A stretch of DNA of 64,000 nucleotides from Hermatobates lingyangjiaoensis (lineage: Eukaryota; Arthropoda; Insecta; Hemiptera; Hermatobatidae). The translations under genes were made by a program, and so were the position numbers. Below are positions 1 through 64,000 of this stretch, piece by piece (positions within the stretch are counted from its first letter, which is position 1; each line of letters begins with the position of its first letter). The notes beneath the pieces were generated by a model. It did no database searches. It was not told the DNA's origin and saw only the letters and a program-made list of their open reading frames with translations. The stretch covers positions 90,001-154,000 of the forward strand of contig JAPFBL010000581.1 of assembly GCA_026182355.1 (NCBI GenBank). The letters run 5' to 3'.

Positions 1-783
1 TTGGTTTGAAAACTTTGAAGCAGGTTTTTTTTTTACAAAAATAAGTCAAAACGGAATTAAAACCAGTCCAGTCAATGGGAAAAGTTTAGAACAGACTGTG
101 GATTTAGCTTTCACATATTATTTTAACTATCATGTGAAATACGGTTGACTTTATTTAAGCCCAGATTTAATTATTCCGTTTAATTAAAGTCAAGTTATTT
201 AATTGTGAACAACAGCATGCCCTTGTCGTGCCTACATTTAGATTATACATCAACCAGTATAGATGTGAGGTCTTGTAATTAATTAAGTTTAAGTATTTAC
301 CAGTATTTTTTTTCTAATTAATTATTGAATGGCATCTTTGTGGCATTGCATATCAGGCTTTTACTTTGGTTACAGAGTTGTCTCTTAGAGTACTTCGAAC
401 AATGTTTGTTTTAATTCATTATTTATATGACTCATTGAAATGACAATATTAAAACACTGATACAAAGAGTTGTATATTTGATCAAGATATACAACTTGAT
501 GAATCAAGTTGAAATTTCATCATATTTGAAATTTTCCCTTTATGAGCAAATTCAACACTATAACAGACTGCAAAGAATAATTAATTACTAATATTTCAAT
601 AACATTAATGAAATACTTTTAATGACAAAGTATTAAGCCAAATAATAAAATAAATATATTTCATACGTGCAAATCACTTCAGTTCTTTTTTAACAAAATA
701 CAAATAAGTAAAACTTGATCAAAACAGATTAGAGCTAATGGATATTCATATTAGGAAATTTAGAAAAATGACATTTTCTAAAA
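1..783. other. AT-rich intergenic DNA, no gene seen
   Basis: No reading frame or RNA gene is recognisable. The only structured piece is a segment at about 523-590 (with TTTATGAGCAAATT and ACACTATAACAGACTGCA) that recurs in direct orientation at about 1163-1225 and, more diverged, near 29050-29100. It is a dispersed repeat of unknown class. Confidence 0.6.
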
Positions 784-1152
784 GGCACACAGAAAAAAGT
801 TTCATATGTAATGTAACAAAGCGTTTCGAACACTTAATGTCTTTTTCAGGTTTGCATATAAAAAAATATATATATCTTTTAGTTTTAAGAACATCAGAGT
901 AATTTATTCAAAATTGAGCACAATTTATGAAAGTTGAATTGCACTATTGTGATTTTTAGTGAGGGGATTTATATGAAAAATGGCTTAATTAATCTTAACC
1001 TTATTAAAACATGAGAACATACTGAAACATAGACCAATTTATAAGTAATAATGATTTTTTTAAAAACCTACACTTTTGTGTAAACCTGAAAATGAACAAT
1101 AAGTGTTCGAAACGCATTGTTAGTTTTCATATTAAATTCTTTTTTTGTGTGG
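784..1152. repeat. Foldback element, family J, hammerhead-like motif in each arm
   Basis: Two inverted arms, about 784-856 and 1078-1152, enclose a roughly 220-bp AT-rich spacer. Both contain GCGTTTCGAACACTTA on the plus strand or its complement. In the right arm (plus) CTGAAAA (1086-1092) is followed by one unpaired T, a 5-bp stem GAACA/TGTTC (1094-1098 with 1104-1108) and GAAA (1109-1112). This is the hammerhead order, but the core has A where the conserved second G of CTGANGA should be, so it is probably inactive. The left arm carries the same motif on the minus strand with more changes. It looks like an old PLE-type 3' end pair (inference). Confidence 0.6.
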
Positions 1153-1940
1153 AGAAGTAATTTTTTTAAATTTTCTCTTTATGAGCAAATTTAACACTAT
1201 AACAGACTGCACGAATAATTACTTAATAACACTAATCCCACAATTAATGAATATTATTTAATAATTAATAACTTGGAATTGTTCTTCTATAACATTAGCG
1301 ATTAGGATTTTGTATCCTTCTATCTTTGTGATCCAGTAATTTAAATTTCAACTCCATGCAGTTGAACTTATGTAAATAAACTTGTAAATTTCAGGATTTT
1401 TTTAAACAAACATGTAATGGATAAAACAGCAAAAATGATACAATTTTTCCAACCATGTTTTCTAATACAATTTCATCATTTTTATTGGATAAATTTCTTT
1501 AATTCAATTTCTGAAAAGTAGTTTAATCGGCAATGATTTATTATTAATTCATCTTTGGGGAAAAAAAGAAGAAATATAACCATATATAAAAAGGTTTATA
1601 AATATATAGCATGTTTGAAAGCATTGTGTTCTATATAAGGTTGGAGCAACTGCAGCACAGTATGTGAGAGGAAAAGCACCGGAATTAAGGATTATCTCAT
1701 CTTTCTGTAAAAATGATGCAATATATAGAAGAACCTACATACGTGTTGTTTTAATACAGCTTTGTTTAGAACATTTCCTTTTATTTTTCTCAGATATTTG
1801 ACACCTATTTAAAGAAGTTGTCTTTTTAACTTTATTTTTTTATTCATTTAAATTGTTTTCGTATAAAAACAACAAGTGATTGCATAATTTATATTTAAAT
1901 GAAGAAAAGGAATGAACTGCTTTACTATGTAGATTCATAG
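1153..1940. other. AT-rich intergenic DNA with dispersed repeat
   Basis: About 1163-1225 is a direct copy of the segment at 523-590. The rest is AT-rich sequence in which I see no gene. Confidence 0.5.
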
Positions 1941-1984
1941 GATTATATATTATATATATATATATAACTTACTTAATATAAGTT

Positions 1985-2290
1985 ATATATATATATACTT
2001 TAAATTACATAAAACAAGACACAGAAAAATAATAAAATACACACTTACTAAATTCAATATTTCGAACAGTTGTTCATCAGGAGAAGACTAAAAGAGATGT
2101 CGAAGTGAAAGATATCTCCTCAAATTGACGGAAGGTATGCGAGTGAGAGATCTCTTTCACTACGTTCTCTCTTCTAGTCTTCTCTTGATGACTAACAACA
2201 GTTCGAAATATTAAATTTAGTAAGTGTTAATTTTACCTTTTTTCTGTATCCTGTTTTGAGTATTTTAAAGTTTTATAGTCCGTGTGAACC
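1985..2290. repeat. Foldback element, family D, degenerate hammerhead motifs
   Basis: Inverted arms (about 1994-2100 and 2150-2280) lie between (TA)n tracts at about 1945-1995 and 2305-2329. The minus-strand copy of the left arm reads CTGATGA, then a short loop with GTTC, then GAAATATT, the family-wide hammerhead order. The plus-strand copy of the right arm has TTGATGA (first core C lost). A related fragment lies at about 53728-53890 and shares the TAGTAAGTGT tail and a CCGTGTG end. Stem I pairing is weak here, so ribozyme activity is doubtful. Confidence 0.55.
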
Positions 2291-2304
2291 ATTACTTCAA
2301 TTTA

Positions 2305-2329
2305 GTATATATATATATATATATATATA
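2305..2329. repeat. (TA)n microsatellite
   Basis: Pure TA run separating the family D foldback from a family C fragment. Read through, such tracts give long Tyr-Ile runs in conceptual translation that are not protein genes. Confidence 0.95.
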
Positions 2330-2500
2330 CTTCAATGTACATAAAGAAACATAGAGAAATTAAAAGCACACACTTACAGTCTTTAATTTTCGGTTGAACC
2401 CTCTTCAGGAGAGATAAGAGAGGGAAACCAAGCGCACTGGTAAAGAGACGGTTGGAGACCAACAATGTTGCCACATACGCGCCCGGTCTCAGAGAATAAG
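2330..2500 (-). repeat. Family C PLE-like 3' end fragment with hammerhead motif
   Basis: The same family as the foldback at 23687-23979 (shared AACATAGAGAAAT, ACACTTACAGTCT and GACGGTTGGAGACC). On the minus strand the order is TCTC, CTGAAGA (complement of 2402-2408), a GG/CC hairpin, GAAA (complement of 2388-2391), ATTA, then AAGACTG. Stem I keeps three of four pairs. The element is truncated upstream and abuts a (TA)n tract at its 3' end. Confidence 0.6.
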
Positions 2501-2832
2501 GTAGACAAGAATCAATTTAAGATTAAATTGAAATATTAATATGAAAAGTAATAATAAAAATAAATAAAATAAAATAAAATAAAATACAACTGAGAGATGA
2601 ACAGAAGAATATATAAATAAAAATTATGGACTAAGCTTTAATACAAATTAGAGAATAAAAATCAATTAAATAAATAAAAAATATAAAGGATAAAAAATTG
2701 TATAAAAAAACTAGATGAAGAGACAAGGAACTAATACAATGAATCATCTTACAATGAATACAATACAATGAATCTCTTAAGATTAAGGCCAGGTACACTA
2801 TGCCCATTGAGCAACCAAATATGGGCTTCAAA

Positions 2833-2835
<3 letters not shown>

Positions 2836-2882
<47 letters not shown>
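2836..2882. repeat. (TA)n microsatellite
   Basis: About 47 bp of pure TA, immediately followed by a family A fragment. Confidence 0.95.
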
Positions 2883-2883
<1 letters not shown>

Positions 2884-2887
<4 letters not shown>

Positions 2888-2980
2888 TGACCAAACCACA
2901 ATATGAAATGGGAAAACAAGACTAAGATCTTTCAACCATCACAAGCGGTCTTCGTGAGAGACAAACATCCAACTGATAAT
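2884..2980 (-). repeat. Family A fragment with degenerate hammerhead
   Basis: Minus-strand family A 3' end (CAAACCACAATATGAAATGG, then AAGATCTTTCAACC on the plus strand). The core region is altered (CTCACGAAGACC instead of CTGACGAAGACC on the minus strand). It lies between two (TA)n tracts. Confidence 0.6.
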
Positions 2981-2997
2981 ATATATATATAACTTAT

Positions 2998-3130
2998 AAT
3001 GAAAGTAATACAAGATGGACACATACATAAATCACTACTATATTTCGACATATGTCGTCATCATAAGGCGAAGAGTCTCAAAGGGGGTAGGCAAATGGCA
3101 CAGATCATAAATCAATAAAAATTACGTATA
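2998..3130 (-). repeat. Family B-like fragment
   Basis: Contains a TATTTCGACATATGTCG block followed by TCATCAT. On the minus strand this reads ATGATGA, GACATATGTC hairpin, GAAATAT, so the first core C is lost. The following GGCGAAGAGTCTCAAAG resembles the CGAAGAGTCC segment of family B near 34030 and 58165. Old, 5'-truncated copy. Confidence 0.5.
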
Positions 3131-3611
3131 AAACATAATGTAGCAAAAAACTGAAAAGTAAAACATAATAACTTCTTCATAGTTATCACTTTGACAGTGA
3201 AGGTCAAAAGCTGAAGCTATTTAGACCAGACCTCTAAGGGCCACCCAGTCACACTTCCTTTCCCAAATTAGACCTCTCAAATCAACAACTGTTTAAAACC
3301 CACAAGGACTCTATACAGTTGCTTTCAGAAACTACTCAACAAATAATATGAACAAATTGTTTTTTACACTATGATAAGTGTGTTTGTATTACGAGAGATA
3401 CATTTGTATCAACTTCTACAAATTTCTCTAAAATATCAAGTATGCGATGCCAATATAAAGTAAAATAAGTGTTATCAAGGCATAAAAAAACTTAGTTTAT
3501 TGAAACCCACATATTATGGGCTGTACATATGACAATCAATATGTAGAAATTCATGATAGAATTTTTTACTAAGTTGTTTCAAAAAGGTTTACTAAACACT
3601 GAAAAATGGAA

Positions 3612-3616
<5 letters not shown>
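3131..3616. other. AT-rich intergenic DNA, no gene seen
   Basis: No feature recognised between the family B-like fragment and the next (TA)n tract at about 3617-3650. Confidence 0.5.
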
Positions 3617-3650
<34 letters not shown>

Positions 3651-3655
<5 letters not shown>

Positions 3656-3789
3656 AACTGCCTTAGTTGGATTTTTGAACCTGACGAAGACCAACGGTAT
3701 ACGGGTTACTTGCCGTTGAAATTACAACGTGCTTGTCTCCCTTTCTCTTTTCTTCTGAAGACGGATTGCCCCTAAATTTGGGTATTCGC
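3651..3789 (+). repeat. Chimeric cassette: family A head joined to family C tail
   Basis: Starts like family A (AGTTGGATTTTTGA, then CTGACGAAGACC) but at about 3690 switches to a family C-like sequence (CTTGCCGTTG, then GTGCTTGTCTCCCTTTC as at 23550) and ends with CTGAAGACGG and TAAATTTGGG. The GAAA of the second core is TAAA, so it is probably inactive. It is bracketed by (TA)n at 3617-3650 and 3790-3807. Confidence 0.55.
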
Positions 3790-3897
3790 ATATATATATA
3801 TATATATGGATTAATTTACCACAATGAAAACAATTAATCGACAATATCATAAAAAAGGTGAAACAATTCATGATATTAAATTATGAAGAACAGTTCA

Positions 3898-4434
3898 CAA
3901 GAAGGAATTTGTTAGTCATTCCATACAGTCCTTGTTTGAAAGATATGCCTTCATTTATACAAAAAATTGGACGTTTCTGTTGTGTTCAGTAATGATGGTA
4001 ACTTGTTTAACAGACTTGTCAATAATAAGCTAAAAACAAAGGACTGCTGTGTATACAGGATACCATGTACTGACTGTGAAATGTCTTACATTGGACAGAC
4101 GAGCAAAGGTCTTCTTACAAGGATAAAACAACACAAATATTCCATCAGAAGAGAAGACGAAAAGAGTGTCTTGTTCATGCACATAAGAAACAGTAATCAT
4201 GTGATTAACTGGAATGAAGCAAATGAATTAATATATGTGTCTTCAGAAAGAAGGAGAAATATCGTGGAAAGTGCGCTCATAAAGAACTTTTATGAGAAGT
4301 TGATGAACAATAGCCTAGGACTCTACAAATTAGATGAAGTTTTGATTAGCGGGATAATTAAACAGATGAAGACTTCATCATTAAACACATTCAGAGTTGT
4401 CATCAATTCTGGAAATTTCAATCAGCCGAGTTAA
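3898..4434 (+). pseudogene. Penelope-like element GIY-YIG endonuclease, truncated and frameshifted
   Basis: The frame open from 3967 to a TAA at 4432-4434 encodes 155 residues matching the C-terminal endonuclease of PLEs. A cysteine-rich block (C27, C28, C34, C37) is followed by a degenerate GIY (CVY, 28-30), YIG at 41-43 in YIGQTSKG, R52, H56 and the likely metal-binding glutamate E101 in NIVESALIKNF. These are the expected residues of the nuclease fold that nicks target DNA for retrotransposition. Upstream, a different frame from about 3898 (RRNLLVIPYSPCLKDMPSFI) resembles the PLE thumb/linker that normally precedes VVFSNDGNLF, so one frameshift lies near 3961-3975. The frame at 3967 opens with TTG, not ATG, and an in-frame TGA sits at 3937. 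No reverse transcriptase domain is present. It cannot act alone, but the endonuclease motif residues are intact. Confidence 0.85.
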
Positions 4435-4462
4435 CAAGTATTTATTGTTTTTTTAGTTCACT

Positions 4463-4500
4463 TGCTCTCTGATGATGTGTTAACGAAAGGCCTTAGAGCA
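4463..4500 (+). ncRNA. Hammerhead ribozyme, family P, intact core
   Basis: Stem I strand TGCTCT (4463-4468) pairs perfectly with AGAGCA (4495-4500). Between them: core CTGATGA (4469-4475), one extra T, a short GT/AC stem II with loop GTTA (4477-4484), GAAA (4485-4488), mini stem III AG-GC-CT (4488-4493) and cleavage-site T 4494. Every conserved hammerhead position is present; the oddities are a 2-bp stem III and the unpaired base after the core. Predicted self-cleavage is after 4494. Hammerheads of this reduced type are known from PLE terminal repeats. Activity is inferred. Confidence 0.8.
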
Positions 4501-4570
4501 TTGTTTCAAAAATTGTTTTCATTGTGGTAAATTAATCCATCTATTATATCAAGTGTTATTTTGATTATTA

Positions 4571-4572
<2 letters not shown>

Positions 4573-4620
<48 letters not shown>
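4573..4620. repeat. (TA)n microsatellite
   Basis: Pure TA tract between the 3' end of the family P copy and a family E fragment. Confidence 0.95.
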
Positions 4621-4626
<6 letters not shown>

Positions 4627-4800
4627 GTTATCATTAGAAAACAAAAAGAGACTAACACTTACTATTATCGACATTTCTGCTATCACGCCGTCCTCAGGAA
4701 AGATAGGAAAAGGAAAAGGAACACAGGAGCGGATACATGAAAGTGTCAACCGACCAACACAAAGTGATACACAGTGTAGCCACCTTGGCCCCATGGACTA
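4621..4800 (-). repeat. Family E PLE-like 3' end with hammerhead-like motif
   Basis: On the minus strand, CTGAGGA is followed by a CGGC hairpin region, GAAA, TGTC and GATAATAGTAAGTG (about 4661-4702). The core fits CTGANGA and the predicted cleavage base is C, but stem I keeps only two certain pairs. A diverged plus-strand relative lies at about 58935-59100 (shared GTCGGTTGG and ACACTTTCA blocks and the AGTCTCTTTTTGT tail). Confidence 0.55.
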
Positions 4801-6290
4801 GTTTAAGCTGAACTAAATGTCAATAAAACTGAAATTAATTTAAGAAAGGGTAGAAAAGCAAGAAGGAAAAAGGAAAAGATAAAATTGTAAATAAAAAATA
4901 AAGAAGTAAAAAACAATAATTACGCCAATACATCCATTCTAGGTACAAATACGCTGATTATTCCATTGTAAGAATAATACGCAGGTTAGGGTTAATAGAA
5001 CTACGACTAATTTCCAACTGCGTACTTCTTTAGAATGTAGATAATAATATTTTCTTTTAATAACAAGTATTCAAGTTAAAGATTAAAATTCTAATAAGCT
5101 CAACATCAAAGCGGATATTTGAATTATAATTTACATTTTGTTATTTATAAATTGAATGTTAATATTTCTTTATTTTATTTTGAGTCATAACATATTTGAA
5201 TAAATGGAGTAAAAATATAAGATTATACTTGGTTTAAGAAACCGTTGAAAAAAATAATACCAGCACAAACTGTAAGTTGTTAACCAACAAATACATATAT
5301 GAAAATGAAGAAAAACGATAAAAAAAATTATGCTAAGAAATATCAATCTAATGAAATTACAGTACATGAAAGTTTTAATAAATTGAAAAAAATCAGGATA
5401 ATGGAGTAAAAATGAGGAAGTATTATCCATTTACTAATGCATTGCAGGTATCAACACGTATATTAATTAAATCAAAGTACTAATATGCATAATATTCCTC
5501 TGAGGTACTAATATCTGATATTTACTAATACTGAGGTCAATATTGAACTAATACTAATGTTTACTGGTATTTACTAATCTTGGCTACTAGTAACATGTTC
5601 TGATTTTAGTGGAAATAGAAAACACTTTATCTGGGGCTGTAGATGCACTTTTTTTTATGGTAAGGCTGTTTGGTAGGAAGCTTGGGGGTGCTCAGAGTTA
5701 TACATCATTGTCATATGTTCTAAATATATCTTAAACATTTCATATAACATTCATATCAAATACCTTTTACAGGTAAATAATTATTGTATAGCTGTAAAAA
5801 TTTAAAAGTGACGACTTTTTGCCAAATTGAGTATAACATATTATAATTTAAGATCTACTCACCAATCTTAAGATCGCTTCTACTATGGAGAGACTTCAAT
5901 AATCACCACTAGTTACTTACCACACCTGTAACAGACATTTACAGAGTTATTACAAAGTTTTAAAGAAGAGACCATTGGAGGAGTACTAAGTTTTGCTCAA
6001 TGGAAGATAGTTGTAAATAATGAAGTTATTGGTTTATGTATATGGTGCATACAGTTTAAATATTTGAGAGTTTAATTTACTTCTATTGATAACTACTAAA
6101 TTGAATCATCCTGTTTTGGACAATCATATTTGAAAGTTCTATTTATACTTCTTGATTACTACTAAACTTGATGGTCTAGTTTGGTATGTACAGTTTTAGT
6201 ATTTGAAAATCAAATTTGCTTCTACCAAAATTATCATCATGAACAAGTTTTGAACATGGTGATTTAAAAATACTCTAAGGACCTTGATTA
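4801..6290. other. AT-rich intergenic DNA, no gene seen
   Basis: Long low-complexity AT-rich stretch. The open frames in it have no recognisable motif and the composition of noncoding DNA. Confidence 0.55.
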
Positions 6291-6299
6291 ATCTGTTAT

Positions 6300-6740
6300 T
6301 CCAAATATTCCGTTTTCTAATATATACCGTAGGTTTCTTCGCTTTCCTAGCACCTTCGAACTCAAATTCCCAAGTCATACTTGGCACAGATGTTCCTGGG
6401 TGGCCGGCCTCTGATGTGCCTGATCTATCTGGCCCCTTCAAGGCGTCACCTGGTACTCCACATCAGCCGAGATTATGCTACCGCTGAAAGCGCAGCCTCT
6501 CTCCAGGCTAGTGGAAGGTTCGGACCCCTACATTGTTGAGAGACCCAACCCCTGACTTATCATCGATACTTTCTATTTAACCAGAGCTAGACAAGGTTCA
6601 AGTAGTGCGAATGTACCAGTAAAATGGGAAGTTATTTCTGTGTTATTGAGCATGCTTGCGTGTGACAGGTGAGCTTGGAGCCTCGGGATTTGCTACACTC
6701 CGTCAGCTGCCCCTGTGGGGAGGGGGATATTATTATTGCT
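6300..6740. other. GC-richer block, unrecognised, possible mobile-element remnant
   Basis: Base composition rises sharply here (for example GGCCGGCCTCTGATG and CCTCTCTCCAGGCTAG), then returns to AT-rich at about 6740. A 67-codon plus frame (6284-6487) and an 81-codon minus frame (6196-6441) cross it, but neither shows a known domain. GGTTCGGACCCC near 6518 resembles a Pol III B box, yet no A box is evident. A transposable-element fragment such as an LTR or SINE is likeliest, and a host exon is not excluded. Confidence 0.35.
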
Positions 6741-7680
6741 AACAGGGTTGTTTTGTATCCAACTTTATCTTATTTGCAATATACAAACTCTATCAACTTG
6801 AACTAATATGTAAAATTTATAAATAATAATTTAATAATTATTTGAACTAATAATCAATTTCATCAATCATATCACTAGAAATATTAAAAGATGAATCAAT
6901 AGACTTAAATTTTTTTGCATTACTTATGACAGTTAACGGAAAAGTGTGTTGATTAAAACTTGAGTTCTCATATGGTAAACGATTGTTTTGAAAGCATTAA
7001 CGGGGAACGATATCTGTGATAAACCAACAGAGAGAAAGGGCTGAAGAAATAATAGCAGCTCTCATTTGATCCCATGGGGTTCTTATGGTACCTGAGCCCT
7101 ATATCAGTTCATTAGCTTTGCTATAGGTTAATTTGATAACATTGTTCCACCTCTAGTCAAACTGTCAACTGTGTATGGCCTGACAGTGCTTGTTATAATT
7201 AGATATGTGCATAACACGATAGAGAGACGAAAATACCTTTCTCTGATAACCCAAAAGCTACAATTCACAAAACAGTATCATTCATAATTCAAATATGAAA
7301 TATAGTTTATGTAATCAATATTTAATATTGGTCACAATATCACATTAAATTTAATTCATTTTCTTATCATATCATTTAAATAAATTAAAAAAAGTTTCTA
7401 GGAATTTATTTTTAAATATTTGAAATATAATGAATGAAAATGTAATGTGCACTTAACAAACATTTAATAAGTCCACCCACCAAAAATCGTCGTACGACTC
7501 TTGATTAATTACTTCATTTAATTGAATAATTCTTATCAAACGATAATGAATTCATGAATTCTTTATCCAAAGGACCCGCATTGACTCTACAAGAAGGTTG
7601 ATCAGAATTATCGATTTATTGGCAATTCGTTATATACAAGATTTCACATAAACACTTAAAATAACAATCAATAATCAAAC
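6741..7680. other. AT-rich intergenic DNA, no gene seen
   Basis: Nothing recognisable apart from simple AT-rich sequence. Confidence 0.5.
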
Positions 7681-7850
7681 CACAATATGAAATGGAGAAA
7701 AAAAAAAGACTAAGATCTTTTAACCGTAAAAAGTCTTCATCAGTAGGGTCTTTAACACTGACAAAGACCGCATCTTACTACTGAAAAATCTTAGTATTTT
7801 TTTTTTCATTTCCTATTGCAGTTTGAGCAATTCATTATATGGAATTTTAA
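7681..7850. repeat. Old family A foldback
   Basis: The left arm (minus-strand family A; CAAACCACAATATGAAATGG, AAGATCTTTTAACCG) and right arm (plus strand; CACTGACAAAGACCGC, AATCTTAGT, CATTTCCTATTG) form an imperfect inverted repeat. Both ribozyme cores are mutated (CTGACAA; GAAA changed), so this is a decayed insertion. No (TA)n remains beside it. Confidence 0.6.
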
Positions 7851-8494
7851 ACCTAATGCTTAATACGTAATCATATGAAAAATATATAACACCAGAAATG
7901 ATTATTAAATGGGTAAAATAAATTATTTTATTCAAAAACAGAAATTAAGTAAATGCATATCACGATTATATTCTAGGCTTCAATAGTAATAATAAGATAA
8001 GATTTGTTATTATAATTAATAGTGATAATTATAATAAGAAATCATAATCATACTTTATAGTCAAGTGTGATTCATATCATTAATATGAATACTAGAGGCC
8101 TACTCTTAACTTTAATATAGGTAAATATAGTAGCTAAATTGTTTAAAATCAGCTTAATTTGGGATTTATTTTAATTCAGATATTGTTTAGTCGTTTTATA
8201 AAACTCTATAGTAAAAGTATTATTATACTTGGAGACAATCAATTTAGTGACTTCATTTATCTTAATATAGCTATCTTCATTTTATCAGTAATGACAGTTA
8301 TAACAAAAATTGAATTCTTGCTCTATATTAACCCAAAAGGTTACAGTAAATTGAACCTAATATTGCTTTACAACGAATAATAAATTAAAGCTTATGAAAT
8401 TTTTATCATTCAGTATTCATGTTAATTCAGCATTCATATTAAGACGGTATTTTATAACAAAATTTCAATTTTTCAGCATTACGAGAAAGTTAAT
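7851..8494. other. AT-rich intergenic DNA, no gene seen
   Basis: No domain or RNA recognised. Open frames at 8159-8380 and 8394-8687 lack any recognisable protein motif. Confidence 0.5.
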
Positions 8495-8765
8495 TAAAAT
8501 TAGAACCGTTTTTAGCATAAAGTGGGAGCAGGCATCGTACCAAAGTATCAATATTACCGAAAAAAATAACAATGTTTCACTATACCAGAAACTATATGCC
8601 ACAAATTGCATTTCTAGGGTATTTCTAGAGTATTGTGCTAAAATTAGCACCCATTTTAGCATAAAGTGGGAGCAGAAATCCTACTGAAGTATCAATATTA
8701 CCGAAAAAATACCTTTGTTTCACTATACCAGAAACTATATGCCACAAAATTATTTCGAGATTATT
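8495..8765 (+). repeat. Tandem duplication, unit about 144 bp
   Basis: TTTAGCATAAAGTGGGAGCA occurs at 8511 and again at 8655 (offset 144). The following TATCAATATTACCGAAAAAA and CACTATACCAGAAACTATAT blocks are also repeated at the same offset. The second copy ends near 8745 (ATGCCACAAA). Few differences suggest a fairly recent duplication. Function unknown. Confidence 0.8.
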
Positions 8766-10245
8766 TCAAAATTGTGGATACACATCCACCCAGTCACACA
8801 CTAAATTTACTTTTTACGTCATGAAAAATAGATTTAGTAAACTTCAAGAAGGGTGAATCCGTAAAAACCTTGAATTATATTCATTATTTTAAAATATATT
8901 ATATCAGAGAAAAGAAATGAGTAAATGTATTATTCATTTAAAACAATTTCTTATACTATAATAATAGATCACACAATACTTACGGTTCAAATTTTCTAAT
9001 ATGTTACAAATATTTATAAATATTCTATCACGATTTAAAATAATTTTTTGGATATACTCAATAATGTTTTAATATCATTGTCAAAGAACAGATGCCATCA
9101 GGAAAAAGTGGAGGTCAAATTATACATTCTATTTGTTATTCTTTAATCTTTAATGATTTAAATAATTTATTAATGACATTACACTTCATATGTATAAGTA
9201 CAGTTGTCCAATATAAACTTTGATTAAAAATTACATGTTATTTTGTAATAAATCATGAGCAAATGTATTGATTTTGATTAATATATGCATATATGAACAA
9301 TCATGAAAACTTTCAGTATTTGTATTCAAATTTGCGTCAAAAACACGAAATTAATTGTTTTTTTTTTTGGATAATATTATATGCTAATAGGACTTCTAAT
9401 TTTACTTTTTATTTCTGTAGCAAGGACATAAACAAATAAATTATATTTATTATACCATATATAGTTAATGATATGTGCAAATAATGATGTGCGAATGAAA
9501 CGAAAAACTTTGTCTTAATTACACTCATGATTAAATACACTTATATCTGTGTGTATAATCAGAGGATACACAGTGTTATTAATTTTTTTTTAGCTCTATT
9601 AACCAACTAACTGCCTACGGAAATTCTTTCTATCAAAGATTAAAGAAGCAATCTTATTAATCTGATTTAAACTAAATTTTATGGCACCAAGTTCGAATTA
9701 TTGCCATAAGCATTGATGTTCTCTTCTTATTAAAACTAAGTAAATTGTAAATATTACATGATTATTTTAGTGACTTCAGTATATAAAATGACGCAATACA
9801 TGATAGTATTGTAAAGTTAATGCAATAAATTATAAATAAATGATATGGATTAACAATGAAAATGTACGTCTGAGTCTAACTTGCCAACATTAAGTTAATT
9901 CATATTCTCAACAAATATCGAATCTAACAATATAGGCAAGTAGATAGTAAACAAGGTCATACTATTGAATATAATGTATGGACAGGAGGTGATTTCACTA
10001 GGAAAGAATGTGTCACTTTATGATAGTGATATTGCATTGAATAAGAAAACAATAGAGCTTATGTGTGCTTGATAGACTTACAAAGGTGGTAAACAATTGC
10101 CTGAAATATGTGAATAAATTGTGTTTGACATTGTGTCATAAATACAAAGTATATACTGCCAATTTTTTCTAGTGTTTCTGCATATATTACAATACATTTT
10201 AGTTTATATATATATATTGATAAAAGTATCGACCGTGGAATAGAA
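8766..10245. other. AT-rich intergenic DNA, no gene seen
   Basis: No coding, RNA or repeat signal recognised by eye across this stretch, apart from a short TA run at about 10205-10217 bordering the next hairpin. Confidence 0.5.
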
Positions 10246-10335
10246 ACAAAACTAAAGTTTATCGGGACTCGGTCAGTTCTTTAACTGACAGTTCAGTTGA
10301 AGAACTGACCGAGTCCCGATAAACTTTGGTTTTGT
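10246..10335. repeat. Near-perfect hairpin with 42-bp arms
   Basis: Arms 10246-10287 and 10294-10335 are inverted copies with about two differences and a 6-nt loop. TA tracts lie on both sides. One arm's end (ATAAACTTTGGTTTTGT) recurs as a single copy at about 57583-57615, so it is the 3' end of another dispersed family in head-to-head form. CTGACCGA at 10305 sits where other families have CTGACGA, but GAAA is GATAAA, so no ribozyme is claimed. Confidence 0.75.
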
Positions 10336-10906
10336 ATATATATATAGTTCTATAAATCGCCCAAGTGTCCTTATCCTGTTAGAGGTATAGAATGATGTGG
10401 ACTTTGCAGCTGTCCAACTTGTCCTATTATTAAATGTTAAGTTTTAACTAATATGTCCCATTATTAATCTTAAGTTAAGACTTAACCAGTTAAGTCCTTT
10501 CTCTACTTCTACTTACAAACGTAATTTATAATTTATATATATTGATAAATTTTAAATGTTTCTAAAATTTTCAAAATTCCTGCAATACTTTTCGAATGGG
10601 TTGCAATCTGTGTTGTTGTCTACGTTGGTTAGGTTTCAACAGAGTGTAACTTTCCATTGTAGAATTCTACAGTATTACGTAGATTTTTAGTGAAATTTGA
10701 TTTACTTAGTTGGTGTTGTATCCTTTGAGTATTGAGGATACTTGTAATGTTATCTCATTATTCTAGTGGAATTTTTGGCCAGTTAAGATTGTTAGTTATA
10801 AACGAAAATAAAATTCTAAGAATTAATGTTGAGTGGCACTATACAATATTGAATAACCTGTTTTACCAGTGCTTATATTTCTCAAATATTAAAGTATTTT
10901 TTTTTA
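10336..10906. other. AT-rich intergenic DNA, no gene seen
   Basis: Simple AT-rich sequence without a recognisable feature. Confidence 0.45.
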
Positions 10907-11132
10907 TTACATTTATATATAATACATTTGCACTATTGTAATCGGTGAGCACACAAGACACTTTCTACCCTTGCTCCAATTCTGGGAATATAGTGATAAT
11001 TGCCTTTTATTTAACATTATTCAAGTAATAAACAATATATATTTAATTTCAGGTCTCTACCTCCACAGAAAATGGGTGAAGAAACAAATAAACAAACAAA
11101 CAAACTTACGAACTTTATATGTAGAGATATTT
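10907..11132 (+). repeat. SINE-like unit, copy 1
   Basis: The first of two ~220-bp units offset by 331 bp (second at 11238-11452). Each runs from ACATTTATATATAATA through a GTGAGCAC head, GGGAATATAGTGATAA, TATTTAACATTATT and TATATTTAATTTC to an (AAAC)n tail and a CGAACTTTAT end. The repeated head and the AAAC-rich 3' tail fit a SINE-like retroposon. This copy's head is degenerate (CTTGCTCCAATTC where the others have TGGTTCGATACC or TGGTTTCAATTT). Confidence 0.55.
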
Positions 11133-11195
11133 GAACTACTCTCATCGGCGAGCACGTAAGCCAGTGGGCTACCCTGGTTCGATACCTTTAGTTTA
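11128..11195 (+). repeat. tRNA-like SINE head, partial copy 2
   Basis: CGGCGAGCACGTAAG, then GTGGGCTACCCT, then GGTTCGATACC. The last is a full match to the Pol III B box (GGTTCGANNCC). The head aligns with those of the flanking units but lacks their body. No cloverleaf can be closed, so this is not a functional tRNA gene. Confidence 0.5.
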
Positions 11196-11237
11196 TTACC
11201 AGTCTTTATACTACAAAAATATGAAATTAAAAAAATG

Positions 11238-11452
11238 TTACATTTATATATAATATTTTTGCACTACTGTCACGGTGAGCACGCAAGCCTCTTGCTACCC
11301 TGGTTTCAATTTTGGGAATATAGTGATAATTTAATTTTATTTAACATTATTTAGATAATAAATATATATTTAATTTCCGGTCGCTATCTCCACGGGAAAT
11401 GTGTGAACAAACAAACAAACTAACGAACTTTATGTATAGAGATATATAGTTG
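11238..11452 (+). repeat. SINE-like unit, copy 3
   Basis: Aligns with copy 1 at an offset of 331 bp. The head CGGTGAGCACGCAAGCC and CTACCCTGGTTTC is closer to a tRNA-like promoter than copy 1, but its B box is mutated (GGTTTCAATTT). It ends with an (AAAC)-type tail at about 11407-11421. Confidence 0.55.
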
Positions 11453-13170
11453 TGTGTCAAGAAATAAACAGTTACATATATAAATCCTTTTAATAATCCC
11501 AGTATTATATTTTTTATCATCAAAAATATATTGCTATCGAATTTCGTCTCGCATGATAGTCTGAACGGCTTGTGTCCAACTAGCAACTTTATCGTCTGTT
11601 AGGAAGACCTTCAAATATAATGGCCAATAAAAGTCATATCTCCTAGAAAAGATATGGGCCAACTGGGAAGTATAAATTCTCCACATTATTGATTATATGG
11701 ACTATTGATAGATGTTTTTTGATAGTCTCTTCATTTTACGGTTATTATAGTTTTTAGTTTATTATACTATATCACCAACAAAAGCATAACTCTACCAAAA
11801 TTCTTTTAACAATGCATAGTTTAGTTTCTTATAGCTTCATCTAAGGAATTCGTTAACACTTTGTTGATAACCTTTTTTCTATTCTGTTCAACAGAACAAT
11901 AATTCTGTAAATATCTCATACCTATGGCTCCTATCAAATACTATGTAAATGGTTTTACGAATTAAATTTTTTTTATTAAGTTTATCTTTGATAATAATAA
12001 AATTATAACTAAATACATAAAAATCATCATTATTATTGTTAATAATAATTAACAATAGTAATAATATTGTAAATAAACTCATTTTTAAGAATAAATTTGG
12101 GTTAATTTTATAAACAAGCACCAATATGTGATGTGAGAAGCGTATCCATCGTTAATATTTTATATTTCCAAGTTCAAAAGTATTTATAACAGATGTGGAT
12201 GACTTAGCTGTTTAGATGTAACCATGTATTGGTACATTTCTATGGTGACCTAAAATAAACTAAATTTTATTAGTGACTATAGTGACTATTAGTTACTAGT
12301 GAAATAAAAACGAAATCAGTTATGTAAAAATATTTGAATACTATTAGGAATTAGTTTAATGGAATTCGTATCTTCAATGTCGTTATTCTAGGATTGTCCA
12401 GATGTTGGGATAGAATACAATGAATTTAACTAACATTGTTAAATTGACTGCAATATTGTATCCAAATGTTTAACGACAACCAAAAATGTATTATTTCCAA
12501 ATAATGAAAAAAAAAAAATAAAAGAAATGTAAGCAAGGACTTTTTAAATATTTACCGATGTTATCGAGAACCGCATGATTAGCAGTGTCGCAGAACATCA
12601 GGAGTTTAAGGGATATTCGAAACGTTAATTTATATTAAATACTTCTTTGATCATATAAAATTTTCCAACACTATTAAAGGAGACTTGTTCAGGAGTGTCT
12701 TCAAGAATGTTAAAATTGTCTACAGCCAAAAACTACAATAATCAGAAGTTTTCAAACCAAGCTGTGTAAAACAAAACAGAAATATCAAATCATCGTACTT
12801 GCGATATTGGTACGTGTTATTTTGACACCATCTTACCTAGTATTCTGTTGCTGGTGTCGTACCGGTTTCAGGAAGTATCTTATCTTAAAAAATAACTCAG
12901 TAATATTCAGTTGATTTTGAAGATGGACAGCGTGCAAAGCCTATCTAGTAACATCACCAGAAACATAAAAGTAAGACAGCAACATAACTTCATAATTTAA
13001 GAAAAATATCGTTTTCGATTAAAGAATGTCTAAACAATTCAAGAATTGTATATATATTGTTGAATATATATACAATATATTGATATTGTATTAATATATA
13101 ATATATTGATTGAATATATATACAATATATATCTTGAATATATCAAGAAGTGTATATTTTCAAGAGTATA
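11453..13170. other. AT-rich intergenic DNA, no gene seen
   Basis: Nothing recognisable apart from short AT palindromes such as 13050-13135, where TATATACAATATAT is repeated. Confidence 0.5.
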
Positions 13171-13279
13171 GATTATTGAAAATGACACCAAACTTAGCAG
13201 ATACCTTCTTCTTAACAAGCGTCTCAATTTTTTTGAATAACACAGTCGTTATTTCGTCTACACAATAAAGTATATCTCC

Positions 13280-13325
13280 AATAGTCAGCAAGTTTCGAAT
13301 GATTAACATTCATCTTCAGGACGTG
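13280..13325 (-). ncRNA. Hammerhead-like motif, family F left arm
   Basis: On the minus strand: CTGAAGA (complement of 13313-13319), one T, stem II GAAT/ATTC with loop GTTAATC, GAAA (complement of 13293-13296), then CTTGCT and GACT. Core and stem II are intact. Stem I cannot be paired convincingly, so activity is uncertain. Confidence 0.5.
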
Positions 13326-13937
13326 AATAACTTCTTGGCTAATAATAATTTTCTGGTTTATTATATATATAAAATGAAGACAGTGGGGGTTGTGTTTCTT
13401 CAAGTTTAAGATAATCTGGTCGTTAATCCTGTGGGGTGAGTGGCCTAGTAGTCCAAATTACTACCTGTAAGGGTTTTTGGATGCCGTTGTTGTGAATTAA
13501 AGATCTTTAAAATTTGCCTACTATTTTCGACTTAAATATTAAAGAATGGTTACAGTTTTTGAATTAATATATCTTCTAAAATTCTCACTTTATGGTAGTT
13601 TCTTTCTTTTTTTAATTATTTTTTATTTACAAATTTCCATATTTTACTGGTTACAAAAAAAAAATTAAAAAAAGAATGTAACAAACACCATTTTAGAAGC
13701 TATATGAACTAAAAAAACTGAAACCAGACATAAATATTTTATGTCGAAAATAGCAGGAAAATTTTAAAGCACTTTAATTCACATTAAGGGCTGCAGAAAC
13801 CCTTACAGGTAGTTACTAGGACTGTTAGGCCACTCACCCCACAGGATTAACGACCACCTTATCCTAACCTTGAAGAAAAAGCATCCCCACTCTTCACTTT
13901 GCATCTAAAATAAACTAGAAAATTCACCCAAGTATTT

Positions 13938-13990
13938 TTTCAATTCCTGAAGATGAATGTCGATAATTCGAAAGATGTCGACCATAGGAG
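13938..13990 (+). ncRNA. Hammerhead-like motif, family F right arm
   Basis: CTGAAGA (13947-13953), one T, stem II GAAT/ATTC (13955-13958 with 13966-13969) and GAAA (13970-13973). The loop differs from the left arm (GTCGATA versus GTTAATC) while the stem is identical, the pattern expected if the stem is under constraint. Stem I is weak. Confidence 0.5.
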
Positions 13991-14091
13991 ATAAAATTGC
14001 GTAGACAAAATAACGAGAGTATTATTTAACAAAATTGAAAAACTTGTTAAGAAACAGGTATCAACTAAGTTTGGTATCATTTTTAATAATA

Positions 14092-16887
14092 TATGTATTA
14101 AGGAAAGGCTGAGACAAATTTTACAAATTCTAGAGAACATATACAAGTTATGAATAGCTATGAAATAAATGATTAAAAATGGCGATTAAGTCATTAGTAT
14201 TTTATATTGAAGATAAACAAGTAAAATATTGTTATAGATATTTTACTTCATTTTTTGTTGGAACATTTTGTTGCTCAAGCTAGGCTCAGATTTTATAGTA
14301 TGCACTAAGAAATTGGCAAAAAAAAAAAGATGATTCTATGACCTTCATTTTGTTTATAGTCAGACTAGTGGAAAACCAAAATTAACAACTGAAAAGTCAG
14401 TTTAAAAGGGATGGCATCAAATTGGTCAAACTAAGGGAAAAAGTAAACTTGATTCAACGACTCTACTCGTGGTATGTATGAACAATCATACTTGCGTGCA
14501 TATAACTTTTGTGTGTACATGGACATAGAGTATAGGTTTCTTTTACTTTATAAGGTATATCTTTATACTTTAAAATAACTATAATGCAGGTTTAGATTTT
14601 ATTATGTACTTCGGTAGCAGTTCTTATTTTATACAAGATTGGTTGTACACGACTGAATATTTTCGGTTGATGAGCTATTTTTCCAAGATCTCAAGCTTGC
14701 GAACAATTAATTTTTTCTTTGTGAGAACAACGGTTAAGGAAGTGGATCCTGCTTGTTAACGCGTTTCGATTGTGATACTTCATAAAGTATGAATTATTTT
14801 TAGTATTTGTCAAAGCTAAATCATGAAGTATATAGTAAGCTATTGGTCTTAAGTAGATGCTGATTACAGAACTACTGGATATTTTAGTGGTTTATCCTTT
14901 TAGCACGATTAATTTAGTAGGCAAAAAGAAAGGGGTTAAGAAATAATGTAGAACTGTTTAGGGGGTGTAGGGACAAATGAACAAGTGGTCCTTCATGTTG
15001 CCTGCCTGAACATGCAACTCTCCCTGAAGCATTAACCATTCAAATTGTAAACCGCTTCCTCCCTTAGTTCCTCATGCAATCCTACCTCTCCACAACCCCC
15101 TAGCACTTCAAGTATTTATTGCACATGAAATCATCATTTTCGAAACTAGATAGTAACAATCAATACAGTTCAATTATGACAAGTCTATTATGATTGAAAT
15201 TTCTATTGTTAATAAACTATTTCTTTTGGATATTATACATTTTGAAAAAAAAAATAACAAATCTTAAATAATCTAAATGACAATGAACTCTACGTTTGTT
15301 AAAATTATTTAAAAAAATACAATATTTTACATATTTTTAGCCTAGATTGTAGTCGTTAGTTAATAATCTCCATTTTATATTGCCTCTGGTATGTATAATT
15401 TTTTCGTAATGTTCAAAATTTTATTACAGTTCATATAGTGTTAAAGTACAAGTAGTTTATTTTTATTTTCAGTAGAATAGAATCGAATTTCGTTAATATT
15501 TAAAATTAACATAGTTTACAAGTCCAATTTTATTGACAGTTTTCAAAATATTTTGTAGCCTATATTTTAAAAAAATTCCATTCATAGATAGTTTGGGGAT
15601 TACATGAAGAATAAGCGTTTGTTTTTAAATTTAGTTTTGTTGATCTGTTAGTTTATAAAATTCATTGCAAGGAGCTCTGTTTTATAAATAACAATTAAAA
15701 TAGTTGTGAAAAAAATACGTGTAAACAATATGATTATTAGTTTAATCAAAATTATCAGTATGTAAACATACTAATAATTGTTTGAGGTTGAATATGTGTA
15801 TAGAAACGTAAATAAACTTAAAAACGTATAACATTTTATTCTATACTTCCATGGGTTCTATACTTCCATCTTTACATGGGTTGTTTCCACATGTAAATTC
15901 CACTTGCAATTTATTTCAATTTTAAGTAGAATAAAATGACATTCTAATAATCTTCAAAATTAAATTACAATAGTCGAAAAAGTGAGACGAAATCCCACCT
16001 TTCTGTTCATGCAATTAAAACGGCTGAGAAATACATCCTATTTCTATTCAGTGCATCGAAAATTGATAAAAATGTTAAGTATGTGTTAATAAAAGAATCT
16101 CACAACTTAAAGTTTTAGCCTGTTTTATCAGTAAAACAGATATTTCTCAATGTAATTGAACTATTGCTGAATGTCAAATGAACTATTTCTCAATGCCAAC
16201 TCTATTGCACAACGGAAAGTAAGTGAACATCACAATTTTCCATTTTAGCAAGTTTCTTTTTTTTTTCCCCCAGAAAACCAATTCAAAGAAGAGTTTTGGG
16301 TTTTATGCATAATACCGATTTTACTGAAAGAAACTGAACGTGTAAAATCAACCCGTGATTATAAAATTAAAATTATTATTTTGAAGAACATATATTTAAA
16401 TTTTCATTGAAACAACATAAAATATTATTATTTTAAAACAAATTATAAAATATTAAAAGCTTCTCATAAGGATATTTCATATATAGATAATTTAAGGTAA
16501 CACAAAAAAATAAGTTCCGAATCAATCAACTGTAGTTAGTTATTGTCTCTCGAGTAGTGTACTTCAATCTGTTGACAATGGAAGTTAAAATGTCGAAAAA
16601 TGCATCAATCTGTGAAATTTTGTATGTGCTACTTTGAAATTTTTGTTATAATTGGTACTATATAATTCAATTTTAAAATTATTATTATATATATGATCAT
16701 TATATGATATATAAATGGATTGAATAACATAAATTCACAGAAAGAAACACATACACGAAACCAAAAAAAACCCTTATTATTATATTTCAACTGCGTCTTA
16801 ATTAGAAAGAAATATGCAGTGGAAATATATTAGTGAGTTATTGTAGTATTGTAGTCTCTTGTATGTGATTATTTCTGTCAATTTAGC

Positions 16888-16892
<5 letters not shown>
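14092..16892. other. AT-rich intergenic DNA, no gene seen
   Basis: A mildly GC-richer patch at about 14930-15110 has no recognised content. The remainder is simple AT-rich sequence without a coding signal. Confidence 0.5.

Positions 16893-16941
<49 letters not shown>
16893..16941. repeat. (TA)n microsatellite
   Basis: Long TA run on the left side of a perfect hairpin; a second run at 17118-17162 lies to its right. Confidence 0.95.
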
Positions 16942-16943
<2 letters not shown>

Positions 16944-17077
16944 TTAAAATAAGCAGTGACACATAAACAGAAACACAACAAAGACTCACTTTTCAATATT
17001 TCGACCGCCATTACGGTCGAAATATTGAAAAGTGAGTCTTTGTTGTGTTTCTGTTTATGTGTCACTGCTTATTTTAA
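16944..17077. repeat. Perfect 63-bp-arm palindrome, family B-like
   Basis: Arms 16944-17006 and 17015-17077 are exact inverted copies as read, with an 8-nt loop. The arms carry GGTCGAAATATTG, the 3' half of a family B-type hammerhead, but the CTGATGA half lies beyond the truncation. The tail TGCCGGACCGTTTTTCG after the right arm recurs at about 57881 and 58060. The identity of the arms implies a recent event or gene conversion. Confidence 0.85.
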
Positions 17078-17115
17078 TTGTTATTTGTCCTGCCGGACCG
17101 TTTTTCGTTTATCAT

Positions 17116-17162
<47 letters not shown>

Positions 17163-17166
<4 letters not shown>

Positions 17167-18289
17167 GTGAACCGCACTATCGACATTCAGCATGCTCTGG
17201 TTAATGAAATTCGTTATCAACTATGCATTTTCAGATTTTCTTTCAAATCAGTATGTTTTTAAATTTTTTTTTGAATATATTGCTATCAATTATTTATATG
17301 ATGTACTAATAATGACTTTTACTAATTTAGAAGTAAACAGATTCAATAAGCCTCCATGTAGGATTCATCAAGACCTTATCAACGATACCTATTTAGTTTT
17401 TTAGTGGTTCCCCTTTGAGAGTACTACTCGTTAAAGATCCTAAATAGTACAAATAATACAGGATGCATTTGCAAAAAACCATTCCTATGAGATGTCATGA
17501 CACTAAGCAAACCTCCACGATATAAATAAAGTATACACTTTAATATTTCCTGATTCATTTAGTCTAGTAATTTTATAGCGAGAAAGAGCTAGGTGAGGTT
17601 ACTTGTTAAATGCTGCTTGAAAAAATTCAATAAATGTGTTTGTCAATTTACAATTGTGAACTTTTAAAACTTTTAGTGCTTCTTTGGCTCGTGCTTTTGT
17701 ATATGAAATGGTTAATAAGAAATTTTGAAAAAAATATATTATTATTAATAATAATAGAAATAATACCTATAATTATTAACTAAAATAATGATGGTGAATG
17801 GTATAATCAGTTAATAATAAATTAAAAATGAGAAGACCGAAAAAAAAGAAGCTGATTGAGAAGGAGGGATACTGGAGTTGAGGAAGCAGTTCTAAGAAAT
17901 GGCTGAAGTTTATATCCAGCAGAATTGTGACAAGATCAGAGAATAATAAATGGATATTTAGATAGCGAGGAGGGAGTTAGACTGAGTGTATCTCGGTGGC
18001 AGTTAGAGTAATGAACAGAAAGTACTCTTCCAGCCTCACGACCGGCAAGTCACGACTAAGTCTCACAGCAGCATCGCTATCTTGGGTGCTGCTTGCTCAA
18101 ACGCTCCAACACTAATCAAACTTAACCATCTTTTAATGTTACTAAAAAAAGTGATTTACAGATTTTAATAATGTCAAAATTTTAGAAATGTATATGAACC
18201 GATATTTTTTTCTTTTTGTCATCTTATATCCTTTTTCCATAATTGAATTTATCAATTTTTTTATGAACTCAAAAATTTAAACTTTGAAG
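17163..18289. other. AT-rich intergenic DNA, no gene seen
   Basis: A slightly GC-richer portion at about 17985-18110 has no recognisable content. No gene seen. Confidence 0.45.
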
Positions 18290-18790
18290 GACTCAGTATG
18301 AAAAATTGATTCTTAGTGCTCTCTGTTGGGGGTCTTACAAAACATTGAGAAGAGCTGATTGCTTACATTAAACGTTTGTAAGCTGATGTAACCTCTCAAT
18401 AAATGATCTGTAATTTTGTCTGGAATATTTTTTAATTTCATTCATATTTAATTATTCCTGATCATATATATATATAACGATTAAACAAACAAAATAAACT
18501 AGATTGAATAATAAATCACAAAACTCAATAAAATATTTGAACATCAGAAAGGTTCCTTCAGAATGTTTCTTCTCAAAGGACTTCCACCAGCGTTTCAACT
18601 ATATGCAGAAAAGAGAGAAAAAAATTTCAACTAAATAAAAGTATAAAATAAAAAAAGTATAAAAAAAAGAAATTAGTAAAAATAATATAAATAAAAAATT
18701 ATGAAAAAAAGTAATTAAAATATACGCAAAAAACAAACAAATTAATAAAAAAAATATAAATATTTTTAAAATAAATACCAAATATATGAT
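18290..18790 (-). repeat. Family K dispersed repeat, diverged copy 1
   Basis: Corresponds to 42650-43150: AACGTTTGT, CTGATGTAAC, TGTCT(T)GAATATT, CATATTTA, a block of AATAAA-rich sequence, then TTCTCAAAGGA and TATGCAGA. In the other copy the middle holds a hammerhead-like motif; here the equivalent AAATATTTGAACATCAG has lost most of it. Orientation is taken from that motif. Confidence 0.55.
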
Positions 18791-19529
18791 GAATTAGGAA
18801 TAACTAACAATTAAAGTTGAGTTCAGGGCAATTCTTCATTGAGGAAACAAATATGTACCTCATCTCAAGCCCTCAAAATAACGGTAGAGTTAGAATCAGA
18901 AAGGTTGTAATAGCACATTGTCACTTTCATAGTTTCCATGTAGGAATAAACATCATTAATGTAAGTTTGTCTTTCAAAATATTTATCCTTCCTAAGAACA
19001 GTCATAAAGTTTCCATCATAAAATGCTATAATTTATATTTGTGTCTATTTATTTTATAAAATTGCTACAACTGGCTGATTATGTGACAAATTTGACTTCT
19101 CAAGATACATAGTGCACTTGGCTTATGTCTAAAAAGATAAGGTTTTAAACTGTAGTTACTATTTTATTAATTTTCTTTTTTTTATTCTTTATATTTTTAT
19201 TTGTCCTCGCAAATTGTTGCTACCCACGCAAACGCTGAGAGGAAAATACCCATAATTTTTCTTTCAATGTGTGCTTTAGGATCCAAATTCTGTGACAGCT
19301 CTCCAGTTATGACAACCAAACCACTTTAATGATGCCACCTTCATCTGAAGGCAAAGGAAATTCTCGTCATTCCAGCAAACAGAAACAGAGAGCCTAACAT
19401 GAAGTAGAAAAAGAAAGAAAACTGAAACCTGTACACTGATTGGCCAATAACGTAATACAACGTAATATATCATAATCAGAATTTGACCCTTTAAAGAAAA
19501 CTATATAAGTGTCTGTTCATAAGCAAAAT
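18791..19529. other. AT-rich intergenic DNA, no gene seen
   Basis: No feature recognised. The open frame at 18817-19059 has no known motif. Confidence 0.45.
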
Positions 19530-19698
19530 TTTACCGAATGATGAATAACGTAATTATGGTTGAAAGCTGGTATCAATTGATGTCCCTTGGACAATTAATG
19601 TGGAAACTTCAACCGCAAGATCGAAAAATTGCCCACAAGATCGAGGCCATCAGCTCCAAAATCGTGCGAGCTGAAGCTGCTGCTACTTTTTACAATAT

Positions 19699-19700
<2 letters not shown>
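19530..19700 (+). repeat. Family H dispersed repeat ending in (TA)n
   Basis: Shares GGTTGAAAGCT, ATGTCCCTTGGACAAT, CAAGATCG and GCTGCTGCTACTT with 21190-21355, and its last part resembles 26330-26462 (minus) and 40690-40800 (plus). All copies run into TA repeats at the same end. An open frame (MSLGQL...AEAAA) is shared by some copies but each is short and broken; I regard it as incidental. ATGATGA near 19539 followed by a weak stem and GAAAG recalls the hammerhead order, but the first core C is missing and the cleavage base is not allowed. Confidence 0.6.
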
Positions 19701-19742
<42 letters not shown>

Positions 19743-19752
19743 AGAGAGAGAG
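19701..19752. repeat. (TA)n / (GA)n microsatellite
   Basis: TA run of about 38 bp followed by a short GA run. Confidence 0.9.
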
Positions 19753-20610
19753 ATTACTGATGGGACCACAGTGCAGTTATTCACTGGTGGTCATAATTTG
19801 AACCCACAGAGTTACTTCATGACATATAATATCCGCCCTCATTTAGTATCCCTCAAGCTTTAGGAGTGTCTACAATCTTATGAGACAAAGTAGTGCTGCG
19901 GGTATAGAGTAAAACCTACCAGTACCACTAACTGGAGATAGTGATGGTAAGTTTATTGCTAAAGTTTAGTCTTACAGGTTTATGATTTCAGTCTCCTTTT
20001 ATGGGTGAAAGTAATGTCATTTGCTAAAAGGGTAAACATTTCCGTCATAGGTAAATCAAATTGCTAGGAGATTCTATGAGGAATTATAAATATAATTTTT
20101 TTCATTGTTTTGCACTAGAAATATATAAAAAAAAATAGGTATTCGTTTTATATTGTACTAGATTTAGACCAATTTTAATTTACTTACGTACAAACAAGCA
20201 AACAGAATTCAATAGCTAAACGACTGTAAGTAATACAGTTATAATACAAATATCATTGGACCAAATTAACTGGTTCTGTTCAAAATGAATTGAAAAGTGA
20301 ATGAAGATTTTATGTAGTGTGATATTGACAGAAGTGTGGGAGATATTTTAAAGGGCTCTAAGGACAGGAAATCGGATAAAATGCTGAGAAATTTAGAAAG
20401 AAGTTCAAGAAATAAAAAGGTAATACGTTATCTACTATTTGCTTTTAAACCTGGCAGACGAAATTATTTCTGTCGTTAATATAGAGTCCAATTTCGAATA
20501 AATTATTACCTGCGTTAATATTATTTGACCCGCTAAGTTAATCACAAAGAATCAATACTATGTTTTTTGTAAATATATCCATTTCTATTCAAATTATATC
20601 GTGATTCTCG

Positions 20611-20611
<1 letters not shown>
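19753..20611. other. AT-rich intergenic DNA, no gene seen
   Basis: No feature recognised. Confidence 0.45.
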
Positions 20612-20643
<32 letters not shown>

Positions 20644-20678
20644 TGTATATTAGCAGCAGCTTCTCTTGTAAACATATT

Positions 20679-21086
20679 TTATTAAAGTATACGGCAGCTT
20701 CCGCATTCATGACCTTTTTGCTGGTTTTTTCTAGTTTTCTAACTAGTTTCCTTTTGTAGGGAGTGATTTCATGAAGGAGTTGTCAACGAGACATCGAAGA
20801 AATAATTTCGTAGGTTACTCAATAATATATTTTTACTTACATTCTTTCGATTTCACTGAAATCATCATCTTGAATATCCGCCCTCTGAATATCTGATGAT
20901 GATTTCAGTGAAATCGAAAGCTTGTAAGTAAAAATATATTATTGAGTAACCTACGAAATTATTTCTTCGATGTCTCTGCGTCAACTCCTTCATGAAATCA
21001 CTCCCTACCAAAGAGAACTAGTTTGAAAACTAGAAAAAAAGAGCAAAAAAGCTCGTGAATTCGGAAGCTGCCGTCCACTTTAATAA
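20679..21086. repeat. Foldback, family G, about 200-bp arms
   Basis: Arms about 20679-20878 and 20888-21086 are near-identical inverted copies (shared GGCAGCTTCCG, ACTAGTTT, GAGTGATTTCATGAAGGAGT, AATTTCGTAGGTTACTCAAT) meeting near 20883. A (TA)n tract (about 20612-20640) precedes and a TA run follows. The right arm has an intact hammerhead core; the left arm's core has lost the first C (AGATGATGA on the minus strand). The head-to-head join sits only a few bases upstream of the core, removing most of the 5' stem I strand. Confidence 0.8.
20887..20930 (+). ncRNA. Hammerhead-like motif, family G, strong stem II
   Basis: CTGATGA (20893-20899), one T, perfect 6-bp stem II GATTTC/GAAATC with loop AGT (20901-20915), GAAA (20916-20919), mini stem A-GC-T and T 20923 as predicted cleavage base. 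The stem I partner is short (about three pairs including a wobble) because the palindrome join cuts it. Confidence 0.6.
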
Positions 21087-21119
21087 TATATATATATAAA
21101 CATGTATATGGATATATAT

Positions 21120-21357
21120 TATTTTAATTAATATTGGTGTAAATCGGCAGCGTCTTCTTGTAAACAGATTTTGTTAAAAGCAGCAGCAGCTTCTGCTTTC
21201 ACGATGACCAACGTAATAACGGTTGAAAGCTCGTATGAACTTATGTCCCTTGGACAATGAATGTGGAAACTCCAAACGCAAGATCGGAAAATCACCCGCA
21301 TGATAGAGGCCACCAGTTCAAAAATTGTGAGAGATTCTGCTGCTACTTATAACAATA
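21120..21357. repeat. Family H partial foldback
   Basis: 21190-21355 (plus) is a direct relative of 19530-19700. The left part, about 21130-21205, is an inverted partial copy of its right end (AAGCAGCAGCAGCTTCTGC against GATTCTGCTGCTACTT). TCTTGTAAACA(G/T)ATTTT in it also occurs at 20662-20680. Confidence 0.55.
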
Positions 21358-22969
21358 TTTATTAAATATATAAATACATGCAAATATGAGAAAATACTTA
21401 GTCCAACTCTAGCTGCTGAGTAATAATATTGTTTGGCTATCAATTTGAATGGCTCACCAGTCTATTTGGTGGCAAAATTTACAAAGAATTTGGTAAATAT
21501 CAATCTTCTCCAGTACAGTAAACGAGTTTTTAATTTGCAAATTACCAACATCATTACCTATATGTATTAAAATATATAAATACTTTTTCGATGAAAATAC
21601 GATCTGAAATGGACAAAGTTCAGTGTAGATCAAGAAACATATGTAAATAAATTAAAAGCTGCATGTGGGTGTTGTTAGTTTATCTATGATTTTTCATCTA
21701 CATTGAACTTCAAAACATATTAAAATGTACATTTTTAAAGTATAATAAAATATTTAAAAAAAATATGTTTAGAATCCTTATTGATTGGTTTATAAAATTC
21801 TTTTTGATTTTGTACTTTTAGTTATATTCATAGTCTTACATCTTAAAAAGGAAAAACAAATCATATGGCTTTTCATGGTTGTTTGTTTCTTCATCAGATG
21901 ATTTTAACACCATTATAATACATGATTCATTGATTGAATAAGAATAAAATTTAAAGGAAGAACGTAAGGGAAGAGGTAATTTTTGTAATTTTCCATCAAA
22001 TTTATGAGATTATTAGATTTAAATTTTTATAAGCTATGAGATTTCACTCAGTACTGATACATTTTCACATTATACACAAACCTGCTTTATTAGTATATAT
22101 TGCTTCCTTTTCCTACATTTTATATGTAACATATTTGAAGTCAACAAAACCTACTTCTCAAGGATGCTCAGTTAGTCAAATAAAACATTCGTGAAAACTT
22201 AAAATGAAAAGTGTTTTTCCTAATATAGCTACCTTTAATTTTTTGACGAATAGTAATTATTATTAATGTTATTTAATAAGTAACTTTGCCATTTATATTG
22301 ACTTAGTGTAATAACAATATATCTTGACACATGGGTTTCAGTAAGCAACAACATTAAGTAACTTTAGTAAAGCCTAAAAAGTTTTGTAATCAAATTTTCA
22401 AAACAAAAGGAGAAATACATTTTTTAAAAAGAAATTTACAATTGAAATTCAAACTTTTGATGGATATTGCAAAAATATTGATATGGAAGGTGATGGAATT
22501 GTGGATTGAAAGTTGTTTGGCAAAGTTGTGGTTCTGTATAATAAGCTGACCTCGGTGGGGATGGGTGAGTGAAGTTTTCGCTTCGTTAGCTACTTCAGTG
22601 GAAATTGAACTTCATCCAGCCTTCTCCCAGTTGGCGATGTAATGATCAACTTTTGTTTAAAGCCAAACCAAGTTGGTTTATTGTTATGAGGTATAGGCTA
22701 CAGTCGACTTGTAATACCAGTGGGCAAACTGAATTTTCTTGAGCCTTACCCAACCAAAAGCCTCTCTTTCTATCAGACTCAACTCTTTAACTAGGTTAGT
22801 CAGCTAGTTGGACCATTCCCCTTTCCCATCATAAGCGCTATTTACTAACTTTTAGCATTACTTAGAAATCCCATTTAGTTTAATCCGACCAATAATGAGC
22901 AATAAGTAATACTGTAGTTTAGAAATTTAACATTTATTTCATTAAATTGTGATTTATGTATAAATATAT
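21358..22969. other. AT-rich intergenic DNA with one mixed-composition patch
   Basis: 22540-22850 is less AT-rich but shows no open frame, RNA or repeat that I recognise. The rest is simple AT-rich sequence. Confidence 0.45.
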
Positions 22970-23210
22970 CAACTTCCAAAACAGAGTGAGAAATCAGAAA
23001 AAAATTCTGTCATCTGTCAAAAGTAACTAGTGGTCTTCGTCAGGGTGAAATCTGAATCTTCTTTAGATTTGACTCTGTTGAAGATAGCTTATTACAGTTG
23101 AAAGATCTTAGTCTTTTCTCTGATCTCTTACTATGGATTGGACGTTGATTTTTGTTCACGTGTCTGTTGGAAAGTCTTGTTTTATATATATATTTCACTT
23201 AATAAAACGA
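22970..23210 (+). repeat. Degenerate family A foldback
   Basis: Left arm fragment GTGGTCTTCGTCAG (minus) and right arm TTTGACTCTG, then AGTTGAAAGATCTTAGTC (23096-23113). The right-arm core is disrupted (CTGTTGAAGA), so it is inactive, but the 3' half is intact. It ends at a TA run near 23186. Confidence 0.6.
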
Positions 23211-23640
23211 AACAAGATCCAATCTGAGGTTGTAGACACAACGGCAAGTAACCAATCCGGCAACTGCCAGTGCTGTTCTCCGTAACCGGGAGCAGCATCT
23301 TTAATTTACCAATACAACTAAAAAATTTTTTTGTATTTATTTAATTATTTCTCTTTTCTCTATCATTATTTTTGATTAATATGGTTTGCTTTTGTTTTCT
23401 ATTGCTTTTAATTTTTTATCTAATTCATATATTTACCGAACTAGTACTGCTTATCTGAATTTCTGTTTATTTCTTCTCTTAATTCTATACCGGGTATGTG
23501 GGGCAGCACTGTCCGTTGCCGGGTTGGTTACTTGACGTTGCGTCTACAACGTGCTAGGTCTCCCTTTCTCTTTTCTCCTGAAGACGAAATTTGAGTCTGT
23601 AAGTGTGTTTCCTTACTCTGTGTGTTACTCTTCTTGAATT
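23211..23640. repeat. Family C-related foldback
   Basis: Left part (about 23215-23310) includes GTTGTAGACACAACGGCAAG and CCAATCCGGCAACTG; right part (about 23500-23640) has CCGTTGCCGGGTTGG, GTCTACAACGTGC, TCTCTTTTCTC and CTGAAGACGAAATTTGAG. The two are inverted around an AT-rich spacer. The right core lacks stem II (CTGAAGA runs straight into CGAAA), an internal deletion of the ribozyme. Confidence 0.55.
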
Positions 23641-23648
23641 TTGAACTC

Positions 23649-23650
<2 letters not shown>

Positions 23651-23688
<38 letters not shown>
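23651..23688. repeat. (TA)n microsatellite
   Basis: Pure TA tract between two family C insertions. Confidence 0.95.
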
Positions 23689-23692
<4 letters not shown>

Positions 23693-23979
23693 CAATATAG
23701 AAAAAGAAACATAGAGAAATCAAAAGAACACACTTACAGTCTCTAATTTTCGGTTTGAACCGTCATCAGAAGAGATAAGGGAGGGAAACAAGCGCACTGG
23801 TCCAGAGACGGTTGGAGACCGTCTACTAGATGACTAGATTGGAGGGTCTCCAACCGTCTCTGGACCAGTGCGCTTGGTTTCCTTCTCTCATCTCTCCAAA
23901 GACGGTTCAAACCAAAACTTAGAGACTGTAAGTGTGTTCTTTTGATTTCTCTATGTTTCTTTTTCTATATTGAACTATA
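23687..23979. repeat. Family C foldback, about 134-bp arms
   Basis: Arms 23687-23820 and 23845-23979 are near-identical inverted copies around a 24-bp spacer. The left arm has a complete hammerhead on the minus strand. The right arm's plus-strand copy is broken (CCAAAGA for CTGAAGA; CAAAA for CGAAA). One functional-looking and one dead core in the same hairpin show that the arms have evolved separately since the join. Confidence 0.8.
23738..23775 (-). ncRNA. Hammerhead ribozyme, family C, intact core
   Basis: On the minus strand: TCTT, CTGATGA (complement of 23763-23769), C, GG/CC stem with loop TTCAAA, GAAA (complement of 23748-23751), ATT, cleavage-site A, then GAGA. Stem I TCTT/GAGA has four pairs including one G-T wobble. 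A closed by T around a 2-nt loop makes stem III a single pair, smaller than in families P and A. Confidence 0.65.
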
Positions 23980-24026
23980 GTTGTCCGTTTTGGATCGTAT
24001 TTCAAACGAAAAAAGTATATATATGT

Positions 24027-24422
24027 ATCAATGGTGAAATCACAATATGAAATGTGAATAATGACTAAAATACTTCAACGAAAACCAAACATTAGAAACA
24101 GAAATATGTTTTTGAGGGCAGTAAGAGTGTCTCCCTGAATTCCTTAATGATGAGATTAACATTAGTTAAATTGCCTTATCTATAAAATAGCCCTCCTCTT
24201 ATATCGACTTAGCTTTGAAAGGTGTCAAAAAAGTTGTCTAATATTTCAATACAACCCTGTTCATTGTAAAATTCTATAATTTGACCGTATCATGAGTCAT
24301 TGGACCCTCTTTCTAGGCTAGCAGATCAATGATCAATCCACAATATGAAATAAGAGAAAAAAACATCTTGTGAGGGGTTGTGGTTTGATCATTGATTGTT
24401 ATTTCACGCATTTATGTGAAAT

Positions 24423-24426
<4 letters not shown>
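24027..24426. repeat. Scattered family A fragments
   Basis: AATCACAATATGAAATG near 24048 and a small inverted pair at about 24328-24426 (ATGATCAATCCACAATATGAAAT; GTTGTGGTTTGATCATTGA, then TTATTTCACGCA). Only the terminal part of family A is present on either side, without a ribozyme core. Confidence 0.55.

Positions 24427-24477
<51 letters not shown>
24427..24477. repeat. (TA)n microsatellite
   Basis: About 50 bp of TA at the 3' edge of a family A end. Confidence 0.95.
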
Positions 24478-24478
<1 letters not shown>

Positions 24479-24479
24479 A

Positions 24480-26329
24480 TATAAGCAATTCTAGATTTTT
24501 ACTCAATTGTTTTCTATAATATCCAGGGAATAAAAAATGGTTATGCAACAGCAGTAACACGATGAAATGTATTCTGTAACTAGGATATTTTGCAAATAAT
24601 AAAGTAATATTATTAATACAAATTCTCCGTTTTGACTTGTGCGGCTTTAGCATAGTTCTGGGTCATTACATTCCGACATCACGTTCCAAAGTAATAAAAT
24701 TAAAAAAAACATTTATGAAAGGTGATCTAGTTATCTATTACTTTATGTCTACTCAGGTCAAGTTTTGTACAAGGTGAGATTTTATTTAATTGAAGATATT
24801 TACATTATTATCAAACTAATTATTATAAACGATTTAAAACGCAAAAAATAAGATATTCTTATGACAGGTGCGATATCAAATATTTAATTGTCTAAAACTA
24901 AGTCACTATAAATAGTTTTCTTACCATTAACATTTTGATAAAGCATAAAGTCTTTGTTCAGTACAAGGCCATATCATGGCAGACATTAAGAAATCAAGCC
25001 CGTCCTTGTAGTCATTTATAACTTTGAAGTATAGGGTATAGATAGACCATTTCATTAACAATTTTGATATTATTTATTCATGAATCATTCATTATAAGCT
25101 ACTTTAGGGGTTTAAAATTCTGAGCACATTTACTATTTATAGTTTTCAGGAAGTTTTAAAACATTCAATTTATGAAAAATTAAACGGAGTATGTTTGTTT
25201 AATTTGAAAATTTCATTCATGAGATGAAGAAAATATTCTCATTATAACACGTCATTAGCTGTGGCTATTTTTCAAGAATTTTTATTACAAAGTACGATAT
25301 ACGATGAAGTAGTACGATATAAGGTAGGTACATATTGACAATCGTTGATATTTTGTGGATTATGGAGTTCTTTATTTTCTGGAATCTCAGCAAGTTGTTG
25401 TTCTATGGTCCTGTTGAAATGGAATAAAACTGCGTCAACACAGTTTGGCTTGACTGTTATTTTAAAGACTTCAGCTGTGCCAGTGTTTTTTAAAATTGTC
25501 CCATCATTTGTTGAAACATTCACATCCAGTGTTGTTTAGCCTTATCTCTTTGGCTATTGACGTTTTTGCTTCGTTAAACAACAAAACCCATTAGTATTTT
25601 GCTATTACATGAAGAATAGGAAAAAAAGCTTAACTTTTCAAATGTGATAAGATACTGCTAAATTAATGAAAATATATATATATATATATTAAATCAAATG
25701 ATTAAACAAGGTTTTAATTCAGAAAAATTCACTCTTACAGACTTGAGTATTCCTTAGTGCTCATTTATTATTTGACTCCGTATAATTTTTAAAACACTTT
25801 ATTCTGGTCACCGCTCCTCAACTTACTTCATATTCTGTTAAAATTTAAGAGGTCATACTTAAATAGCTAAAAAATGATCTAATCAGCCTATCTTCATTTT
25901 AAAAAGTATAAAAAAAAATTATTATTTCTTAATAAAATTTCTAAAATTAGCAGTATTTTAAAGGAATTTGGTAGGTGAAGGATTTGGTTATCATGATTTC
26001 TGTAAATCAATTTATCACTCTACAACCGAAGAAGTAAAATACGAAATTTACACAATTGTATAAGTGGTCTTCCTAAATTTGTTGATAATTTATTTATAAA
26101 CTATGAGAACTAATATAATCAAGTTGAGTGGGACAAATTAGCTTACTAGCACAGTTAATCGTTTAAGGTGTATGTTAAATTTGTATATGCTATATCTGTA
26201 TAACGGAATGGATAGTCAAGAATGTTAATTCAGCTAAGGCGTGTTATATTTTTATACATGTTTAAAGGGATGTCTATGCTAGGAAATAACCTAAACATGT
26301 ATATATATATTTCATATATAATATATAAA
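24480..26329. other. AT-rich intergenic DNA, no gene seen
   Basis: Frames at 25272-25523 (minus) and 25345-25539 (plus) overlap in opposite directions and lack a recognisable domain, so neither is called. A short TA run lies at about 25672-25689. Confidence 0.45.
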
Positions 26330-26462
26330 TATATATATATTTCATTGTAATGCATAGCAGCCTCTGCGTTTACTACTATAAAGCTGGTCTGCTCCAATTT
26401 CCTCACAACTCTGCGGTGGGCTAGTATTAAATGCCATATTAATTGCCCAAGAGACATCTTAA
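26330..26462 (-). repeat. Family H fragment
   Basis: On the minus strand it starts ATGTCTCTTGGGCAATTAAT and ends GCAGAGGCTGCTATGCATT, then TA repeats, matching the 3' part of family H. GAAATTGGAGCAGACC is shared with 40720-40735. Confidence 0.6.
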
Positions 26463-26630
26463 TTTAGCATGAGCAGATGTAAAAAGAAAATCACAATTTT
26501 TAGACAAAAAACGAGACTTTATAATCAGAAACGAAATTCAATAGAAAAAACAACAATTATAGTGAAAGAACAGTACTTACAAGAATTAAAATGTGCACGT
26601 ACATGCTTACGTGAAGAATTGCTGCCCTCT

Positions 26631-26631
26631 T

Positions 26632-26666
<35 letters not shown>

Positions 26667-26667
26667 C
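26631..26667. repeat. (CA)n(TA)n microsatellite
   Basis: A short CA run passes directly into TA repeats. Confidence 0.9.
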
Positions 26668-26826
26668 TTTTCCTTCTCGGAATTCGGTCAGGGTTAATAT
26701 TTGAATCACCTTTTCGCCAACGTTTCGTCTTTATTTTAAGACATCCTCATAATAAAGACGAAATGTTACTGAAGAGGTGATTCCAAATATGAACTCTGAC
26801 CAAATTTCAAGAAGGAGAAAAAGTGT
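26666..26826. repeat. Foldback, about 70-bp arms
   Basis: Arms about 26666-26734 and 26751-26826 (CTTTTCCTTCTCGGAATT with its diverged complement; GAATCACCTTTTC; CGTTTCGTCTTTATT). On the minus strand the left arm reads ATGAGGA, a stem GTCTT...AAGAC, GAAA, CGTT: the hammerhead order with the first core C lost. It inserts directly beside (TA)n. Confidence 0.6.
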
Positions 26827-27942
26827 TTATTAGTAATTGTGGTCAAGAAAACAATACCTTATATATATATATTTTTTTTGCAGGCTTCATGAAGTTTTTG
26901 AAGGTTGAAATTTGAGAATGACCTGAATTGCTGAAGATATTCCTTCCTATTTCATCTTGAAAAGTATAAGAACTTATTTTTATACTTTTAACCTTAATAG
27001 CTACAGTATTTAAAATGTAACAGGGTTATTGGGAAAAAGTTTTAACAAGTCTTGTGGTAATAAAAGTATGACGATGTTGCAAGCGATATAATTCTAACTG
27101 TTGCTTGCCTAGGGTGATTTGACCGCTAACTGTAGTCAAAGTTCGTGGATACATGTCGTAGAGGGCGGCTGAAAAGTAAAGGGTGCCCAATTGTTGCTCA
27201 GCTAGATCGCGTGAGTCGACTCTATCAGAGGAGTAAGTGTCTGAGACACGGAGGTGTCTGCGTTTTGGTCCGACCGTACTCAACCTTAATAGTTCAACAT
27301 CAATTTTCCTTCCCATACTTCCACAAACAAAACCTTCTTTCCTATCATTCACAACCTTCCTAAACGTATATCTTCCCATCCATAAACAATTATTTTTGTT
27401 TCCTCTGTTCAGTTAAATTGTTCATTTCAAGACCCGTCAAAGGTAATCCAATTTTATGATACTTCACTAATGGAATAAGCGTTTCCTGTATTTAACTAAT
27501 GAACGACCATAAGAAGAAGAATGGTACAAAGCCTTCATCTGGTGTTATAGTGTGATTAAGATATGTTTAGATCCATAAACAAAGCAGGCTAAAACCTTCA
27601 ATATCTAATCAAATGCCTACTTTATGAGAAACTGGTCTTTTAATTCTTTAAGAAAAACTATTGAACATTACTTACTTTACATATATATTTAATGAATATT
27701 TTATACGAAAAAGTACTTTTGTGTAATTTGAAGTATAGCTTCTTTTTAAAATTTTCAAGTATAAACGATAAATTCAAGGCATGTTCAAAAATGTAAAGCA
27801 CTTCTGGAAAACTAACTCATAATGTCAATACACTTATATAATCATCAGGATACGGTAGTTAAGCAGGTACTGAAATAATCAGATTCCTTGAGAATCAAGG
27901 AACCAGAAAATTTATTTAGAGCTTTTGGACTTTCTGGCAGTA
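26827..27942. other. Intergenic DNA with one mixed-composition patch
   Basis: 27050-27330 is less AT-rich and open on both strands for more than 70 codons (27026-27379 minus, 27145-27363 plus). Neither frame has a domain I recognise; there is no splice or promoter evidence. Could be an old element fragment. Confidence 0.4.
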
Positions 27943-28925
27943 TTATTTAATACGAGTATTGTTATATACGAGTAGTACATCGTATTATTATATACGAGTA
28001 GTACGAGTATTATTATATACGATTAGTACGAGTATTATTATATACGAGTAGTAAGAGTATTATTATATACGAGTAGTACGAGTATTATTATATACGAGTA
28101 GTACGAGTATTATTATATACGATTAGTACGAGTATTATTATATACGAGTAGTAAGAGTATTATTATATACGAGTAGTACGAGTATTATTATATACGAGTA
28201 GTACGAGTATTATTATATACGAGTAGTACGAGTATTATTATATACGAGTAGTACGAGTATTATTATATACGAGTAGTACGAGTATTATTATATACGAGTA
28301 GTACGAGTATTATTATATACGAGTAGTACGAGTATTATTATATACGAGTAGTACGAGTATTATTATATACGAGTAGTACGAGTATTATTATATACGAGTA
28401 GTACGAGTATTATTATATACGATTAGTACGAGTATTATTATATACGAGTAGTACGAGTATTATTATATACGATTAGTACGAGTATTATTATATACGAGTA
28501 GTACGAGTATTATTATATACGATTAGTACGAGTATTATTATATACGAGTAGTACGAGTATTATTATATACGAGTAGTACGAGTATTATTATATACGAGTA
28601 GTACGAGTATTATTATATACGAGTAGTACGAGTATTATTATATACGAGTAGTACGAGTATTATTATATACGAGTAGTACGAGTATTATTATATACGAGTA
28701 GTACGAGTATTATTATATACGAGTAGTACGAGTATTATTATATACGAGTATTACGAGTATTATTATATACGAGTAGTACGAGTATTATTATATACGAGTA
28801 GTACGAGTATTATTATATACAAGTAGTACGAGTATTATTATATACGAGTAGTACGAGTATTATTATATACGAGTAGTACGAGTATAATTATATACGAGTA
28901 GTACGAGTATTATTATATACGATGA
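27943..28925. repeat. 25-bp minisatellite, about 39 units, with higher-order structure
   Basis: Tandem array of a 25-bp unit containing ATTATTATATACGAGTAG. Variant units are regularly spaced. GATTAG variants lie at 28021 and 28121 and GTAAGAG variants at 28051 and 28151, a 100-bp (4-unit) higher-order repeat. GATTAG variants at 28421, 28471 and 28521 show a 50-bp (2-unit) repeat. The first units (27943-27990) and the last are more diverged, as expected at array edges. No direct link to the mobile elements is visible. Confidence 0.95.
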
Positions 28926-30590
28926 ATAGTATTTTAATCGATGAATTATATATTTATATAAGTAATTGATAAAAAAGAGCAACAGAAAATAGCGTAATTC
29001 GACATTCATATATTGTTTTCAATAACTCTTTTTTGTGTGAAGATATAATTTTTGAAATTTTCCAATGTAATTTAATAACACAGTACAACAGATTGCACAT
29101 GTAATGAGTTAATTGAGGTAATAAAGTCCGACTAATAAATCCACAGGTCCAGTTTCAACTGTAATACAACCTAAGAAGGCGATTACATAGTAAAAACAAT
29201 GCTAATGCCTGTTTAACATTCCAGGAGCAACTTCTATACAAAGAAATATTATAAATTTCATTGGTAAAGGAAATTTAAGTTAGAAAAAATAATACAGAGT
29301 TTGATGTAAAATACTTTTATCATGCTGGAATGATGATGAAAGGCAACTGGATTCCTTTCTTACTGAGAGCAACATATCAGTCCAGTTTTTTAAAATCTTT
29401 CAAACAGTACAACATTTAGCCTAACTGAAAAGTTGTAGATATGTTTTCCCACAATAAAGAAACATTAATCCAAAAAAAAATCAAAACTATGTTTTTGAAA
29501 CATCATAACGTAAGTCAGTCAAAATAAGTTTTTCATTTCATACTATAAGTTGGTGGCTGTACTTAGAGTAAAGAAACCAATATTGTTGTAAAAAAATTAT
29601 AAAAGGTGCTATTATATACCTTCATTTAATGAACCTTGAGTTTAAAATTAAAAACATACAGATAGGCGAGGACAAATGAAAGGTTTATATAGCCAGGAAG
29701 TCTATCAACATCTGCTTGGATGGTGAAATAGTCTTATATTACATGTTTATGTGCAGAGCTTCCTTTTAATATTTTCAACTAAGTAATACTGTAGTAAAAA
29801 TTTGTTTTTATAAATGTTCGTTACAACAATAATAATAAGCAATAAAGATACAAATAAAGTAGGATATGATGTTATTATTTATCTTTTGACCTTAGTAGTT
29901 ACTAAAAATTCAGCGTTCAAATTCATCAGATGACTCTAGATTTGGCCTAGACAAATAATTTACTTAACGCCCTTTGCAGAGTATTCAAACATCATTTTAA
30001 GCCTGTACAGTTTCAGATGATTAATCATGAAAAAAAAAATATTTCAGATTCCTGCACTAGATTTAAACGGGAATATCAATCATAAGAAGTTAAATATCTT
30101 CCTTGAAAATAAATTTTACAAATTTATTAATTTCGAATTTGCAAGAAATTATCATAAAATTTTTGTAATTTTGTTTCATTGCCAATCATTAAGAATATTA
30201 TCGAAAAAAAAAGTTCTTATTTTTAATTAGCAATCATATCAATATATAAATTACTCATAACTCGTTATTTCAATTTTATTAATGAATTATCTTTTATAAA
30301 ATTACAAATAATTGGTCTTAAATTGTAATTTTAATAATAATTGATATGAAGAAACTGTCAGTAATCATACAGAATATAGAAGTAATAATGAGGCTTGATG
30401 ATTTTATTTAAATGTTTTCCACTAGTATTTGTTATTTGTTTAATAGTAGTTTATAATGTATTAATATTTTATTAATATGTTTACTGGTTTTAATAAGCTA
30501 AGATGAACTAATGTTCACATGAAAGTGTATGGGATATAAGACCTATAGCAAAATATTTCTTAAATATAGTTAATGGGTTAGTTCCACTGA
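28926..30590. other. AT-rich intergenic DNA, no gene seen
   Basis: A diverged copy of the 523-590 dispersed repeat lies near 29050-29100. The frame at 30027-30230 is AT-rich and unrecognised. Confidence 0.45.
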
Positions 30591-30600
30591 GGTTAGTAAT

Positions 30601-30833
30601 ATTAGAATCAGTAATAATACAATCCATCATACCTCGTAAAGTCCTAGAAAAGCTCGACCGGTTTTGGGTCCGTCTGGATCCCATCTTCAAGAGAACCTAA
30701 CTGACCCAACAATTCAGTTGATTCACAGTCAGTTAGTGCTCTTGAAGATGGGATCCAGACGGTCCCGAAACCCGTCGAGCTTTTCTGAGACTTTACGAGT
30801 TATGACGGATTGTATTATCACTAATTCTAAAAT
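30601..30833. repeat. Foldback, family I, about 105-bp arms
   Basis: Arms 30601-30705 and 30728-30833 are inverted copies (AATACAATCC, GTAAAGTC, AAGCTCGACCGG, GTCTGGATCCCATCTTCAAG) around a 22-bp spacer. The right arm holds an almost complete hammerhead with one core substitution. The left arm's copy has further changes (AAAA in place of GAAA on the minus strand). Confidence 0.75.
30738..30780 (+). ncRNA. Hammerhead-like motif, family I, one core mutation
   Basis: Stem I GCTC (30738-30741) pairs with GAGC (30777-30780). The core is TTGAAGA (30742-30748), a C-to-T change at the first, normally invariant, core base. Then one T, stem II GGGA/TCCC (30750-30753 with 30763-30766), GAAA (30767-30770), mini stem III AC-CC-GT (30770-30775) and cleavage base C 30776. 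All three stems are intact, so it probably lost activity recently. Confidence 0.6.
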
Positions 30834-33729
30834 ATTTCTTGTTAAATGCATATTAGGATTTGAAATAACCTTTTTTGGGGAATTAATGAATGTATTTCTT
30901 CTTCAAGACTGCAATGTTGCCATTACTTGTCAGTAGCGAATGTTTTTTGTTTTAAATAAATGCAAGGGTACCTTTTTTTAAACCTCTTTACAAGTATTAG
31001 AGATCTGGAAACATTAGGTACCTAACTAAAGTAATTTATTTAAATTAATCTCTCTTATTTACATTAATAATAAGATATGCTACTAAAAACAAATTTGCAA
31101 GGAAATATTATGAAATTCACTAGAAAAACTTATCTCTGTTCAATTACAAAATAATTACATTTATTCAGATTCATAACAATTTGATTGAGAATTAATCCTT
31201 AGTTTAGTTATTTAATATTATTAGTTATTGCAATTATCTAAGAGTTTATTTGAAAAGTTGTTATTCTACATAAAAACACATATTTATTGTCAAACTCATC
31301 TATTAAATTCTGCAGTCTAAATGATTTTTTGAGTTTTAATGATTTCATTTGCAGGGTTTCAAATGATTTTCACTAACAGAGCTTTCTCAGGTGTAAGTTT
31401 ATGTTTAACAACACTGATGATTTGTTCCCAGAACTCTAGAGAAGAGTGAAAGTCCAGTTTGGAACTTTTTGATTCCCACAGTACACACACGAAATGCTTA
31501 GATGATTAACAACAGCTTTCCCCCTCCCAACAATGAATTTATTCATATAAAATTTCATTTCAATGAATAAGCTTTTGGAATAAGTTTTTGATGATTGCAT
31601 TAATTCTTTCAGTGTAAACTATTTTCGATGATGCATATCTGAACGTCTAAACCGGAGTAAAAAATTCAAAACTGACACAATGAAATTTAATTTCGCTTAA
31701 TTTATTCTATTTTGATGATTACCAGGTGTTTTGGTTGAAAAATCTTAAGTAAACTTGAGTTAGGCAAAATATATGTACGAATACATTGGTGTTCAAGTTT
31801 TGATTTCAACCAGGAAAACTGGTTACTTATCAGAAAAAATTGATTCTGATAAATAAAATTTTCTTTGGTATATGTATACAAGAATTAACAGTAAATATGT
31901 GAAATAAAAAAAAATTCTAAACAACAATAAGATTTCTAAAAATAGGGCAAGATCTGTAGAATATAATTTGTTGGGTTAATATTGGTAACAGATTTTACAT
32001 AAGGGTCATTTATTAAAATTTACCTGACTATGTTGAAAAAAAATCTTTTTCATTCTTCTTTCTTTATAATGAAGTTAATTGAAAGGTTATATATTACCGA
32101 TTGTATATTTATATATTCATTTGAGTAATTCGGGATAAACTGTAATTAACAGGTACTCAAAATTTCACCTGTGTGCAAACAACCAAGCAATCAAGATCAA
32201 CAGAGTATTATTAGTATATATATAATTGAATACGCCGAAAAGAAATTATGTTTAAAATAAAAGTCGTTAAGATTAATATTTTTAATCTACTGTTCGTTTT
32301 CAAATTTTCTCTAAAGTTGTTTGTTTTTAAATTATCTTAATTTTCAACTTTATGTAGTTTTTATGTGTCATTTCATAGTAAATAAACTTTTAATCTATAA
32401 TGTTTTTCCCTTTGATAATACTCTTATACTGGAACCTTTTTCCATTAGGTGATCTATATAAATAAAAGAAAGATTTTTTTCTGTACATTGCTTAAAAACT
32501 GACTCATTTCAAGTTATCTTTACACTTTATATATTAGAAAAACTTAATCTATCCTTAGATAAATGTCTGTCTGTCTGATTGATTGTTCAAAAACTTTGTC
32601 ACAAGAAAACTCAGCCACCATAAGTCAGGGTAAGCTGAAATTTTGACAGTAGATTTGTGTCTAACTTTAAAGATAATATTTCAATGGATAGCAAATTGAA
32701 CGTAGGAGTGAAGATATGGACTTTTACTATGTTTGGCTAGCTACACAGACATTATTATTTTAAAAAATTTGCAAGTGTAACTAACAGGTAATGTTATTTG
32801 ACTTTAATTTTGTTTACGTTTATTATAATTAATTTACATTAAAAAAGTGAGTCCTACATACCCGTATACTACTTATACTACTTATACATAAGAAGTATGC
32901 TTAGAATAAAATCAAATTTAAGATCAATATCTAAAGGTGCAAAACTTAATAGAAACTCCAGATCTGATGACAGTTATAGACTGTACTATAATGATATTTT
33001 TACTATTGTATAATTTTTAATAATGTTTTGGAGCTTCAGATATCATCTAGATATTTTTGTAAAAAACTTTTCAAAAACAGGCACATTTGGTTGTTTTATA
33101 ATATTTAATAAAAAAGGAACGTTTTATGGTTTTTACGAATTCTTATGACAAGTCATATAGTTATTCTTATTTCCCATATATTGGTCAACACTATCTCACT
33201 TACTAAATCTAAATTAAGCATTAAAATAAATATATTAATTGCATTTTGATTTAAATAAAACTACTTTTTATGTTAATAAAATTGGCATGAAGTCAAAAAC
33301 AGATATGTTTCTCTTTTGATTAAAAGAAAAAAAAAACATAATTATACCTGGCTATAACGTATTCTCGACAGTTCCGGTTAGTGCTTAGTGCAGAACCATT
33401 AAACGTGAGATTCGTTAAAGTGTAGCTTGTAATTTGCACTTTTAATTAGTACGATTTCTGAGTGTGCTGAGATTTCTTCTCAGGCTCTACTTTAGGAATG
33501 TTTCAATAGGACACCTGATCAGTGTCAGTCTTAGGTCAGTTAGCTGCCAGTAAACTCGATCATCCTGCGTGTCTTGCTTTGTATTTATTTAACATTTCTT
33601 TAGCAAAATTAAAAAAAAAATTGTTAATTCGCATTTATTATTTAAAAAACTTTGATTACTAGTGTATAATAGTTTTAAAATAATTAAAAAAAGTATTATG
33701 TGTTTTAGAAATAGGGATACTCATTTTTA
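30834..33729. other. AT-rich intergenic DNA, no gene seen
   Basis: No gene or recognisable repeat seen in nearly 2.9 kb. Around 32560-32640 a TGTCTGTCTGTCTG run is the only notable simple repeat. Confidence 0.45.
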
Positions 33730-33750
33730 AGTATATATATATATATATAT

Positions 33751-33900
33751 CAATGATCAAATCACAATAAGAAAATGGGAAAACAAAACTAAGATCGTTC
33801 AACCGAAACAAGCGGTCTTCGCCAGAGTCAAAAACCCAACTGGTTTTTGTCCAGTTGGGTTTTTGACTCTGACGAAGATCACTTGTTACGGTTGAAAGAT

Positions 33901-33905
<5 letters not shown>
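33751..33905. repeat. Family A foldback, 3' end stops at ribozyme cleavage site
   Basis: Left arm 33751-33843 (minus), right arm from 33851 (plus), with (TA)n on both sides. The right arm keeps GACT, CTGACGA, stem II, GAAA and GATCTT, then passes straight into TA repeats exactly where the stem I strand AGTC should start. The left arm continues past that point, so the two arms have unequal ends. The left arm core reads CTGGCGA (one change). Confidence 0.75.

Positions 33906-33943
<38 letters not shown>
33903..33943. repeat. (TA)n microsatellite
   Basis: TA tract between a family A and a family B insertion. Confidence 0.95.
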
Positions 33944-33948
<5 letters not shown>

Positions 33949-34078
33949 AATTCAAAACGAAGGAAACACACAGAAAGATACAGACATAACTCACATCGAT
34001 ATTTCGACCATCGTCGTCATCAGGAGGTGTGAAGAGCGAAGAGTCCCGGGGGAAGGCAGGGCGGTGACTCATTATTAT
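33943..34078 (-). repeat. Family B PLE-like 3' end, single arm
   Basis: AAATAAATTCAAAACGAAGG, ACACACAGAAAGA, the ribozyme block, then GAGGTGTGAAGAGCGAAGAG and GGCAGGGCGGTGACTCA. The same family as 57640-57870 and 58080-58345 but present as one arm only. TA repeats flank both ends. Confidence 0.75.
33993..34030 (-). ncRNA. Hammerhead ribozyme, family B, intact core
   Basis: On the minus strand: stem I CACCTC / GATGTG (five of six pairs), CTGATGA, C, stem II GAC/GTC with loop GATG, GAAA, TAT, cleavage base C. Identical layout to 57781-57818. Stem III is a single A-T pair, so it is the weakest part. Confidence 0.7.
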
Positions 34079-34609
34079 ATATATATATCTATTTTGAACA
34101 CTTTTGAATGTGAAAGTTAATTTTGAATCTGCTGTGTTCAGTAATTTTATCAGAAATGTCAAGACATTTATTGAAATATATACATATATAGTAAGACTTT
34201 CCAGTGAACACGTAAAATAAGTAGTAAGTAAGTAATTAGTAGTAATAAGGAAGTAATAAGTATGTATGCTTACATATAAATAATGAAATTTATTATATTG
34301 ATTGTCCAGGAGCTAAATTTATTACCAATGAAAAAATCGATTTTATTAAGAAATATTATCGAATCCCCTGAGATTAAATTTACTAGATGAAATATGATAT
34401 ACATTATCAACAGGCTTTTTAAACTTGACGAGGGTAATAGCCTCACCGAAGAGGGTTGGCAGCTAGTGGATAGTATTTTACTTTTTCTTACTGTACTTCT
34501 TGGTTTTCCTAAACATCCCTTCCTGAACTATTGTCAATTCCTGCACTTTACATCTTTTTAAAATACCACTCTTTCCTCCCACTCCTCTCAACCCCTCACA
34601 ATAATGTTT

Positions 34610-34722
34610 CTGCATCTAGTGTTTCATTTTGACTCTGACAAAGATTGCTTGTTACGGTTGAAAGATCTTAGTCTTTTCTCCCATTTCATATTGTCGTTTG
34701 ATCATTTATATATATAAAGTCA
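34610..34722 (+). repeat. Family A 3' end fragment
   Basis: TTTGACTCTGACAAAG, GTTACGGTTGAAAGATC, TTAGTC and the CCCATTTCATATTGT tail, running into TA. The core is CTGACAA (one conserved G changed), so an inactive ribozyme is expected. All stems are otherwise as in the intact copies. Confidence 0.7.
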
Positions 34723-36839
34723 GAAATAACAATAGATTATCCAAAGACAGGTCAATCGCACTTAGAAAACATATAGACAAGCGATATAGATAAATGAAAA
34801 TTATGTATTACTTCAGTAAATATCTGGGTGGAATAACATAGTTTAACAATAGTAGGTACTTTATGCAATAGCACAGTTCATATAGCCAGAAATATTATAC
34901 TGATAAGTATTTGCGTATTTCTTTAGTCTATGTATAGATAATAAAATGAATGTTTTCTCTATGGACTTTTATTTTTTTTAAAATAAATGCAAGGGATCAA
35001 GTATTCAGATAATTTTAAAAATGTAATAATAAAATTACAACCAAAATTACACATAAAAAAATCTTCTATTTATGCAGAAAGTACATATGAGAGAAAGATT
35101 AAATGTTTTTGATGCTATGAGGAATACAGTATGAATATAGTCAAACCAAAATCAGAATAATACTGATCTGAATCAAATGAAACATAATTAGTACAACATG
35201 TCTGTGATTAGAGGAAAGTTTGGTCCTTAGTGGTTTCTATATGCAGAAAACGAAAGCATGGCTGCATCCAGGGCTATTGAATGCCTTGAATGAATGAAGC
35301 ACCCTTATAAAGAAGCTTGTGTTTGAGCTACAAAGATGAGAGAAATCTTTTACCTGACTATGCTGAAGTGAAATTTTTTGTTTATAGTTTACAGTCATGA
35401 TGATTTAAAGAAAGGTAAAATACTGTATTAAGGGATCACTAGTGTAAGATAGGCATAGTGAGAATAAGGAAAGTAGAAGAATTAAAGGTGGTAATTCTCT
35501 TTATCAGAGAGATCAAACCACAAGAGGAGAACTACTTCTGCTTTCTGAACAGTCCCCTTCAGAAGATTCTATGCACTTTTTTTTTTATATAAATTCACTC
35601 TTATTTAGCTATGAACTAATTAATTATATACCAGCAATATATCATAGACGACACATTAACCGTAAACAAATATACAAGTTTTTTTTTTTACAATTTTCTT
35701 ACCACGCTTTGAACGTTGACAAGTTATCTTATAACTGTAACTATTTATCAGTTGAGAAGAATATTTAAAACATTATAGTAGCACCAAAAACTTAATTTTT
35801 AGGAAACTAAAATTATATTTGAAGAATCTAATACCTAACAAAATTCTAAACTAATTACACTTTCAAAAAAAAAAGAAAAAAATGAAACATATTTCTGGGA
35901 AATTAATTATTATTAATTTTGAATTAATTATTAGAACTACTTTTTTACTTAATAACTGTCATATTTATTTTGATGAAAACGTGCTACTTCAACAATAAGT
36001 TAAAACAGAGTTTTGAAGTCAACGAACTCTAATGATTGATGTAATATCTTAGGTTCCTTTTCAAATCAATCGCTGACCCTTCAGATAATCAATAGATTTT
36101 CATTAAAATTAGCAAGATAGTAGGCTAAAAACAACACGTTTTATTTCTGGCTACTCATTTAATATAGATTTTTTTTTATGTATGCGCATCAGTAATATTA
36201 CTGTTCTTACATTTGATTTTTCCAACCTGATTTCCCAATACTCTTCAAAGCAACACTGATACATGTTCTTATTTGGATGTCAACAGTCTAATAATTAGTT
36301 CTTCCCCTAATTGTTGGTACTGTGCTCTGCTAAGTTAATTTGTTAAGAAAAGTTTTTTTTCAAGTGCTTCTCAAATCCTGAATAGAGTCGACTTCTTAGC
36401 ATACAGCTTGAGAAGCCTTGTAATTTACCTGATTTGATCTCTCAAATCGAATTCATCAATAAACTGACTATACCTGATAGTGTTAGTGATAGTTACACAT
36501 CATTAACAATTTCAATATTTTTCACTTCTATGTATTTCCAGAAATTATCTTACTGGTATTAAAAGTATTTACACAGTACTAAAAATGTATAGTCGTTTCT
36601 TTAATAATTAGTACACAATATCATTTTCATAAACAAAATCCACCTATTTTTTTTAATAGAAGTTTGACAATATTTTACCATTTTATTTCAAACGTGATCA
36701 TATATTGAATTATATATACAAAGAATTTGTGATTCAACAATTTTTATGGAGCATTAGAGGTTTTAACACAAAATACATATTCATATTCTCATACATACTA
36801 TAGTGCAACAAAAATTTCACAATAAATGTGAGAATTAAG
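34723..36839. other. AT-rich intergenic DNA, no gene seen
   Basis: No feature recognised. Frames such as 35571-35768 are AT-rich and lack motifs. Confidence 0.45.
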
Positions 36840-36956
36840 ATTTCCCTCTGATAAACACTGATTCTTACGGTTCAAAACATCTTAGCATTTTTTCTGACCT
36901 TTTACTGTGTTTTTGACGTTGATACTATATTATGTTGTGTAATATGGCTATGTACT

Positions 36957-37050
36957 GATACACGCATAAACACGCACAAACACACACTCACACACACACA
37001 CACAAACACACACAGACACACACACACCCACACACTAACACACACATACC

Positions 37051-37094
<44 letters not shown>
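36957..37094. repeat. (CA)-rich then (TA)n compound microsatellite
   Basis: CACACA-rich block with interruptions (36957-37053) passing into TA repeats (37054-37094). A degenerate family A fragment (about 36855-36920) precedes it. Confidence 0.85.
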
Positions 37095-37096
<2 letters not shown>

Positions 37097-37114
37097 AATA
37101 ACAAGATTCCACAA

Positions 37115-37235
37115 TAAATAATCAATGATCAAACTACAACATAAAACGTTGGGTTTTTGACTCTGACGAAGACAGCGTGTTACGGTTGAAAGATCATAGT
37201 TTTTTTTGTCCCATGTCATATTGTCGGTTGACCAA
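37115..37235 (+). repeat. Family A fragment, core intact
   Basis: GGGTTTTTGA, then CTCTGACGAAGAC, GTTACGGTTGAAAGATC. Core and GAAA are intact; mini stem III and stem I are weakened (GATCAT for GATCTT). A truncated inverted end (CAATGATCAAACTACAA) precedes it. Confidence 0.65.
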
Positions 37236-37258
37236 TGATAATATATATATATATATAT

Positions 37259-37415
37259 AAAGATTTCACATGAACACGTGAAATAACAATCAATGATCAA
37301 AGCACAATATGAAATGGGAAAACAAGACTACGAGGGTTTTTGACTCTGACGAAGACCACTTGTTACGGTTGAAAGTTCTTGGTCTTGTTTTCCCATTTCT
37401 TATTGTGGTTTGATC
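37259..37415. repeat. Family A asymmetric foldback
   Basis: Left arm: inverted terminal piece AGATTTCACATGAACACGTG to GGGAAAACAAGACTA. Right arm: plus-strand copy from GGGTTTTTGACTC to TTGTGGTTTGATC. The left arm stops before the ribozyme, so only the right arm carries it. TA repeats flank both sides. Confidence 0.7.
37342..37384 (+). ncRNA. Hammerhead ribozyme, family A variant
   Basis: GACT (37342-37345), CTGACGA (37346-37352), stem II ACC.../GGT, GAAA (37371-37374), mini stem AG-TT-CT, T, then GGTC (37381-37384). The first base of the 3' stem I strand is G instead of A, giving a G-T wobble with GACT, so pairing is retained. Confidence 0.65.
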
Positions 37416-37416
37416 G

Positions 37417-37448
<32 letters not shown>

Positions 37449-37479
37449 GGAAACTCACCACAAATTAAAGAAGATAGTC

Positions 37480-37515
37480 GCTCTAAGGCCTTTCGCTTTC
37501 ACGTCGTCAGAGAGC
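37480..37515 (-). ncRNA. Hammerhead ribozyme, family P, left arm
   Basis: Exact mirror of the copy at 37535-37570: GCTCT, CTGACGA, C, short stem II with GAAA loop, GAAA, AG-GC-CT, T, AGAGC on the minus strand. Confidence 0.7.
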
Positions 37516-37534
37516 AACACTGTTGCTCAGTGTT

Positions 37535-37570
37535 GCTCTCTGACGACGTGAAAGCGAAAGGCCTTAGAGC
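37535..37570 (+). ncRNA. Hammerhead ribozyme, family P, right arm
   Basis: Stem I GCTCT (37535-37539) with AGAGC (37566-37570); core CTGACGA (37540-37546); extra C; stem II of G-C and T-G pairs with a GAAA loop (37548-37555); GAAA (37556-37559); mini stem III AG-GC-CT (37559-37564); cleavage base T 37565. Compared with 4463-4500 the seventh-core-base variation (C for T) is one tolerated by hammerheads. Stem II is weak. Confidence 0.75.
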
Positions 37571-37665
37571 GACTATCTTCTTTAATTTGTGGTGAGTTTC
37601 CTGAATATTTATATCACGTGTTATTGTGACAATTTTCTAAATATATATATATATATATATATATA

Positions 37666-40310
37666 CCCACACTACGCACAAAATAAAACACTTCATAAAA
37701 GGACTTTGGAAACTAAAAAACATGCCAATCTGTCAAAATCCTTTGATTAATTGTTTTCCTGATTACTATACTTTAGTCATAGAAAAGTAATAATTACATT
37801 TTATCATGTCAGTATTTCCTTTCCTATACAGAGACTCTGTGAACCAAGAGTAATTTTGGTTGATTTTAAAGTCATAACTGTACTTGATATCAAAATATTG
37901 ATATATCTTTTTCTATTTTAATCAATATTTTTTTTCTCTAGATCATATACCTTTAGATTCAACCAAAACGCACTTGCATGATATTTGTTTTGAAATATTA
38001 TTGATGCAAACAAATTTGTAATTTATTTCGCTAATTCAACACTTGTAGATTGTAAACTCAACAATATTCCACTATTCTTATAAACGCAAAGCTTGACATC
38101 TTTCCTTTATATCCATTGTTTGCTAAATACTCCGGTAAATTCATGCCGTTACCACCAGATGTGTTGTCACTGAACATTCTCTTTAGATTTATCTCGTTGA
38201 ATCTAGCCTTTTCAAGTTCGTATGACCAAGTTTGGAACTAGGAAACTGACTGAGCTTCATAAAAGGTTAATCTTATGAAACTGAAGAGGAAATATGATTC
38301 ACATTTCAATGAAAAAAAAAGTAACTTACATATTTTTTAAAGTTTTTTTATTTAATTTTACAAAAATATTCTTCGAATGAAGTAATATTCTAAACTTCAT
38401 ATTTATGTTTTTTTGGTAATAATGCTACTTGGGAACTACAGATGTTTATGTAACATATGATTTTAAATATTTTTTTCCTTATACTGTCAACTCTATAATT
38501 TTGTAATTTTCACGACTATCTCATAAATTTACGTCGGCTAGTCAAACAGCTATAAAGCAATTGAACACAAATATGCCCATAAATGCAAAGCAAGTTCAAT
38601 TTTCTTGAGAAGAAAGTTGGATTGCTCTACCTTTGTACCTGGGTATGCCAGAGGAATAAAGAGAAATAAACAAGTGGATATGCTAGGTCTTTCTAAAGTC
38701 CCAGTAAGACGCTAATAAGATCCAAATCGTTCTGTGGTATAGAAGAAATAAACAAATTGGAAAAGGAATTAAAAGTTCTGGAAATTCAAGAAAGATCAAG
38801 AAATTTTGACGAATGAAGTGGTTTTCAACAGTAATAATAGCATCAGGACTTGTAATATGATTCTATTCGTATAGAATAACATTATTTGCAATGAGAAAAA
38901 CAGCAATTATTTTAGTAATTATCCAATGATGACGAAATATTGTCCGAGAAAGAAAATTTCAAGGAAAACACACTATCAAATTACTTTAATAAGGATTTTA
39001 TCATTTTTTTTTGTTTGTTTGTTATGTCAGAAGTATTATTCTAATGTGAAATGTTTCATAAAAGTTTTCCCAACACTTATTAGATTTGTATAAATAGATG
39101 AAAATATAGTTATTTTGATAAATACAATGAAACTGGAATTTGCATATTTCATTGCATGTGACTATTATATAGTTCATTGTTAGATTTGAAAGCAGGATAT
39201 GTGGGTTCTATTAATCTTTTGCGTGTCCAAGTGGAGTTATTAAATTTTAAATGTAAAAAAGCGAACATTTTTTATGAAATTAATTTTAACATATTACTTG
39301 AAATGTGAGTGTGACTGTGTGCACTGTTAATTATGAGAGAAATTTATTATGAGAATATTATTTTTATGAGAATACTTTAAAAATTCTTTACAAATGTATA
39401 CCTACTAATATGATCTAAGCTAAGCTAAGTGGTTGTTGTTTGTATTCCATTTATAAAAAAAAAGAAGGAATTTATAATTGCTAACTGGAGAACATCAAAT
39501 TTAGAATGGATTAAGAAAAGAAAAACAAAGGGGGGTTTTTGATAAGAAATGAATATTCATTTGAAGAAGAATCATAAAGATTGAAGATCTAACGGGTTAA
39601 AAGACTTTTATAAAGCCAGAAAGGATAGAGAAAGGAGTTTCATTGCTTTGATAAGTTCCACAGAACCCATTTCCCTGTCCAAAACCATTAAAACATACTA
39701 ACAACGTGCTGTGGCCAAACAATTTCCCACAGATAAACCATTAAAAATCACGCCAGCCAAAAGCCAAACCTTGGCAAAACCTTATATTATTAAATATTTT
39801 CTAAAAGATGAAAAAATTAAAAGTTTCTATCAAAGTAGAAAAGTAAACTAACATATAAATATAAATAAGTATAGTATAACCAACAAACAACTTAACCTCA
39901 ATAAAATTATAGACAGTAAATTATATTAAAAGTTATTTCACAAGTAAAATCGTTCAATGATATTGTAAATGATATTCACGAATCTAGATTTGGTATACAT
40001 TTTTACGATCGACGGTTCTATCTATTCTAATTAAACACAATCCATAAATTTGAAAGTCGTTATTTTATGTTTTGAAATTTGCAAATAAAAATTAATTTCG
40101 TTTGTAGATATGCTTTAGCTATCTACAAAATTAAAATATAGAGCTGTACCAAAAAAGATTTTGTCTAATATCTTTGTCCCATATTTACCAAACAGGTATA
40201 TACGAAGTGGTTTTGAATTAACAATAATATATTATGACATGTTTATTAAATTAGCTTAACTGGAGGTTTTGTTACTTCCAAATCCAACTATCCATATACA
40301 TACGTATATA

Positions 40311-40313
<3 letters not shown>
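37666..40313. other. AT-rich intergenic DNA, no gene seen
   Basis: No recognisable gene or repeat in about 2.6 kb. Confidence 0.45.
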
Positions 40314-40343
<30 letters not shown>

Positions 40344-40347
<4 letters not shown>

Positions 40348-40500
40348 ATTTCTCAATAAATACATAAATAAAAAATCAACGTCAAACCAGTTGAGATTTG
40401 ACTGACGAAGAACGTTTCCTATAGTTGTAAGATTTTAGTCTTTTTTTTATATCTTACAATTGTGTGGACATCGATAAATAAATATATTATACACATGTTT
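40344..40500 (+). repeat. Old family A copy
   Basis: AGATTTCTCAATAAATACAT (inverted end), then TTTGACTGACGAAGAACG, TTGTAAGATTTTAGTC. The core CTGACGA persists but GAAA is GTAA; decayed. A TA tract (40314-40343) precedes it. Confidence 0.55.
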
Positions 40501-40689
40501 TTCTTTGTCAAGGTTTGGTCCAGCTTGGAACAATTATCAAAAAAAAAGCAACCTTAGGCCAACGCTTTATCTATATTTCTAGACATATTGAGTGCATAAC
40601 CATAATAGAATTAATTATCAAAACATAAAAAAACATAAGATATACTATTTGTATGAATATATATTATTAATATCACATTCATAGAAATA

Positions 40690-40800
40690 GTGTAACTTAT
40701 TAGTGTAACTACAGGGTTGTCAGAAAATTGGAGCAGACCTGGTTTAAAGTCGTTAACGCAGAGGCTGCTGTGGACTGTAATGAAATATCTATATATGTAG
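40690..40800 (+). repeat. Family H fragment
   Basis: AAATTGGAGCAGACCTGGTT, then AACGCAGAGGCTGCTGTGGA and TAATGAAATATC match the family H end seen at 26330-26400 (minus). Confidence 0.6.
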
Positions 40801-40829
40801 TTTAATATATATAATCTATATAAGTTTAA

Positions 40830-41055
40830 TATCGAAGAAGAATAATCCAAAGGGAAAAGAAATACACTTAACTCAAATTTTCGGGAATCTGTCTTCAGGA
40901 GAAAAGAGAAAGGGAGACGAAGGCCCGTTGTAAACTCAACGGCAGGTATTTCATGAGTTACGTGTGTTTTTTTACACTATGTGTTACTCTTCTTCGATTT
41001 TGAACTCGTATTCTGTTCAGTCTGGATCGTCTTTCCGTTTATTAAGTGAATATAT
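40830..41055. repeat. Family C foldback
   Basis: Left arm (minus): CAAATTTTCGGGAATCTGTC, then TTCAGGAGAAAAGAGAAAGG and GCCCGTTGTAAACTCAACGG. Right arm retains only the terminal part (ACTATGTGTTACTCTTC, GATTTTGAACTCGT) shared with 23600-23650. The left arm core is CTGAAGA with GAAA, and stem I TCTC/GAGT keeps three pairs; stem II pairing is poor. Confidence 0.55.
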
Positions 41056-41179
41056 ATATACATATGCATTTTTAGAGTGATTTCATTTATTTTACTACTT
41101 CTTGTTTTGTGTTCTTGGTGTATATACTCAAATGTGTACATTTTAACTTATGTTCAGATATACATATATATATATATAT

Positions 41180-41470
41180 GGATTAATTTACCACAATGAA
41201 AACAATTTTTAACAATTGTTAAAAGGCAACAATTTGTTGTCCTAGGCTAGGACTCTACAAATTAGATGAAGTTTTGATTAACGGGATAATTAAACAGATG
41301 AAGACTTCATCATTAAACACATTCAGGGTTGCCATCAATTCTGGAAATTTCAATCAGCCAAGTTAACAAGTATTTATTGTTTTTTTAGTTCACTTGCTCT
41401 CCGAAGATGTGTTAACGAAAGGCCTTAGAGCATTGTTTCAAAAATTGTTTTCATTGTGGTAAATTAATCC
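41180..41470 (+). mobile_element. Penelope-like family P, internally deleted copy
   Basis: The same 28-bp inverted termini as 3808-4538 (41180-41207 and 41443-41470), between TA tracts. From about 41250 it is almost identical to 4320-4538, so it keeps the tail of the endonuclease frame and the 3' region but lacks the GIY-YIG part. The ribozyme core reads CCGAAGA instead of CTGATGA (second, normally invariant, core base changed), so it should not cleave. The sequence after 41470 to about 41505 is also shared with 4539-4572, so the family extends to the TA tract. Confidence 0.8.
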
Positions 41471-41529
41471 ATCTATTATATCAAGTGTTATTTTGATTAT
41501 TATTCATATATATATATATATATATATAA

Positions 41530-42649
41530 TTTTTTTGTTTTGTGAAAGAAGCAGAGAGGAAATACTGATATTTGGTATAACCATAGTGTAATTATTTTAA
41601 AAATAGTGGAATGTAGTTATCTAAACTATATGACTTTGTAAGTTTACTCAACAGTTTGGAATGTAGAAACAAATTATATAATAAAATACCGGAGAAATTT
41701 ATGAAAATGGGTTTGATTTGAATAATATTTATGCCAAATGAAATGTTGGTTTTCTTCTATAAATAGTGGATCTTTCAGTGTTATGTAAAATACATCAGTA
41801 TGAACCCGCATCATGACACATTATTTATGCAACATTTTCAAATACTATATATGAAACCTAAATGAAGAGAAGATAAACAACGATTCATCAGTTTTCTATT
41901 ATTAAATTCAATTGTGACTAATATATTAACATGCATTGTGAAGTTATTTTTAGCCAAAAAAAAAAAAAAAAAATCTCATTTAGAACTAAGCAATCTATGA
42001 CCTACAACTTTTTATTAACTACAGGCTCAATTTAATGAAACTGTTAGATAAGTAATTGTATGCTTCTGATATTATAACTTCGGATGCAACTAACGACAAT
42101 AATTATTGGAATGAGTGAATGGAATTCAGAATAAAAAATGAATAATCTTGAGAAATTGGAAAAATAAAAAGCAGGAAAAACTGTTTTTGAAGAAGGCAAA
42201 TAAAAGTTTAGAAATGTTTTACTTAAATGAACAAGAAGTGCTATAAGTAATAAATATAGTAGATTTTTTTTCAGATACAATCAATATATCTTATGAGGGT
42301 TTGTGAGAGGATGATAAAGAGAGATTATGACGTAAACAAGAAATTGCCAAAAGGTTATGAAACACGTGAGTTAATCAAGGTACAATTGATTCTACGTAAG
42401 ATAATATATGTATGTGCGTGTGAGAAAGAGGAATGGAGCGAGAGAGTGACTTACGTTAAGTTACCAGTAAGATATTAAACTAATTGTATGTCAATATATT
42501 TGTTTAAAAATATAATTTAAATAATATCAACTCATAGAAATCGTTTCATATAGTGTATTTTAAATTTTTATGAGAGGTATTTATATAGTTAAACAATTTA
42601 CTCTAACTTTACAAATAAACTTAAATATGAGAAAACAGTGGTTATTAAT
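41530..42649. other. AT-rich intergenic DNA, no gene seen
   Basis: Frames at 42044-42280 and 42293-42478 have no recognisable motif. No other feature. Confidence 0.45.
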
Positions 42650-43150
42650 GATTCATATGGAGGGACTTGGAGAGGAACATTGGAGACAGATAAAGTCGGC
42701 ATTGAACGTTTGTTACCTGATGTAACTTCCCAATCAATGATGCTTATTATTTTAATTTATTTAAGAGTTAATCTTTGCATTTGTATTTTGTCTTGAATAT
42801 TTATTAATTTTAATTCATATTTAGTAATACATAATGATAATTTTTAATAAATAACAATTAAATAACTAAATAAACGAAAATCATAGAATGTAAAGATGCT
42901 GCAGGAAACTTACAAAACTCAGATATTTCGACATTGGCGTCATCAGAAGTGTTCGTACAGAATTCTCCTTTTCAAAGGGATTCTATCAGTTTTGCCACTT
43001 TATGCAGACAAGATAGAAAATAAACTTTTTTATATTAACGACATATAAAATTATAAAATAAATAATAAATTAGTATAACTAATAAAAATAAAAAATAAAT
43101 AAAATATATTGTATATGCGCGAACTATATATAAGTGTAAATCTGCGTTTA
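42650..43150 (-). repeat. Family K dispersed repeat, copy 2, hammerhead-like motif
   Basis: Counterpart of 18290-18790. On the minus strand, CTGATGA (complement of 42940-42946) is followed by CGCCAATGTC and GAAA (complement of 42926-42929), TATC, TGAG. The core is intact but stem I cannot be paired and stem II is poor, so a decayed ribozyme is likely. The AATAAA-rich downstream block is shared between copies. Confidence 0.55.
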
Positions 43151-43992
43151 TATATCTTATACATTCTAATGAGATAATTTACTAAGCTCTAGATGAGTCA
43201 GTCGTAGGAAGGACAAGTTTGACTCTACATTGTTCCATTTTTTCATTAAAAGTCACTTTTTATTAATTACCAATTGTACAGGCACTCTTATTAGTTGTTT
43301 TCTAAAGACTAACAATAATGAATGAAGGCATTGTTTCCAGCAATCAACCAATGATTCGCCTAGATATTATTCATCTTTTTAACGAAGCTTGCAATTCTTT
43401 TGTCTTGTCAAATGCCAAACTCAGTTCAAATCACAGGCCTTTTCTTTACTGTTCTCAATTGTCAAGCGTGTTTTAAAACATTGTTGATCCAATTATAAAA
43501 TTATCAGCAGTTCTGTTGAGAAATGATAACTTTTTAAATCCAAACAATACACCTATAATCATAATCATCAGCCTACTATAGATTGACTGATTCATTAATA
43601 ATTTATTTTTTCTTTTTAGTCAAGGTCAAATTATTCTAAGTCATCATATTTCCGTGTTATTTCAAACCACAGAACTGGCCAAATTTCATCCAATATAAAT
43701 TGGAATGGTTTTATTCTTCAGGAAATTTATATGGTTAAGGTTTTGTGTAAAAGATGTAAACATTTGTGAACATAAATAATTAAAAGAATTTTTAACCATT
43801 AAAAAAGTACGTTTTTGACACTTTAACAAGCCCCACTCATGTGTGTGTACTTTATTACTAAAGTAAGTATTATCTTAAATATGTTAGAAACTTTCTACTT
43901 TGAGATTTCGTATATTGTGCCTCCAACAGTTGTAAGTCACAAAATTTACAGAAAAAACAAATGATAGCAAAGCATTTAAAAACATTAAAAAA
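43151..43992. other. AT-rich intergenic DNA, no gene seen
   Basis: Nothing recognised. Confidence 0.45.
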
Positions 43993-44537
43993 AATCTGGA
44001 GTGGCCTACACTCAACTTTCCTATAAGTAAATTTAATATCAATCCCCTTGGGTATATAAGATATAATGTTTCATTTAAGCATAATGCAAACATCTAAATG
44101 GGAGATGTTTATTAGTCTTTCATTCCTGAGGTAGTCAGATAGTAATGATTGATCGACTTATCAAAATATAAGCTTATTTTTGTATATCACACCACTGATG
44201 CAAATAAATCTCATTAGTATAACTACAGTAGTAATAACATTTTTGAAAAGCCAAAGTAAAAAAATTATTGCTAGGAAATATTCTCCTGCAAGAGAACATG
44301 GCTTTTGTTCAAGTAGCCAGTGGATTTCTTACATCGTTTACTTAACCTCCTTCTACATTGAATATTTAAGCCAAATTTTTAAATTTAAAACAGGAAAATA
44401 CTCTTATTTTCTCTGACAAACGTCATAAACATCGGAGAGAAAATGTCGTTTTAAGATAATTTATAATTACATTTATTAATCTTCAAACGAAAGATTTCAA
44501 TCTGAATTATCTTTTACGATTTTGGTCTTTTATACCC
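43993..44537 (+). mobile_element. Repeat X, copy B, left part
   Basis: Starts AATCTGGAGTGGCCTACACT and follows copies A (47731) and C (60087) with moderate divergence through CATTTAAGCATAA, CATCTAAATGGGA, CATTAGTATAACTACAG and TTTGGTCTTTTATA, where the match stops abruptly at the edge of a palindrome. The right end of X resumes at about 45900. No transposase seen. Confidence 0.7.
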
Positions 44538-44918
44538 GCGCGTCTTATCCTCAGTTAAACTTGCCCTAGGAGATTTGATCATCTGCTCTTCATTCCTGGA
44601 GGAGGTTGATTTCTGATCGGCTTTTGGAGACTTCCCACTCATCTCGCCGGATTCTCCTTGTTCTCTTGGTTAAAATTTCGTTTTCCCTGTGCCTGTAGCT
44701 CCAACAGGAGCCGAGAAAAACGCGTTTAAAAGTGGGGGCAAAGTACAATCCAGAAATTTTCTGGATTAGGGGATTGGCCCAGAGGACTGGAGATGATGGG
44801 AAACTGTCAGGGGGGGGTAAGAAAATAAAAATGGGTAGGGGCCAGGTATATGAAAAAAAAGGAGAGGGGGGGGGGGAGTAAAATCGAAAAACGCAAAAAA
44901 CGCTGAAAAATTCGATGA

Positions 44919-45146
44919 GTGAAGGTTAAGAACTTCTCACTATTGCTCCAAAAAATAAAAAACTTAGAAGAAGACGCACTAAAAGAGTGCTCACGCGCAA
45001 TGCACTCTCTCTCAACGAAAAATGAGAAAACATTTCACACGGGGGATGTTCTGAATACCACCAACGATCCAGGAGTCGCCGAATCCCGGATCAGTTCCGC
45101 GACAGGTACCATCCAAGGTAGCATGCACAGGTACATCCACAGGTAG
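44919..45146 (+). CDS. Hypothetical ORF in left palindrome arm
   Basis: Seventy-five codons starting MKVKNFSLLLQKIKNLEEDA. Its mirror copy at 45248-45475 (minus) is open over the same length with only a handful of residue changes. The last residues (GSMHRYIHR) are encoded by the central tandem block. I recognise no domain. Because the arms are inverted copies, two open frames are not independent evidence of selection, and the opposite strand carries the leader of the MSGKSPK frame. It may not be translated. Confidence 0.3.
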   Translation: MKVKNFSLLLQKIKNLEEDALKECSRAMHSLSTKNEKTFHTGDVLNTTNDPGVAESRISSATGTIQGSMHRYIHR

Positions 45147-45285
45147 CATCCACAGGTACATCCACAGGTAGCATCCACAGGTAGCATCCACAGGTATGTA
45201 CCTATGGATGTACCTGTGGATGCTACCTGTGGATGTACCTGTGGATGCTACCTGTGGATGTACCTGTGCATGCTACCTTGGATGG
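45117..45285. repeat. Central tandem block with 12- and 13-bp alternating units
   Basis: AGGTACATCCAC and AGGTAGCATCCAC alternate up to about 45194, then the complementary units run outward (GGATGTACCTGTG, GGATGCTACCTGT). The palindrome centre lies inside this block at about 45197, so the array itself is inverted on itself. Confidence 0.9.
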
Positions 45286-45475
45286 TACCTGTCGCGGAAC
45301 AGATCCGGGATTCGGCGACTCCTGGATCGTTGGTGGTATTCAGAACATCCCCCGTGGGAAATGTTTTCTCATTTTTCGTCGAGAGAGAGCGCATTGCGCG
45401 TGAGCACTCTTTTAGTGCGTCTTCATCTAAGTTTTTTATTTTTTGGAGCAATAGTGAGAAGTTCTTAACCTTCAC
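45248..45475 (-). CDS. Hypothetical ORF, mirror copy in right palindrome arm
   Basis: Mirror of 44919-45146, 75 codons, starting MKVKNFSLLLQKIKNLDEDA. Differences include E to D, H to R and H to P substitutions. The function is unknown and the frame may be incidental to the palindrome. Confidence 0.3.
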   Translation of the reverse strand: MKVKNFSLLLQKIKNLDEDALKECSRAMRSLSTKNEKTFPTGDVLNTTNDPGVAESRICSATGTIQGSMHRYIHR

Positions 45476-45743
45476 TCATCGAATTTTTCAGCGTTTTTTG
45501 CGTTTTTTCGATTTTACTCCCCGCCTCCTTTTTTTTCATATACCTGGCCCCTACCCATTTTTATTTTCTTACCCCCCTGACAGTTTCCCATCATCTCGGT
45601 CCTCTGGGCCAATCCCCTAATCCAGAAAATTTCTGGATTGTACTTTGCCCCCACTTTTAAACGCGTTTTTCTCGGCTCCTGTTGGAGCTACAGGCACAGG
45701 GAAAACGAAATTTTAACCAGGAGAACAAGGAGCATCCGGCGAG

Positions 45744-45899
45744 ATGAGTGGGAAGTCTCCAAAAGCCGATCAGAAATCAACCTTGTCCAGGAATGAAGAG
45801 CAGATGATCAAATCTCCTAGGGCAAGTTTAACTGAGGATAAGACGCGCAGCCCGACCAAAGCTGCCAACCCCCGTCCAAGGGGTGCAGACGGAAAGTAT
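45744..45899 (+). pseudogene. N-terminal fragment of a retroelement-like protein
   Basis: The frame starting at the ATG at 45744 reads MSGKSPKADQKSTLSRN, then SPRASLTEDKTRSPTKAANP and RPRGADGK, and then runs into repeat X at about 45900, where it ends after a few codons. It is rich in K, S, P and R, like the basic N-termini of LINE ORF1 or Gag proteins, but no diagnostic motif is present. The left arm carries the same start on the minus strand (from about 44647), cut after about 35 codons at the palindrome edge. Truncated in both arms. Confidence 0.45.
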
Positions 45900-46132
45900 G
45901 TGTTCTTCCCTATGGGGCCCATTTTTGTGTAAACTTGATCCATCAAAGATTCTGGACCGTAGCGTGGTAACAAGCAATGCTAACACACTCACCCACCCAC
46001 CCACACACATACAGACATCATCGAAAAAACTTCATAAAACGACTTCTGGGACCTCGAAACATGTAATTCCGTCAAAATTTCGAGATCGAATTTTTTCACG
46101 ATCACTATACTTTACTTCTAGTAATGTAAAAA
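45900..46132 (+). mobile_element. Repeat X, copy B, right end
   Basis: GGGCCCATTTTTGTGTAAA, TTCTGGACCGTAGCGTGGTA, an ACCCACCCACC run, GACATCATCG, ACGACTTCTGGGACCTC and TTTTTCACGATCACTATA match the right ends of copies A and C. The terminal palindrome is mutated (TTACTTCTAGTAATGTA). Confidence 0.75.
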
Positions 46133-46495
46133 CAAACTTTGAAACAAAATTAATTTATCAACAATAGTTAGTTAACTGCCAACACGAGATGAATTAAAAC
46201 GTTATTAAATATGCTCCTATGATTTTGATGTTTCTTTTGACATTATTGCGGTAATTGGGACCAACTAAATTTATGAAACCAGAAAGACCGAAAATTCTCA
46301 TGAAGTATTGAATTTAGTAACTACATTTGATAAACAAAATTTTAACCTTGTTCAGAAAAACATTATTAAAATACTGTTTAGAATGTTATATTCGTTATAT
46401 TGCCATTTGACCCTTTTTCTTAGCTCAGTTTGGAAAATAAGAACTCTTTTTAGCTCATTTTTTGTATTATTTTAGCCAGAATTGTTACCTGATAT
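46133..46495. other. AT-rich intergenic DNA, no gene seen
   Basis: Nothing recognised. Confidence 0.45.
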
Positions 46496-46702
46496 TTGGT
46501 AACACTATCTTTCAACCGCATCAAGCGGTCTTCGACATGGTCATATTTCAACTGATTTGTTCAGAGAAGAAATCAGTTAAGATTTGACTCTTAAGTAGAC
46601 CGCTTGTTACGGTTGAAAGATCTTAGTCTTATTCCTGATTTCTTACTGTGGGTTAGACGTTGATTTTATTTCATATGTTTATAGTAAAATCTTGTTATAT
46701 AT
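46496..46702. repeat. Family A foldback, degenerate core
   Basis: Left arm AACACTATCTTTCAACCGC, AAGCGGTCTTCGAC; right arm TTTGACTCTTAAGTAGACC, GTTACGGTTGAAAGATC, TTAGTC. The right arm core is destroyed (CTTAAGTAG) but stem II, GAAA and stem I remain. The spacer includes a secondary inverted piece (ACTGATTT...AAATCAGT). Confidence 0.65.
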
Positions 46703-47730
46703 CATCAATTATATAGTCGTCTTTTTATCCTTCATACAATTTATTGGTTTTTATAATATCCATCAAATAGATTTTATTACATTCATAAGTTTCCGAAGTC
46801 AATGATTATAAGGTTAAAAACTGATGAACAGTAATAAAACTTATTATTAAATTCTATTCTTGTAACCTACATTGGTTTTAAAATTGCTGGTATAATCACA
46901 TAAGATTGTGAATTTTAGTTTATAAAACCTTCCATGTTTTAACTCACGAGCTATACAATCTTCTATTTTGTGGTATTTACTCATGATTAGAATGAGGCAA
47001 AGAATCACCTAGTCTCCACATAAAAGATGTTTTGTGTCGAGCTATTTTCATTCTTCCTTTGTGTAAATGATGACCTTTTTTACAAGTCATATACTAATAA
47101 CCTCTTTTTGAGTTGTTATAAAATGAAATGTGCACTACTGATAAATATATAGAATATTATAAACATGTTATAAGTAATTATTTCAATAGACATTATAATT
47201 TTCTGCAAATTATTCTCAGGAAACAATGGACTACAATATACGTATGTATGCATCTAAATAGAAAGTGACAAAAAATTAAGATTATTCTGAAATTCATAAA
47301 GAATGATACTACTTGATTTTTAAATTGTGGGAAATGTAATAAACTAAATAAGTGTAAATAAAATTTACAATAATGTATTCATAATCGGATTTTACAAGGA
47401 ATCTTTATAGTATTTCTTTTCTTATGATAGTGGTACTAAAATGTTAAATAATGTTTCTTTCTTATTTGTAATGCTTATAATTTGTATTATCATATTAATT
47501 TACTGCTAAATATAAAATAAATCTTTTTAAATCAGTAGGCATGGAAGTTCAAATTAAGAAAAGGTTTCAATTTAAGTTACGAACAATGTAGATTATTATT
47601 ACTATTCAAGAAATATTTATGTCTTGAAAATAGATATGATGAGTTGAGTGCTGAAACATTATACACACTCACTTACACAAACATGCAAAATAAACATTCA
47701 TACTCACTCTGATACGTAGGTACAAAAAAA
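46703..47730. other. AT-rich intergenic DNA, no gene seen
   Basis: Nothing recognised. Confidence 0.45.
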
Positions 47731-49390
47731 AATCTGGAGTGGCCTACACTCTACTTTACTATGAGTAACTTAATGTCAAATTTCTTGAGTATATAAAACA
47801 TAACGTCTCATTTAAGCATAACGTAAACATCTAAATGGGATATAATTATTAGCCTATCATTCCTGAGGTAGTACAGATAGTGATTGAAGGACATATCATT
47901 TTATAAGCTTATTTTTGTACATCACAAATAATTTATTATTTGCAAATAATTGCATTAGTATAACTACAGCAGTAATAACATTATTGAAAAACCAAAGTGA
48001 ACATTTACTGAAACGATTTATTCTCCTACAAGAGAATGGCTTTCGTTCATACAGCCAGTAGATTTCTTACATCGTTTACTTGACATCCTTCTACTTTGAA
48101 TATTAAAGTAAAATTTTTAAATTTAAAACAGGAAAATACCCTTTTTTTATCTGAAAAACATCTTTAACTGCGAAGAAAATGTTGTTTTAAGGTGATTTGT
48201 TAATTAAAGATGTACGATAATTACATTTATTAATCTCTAAACAAAAGATTCAGATTATGAATTATCATTTACATTTTTGGTCTTTTATAGAATTATCATA
48301 CTGGGAATTTTAATCTTTAAAATAATAATAATAATAAGCTTCTTAGTATTTAATAAGATTATTTTCCTTCCCCTTTGTCAAATAACATATATACGATTTT
48401 TTTCTGAGTGAGTGTTATCATTCTCCTGCACAATATTATTCCTCTTACATCTCATATAATTCAATAAACAATTTAAACTGTTCCTTTATAAAATCAATTT
48501 TATCTCAGTGGATTCGCTCAAAAAATTTGTAAGTCAATGTAAACAATGTAAAAAATACAAAAAATTCGACAAGTATAGCAGGTGATCTCTTAGTCTAGGG
48601 TAAACAAAGAGTTTTTATATCGTTATTGCTCTTTCCCGTAATTGAAACTTCATGATATCTTTTTTATGAATTGTTAATTTTTTGTTCCATTTTTGGTCAA
48701 ATTTTCATTATTTTTTAATGAGCCGTTTAGCGTCAAAAAAACATTTTCTGAAAACAGAAATCGTACTGTAACGCCCCATTAGCGAATGTAATTTTGAAAA
48801 AAAAAATATCTTTACTCATTCTCCACATAATGTTCTATTTTTAGGCATAGTTTCATTCTTGTCCGTTAAACAGTATGGCTTGTATCGCTCTCACAAGGTT
48901 TGAGATTGAATTATAAGTCAAAATTTGTACATTTTATTGAAAAAAAATTATTTTCTGTTGTTTTAAAATTCTGAATATATTTTTCGTTTGTTGCATTTGT
49001 AACTTCAAAGATAATGTGAAAATTTCAAAACTCTAGGGTTATCAGTTTAGGAGAAATAAATGTTTTAAAAAAAACTGTTTTTGGCAAAAAAAGTGACTTT
49101 TCCATCATGCATAATTCTTCCCAAACAATAGGGATCTTCGTCTTTATGAGGCCCATTTTTGTGTAAAATATCAACTTAATCCATGAAAGATTCTGGACCG
49201 TAGCGTGGTAACAAGCAATGCTAACACACGCACCCACCCACCCACGCACCCACCCACCCACACACACACAGACATCATCGTAAAAGCGTCATAAAACGAC
49301 TTCTGGGACCTCAAAACATGTAATTCCGTCAAAATCTCGAGATCGAATTTTTTCACGATCACTATACTTTACTTATAGTAAAGTAAAAAA
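47731..49390 (+). mobile_element. Repeat X, copy A, full-length-like
   Basis: About 1.66 kb, collinear with copy C (60087-61714) from AATCTGGAGTGGCCTACACT to the terminal TTACTTATAGTAAAGTA. Near the left end is TACTTTACTATGAGTAA, close to the complement of the right end, so short inverted termini are possible. The interior has no long frame. The only sizeable frames (49025-49267 and 49171-49362, minus) cross the simple ACCCACCC run. It looks like a non-autonomous element of unknown class. A-rich sequence borders both ends. Confidence 0.75.
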
Positions 49391-49689
49391 ATTGAATATA
49401 GATAAAATTAGTAATACATAGCACTCCATATTAATTTTTCGAAAACTTTACTTTTAAACATTTTTTTGTGATGTCATCTAAAACTCAAAATCACAAAAAT
49501 GTGTACAGGTGTAAAATTGACCATCATCATTTCTTTCCATTTAGTTTATCTTGTCAGTGATGCAGCTCTCTTTAAAGATCAACTTTACAGATAATCCTTG
49601 CTTAACGACGGAGTATTGTACTGAAGGTTCTGTCGTTATGTGATTTCGTCGCGAAATGAGGACCCCTTGTAAGAAGCCATACATGTATA

Positions 49690-49925
49690 TCAAGATTTCA
49701 CAATAAACACATGAAATAACAATTAATGTTCAAACGGCAATAAGAAATGAAAAAAAAAAGATGAACTAATTGGATGTTCTACATCTTTGGTCAGTTGAGA
49801 TTTGACTCTGACGAAGACCGGTTGTTACGGTTGAAAGATTTTAGTCTCATTTTTTCCCATTTCATATTGTTGTTCGATCATTAATGTTATTTTACATGTT
49901 TATGTGAAATCTTGTTATCGATGTA
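49690..49925. repeat. Family A foldback
   Basis: Left arm AGATTTCACAATAAACACAT to GGCAATAAGAAATG; right arm TTTGACTCTGACGAAGACC to TTTTACATGTTTATGTGAAA. The left arm stops before the ribozyme. No (TA)n remains; ATGTATA-rich sequence lies at each side. Confidence 0.7.
49804..49846 (+). ncRNA. Hammerhead ribozyme, family A, near intact
   Basis: GACT (49804-49807), CTGACGA, stem II ACCG.../CGGT, GAAA, GATTTT, AGTC (49843-49846). One change makes the mini stem III a G-T wobble. Core and stem I are intact. Confidence 0.65.
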
Positions 49926-50169
49926 TACATGTATATGTATTAATACATTTTGCATGGTATTTACATACCATCCATCTTACTCCCATGATCTCTCTTCTAT
50001 CGTAATTCTCCTCAGTCTGAATCTTCCCATCCTCACTTGATATATTTTAGAACATTCATCTCTTTTAAGTAATAATTATTTTATAGGATTCCTGTTAAAC
50101 ATCAAGTGTCTTTTATATTAAAGTATAATTATGTCCATGGATACACATTGTACATGTATCAGCGTTCTG

Positions 50170-50988
50170 GAGCGAGTTTTTTAAGAAATAAAATGGAACT
50201 AAGAGGGCATCAAGATTGAGGGTATATTTTTGAAAGAATTGAGATTCGCTGATGATGTAGTGTTAATATCCATAAAGACAAGAGGCCCAGAAAAAAGGAT
50301 AAATAATCGACTAACAGCCAGAAAGAAGGTGGGATATGAAATACATTTAGAAAAACTGTTTTAGTGACAAAGGGTCAACAAAAAGAAATTAAACTGCAAG
50401 ATAAGACGATTAAATGGTAGGATGAAGTGATATACCTTGGCTAATTACTTAGCTTCCAAGATTACTCGTGTAAAGAAATCAGAAGACGAATTGGGATTAG
50501 CTGGAGAAGATACTGGACTCTGTGAAACATAGTAAAAGAGCCGAAGGTTGGGACATAAGAAAAAAGAGGAATTTAGAAGTCTGGACTGACCTGTGGTGCT
50601 CAAACATGGACAGCAACAATGAGGAACATAAGAAAACTGCAAGCCACATAAAGATCATTGGAGAAAATCTTACTAAGCATTAAAAGACAGAACAAAATAA
50701 GTAGTGAAAAATAATTAAGAAAACAAAAATAAAAAAATATTTGGATTACAGTGTCTGTACTAAAATGAAAATGGCCAGAACATGTCTGATGATGAAAAAC
50801 GATAGATCGGTAAAAATAATTATAGTGAGGTGTTCAAAGAGAAGCTAAAAGAAAACTGGGAAGACAAAGAAAAAGATGGGAAGATAAATTTAAACAAACA
50901 GCGAGACCAATGTCGTTCAGAGTCTCTCGAGAAAAGAAAAAAAAAATGGATGGAGTTTTGAGAGGCCTATGCTCAGAAGTGGGCCTAG
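50170..50988 (+). pseudogene. RTE-like LINE reverse transcriptase remnant
   Basis: In three broken frames the translation follows the C-terminal half of RTE-type LINE polymerases. LRFADDVVLIS (catalytic FADD at 50245-50256) is followed by a YLG...LLSFQDYSCKE block near 50431, RRRIGISWRRYW, a K/W-P-E-H-V block near 50768 (normally KWAGHV), a RKLGRQRKRW-type block near 50850 and EAYAQKWA ending at a TAG at 50986-50988. Stops and frameshifts occur throughout (for example the TAG after EKLF near 50363), so it encodes no enzyme. The 5' half with the APE endonuclease is missing, the usual LINE 5' truncation. In life the protein nicks DNA and reverse-transcribes its own mRNA. Confidence 0.85.
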
Positions 50989-51290
50989 TTTCACAACTTA
51001 TAAAAAAAACCCTTATTGTAAGATATGTATATATACACTAATATATCAAAAGAGACCTGTGTTTTCCTTATTAAGTTGTAAATGCTCTTGTGAAATAAAT
51101 GGCTCTTATTATTGTCATTATTATAAAGTAGTCGTTATAAAACTATACGTTGTATAGTACTGGTCAAAATTCCATATCTGACAGAAATAAATGGCTCTTA
51201 TTATTGTCATTATTATAAAGTAGTCGTTATAAAACTATACGTTGTATAGTACTGGATAAAGTTCCATATCTGAGAGAAATAAATTAGGTT
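50989..51290 (+). repeat. LINE 3' end with 92-bp tandem duplication
   Basis: The 3' untranslated region of the RTE remnant. GAAATAAATGGCTCTTATTA starts at 51092 and again at 51184 (offset 92), continuing to TATAGTACTGG in both copies, and GAAATAAAT starts a third time near 51276. The copies are nearly identical, much younger than the decay of the coding part. Some RTE elements end in tandem 3' units, so this may be inherited from the element. Confidence 0.75.
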
Positions 51291-52216
51291 AATTTATGAC
51301 CCTTGATGTAGAATAAACCAGGTAATATTAATGAACAATTTAATATTCCTTCATTGAATGACTTCAAGGCGTTGAGCCTTGATCACTTTTTTTAAAATAA
51401 AATAATTAAAAATTATTTTTAATTCTTAAATAACATTAAGAATTTCCTCTTTTTTGTTTATCATAGTTAATTTAAATGATAGGGTATCTGATTTTTGCTA
51501 ACGTGTTGTTACCTTTTATATAAATAATTGCCATTTCATGGTTATATTTTAAAGAAAAATCATGAAGGAAAATAATTATTTTATTATTTAAAACTTTTTT
51601 TTATAACTATTTTATACATTGAATATGTTAATTATTTCGTTTTGTGAATATAATATGTCGGCATTTATGCTTTTATGTTTATATTTTCAGGCTGACAATA
51701 TTGGACGATTTTGACGAGTACTATAAAAAGATTATTTTTTTTAATACTGAAAAGTGTTAAAGAATTAAAAGTTGATGAAATTTGTTCAATAAATCACATG
51801 TTTTAAAGTCTTCATTCTGTATCCTACAACCTGGCTCAGAATTATCGAACAGTTTTGTTAGATAACGGAGAACCTGTTCTCCTTTCATTTGAAGTAATTC
51901 AGATCAATAATGGATGCCCAGTCACATCATTGAGAAAGAAACATCTCCCATTTCTTGCAATGGTTTCCCAATAGTCGATGTTTTCATGTCTGTAGTCATA
52001 GTACCTTTATTGCTCTCAATATTATCATGACAATATTGTTCACAATTTTTTTTGCATAACAAGAAAAAAATATACATTACATTAGATAAATTTGTGGAAT
52101 AACTGAAATAAATATTATTGTTGATGATATGAACATCACAATTGTTAAAAACAATAAAACAAGTGTGTAGAATATTCTTTGTTAAAATCACTTTTAGAAT
52201 TTGCTCTGAAAACGAG
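51291..52216. other. AT-rich intergenic DNA, no gene seen
   Basis: The frame at 51922-52227 (minus) has no motif I recognise and is AT-rich. Confidence 0.45.
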
Positions 52217-52651
52217 TTATTCTGCATCTACCAACGACCAACCAACGAGAGTTTCCGTGCAATGCTGCACGTTGAAGTCAGGCAGTTCCAAGCCAGAGTC
52301 AGTCAGGTCTGTCAGGTAAGTCGGTATGTTAGTTTCTGTCCTGTCTAGGGTGAGTATGTTTCGTGGTCGGATGGTCTTTACAGTACTAGAGTCTGTTGTG
52401 AGTTTGGCGATCCAATTATTCAGAGGAGGATAGGTTCAAGGAAGTTGAGGTAAAAGTGCTCTTACTAGCAGGTTTGGGTGTACGGGAAGTTTTCTGTCTA
52501 CATTGATAGTCAGACGTCTAATGTAATCTTGTATTGGTTCCATCCTTAGATCACGCTGGATATCGACATTTCTCGCATAAAAAGGAGCATTGGCTATAAG
52601 GCGAGCACACTTGTTCTGGACAATCTGGAGTCGTTTTTTATTCGTCTGCAT
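52217..52651 (-). pseudogene. Jockey-like LINE reverse transcriptase, C-terminal remnant
   Basis: From 52651 leftward the frame gives KKRLQIVQNKCARLIANAPF, YARNVDIQRDLRMEPI, QDYIRRLTINVDRKLPVHPN, LLVRALLPQLP. This is the conserved C-terminal tail of jockey-type LINE polymerases (LQ-QNK-LR-I-NAPWYVRN, then I-RDL, then HPN). After a TGA at 52436 the same frame stays open for about 70 codons to a TAA near 52217, so the TGA is probably a later mutation. Sequence above 52651 is unrelated AT-rich DNA, so the copy is 5'-truncated inside the tail; the catalytic domain is absent. Confidence 0.85.
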
Positions 52652-53405
52652 CTACATTTTTATTCTTCTTTATATATGCCAAATTTTCTTATTATATTTT
52701 GAAACTTTTTACACGATCAATGATAGATAAATCATTGTGATAAATTTATCATTTATTAATAATACACATAACTTTTAATGATGCTTTAAAAGTTATTTAT
52801 TCATAATTTTCCATTAAATGACCATTTAGATTATTTCTGATTGTTCTTAAGTTTAAATATTCCATTTGAATTTAATCCTTGACAAAAAATAAAACAAAAT
52901 ACATTAAAGTAGGTTGAAAGCCTAAGAGGACGGACGTGAAGCGAAAGGCAATAAAGTTTTATTGTATCATTCACCCATTGAGCCTATCAGAGTTAATGGA
53001 AAGAGTTGGGGACGACTCCGCCAGAGTCGTCCTTCAGTTGAGTCCTTTGTACAGCTCATTCCTTAATAAGAAAATCAACATTTACTTTTGTTCTTAGAAA
53101 AGTAATTGCAATATGTAATTTCCCAGTATTGCGGCATTTAATTTTTTTGCATGAAATTAATTATGTTAAATTTAGCATAAACATTTAAGTACTTAATAAA
53201 AATTATTAATAATCAATCTAATATATGTATATAAATAATATTCATAATAAACAATTGTGACTCTAGAATCTAAGAAATTACTTGATGCAAAAATGATAAT
53301 GTCGTCAAGTTATTTGAGGTAGCTCCTTTCAAAGGACTGACTCAATCATCAAAAAATAATGTAAATGAATGGTTTGAAATTCATTGTGTTTACTGCCATT
53401 ATAGT

Positions 53406-53408
<3 letters not shown>
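52652..53408. other. AT-rich intergenic DNA with one strong hairpin
   Basis: Apart from the hairpin at 53010-53032 nothing is recognised. Confidence 0.45.
53010..53032. other. Short perfect hairpin, 9-bp stem
   Basis: GGACGACTC, loop CGCCA, GAGTCGTCC. GC-rich and perfect within AT-rich DNA. No T-run follows, so it is not a Pol III terminator, and I recognise no known RNA element. Confidence 0.6.
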
Positions 53409-53447
<39 letters not shown>

Positions 53448-53448
53448 A
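53409..53448. repeat. (TA)n microsatellite
   Basis: TA tract on the left side of a family A foldback; another lies at 53699-53727. Confidence 0.95.
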
Positions 53449-53519
53449 AGATTTCACATAAACAAGAAATATATATATATATATCAATGATCAAACCACA
53501 ATAAGAAATGGGAAAACAA

Positions 53520-53562
53520 GACTAAGATCTTTCAACCGTAACAAGCGGTCTTCGTCAGAGTC
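53520..53562 (-). ncRNA. Hammerhead ribozyme, family A, left arm
   Basis: Mirror of 53588-53630: GACT, CTGACGA, stem II ACCG/CGGT, GAAA, AG-AT-CT, T, AGTC on the minus strand, all intact. Confidence 0.75.
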
Positions 53563-53587
53563 AAAAACCCAACTCAGTTGGGTTTTT

Positions 53588-53630
53588 GACTCTGACGAAG
53601 ACCGCTTGTTACTGTTGAAAGATCTTAGTC
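53588..53630 (+). ncRNA. Hammerhead ribozyme, family A, right arm
   Basis: Stem I GACT (53588-53591) with AGTC (53627-53630); core CTGACGA (53592-53598); stem II with ACCG at 53601-53604 and CTGT opposite (one C-T mismatch from a G-to-T change); GAAA (53617-53620); mini stem III AG-AT-CT (53620-53625); cleavage base T 53626. Confidence 0.7.
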
Positions 53631-53694
53631 TTGTTTTCCCATTTCTTATTGTGGTTTGATCATTGATTGTTGTTTCACGTGTTTATGTGAAATC

Positions 53695-53727
<33 letters not shown>

Positions 53728-53732
<5 letters not shown>

Positions 53733-53890
53733 TTAAATTACACAAAACACGACACAGAAAAAGATAAATACAAAATAAAAATGTCAAAATTCGAAATTTT
53801 TCACATTCAAAATTTTCAATTTAGTAAGTGTGTATTTTATATTTTGCCTGTGTCGATTTTGTGTGATATAAATTTTATGTCCGTGTGGAC
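53728..53890. repeat. Family D fragment pair
   Basis: ACTTTAAATTACACAAAACA, then a scrambled core (AATTCGAAATTTTTCACATT) and TTTAGTAAGTGTGTATTTTA, ending GTCCGTGTGGACGGTT. Inverted termini resemble 1985-2290, but the ribozyme core is lost in the middle. Confidence 0.55.
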
Positions 53891-54200
53891 GGTTTCTTCA
53901 TTTTAATAGTACTTGGGATCGATCCAGCTCCTGAATCAATGTACACAGAGCAGACTTTCCACCCACGAACAAAAGACCAAGACCTAGGCGCTAATGCCAC
54001 TGTTGTGCCATCACATTTTCTGAGACCAATAAGGGTGGATCGCCACTCAAGACAACGCTCAAACGAACGGACCTACCGCCTCAGGTTGGGTTATGCTGAG
54101 TTATGCCTTTCTTATATCACGCCATCATCCATGCATGTTAAACCCCTCCCCCCCTTCCACCATAACAAGATGAAGGCACATCGGGGTCTGATTTTGTTAT
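53891..54200 (+). other. GC-richer unrecognised segment with 105-codon frame
   Basis: A frame from 53885 to 54202 is open across this segment (PAPESMYTEQTFHPRTKDQD, then RPIRVDRHSRQRSNERTYRL). Composition differs from the neighbours, and the segment is flanked by family D and C fragments, so it may be captured internal sequence of an element. No known domain; a stable protein cannot be claimed. Confidence 0.35.
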
Positions 54201-54268
54201 AACCGTCTTCAGGAGAGAAAAACGAAGAAAGACAAGCGAATTGGTGCAGAGACGGTTGGAGACCTATT
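54201..54268 (-). repeat. Family C fragment
   Basis: ACCGTCTTCAGGAGAGA and GCAGAGACGGTTGGAGACC match family C (2400-2460; 23760-23820). It is cut inside the ribozyme, so GAAA and the 3' stem are missing. Confidence 0.6.
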
Positions 54269-55370
54269 TATAATATTGAATCAATTCTTCTGATACATTT
54301 AACCTGAATAAACACAACCAATGTTAATATTATCATATCTATATACTTTATGTATAAATAACTCAGGAAAGGAAGAGAGGATAAGTAATTACTGATGGAA
54401 GGCCAATTTTTTGACTGTAAATTTCATTTACAAATTGAAAAGGACAATCAGCCAATTAATTGAATTAATTGAATTATATTGGCGATAAGTAGGAGGAGAG
54501 AATATTTAACTACTTCCTCCCATCGGAAAGCTAAAAATATTGGCTATAGAAACATTGGTGAAAATGAACTTTACATCAAAGTGCTAATCTATATTATTCT
54601 TTAATATTGATGCCCATTAGTTCAGTAATTGATATATACATTATTTTTAATAAGCCTTCCTGAAATTGTATAAATTACTGAACTCAAGAACCCAATTATG
54701 CATCTAAATAAGGTACAATAGCCTAAACTAACATGAATACAAATTAATTAATGGTATTCGAAAATTACAATAATTTTTGAGCAATAGTAAATTGTTCACT
54801 ATAGACTAAAAGTTACAGATTTTTTTTTAAACACAAACAATCTCAAATATAAAAATTCAGTTAGAGAACCGTGACAAAATTTTGTAATTTAGATCTAGTG
54901 AAGCTCAGAATATACCTCCTTAGTTAATCCTTGAGACCTCCAAGATCATTTTCTTCCTATTATAAAAAAGAAGCGTCTTATTACTATTAAATATCAAAAA
55001 TTGCTATTAAAAATCTGTCTAGAATACTTATATTGGAAAAAAATTGTAAAAGAAGAATATACTAATCCTGGTCATGACTGGTGTTTATATTATTAGATAA
55101 TTTCTATATATATTTATTGAAGATTATTATAAGAATAACAACTTAATAATGATCTAGTGCAAATTTTTGTAAGAAATATAGTACATTTGTTAATGTTGTT
55201 CTTATTAAAAGTTTAGATTTGTTGTGTTATAAAAGGCTTGGTAATATTACAGGATATTCTAAAGTTATTTCAGGTTTTAGAGTTGTTGAGAAACTCACAA
55301 CTGAAATATATTGCTAGTAAATGAAAGAAGTCCCAAATGTTGAAAGACAAAAACAGGTTTTTGTTTTATT
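54269..55370. other. AT-rich intergenic DNA, no gene seen
   Basis: Nothing recognised. Confidence 0.45.
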
Positions 55371-55605
55371 TAGGGCATCATAAACGTCAATCAGACAGGA
55401 GGTGGGTGTTACTGTCTGGAAGGCCGATATCCCGGCAGGGGAGTGTTTTTGTCAGGTCGATAAGTGGTTCAGTCTGGGTCACATGAAGCCCACTAAAGAG
55501 ACCAATAAAGCCTTGCTAGCTACGTGTCTCCCAATTTTAACACGTGGCTAGCTACCATATATCGGTTCTAATTGACAGGCTGAGAACGTCATCGGTTCTT
55601 CTCTT
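55371..55605. other. GC-richer block with a 13-bp-arm hairpin
   Basis: Composition rises for about 230 bp. It includes the inverted pair GCTAGCTACGTGT (55515-55527) and ACACGTGGCTAGC (55540-55552), 12 of 13 pairs around a 12-nt loop. No frame or RNA family is recognised. Possibly a mobile-element end or a structured transcript. Confidence 0.4.
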
Positions 55606-57582
55606 CGAATATTCCTAAAAAATGGGACAATCCTTTCCAACACATAACACTCAATTTCCTTTTCTTAATTCCACTTCATTCTTTTATTAATATTTAAAGT
55701 AGATACACACACTCTCTCTCTCTCCACACACACACACACACATGTTTCATAGAATAAAACTACTCCAAAACGTATACCAGCAGACTACTTAAGAAAGAAG
55801 AGTGGTATTTTGCTAACATAACTATTTTGCATTTTTTCATCGTTCTATGTTATATGTGCGATAATTTAAATGCTGCATTTTTAATTAATTTTGGTTTTAT
55901 TAGCAAGCATACTTGATCACAATTCTTCCTAGAATAATAAAGATAGTCCCCGAAAAAAACCTTACATTTTTAAAACTAATTCACCAGACTAATTAAATTA
56001 ACATATTAACTTCTCCGTTAATGAGGAAAATGATGCTTATATGTGCTAAATTAATGGTAATGGTGGTGTTCTGGGATCGAGCCATTGCATCTATTAATAA
56101 GTGTATAATTATTATAATTGCTTTTCGCTTGTTTTAATGTTACTTATTTATGATGAGGTTTAACTAGGATGTTTTTTTAGCATATTATTGAAAATTAACT
56201 TGCAGTAATTTGAAGTTAAAAATTGAAACTGCCACAAATAAACTAACGCGACACTCGCATTTATTAATGATATCTTGAATACCTTATAATAGCAAAGAAA
56301 ACAAAATAAAAACATGCAGAAATTTTCAAAAGTAAAATAGTGTGAAAAAAACTACATAACAAAAAAAAAACAGAAGTTTGTAAGGTTTAGATTTTATAAA
56401 TTCAAACTTATTGTTAAAAATGTATGGAAAGAACGATCAAAGAGAAAAATATACAGCTTCGTACTTATCTGAGGAGTTCCTCACGACAGTCAGATTATAA
56501 GGGCAGTTGAGGACACTAAATCAATAGTACAGTCTGGTTTAATTGGGGAAAACTGCAAGAAGGTAACAAAAAATTTACTCGAAAAACACAATTGTATAGT
56601 TTGAAATATACAAATCTATTTCATAAGAAAGACAGCCATGCAGGAACATTCTCGAAGTTATTTTAGCCTAATGAAAACAAATTATAGAATTCACTGAAAG
56701 CTCTTGAGATAGCCATATGCACTACAGACTTCCGGTTAAGATTAATAACACGAAATATTCGTTAAATCAATGACTATGAGGATCAGCGCGAATGATTGTT
56801 TTTTAAATGTATACAACTTAATATGCTGCTATCCGAACTGACGTTTAATCGTTTTAAAAACTATTTTTTTTTTTTTGTAAAAATTCTTTAACATATCCCA
56901 ACGATACATTTGTAATGTGAAGATCATCATTTTGAACCTGAAAGTTTTATATAACATTAATAAAAAAAAAGTTTTATTATATGAGTCCGAAAAAAATTGA
57001 AACCTATTTGCATGACAAAAAACTGAAGAAGGTAAAATTAACTGACAACACCTTAACCTCTATGAACTAAACGCAGTGGCATTAGGAGTACATGGTATTA
57101 ATGAAGGCCATAATTTTTATTTTAATGAAATAAAAATAATAGCCAAAGAAATAGATGAACAGGGAAAAAACTCTGTGGAATTTATATTACAATGAACCAG
57201 TCATCCGTTAATTATAGAAGTGTGATTTCAAATGTAAATAGTATTTATTCGGATGTGTTAAATTAAACATTGTTGATCGATGCAGAACTGTTTCTTTGAC
57301 TTGTGATTGTCTGGTGATATATTCTTGCCTTGCTTGTTTTCTATTCAGTGTCAGTTGTTTATTTAAAACTAGACAGTTGTTACTGAGATTTACAAAATGT
57401 TTTATTTATAAAAAAAATAATCTCAATTTTTCTATCCTATTATCAAAATTTCTATTTTATTTTCTTATCCAATAACTTTTTGCACTTTTTTGTGCACGTT
57501 TCATTTTTGAAATATTGTATTATTTCCAAAAATTCTATAAATTTGTAAAACCAAAAAGTTGGCAATGAGAGTTTAATTTGAT
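55606..57582. other. AT-rich intergenic DNA, no gene seen
   Basis: Only a CA/CT microsatellite at about 55707-55742 is notable. Confidence 0.5.
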
Positions 57583-57616
57583 CCTGTCCGAGTCCTGATA
57601 AACTTTGGTTTTGTTT
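57583..57616 (+). repeat. Single arm of the 10246-10335 hairpin family
   Basis: CTGTCCGAGTCCTGATAAAC and TTTGGTTTTGT match the right arm at 10305-10335 with two differences. It runs into a TA tract, as there. Confidence 0.65.
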
Positions 57617-57685
57617 ATAACTATATATATATATATAAAATAAATTCAAAATGAAGGAAACACACAGAAAGACACAGACATAACT

Positions 57686-57723
57686 CACATCGATATTTCG
57701 ACCATCGTCGTCATCAGGAGGTG
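57686..57723 (-). ncRNA. Hammerhead ribozyme, family B, left arm
   Basis: Mirror of 57781-57818 with the same core and stems on the minus strand. Confidence 0.7.
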
Positions 57724-57780
57724 TGAAGAGCAGCAACTCTGCCCTGTCTTCCTGCGGGACTCTTCCCTCTTCCCTCTTCA

Positions 57781-57818
57781 CACCTCCTGATGACGACGAT
57801 GGTCGAAATATCGATGTG
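57781..57818 (+). ncRNA. Hammerhead ribozyme, family B, right arm
   Basis: CACCTC (57781-57786) pairs with GATGTG (57813-57818) at five of six positions; core CTGATGA (57787-57793); extra C; stem II GAC/GTC with loop GATG (57795-57804); GAAA (57805-57808); TAT; cleavage base C 57812. Stem III is minimal (one A-T pair). Confidence 0.75.
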
Positions 57819-57900
57819 AGTTATGTCTGTGTCTTTCTGTGTGTTTCCTTCGTTTTGAATTTATTTTATTTAAAAAAGTCTGCCGGACCGTTTCTTTTAA

Positions 57901-58080
57901 TTGTATATATATACTTAAACAAACTGTGAGACATAGAAAGAAACAAAACAACGACACACTAAACAATATTTCGCCCCTTGGTGATCGAAATATTGAAAAG
58001 TGAGTCTTTGTTATGTTTCTTTCTATGTGCCACAATGTATTTTAAGCGAAATCTCTCCTGCCGGGCCGTTTTTCGTTTTA
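57901..58080. repeat. Family B-like foldback, ribozyme core lost
   Basis: Inverted arms around 57975: CTGTGAGACATAGAAAGAAAC, ACACTAAACAATATTTCG on the left; CGAAATATTGAAAAGTGAG, GTTTCTTTCTATGTGCCAC on the right. Closely related to the perfect hairpin at 16944-17077. Ends in the CTGCCGGGCCGTTTTTCG tail. Confidence 0.65.
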
Positions 58081-58350
58081 AATTGAAAACGAAGGAAACA
58101 CACAGAAAGACACAGACATAACTCACATGATATTTCGATCATCGTCGTCATCAGGAGGTGTGAAGAGCGAAGAGTCCTGCAGGAAGGCAGGGCGGTGACG
58201 CAGGGCCTTCCTGCGGGACTCTTCGCTCTTCACACCTCCTGATGACGACGATGATTGAAATATATATGTGAGTTTTGTCTGTGTCTTTCTGTGTGTTTCC
58301 TTCATTTTGAATTTATTTTATTTATAAAAGTCCTCTGAACAGTTTCTTTT
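58081..58350. repeat. Family B foldback, degenerate cores
   Basis: The left arm (minus; about 58084-58199) retains CTGATGA and GAAA but has lost the first base of the 3' stem I strand. The right arm (plus; about 58205-58320) has CTGATGACGACGATGATTG, then AAATATATATGTGAG, with GAAA kept but stem II broken. GAAGAGCGAAGAGTCC and CAGGAAGGC blocks match 34030-34065. Confidence 0.7.
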
Positions 58351-58406
58351 AATTGTATACATATATATATATATATATATTTATTTATTTATTTATTTAC
58401 TCTTCT

Positions 58407-58811
58407 TTATATAATCTAGGAGGTGTCAGAGCTTATTTTTCTTCATTCTGATTCTTCCTACGACATTTTGTCTCATATACATATCTTAGGTGTTGCTGGT
58501 CTGAATACTGGGCGGTGACTGAGTGTCGGCTTGGCGAGTAGCTGGTGGTTGGTCACCTAGTAGCTGCAGTGTGCGTGAAACCCCCGTGTGTTGACGATTA
58601 ATTAATGGGTTAATTAATTAATCGTCAACACACGGGGGTTTCACGCACACTGCAGCTACTAGGTGACCAACCACCAGCTACTCGCCAAGCCGACACTCAG
58701 TCACCGCCCAGTATTCAGACCAGCACACCTAAGATATGTACGAGTATATGAGACAAAAATGTCGTAGGAAGAATCAGAATGAAGAAAAATAAGCTCTGAC
58801 ACCTCCTAGAT

Positions 58812-58818
<7 letters not shown>
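58407..58818. repeat. Palindrome with about 200-bp arms
   Basis: Arms 58407-58606 and 58614-58818 are near-perfect inverted copies with a 7-nt loop. Blocks in order include TCTAGGAGGTGTCAGAGC, TACGACATTTTGTCTCAT, TACTGGGCGGTGACTGAG, GGCTTGGCGAGTAGCTGG and GTGTTGACGATTAATTAA. The arms are richer in GC than the surroundings. No CTGANGA...GAAA motif is present, so it differs from the ribozyme cassettes although it too lies between (TA)n tracts (58359-58381 and 58811-58848). Confidence 0.85.
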
Positions 58819-58849
<31 letters not shown>

Positions 58850-58850
<1 letters not shown>

Positions 58851-58940
58851 GTGGGTTTTTGACACTGACGAAGACGGCTTGTTACAGTTGAAAGATCTTA
58901 GTCTTTTTTCCTCAATTCATATTGAAGTTTGATTACTTAT
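58850..58940 (+). repeat. Family A 3' end, single arm
   Basis: GGGTTTTTGACACTGACGAAG, GTTACAGTTGAAAGATC, TTAGTC. The core CTGACGA is intact but the last base of the 5' stem I strand is A (GACA), leaving three pairs. Confidence 0.65.
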
Positions 58941-59100
58941 ATACTTTGTGTCGGTTGGTAGACACTTTCAGGTCTCCACTCCTGTTTTTCCTATTCTTTT
59001 TATTTTTCTTGTCTCCTGAAAGCGGGAAGAAAGCTGAAATGATCGAAACTCGTTAATGTTAGTCTCTTTTTTTGTGGTTTCTAGTTGTATTATTGGTCAA
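58935..59100 (+). repeat. Family E diverged copy
   Basis: GTGTCGGTTGGTAGACACTT, CTCCTGTTTTTCC, CTCCTGAAAGCGGGAAG, TGAAATGATCGAAAC and GTTAGTCTC match the complement of 4621-4760. The core is CTGAAAG, mutated. Confidence 0.55.
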
Positions 59101-59924
59101 TTTATATATATATATTATATATATATAACAATAATTGTTTATGGTATACAACTTCATTTCATCATATCATAAGAAGAATATGTTTAAAATCATATCATCG
59201 AAGGAAAATGAAATGGGTCCCATTTATCAATATCCAGATTAAGGATTGGACGAGATTAATCTGAGATAATATTTAGAAATGTGTAAAATACATAATGCAG
59301 AAGACTAAATCATGTCTAATTAAAGCCGAGGCTTGTTTCTTGTTTAGCCGCAGGCAATTTATATTCCAATGACTCTCCATGTCGGGCGTTTATTCCGTAA
59401 CTCCTCCAGGCTATCACATCTCTACCCTTTAATACCAGTGGATGCACTTCCTTTCCCTTGATTGTAATATAAGTCCGTATATACAATTTGCTAGAAGCCT
59501 TTTTGCATTATTTGTTATAATGTTTATTTATCATCGAGTTTGGCATTATGACTGAAAATTTCACTAATCCTTAAACGCTGTTGCCATTTCCGTTATATTT
59601 TACGCTACGTTATTAATAAATTACTATGATAACAAATATAATTATTGAAAACAATTGTATAATGAACATATTATAGTGCGGGATAGTGAAGTACGCCGAT
59701 TAATGTAGCCTTCAGGATGGGAATAAAACTCCCACTGTCGATGTTTCAGTTCTATTGAGCATTTTTTTTCATTATGTCTACAAACAAAAGAATAAAGTAA
59801 AACAAATTAGCAAGTAATCATATAATAAATATAAAGATAATTTCATTGTATTTAAAGATATAAGCATTAGTAAATTATAAAGAAAGGTTTTCTCGAGACC
59901 AATTTATATATTTGTATATATTTT
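59101..59924. other. AT-rich intergenic DNA, no gene seen
   Basis: Nothing recognised. Confidence 0.45.
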
Positions 59925-61824
59925 CTATTAAAACTAATGCCTAATTCTAGTTTTACACCTTTTCTGATTAATTTTTCCAATCTTCTCATACATGACTTCC
60001 ATAGGATTGGAACTAAATTCATATGTTCACTAAAATTTTTATTTTTTGTAATCCAACATATAAATAAAATAAAAATAAAAATGAAAAATCTGGAGTGGCC
60101 TACACTCTACTTTACTATAAGTAACTCAATGTCAAATTTCTTGAGTATATAAAACATAACGTATCATTTAAGCATAACATAAATATCTAAATGGGATATA
60201 ATTATTAGCATTGCATTCGTGAGTTAGTACAGACAGTGATTGAAGGACATATCAATTTATAAGCTTATTTTTGTACATCACAAATAATTTATTATTTGCA
60301 AATAATTTCATTAGTATAACTACAGCAGTAATAATATTTTTGAAAAACCAATTTGAACATTTCTTGAAACGAAATATTATCCTACAAGAGAACATGGCTA
60401 TTGTACAAATAGCCAGTAGATTTCTTACATCGTTTACTTGACATCCTCTTACATTGAATATTAATGTAAAATTTTCACATTTGAAACAGTAAAATACCCT
60501 TTTTTTCTCTGAAAAACATCTTAAACAGCGAAGAAAATTTTGTTTTAAGGTGATTTGTTAATTAAAGATGTACGATAATTACAGTTATTAATCTCTAAAC
60601 GAAAGATTTATATTTTGAATTATTTTTTACATTTTTGGTTTTTAACAGAATTATTATACTGGGAATTTTATGGCTTCTTAGTATTTAATAAGATCATTTT
60701 CCTTCCCCTTTGTCAAATAACATATATACGAATTTTTTTAATGAGTGTTATCATTTACCTCCACAATATTATTCCTCTTACATCTCTTATAAGTCAATAA
60801 TATATTTTCATTTTTCCATTAGAAACATCAATTTTATCTCAGTGGATTCGCTCAAAAAATTTCTATGTCAATGTAAACAATGTAAAAAAAATACAAAAAA
60901 TTCGACAAGTATAGCAGGTGATCTCTTAGTCTAGGATAAACAAAGAGTTTTTATATCGTTATTACTCTTTCCCGTAATTGAAACTTCATGAATTTTTTTT
61001 TGTGAATTGCTAATTTTCTGTTCCATGTTTGGTCAAATTTTCATTATTTTTTAACGAGCCGTTTAGCTTCAAAAAATCATTTTCTGAAAACACAAATCGT
61101 ACTGTAACGCCCCTTTAGCAAAAGTAATTTCAGAAAAAAATATCTCAACTCATTCGCCATATAATGTTCTATTTGTAGGCATAGTTTCATTTTTGTCCGT
61201 CAAACAGTATGGCTTGTATCACTCTCAAAAGGTTTGAAATTGAATTATGAGTCAAAATTTGTACATTTTATTGAAAAAAAAATATTTCCCGTTGTTTTAA
61301 AATTCTGAATATATTTTTCGTTTGTTCCATTTGTAACCTCAAAGATAGTGTCAAAATTTCAAAACTCTAGGGTTATCAGTTTAGGAGAAATAAATGTTTT
61401 AAAAAAAAACGGTTTTTGGCAAAAAAAGTGACTTTCCCATCATGCATAATTCTTCGCAAACAATAGGGATCTTCCTCCCTATGAGGCCCATTTTTGTGTA
61501 AAATATCAATTTGATCCATCAAAGATTCTGGACCGTAGCGTGGTAACAAGCAATGCTAACACACGCACCCACCCACCCACCCACACACACACAGACATCA
61601 TCGTAAAATCCTCATAAAACGACTTCTGGGACCTCAAAACATGTAATTCCATTAAAATCTCGAGATCGAATTTTTTCACGATCACTATACTTTACTTATA
61701 GTAAAGTAAAAAAAATTTGGTATACTTATGAACTTATTCCAAACATATGGAAGCCATGTATGAGAAGATTTGAAAAATTAATCAGAAAAGGTGTAAAATT
61801 AGAATTAATCATTAGGTTTAATAG
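59925..61824. repeat. Inverted repeat with repeat X in its loop
   Basis: Arms about 59925-60026 and 61728-61824 are inverted copies: AATGCCTAATTCTAGTTTTA and its diverged complement, ACACCTTTTCTGATTAATTT, TCTTCTCATACATG. Almost all of the loop is copy C of repeat X. Either X inserted between pre-existing arms or the arms are part of a larger composite. Confidence 0.7.
60087..61714 (+). mobile_element. Repeat X, copy C, full-length-like
   Basis: Collinear with copy A (47731-49390), with mostly single-base differences and small gaps, including the absence of the AAATAATAATAATAATAAG stretch near copy A's 48320. TACTTTACTATAAGTAA (60108-60124) is exactly complementary to TTACTTATAGTAAAGTA (61692-61708). 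No transposase, reverse transcriptase or other long frame is seen. The internal ACCCACCC and ACACAC run differs in length between copies, like a microsatellite. Confidence 0.75.
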
Positions 61825-61862
61825 AACTTGAATACCTGAAGGCCTGCTCTCCAAATATACGA

Positions 61863-61863
61863 A

Positions 61864-61890
<27 letters not shown>
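61863..61890. repeat. (TA)n microsatellite
   Basis: TA run at the left edge of a family A foldback. Confidence 0.9.
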
Positions 61891-61895
<5 letters not shown>

Positions 61896-61958
61896 CTTTC
61901 ACATAAACACGTGAAATAACAATCAATGATCAAACCACAATAAGAAATGGGAAAACAA

Positions 61959-62001
61959 GACTAAGATCTTTCAACCGTAACAAGCGGTCTTCGTCAGAGT
62001 C
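61959..62001 (-). ncRNA. Hammerhead ribozyme, family A, left arm
   Basis: Mirror of 62061-62103, all elements intact on the minus strand. Confidence 0.75.
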
Positions 62002-62060
62002 AAAAACCCAACTGAATCTGAAACTGAAGTTTTCTGCATCTAGTGTTCAGTTGGGTTTTT

Positions 62061-62103
62061 GACTCTGACGAAGACCGCTTGTTACGGTTGAAAGATCTTA
62101 GTC
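62061..62103 (+). ncRNA. Hammerhead ribozyme, family A, best copy
   Basis: Stem I GACT (62061-62064) with AGTC (62100-62103); core CTGACGA (62065-62071); stem II ACCG/CGGT closed further by an A-T pair with a bulge, loop CTTGTTA; GAAA (62090-62093); mini stem III AG-AT-CT; cleavage base T 62099. All hammerhead positions are satisfied. Confidence 0.8.
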
Positions 62104-62149
62104 TTGTTTTCCCATTTCTTATTGTGGTTTGATCATTGATATACTCGTA

Positions 62150-62270
62150 TATATATATACACTTTAACACAGAAAGACACTACAGAACTCACTTCGATAT
62201 TTCGACACCGTCGTCATCGGGAAGAAGTAAGAAGTACTCGCGTTGAGAAGCAAACTGCTACTCAATATAT
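62150..62270 (-). repeat. Family B-like fragment
   Basis: CTCACTTCGATATTTCGACA, CCGTCGTCATCGGGAAG. On the minus strand the core reads CCGATGA (second base changed) with GAC.../GTC stem II and GAAATATC. Inactive core; TA tracts on both sides. Confidence 0.6.
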
Positions 62271-62285
62271 ATATATATATATATA

Positions 62286-62520
62286 TTCGTTACAATGTTG
62301 ACCAATAGGCGTGAAGTTTACAGGTCCATGCGTGCGGTCCCAGTTACCCGCTGCTCAGCGAAGACTCAGTCCTTCTGCCAATATTTATATATATCGTTCT
62401 CTGCCTGCAGAGTGACTCGTTTCGATCTTCCTGATGACGAGGACATCAAAATATAATAGTGGGTTTCTGTTTCATTTCTGAGTGTTCATTGTCTTAATAT
62501 ATATATTAATATATTAACAC
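62286..62520 (+). repeat. Fragment of a hammerhead-like family, degenerate
   Basis: TTTCGATCTTC, CTGATGACGAGGACATC, AAAATATAATAGTGGG near 62420-62462 keeps CTGATGA but GAAA is CAAAA. The upstream part (ACAGGTCCATGCGTGCGG, GTTACCCGCTGCTCAGCG) is GC-richer and not found elsewhere in the window. Confidence 0.5.
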
Positions 62521-62544
62521 AAATATAATATATATATATATATA

Positions 62545-62690
62545 TATATATTAATAACTGAGTCAGTTGGATTTTTGACTCTGACGAAGACCGTTGTTAC
62601 GGTTGAAAGATCTTAGTCTTGTTTTCCCATGTCATATTGTGGTATGATCATTGATTTTTATTTAACGTGTTTATGTGAAATCATAATATA
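62545..62690 (+). repeat. Family A 3' end, single arm
   Basis: From GTTGGATTTTTGACTCTGAC to GTTTATGTGAAATC, between TA tracts, with the ribozyme at 62577-62618. Confidence 0.75.
62577..62618 (+). ncRNA. Hammerhead ribozyme, family A, one-base loop deletion
   Basis: GACT (62577-62580), CTGACGA (62581-62587), stem II ACCG/CGGT with loop TTGTTA (one base shorter than other copies), GAAA (62605-62608), AG-AT-CT, T, AGTC (62615-62618). The only change is in the loop. Confidence 0.75.
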
Positions 62691-62694
62691 TATA

Positions 62695-62872
62695 TCAATG
62701 ATCAAAGCACAATATGAAAAGAGAAAAAAAGACCAATATTATTCAACCGTAACAAGCGGTCTTCGTCAGAGTCGAAAACCTTTTATTTTTTTTATCCCTT
62801 TTTATTTTGTGATTTAATCATTGATTGAGATTTTATGTGTTTATATGAAATCTTGTTTTATATATATATATA
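62695..62872. repeat. Family A asymmetric foldback, core lost
   Basis: Left arm (minus): ATCAATGATCAAAGCACAA, TTCAACCGTAACAAGCGG, TCTTCGTCAGAGTCG, in which GAAA has become GAAT. Right arm: only the terminal tail (ATTTTGTGATTTAATCATTG, TTTATATGAAATCTTG). Confidence 0.65.
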
Positions 62873-62879
62873 TAATATA

Positions 62880-63050
62880 CACTATAAAATTGGAAAGGCG
62901 ATACAACCTGGACACAATACGAATTAAGAATCGATGAAAAGTAACACATAGAGTAAAATGCACTGACAAACTAATTTTTTGAAGAATCATTCTTGTGGAG
63001 AAAAGGTAGTGGGTGTCCAAGCACTTTGATTTTGAACTAGTATATATATA
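62880..63050. repeat. Unassigned cassette between (TA)n tracts, family C-like ends
   Basis: AAAAGTAACACATAGAGTAA and TTTGATTTTGAACTAGTATA resemble the tail of family C at 23610-23650 in inverted and direct form. The middle is degenerate. Confidence 0.4.
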
Positions 63051-63059
63051 TTAAGTATA

Positions 63060-64000
63060 ATATTTTTAATAGCTTCACAGAACCTTTGAGCCTATAAGAT
63101 GAACTTACTTATTCCTACAGGAAGCAGTCGATTGTTTTAGACGGTAGGTGACCAGGTGAAATGAATTCGCGGCCTTTGTTTTAAAACAATGATTGGAAAG
63201 GTCAAATTGGTTAACAGCTGAGTAGCCCCACAGTGAATCCTCTTTAAACAATAGTGCTTGTAGAATTCTTTTCAAGGACGTACCGTTTGATTGAGTTGCT
63301 TTCGAAGAATGAATAGACAGTGGCTCAACTTGCTATTCTTTTATGTCAGCTGTCACATGTTTTTTTTCGCAAGCTAATGCAGGGTGCTGCCGGTGTCTCC
63401 GGAGCACTTCCTCTTGTTTATTGCTCCTCATTGTTTCTTACTCAGTGCATTATACAAGGCCATATGCACTTGCAAGGACATCAAAAAAACTGCGTCGTCT
63501 GCAATTATTTATATCTATACAGTCTTCAATGCTAATACATTATTAGTAAAAAAAAACTGTTTAAAAAGTAAGCTTCTATTTTTTATGATGGAACTCCAAT
63601 GATATACTGATTATATCGTTTAATTCGAAATCATATAGTTTTTATAAAGAAATTTAGGCAAATTCAGTCATAATTTAAATGTAAATTGCTAGCTGTATAC
63701 TCAATTAAACGAATATTCTCACTCCAGCCTTATTAGTATTACTGATTTTCACAAACACACTTTAATATTTCTATGGCAGTAAAAAAATAACAATGAATTT
63801 TTAAAATTATGTTGTTATTAATTATTTCAGAAAAAAAGTGATGTTGAAATTGCAATTAAAGTTTATAAGTAATTTGTATTAATTATAAGTCAATATTTAT
63901 TACTAACGACCAAAGATCAAAGACCAACGATTCTTTCTGCGCTCTGTTGTGCACTGTACTACTGCTTGGTACAATACTCAATATTGCTGTGTTTGTGAAG
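63060..64000. other. Mixed-composition DNA, no gene recognised
   Basis: 63080-63500 is less AT-rich than average, and overlapping short frames (63320-63535, 63343-63546, 63384-63602) occur in all three plus frames, which argues against any of them being real. 63900-64000 (GACCAAAGATCAAAGACCAA, TGCGCTCTGTTGTGCACTG) may start another element that continues beyond the window. Confidence 0.35.

Follow-up and report, generated by a model that had tools for sequence, protein, structure and literature searches.

The 64-kb window analysed here (the whole stretch of DNA), which belongs to a low-GC genome, carries numerous short repeats, and it raises the question whether these encode hammerhead ribozymes and, if so, what kind of element brought them there. 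The hammerhead observation is confirmed. As to their origin, our data make it very probable that the repeats are dispersed 3' ends of Penelope-like elements (PLEs), inserted head-to-head at TA-rich sites and carrying minimal hammerheads of the dimer type. Hammerheads linked to PLEs have been described before; in the window they occur in several families.

Both strands of the window were searched with a strict descriptor that required an unaltered CTGANGA, two or more base pairs in stem II, GAAA, A-x-U, H and an uninterrupted run of at least four pairs in stem I. This gave 11 sites compared with a mean of 0.12 and a maximum of 1 in 60 dinucleotide shuffles, i.e. an approximately 90-fold excess. 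The looser pattern, CTGANGA followed 6-31 nt on by GAAA, occurred 33 times (shuffle mean 3.4, maximum 9). The hammerhead layout proposed in the initial annotation is thus real. At all 11 strict sites the type I core, CTGANGA ... GAAA ... UH, can be read directly from the sequence in register with stem I, and a single unpaired nucleotide separates CTGANGA from stem II. Stems I and II are present at these sites, whereas stem III is available only in intermolecular form, through a perfect palindrome at 9 of the 11; no palindromic match occurred in the shuffles. This points to hammerheads assembled from two RNA copies. Minimal dimeric hammerheads of PLEs were reportedly described by Cervera and De la Pena in 2014 and by Lunse, Weinberg and Breaker in 2017.

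Four of the five examples originally listed read as claimed, with stem I pairings TGCTCT/AGAGCA (4463-4500), GACT/AGTC (62061-62103), CACCTC/GATGTG (57781-57818; five of six pairs and one C.U mismatch) and TCTT/GAGA (minus strand, 23740-23773; one G.U). The fifth, at 30738-30780, has the GCTC/GAGC pairs, but its core lacks the C of CTGANGA and reads TTGAAGA, so this hammerhead is not intact. The predicted cut sites at 4494, 37565, 57812 and 62099 correspond to H17 as counted from the cores. The figure of about ten families holds for the layout, by our own grouping, but an intact core together with a good stem I is limited to F1, F2 and F4, plus F3 with one mismatch; stem I is weak in F5, F6 and F8 (one to three of the first four pairs). 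The coordinates of the features are summarised in Table 1.

Table 1. Hammerhead-bearing repeats and associated features in the 64-kb window.
Position	Strand	Feature	Details
1997..2305		F5 head-to-head pair	cores minus 2080 and plus 2185 (= TTGATGA); stem III ATAT; weak stem I; GTAAGT downstream
3796..4620	+	5'-truncated PLE copy 1	inverted tail (3796-3835), GIY-YIG ORF, hammerhead F1a, tail, (AT)n
3940..4434	+	GIY-YIG endonuclease, PLE type, C-terminal	PF01541; ORF truncated at 5' side
4463..4500	+	Hammerhead F1a	stem III AGGCCT; predicted cut after 4494
23690..23975		F4 palindrome	minus hammerhead 23740-23773, stem III AATT, stem I TCTT/GAGA; core altered in second arm
30599..30833		F10 inverted repeat	hammerhead-like layout at 30738-30780
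33938..34036	-	F3 single arm	hammerhead core 34023
37259..37415		F2 head-to-head pair	plus hammerhead 37342-37384, stem III AGTTCT (non-palindromic); left arm breaks off within hammerhead
37436..37665		F1b palindrome	two outward-facing hammerheads, minus 37477-37518 and plus 37532-37573 (predicted cut after 37565); left end short, right end long; TA tracts on both flanks
41168..41528	+	PLE copy 2	inverted tail, end of ORF, F1a hammerhead (core CCGAAGA instead of CTGANGA), tail, (AT)n
49692..49913		F2 head-to-head pair	both ends long; plus hammerhead 49804-49846, stem III AGATTT (non-palindromic)
53447..53728		F2 palindrome	hammerheads minus 53520-53562 and plus 53588-53630; long form at both ends
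57632..57903		F3 palindrome	hammerheads minus 57686-57723 and plus 57781-57818 (predicted cut after 57812); stem III ATAT; one stem I mismatch
58079..58355		F3 palindrome	hammerheads with poor stem I; cores minus 58154 and plus 58239
61864..62159		F2 palindrome	hammerheads minus 61959-62001 and plus 62061-62103 (predicted cut after 62099); left end long, right end short; TA tracts
62565..62682	+	F2 single arm	hammerhead 62577-62618

The Rfam hammerhead models, to which the initial annotation had pointed for confirmation, gave no match at the gathering threshold in the window and no hammerhead among the 34 rows with E ≤1; they thus overlooked all copies in the window, and the minimal stem III is a likely reason. 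Those rows comprise 33 microRNA models on long hairpins and one snoRNA, all below gathering, and microRNA precursors were rejected.

A GIY-YIG endonuclease within a hammerhead-bearing element is seen in F1a only. The ORF in copy 1 matches PF01541 with an E-value of 3e-4 and 21.5 bits, 1.1 bits short of the Pfam cutoff of 22.6; it is 44-45% identical to P0001 and has YIGQTSK and RIKQH in common with both relatives found, two proteins from short contigs. The hammerhead begins 28 nt past the end of this ORF. Over the 247 nt of 41282-41528, copy 2 shares 98% identity with copy 1, and both have an identical inverted tail piece on the left side. Relatives of the endonuclease were not confirmed in viral or prokaryote contigs, where the exact F2 pattern was also absent. 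Two rows from a PDB profile search with the endonuclease (E 0.54 and 0.72) were regarded as chance matches, and the AlphaFold model of the endonuclease (3 sequences) has a mean pLDDT of 41.9. A reverse transcriptase was not recognised: the tblastn queries P0001 and P0002 possibly extend little into this domain, and their hits were strong in the endonuclease region only (elsewhere E at least 0.27). For a second ORF, 27026-27412, none of seven candidate relatives reached E ≤1e-3. No ORF in the window was linked to any F2-F12 arm, and no complete PLE was recognised in the window.

Neighbouring arms of the same family lie head-to-head in 18 of 20 pairs and tail-to-tail in two, and both ORF-bearing F1a copies likewise have the head-to-head layout. 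In 11 of the 18 head-to-head pairs one end is 26-40 nt longer than the other, a difference that is absent in seven. Of the 29 F2 arm matches, 13 stop at tail positions 83-96, 12 at 119-123 and four earlier, with none at 97-118. A TA tract is present within 12 nt of 34 of 55 arm ends, against a background of 3.9%. The inverted repeats are 87-155 nt long with arms 1-43 nt apart, which resembles foldback elements, and no coding sequence was seen in the palindromes apart from the F1a copies; they might be small foldback or MITE-type DNA transposons whose hammerhead likeness is incidental or derived from a captured PLE end. We consider this very unlikely, since the ends are often asymmetric in a PLE-like manner, the inner break points vary among arms, a GIY-YIG ORF precedes the F1a arm, and the descriptor matches far exceed those in shuffles.

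Read as PLE 3' ends, the arms resemble the minimal dimeric PLE hammerheads, which are described as type I with a near-absent, palindromic stem III; they reside in the terminal repeats of PLEs, number thousands of dispersed copies in the genomes of metazoans and possibly cut as dimers (PMC7761336, PMC6466107); the copies in the window thus belong to a known kind. By the same description they differ in the spare nucleotide before stem II (11 of 11 here) and in that neighbours are head-to-head instead of tandem. The endonuclease-bearing Penelope elements of Adineta vaga are likewise reported to have inverted pLTRs, a head-to-head order and junction palindromes, and the 31-bp tail on one of their inverted pLTRs resembles the longer end in the window pairs (PMC3846280). 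Unlike these elements, as they are described, the inserts in the window are mostly arms of roughly 90-140 nt without ORF. Poseidon PAc of Anolis is also a GIY-YIG PLE with a hammerhead and an AT-rich target preference, and according to its published account the protein cuts and extends both strands and reverse transcription starts internally (PMC11167929). Its ORF starts at hammerhead stem II, whereas in F1a the ORF comes first and the hammerhead follows it, the order expected of a 3' pLTR. The same source states that, for one PLE tested in vitro, insertion was independent of hammerhead cleavage and RNA-seq was without ends at the cut site (PMC11167929), and a review refers to the in vivo activity and role of PLE hammerheads as a mystery (PMC7761336).

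Animal genomes also harbour metazoan retrozymes, repeats that lack coding sequence and bear type I hammerheads (PMC7229834), and the arms could instead be such units, i.e. non-coding tandem hammerhead units of 150-450 bp that spread as small circular RNAs via PLE enzymes. The low-GC, non-coding character of the units, the PLE-type endonuclease in the same genome and the published co-occurrence of retrozymes with PLEs (PMC7229834, PMC7761336) agree with this. It is nevertheless highly improbable, since the metazoan retrozymes are described as tandem units with canonical hammerheads, a description of which a PLE-like tail and an inverted layout form no part (PMC7229834). In the window, stem III is minimal, the tail is PLE-like, 18 pairs are head-to-head, and we found neither head-to-tail tandem units with a canonical hammerhead nor any same-orientation neighbours within 150 nt, the PLE copies there being truncated.

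Covarying stem I had been taken as evidence for an RNA structure, and this stands in part. Between families, cognate strands form 3.5 of 5 pairs compared with 2.5 of 5 when strands are swapped, a modest excess that 288 of 40,320 permutations equal (eight representatives, of which two are related F1 copies). The largest family, F2, has 29 matches; 21 span the hammerhead and were located by a fuzzy pattern, some arms being widened by hand, and the other eight are partial. Seventeen of the 21 (15 distinct) were aligned and four with indels (7708-7750, 40400-40440, 46501-46542 and 62577-62618) were left out. In this alignment none of nine pairs had changed on both sides, no better than shuffles, and within-family covariation was rejected as proof of structure; the F2 copies thus look like neutrally decaying insertions, and most copies in the window look like dead insertions. 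That a chance CTGANGA...GAAA in a few AT-rich repeat families was multiplied by copying would agree with the non-independence of same-family copies, this lack of covariation and the weak stem I of F5, F6 and F8, but is extremely improbable because stems I and III vary in sequence among F1-F4 and yet keep pairing and palindromes, cognate strands outperform swapped ones, and shuffles give no palindromic match.

According to the PLE reading, the arms would be dispersed 3' ends (pseudo-LTRs) of several PLE families, mostly without recognisable coding sequence, that inserted at TA-rich sites, chiefly as head-to-head inverted pairs. The better-preserved arms would bear a minimal type I hammerhead with a stem III too short for closure in one molecule. 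As stem III is self-complementary, two sense copies can pair and form a double hammerhead cutting both; the partners may be tandem PLE units within one RNA or two separate RNAs, and cleavage would take place in the dimer. Reverse transcription would have begun in the tail of the RNA at each of the two DNA ends; the resulting arms would be inverted, and one of them may begin approximately 30 nt further inside the RNA. The palindromic stem III might also tether two PLE RNAs so that a dimeric enzyme primes one on each strand of a TA-rich break; we regard this as unlikely, but if true it would account for the dimeric PLE hammerheads, the head-to-head insertions and the offset of one arm. With several diverged families, many having paired short and long ends, the window represents a compact test set for the linkage of RNA dimerisation, two-ended priming and hammerhead cleavage.

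Folding predictions are consistent with dimers in part. In four of six cases tested (F1a, F1b, F2a and F2e) the dimer hammerhead fold exceeds two monomer hammerhead folds in stability; in F3a and F4a it is less stable than these. Compared with two monomers in their best fold, the dimer is better in F1a and F1b only among the six, and is less stable in F2a (-15.2 vs -19.0) and F2e (-20.0 vs -23.8); in all six, cofolding without constraints gives a lower energy than the hammerhead fold. All four whole-palindrome transcripts that were folded give a predicted long hairpin with the core paired, so a palindrome-wide transcript probably hides its own ribozymes inside the hairpin. The short monomer stem III, the head-to-head neighbours with none in tandem, and these predicted hairpins make cis cleavage doubtful. 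Overall, the interpretation in the initial annotation is partly supported: the hammerhead/PLE reading finds support in core, register, palindromic stem III, adjacent GIY-YIG ORF, inverted-repeat layout and tail, and the proposed self-cleavage of cassette transcripts is weakened by the short monomer stem III, the folding models and the layout.

An apparently invariant GT column in 14 hand-picked aligned rows mixed GTRAGT registers, and no claim is made for it. A splice-donor-like GTRAGT adjoins 11 of the 33 loose-pattern cores. In F3-F8 this motif follows the predicted cut site on its 3' side at a distance of 0-8 nt, and there U1 would have to compete with stem I for binding.

Applied to both strands, a strict hammerhead descriptor (CTGANGA, a stem II of 2 bp or more, GAAA, a short stem III of the form A-x-U, H, i.e. 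the base before the predicted cut, and stem I of at least 4 contiguous pairs) matched 11 sites in the window vs a mean of 0.12 and a maximum of 1 in 60 dinucleotide-preserving shuffles. The many near-intact hammerhead layouts reported in the initial annotation are therefore real and dense. Three copies of family F3 (57787, 57717 and 34023; families F1-F12 represent our own grouping) are otherwise good and fail solely because of one stem I mismatch. The copy at 30738-30780, one of the examples in the initial annotation, has the core TTGAAGA instead of CTGANGA and is thus not to be tallied as an intact hammerhead. An Rfam scan of the window gave no hammerhead matches at either of two thresholds.

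Hammerhead-like sites and features of the ORF-bearing F1a copies (strict sites are given as first base of CTGANGA)
Feature	Position	Strand	Remarks
Open frame with GIY-YIG domain	3940-4434		E 3e-4, 21.5 bits; below the cutoff of 22.6
Second F1a copy	41282-41528		98% identity over 247 nt; hammerhead core altered
Strict sites	4469, 37346, 37540, 49808, 53592, 62065, 62581	+	
Strict sites	61997, 53558, 37510, 23769	-	
GTRAGT-bearing hammerhead-like sites	57787, 58239, 20893	+	
GTRAGT-bearing hammerhead-like sites	58154, 57717, 42946, 34023, 23769, 4697, 2408, 2080	-	

The hammerhead-bearing repeats are well explained by Penelope-like elements (PLEs). The open frame shares identical YIGQTSK and RIKQH motifs with two metagenomic relatives, and the hammerhead at 4463-4500 begins 28 nt past its stop. 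Each ORF-bearing F1a copy has at its left an inverted stretch of its own 3' tail, the same stretch in both, and in arm end (an arm being one dispersed PLE 3' end) they differ by 24 nt (114/138). ORF, 3' hammerhead and inverted tail piece agree with PLE anatomy as published.

We located 55 arms or arm pieces using seven window-derived templates (E up to 1e-3, best family retained). Neighbouring arms of the same family within 150 nt formed 18 head-to-head pairs, two tail-to-tail pairs and no direct pair. The ends are unequal by 26-40 nt in 11 of the 18, and the others have end lengths of 101/101 (F4), 92/51, 96/92, 48/121, 121/121 and 122/123 (F2) and 138/141 (F12), some of which are constrained by template length or decay. 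On the F2 template, which itself ends at position 123, 13 of 29 arms end at 83-96, 12 at 119-123, none at 97-118 and four earlier. Tail ends lie at most 12 nt from a (TA)5+ tract in 34 of 55 cases vs 3.9% of positions. This layout matches rotifer PLEs, for which PMC3846280 describes an inverted pLTR (the PLE terminal repeat), a 31-bp tail on one inverted pLTR and palindromes at head-to-head junctions.

The A15.1-U16.1 segment (stem III) is perfectly palindromic in nine of the 11 strict sites (AGGCCT, AGATCT or AATT), with no palindromic stem III matches in shuffled sequences; the other two carry AGTTCT (37346) and AGATTT (49808). A palindromic option is present in 18 of 20 hand-picked copies, 37346 lying outside this set and 49808 and 4697 being the exceptions. 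Stem III is ATAT in F3, F5 and F6 and AGCT in F8, and these are so short that each, taken singly, is weak evidence. The palindrome is too short to close within a single molecule and can pair with a second copy. In the energy calculations the dimer hammerhead was more stable than a pair of monomer hammerheads for F1a (-19.7 vs -9.4 kcal/mol), F1b (-25.7 vs -15.4), F2a (-15.2 vs -12.6) and F2e (-20.0 vs -17.4), and less stable for F3a (-5.6 vs -7.8) and F4a (-0.8 vs -3.4). When each of the two monomers was instead allowed its most stable fold, the dimer kept its advantage only in F1a (-11.6) and F1b (-23.2), and not in F2a (-19.0) or F2e (-23.8); a different cofold was lower in energy than the dimer hammerhead in all six copies computed. 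The best stem II pairing leaves one unpaired nucleotide after CTGANGA in 11/11 strict sites, and a viroid hammerhead with an extra core nucleotide is known.

According to PMC7761336, thousands of minimal type I hammerheads are present in many metazoan genomes, some in PLE pseudo-LTRs, and may cut as dimers, which is described as possible only for tandem copies whose stem III loop is palindromic (PMC6466107). For scale, type I motifs in the genome of the coral Acropora millepora are reported to number >6000 and to fall into 16 families (PMC7229834). PLE-associated minimal hammerheads are hence of a kind already described, and the window adds another instance. The works behind the minimal-hammerhead and dimer statements are reportedly those of Cervera & De la Pena (2014) and Lunse et al. 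(2017).

The proposed covariation of stem I held between families and not within F2. When the stem III palindrome was used to place the cut site, eight representatives, of which two come from related F1 copies, formed 3.5 of 5 stem I pairs with the cognate strand vs 2.5 with a swapped strand, and 288 of 40,320 permutations scored at least as high as the observed total; the signal is carried by F1, F2, F3 and F4, and pairing is poor in F5 and F6. Among 17 aligned F2 copies (15 distinct) no pair was changed on both sides and no measure was distinguishable from the shuffles. Pairing thus differs among families, and the F2 copies look like insertions decaying independently of one another.

The insertion layout is read directly from the sequence; the priming and cleavage steps we infer. 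Reverse transcription of the PLE RNA that carries the pLTR probably began on either side of a TA-rich break, in the RNA tail each time, with one start about 30 nt further inside, and the two short cDNAs would then join head-to-head. As described in PMC11167929, the protein of an Anolis PLE cleaves both strands and extends them, has a preference for AT-rich DNA and initiates internal to the RNA. The self-priming model discussed in PMC3846280 may apply instead, and it likewise yields palindromes. The hammerhead, paired into a double unit wherever two sense copies come together, would separate tandem units or set RNA ends. Whole-transcript folding of four palindromes of 179-241 nt gave energies between -155 and -178 kcal/mol and is predicted to place the core region almost entirely within a long helix, so the native inverted copies are poor candidates for self-cleavage in cis. 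For the Anolis element, PMC11167929 reports insertion in vitro without need for hammerhead cleavage and no RNA-seq ends at the hammerhead cut site. A role of stem III pairing in holding two template RNAs together for insertion from two ends we regard as quite improbable.

GTRAGT, a splice-donor consensus, occurs within 35 nt after 11 of 33 CTGANGA+GAAA sites, a few nucleotides downstream of where the cut is predicted (shuffles: mean 0.1, maximum 1; base rate in the window about 0.017 per stretch). These sites are spread over six families in our grouping (F3-F8), which are partly related, so the independent events are fewer than 11; GTRAGT is absent from F1 and F2 sites.

In the left F2 arm at 37310-37345 an apparent break at TAGTC lies 1 nt away from where the hammerhead would cut, resembling the outcome of template RNA cleavage; this is a single case judged by eye, and BLAST extends the match 3 bases beyond with one mismatch. 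Inverted repeats at 20715-21049, 13180-14082 and 30599-30833 (the last with TTGAAGA) likewise carry the CTGAWGAT-stem-GAAA layout and are perhaps older families. The inverted repeat at 58494-58725, perfect over 113 nt around a centre of 6 nt, has TA tracts farther out on both sides and no CTGANGA core listed within it. The window also holds a nested palindrome (44538-45848) with 326-nt arms (94%), containing 12-25 bp tandem repeats, inside 250-nt arms (98%), a minisatellite at 27951-28922 (25-bp unit, 38.8 copies, 97% matches) and a 92-bp tandem duplication at 51092-51284 (96% matches).
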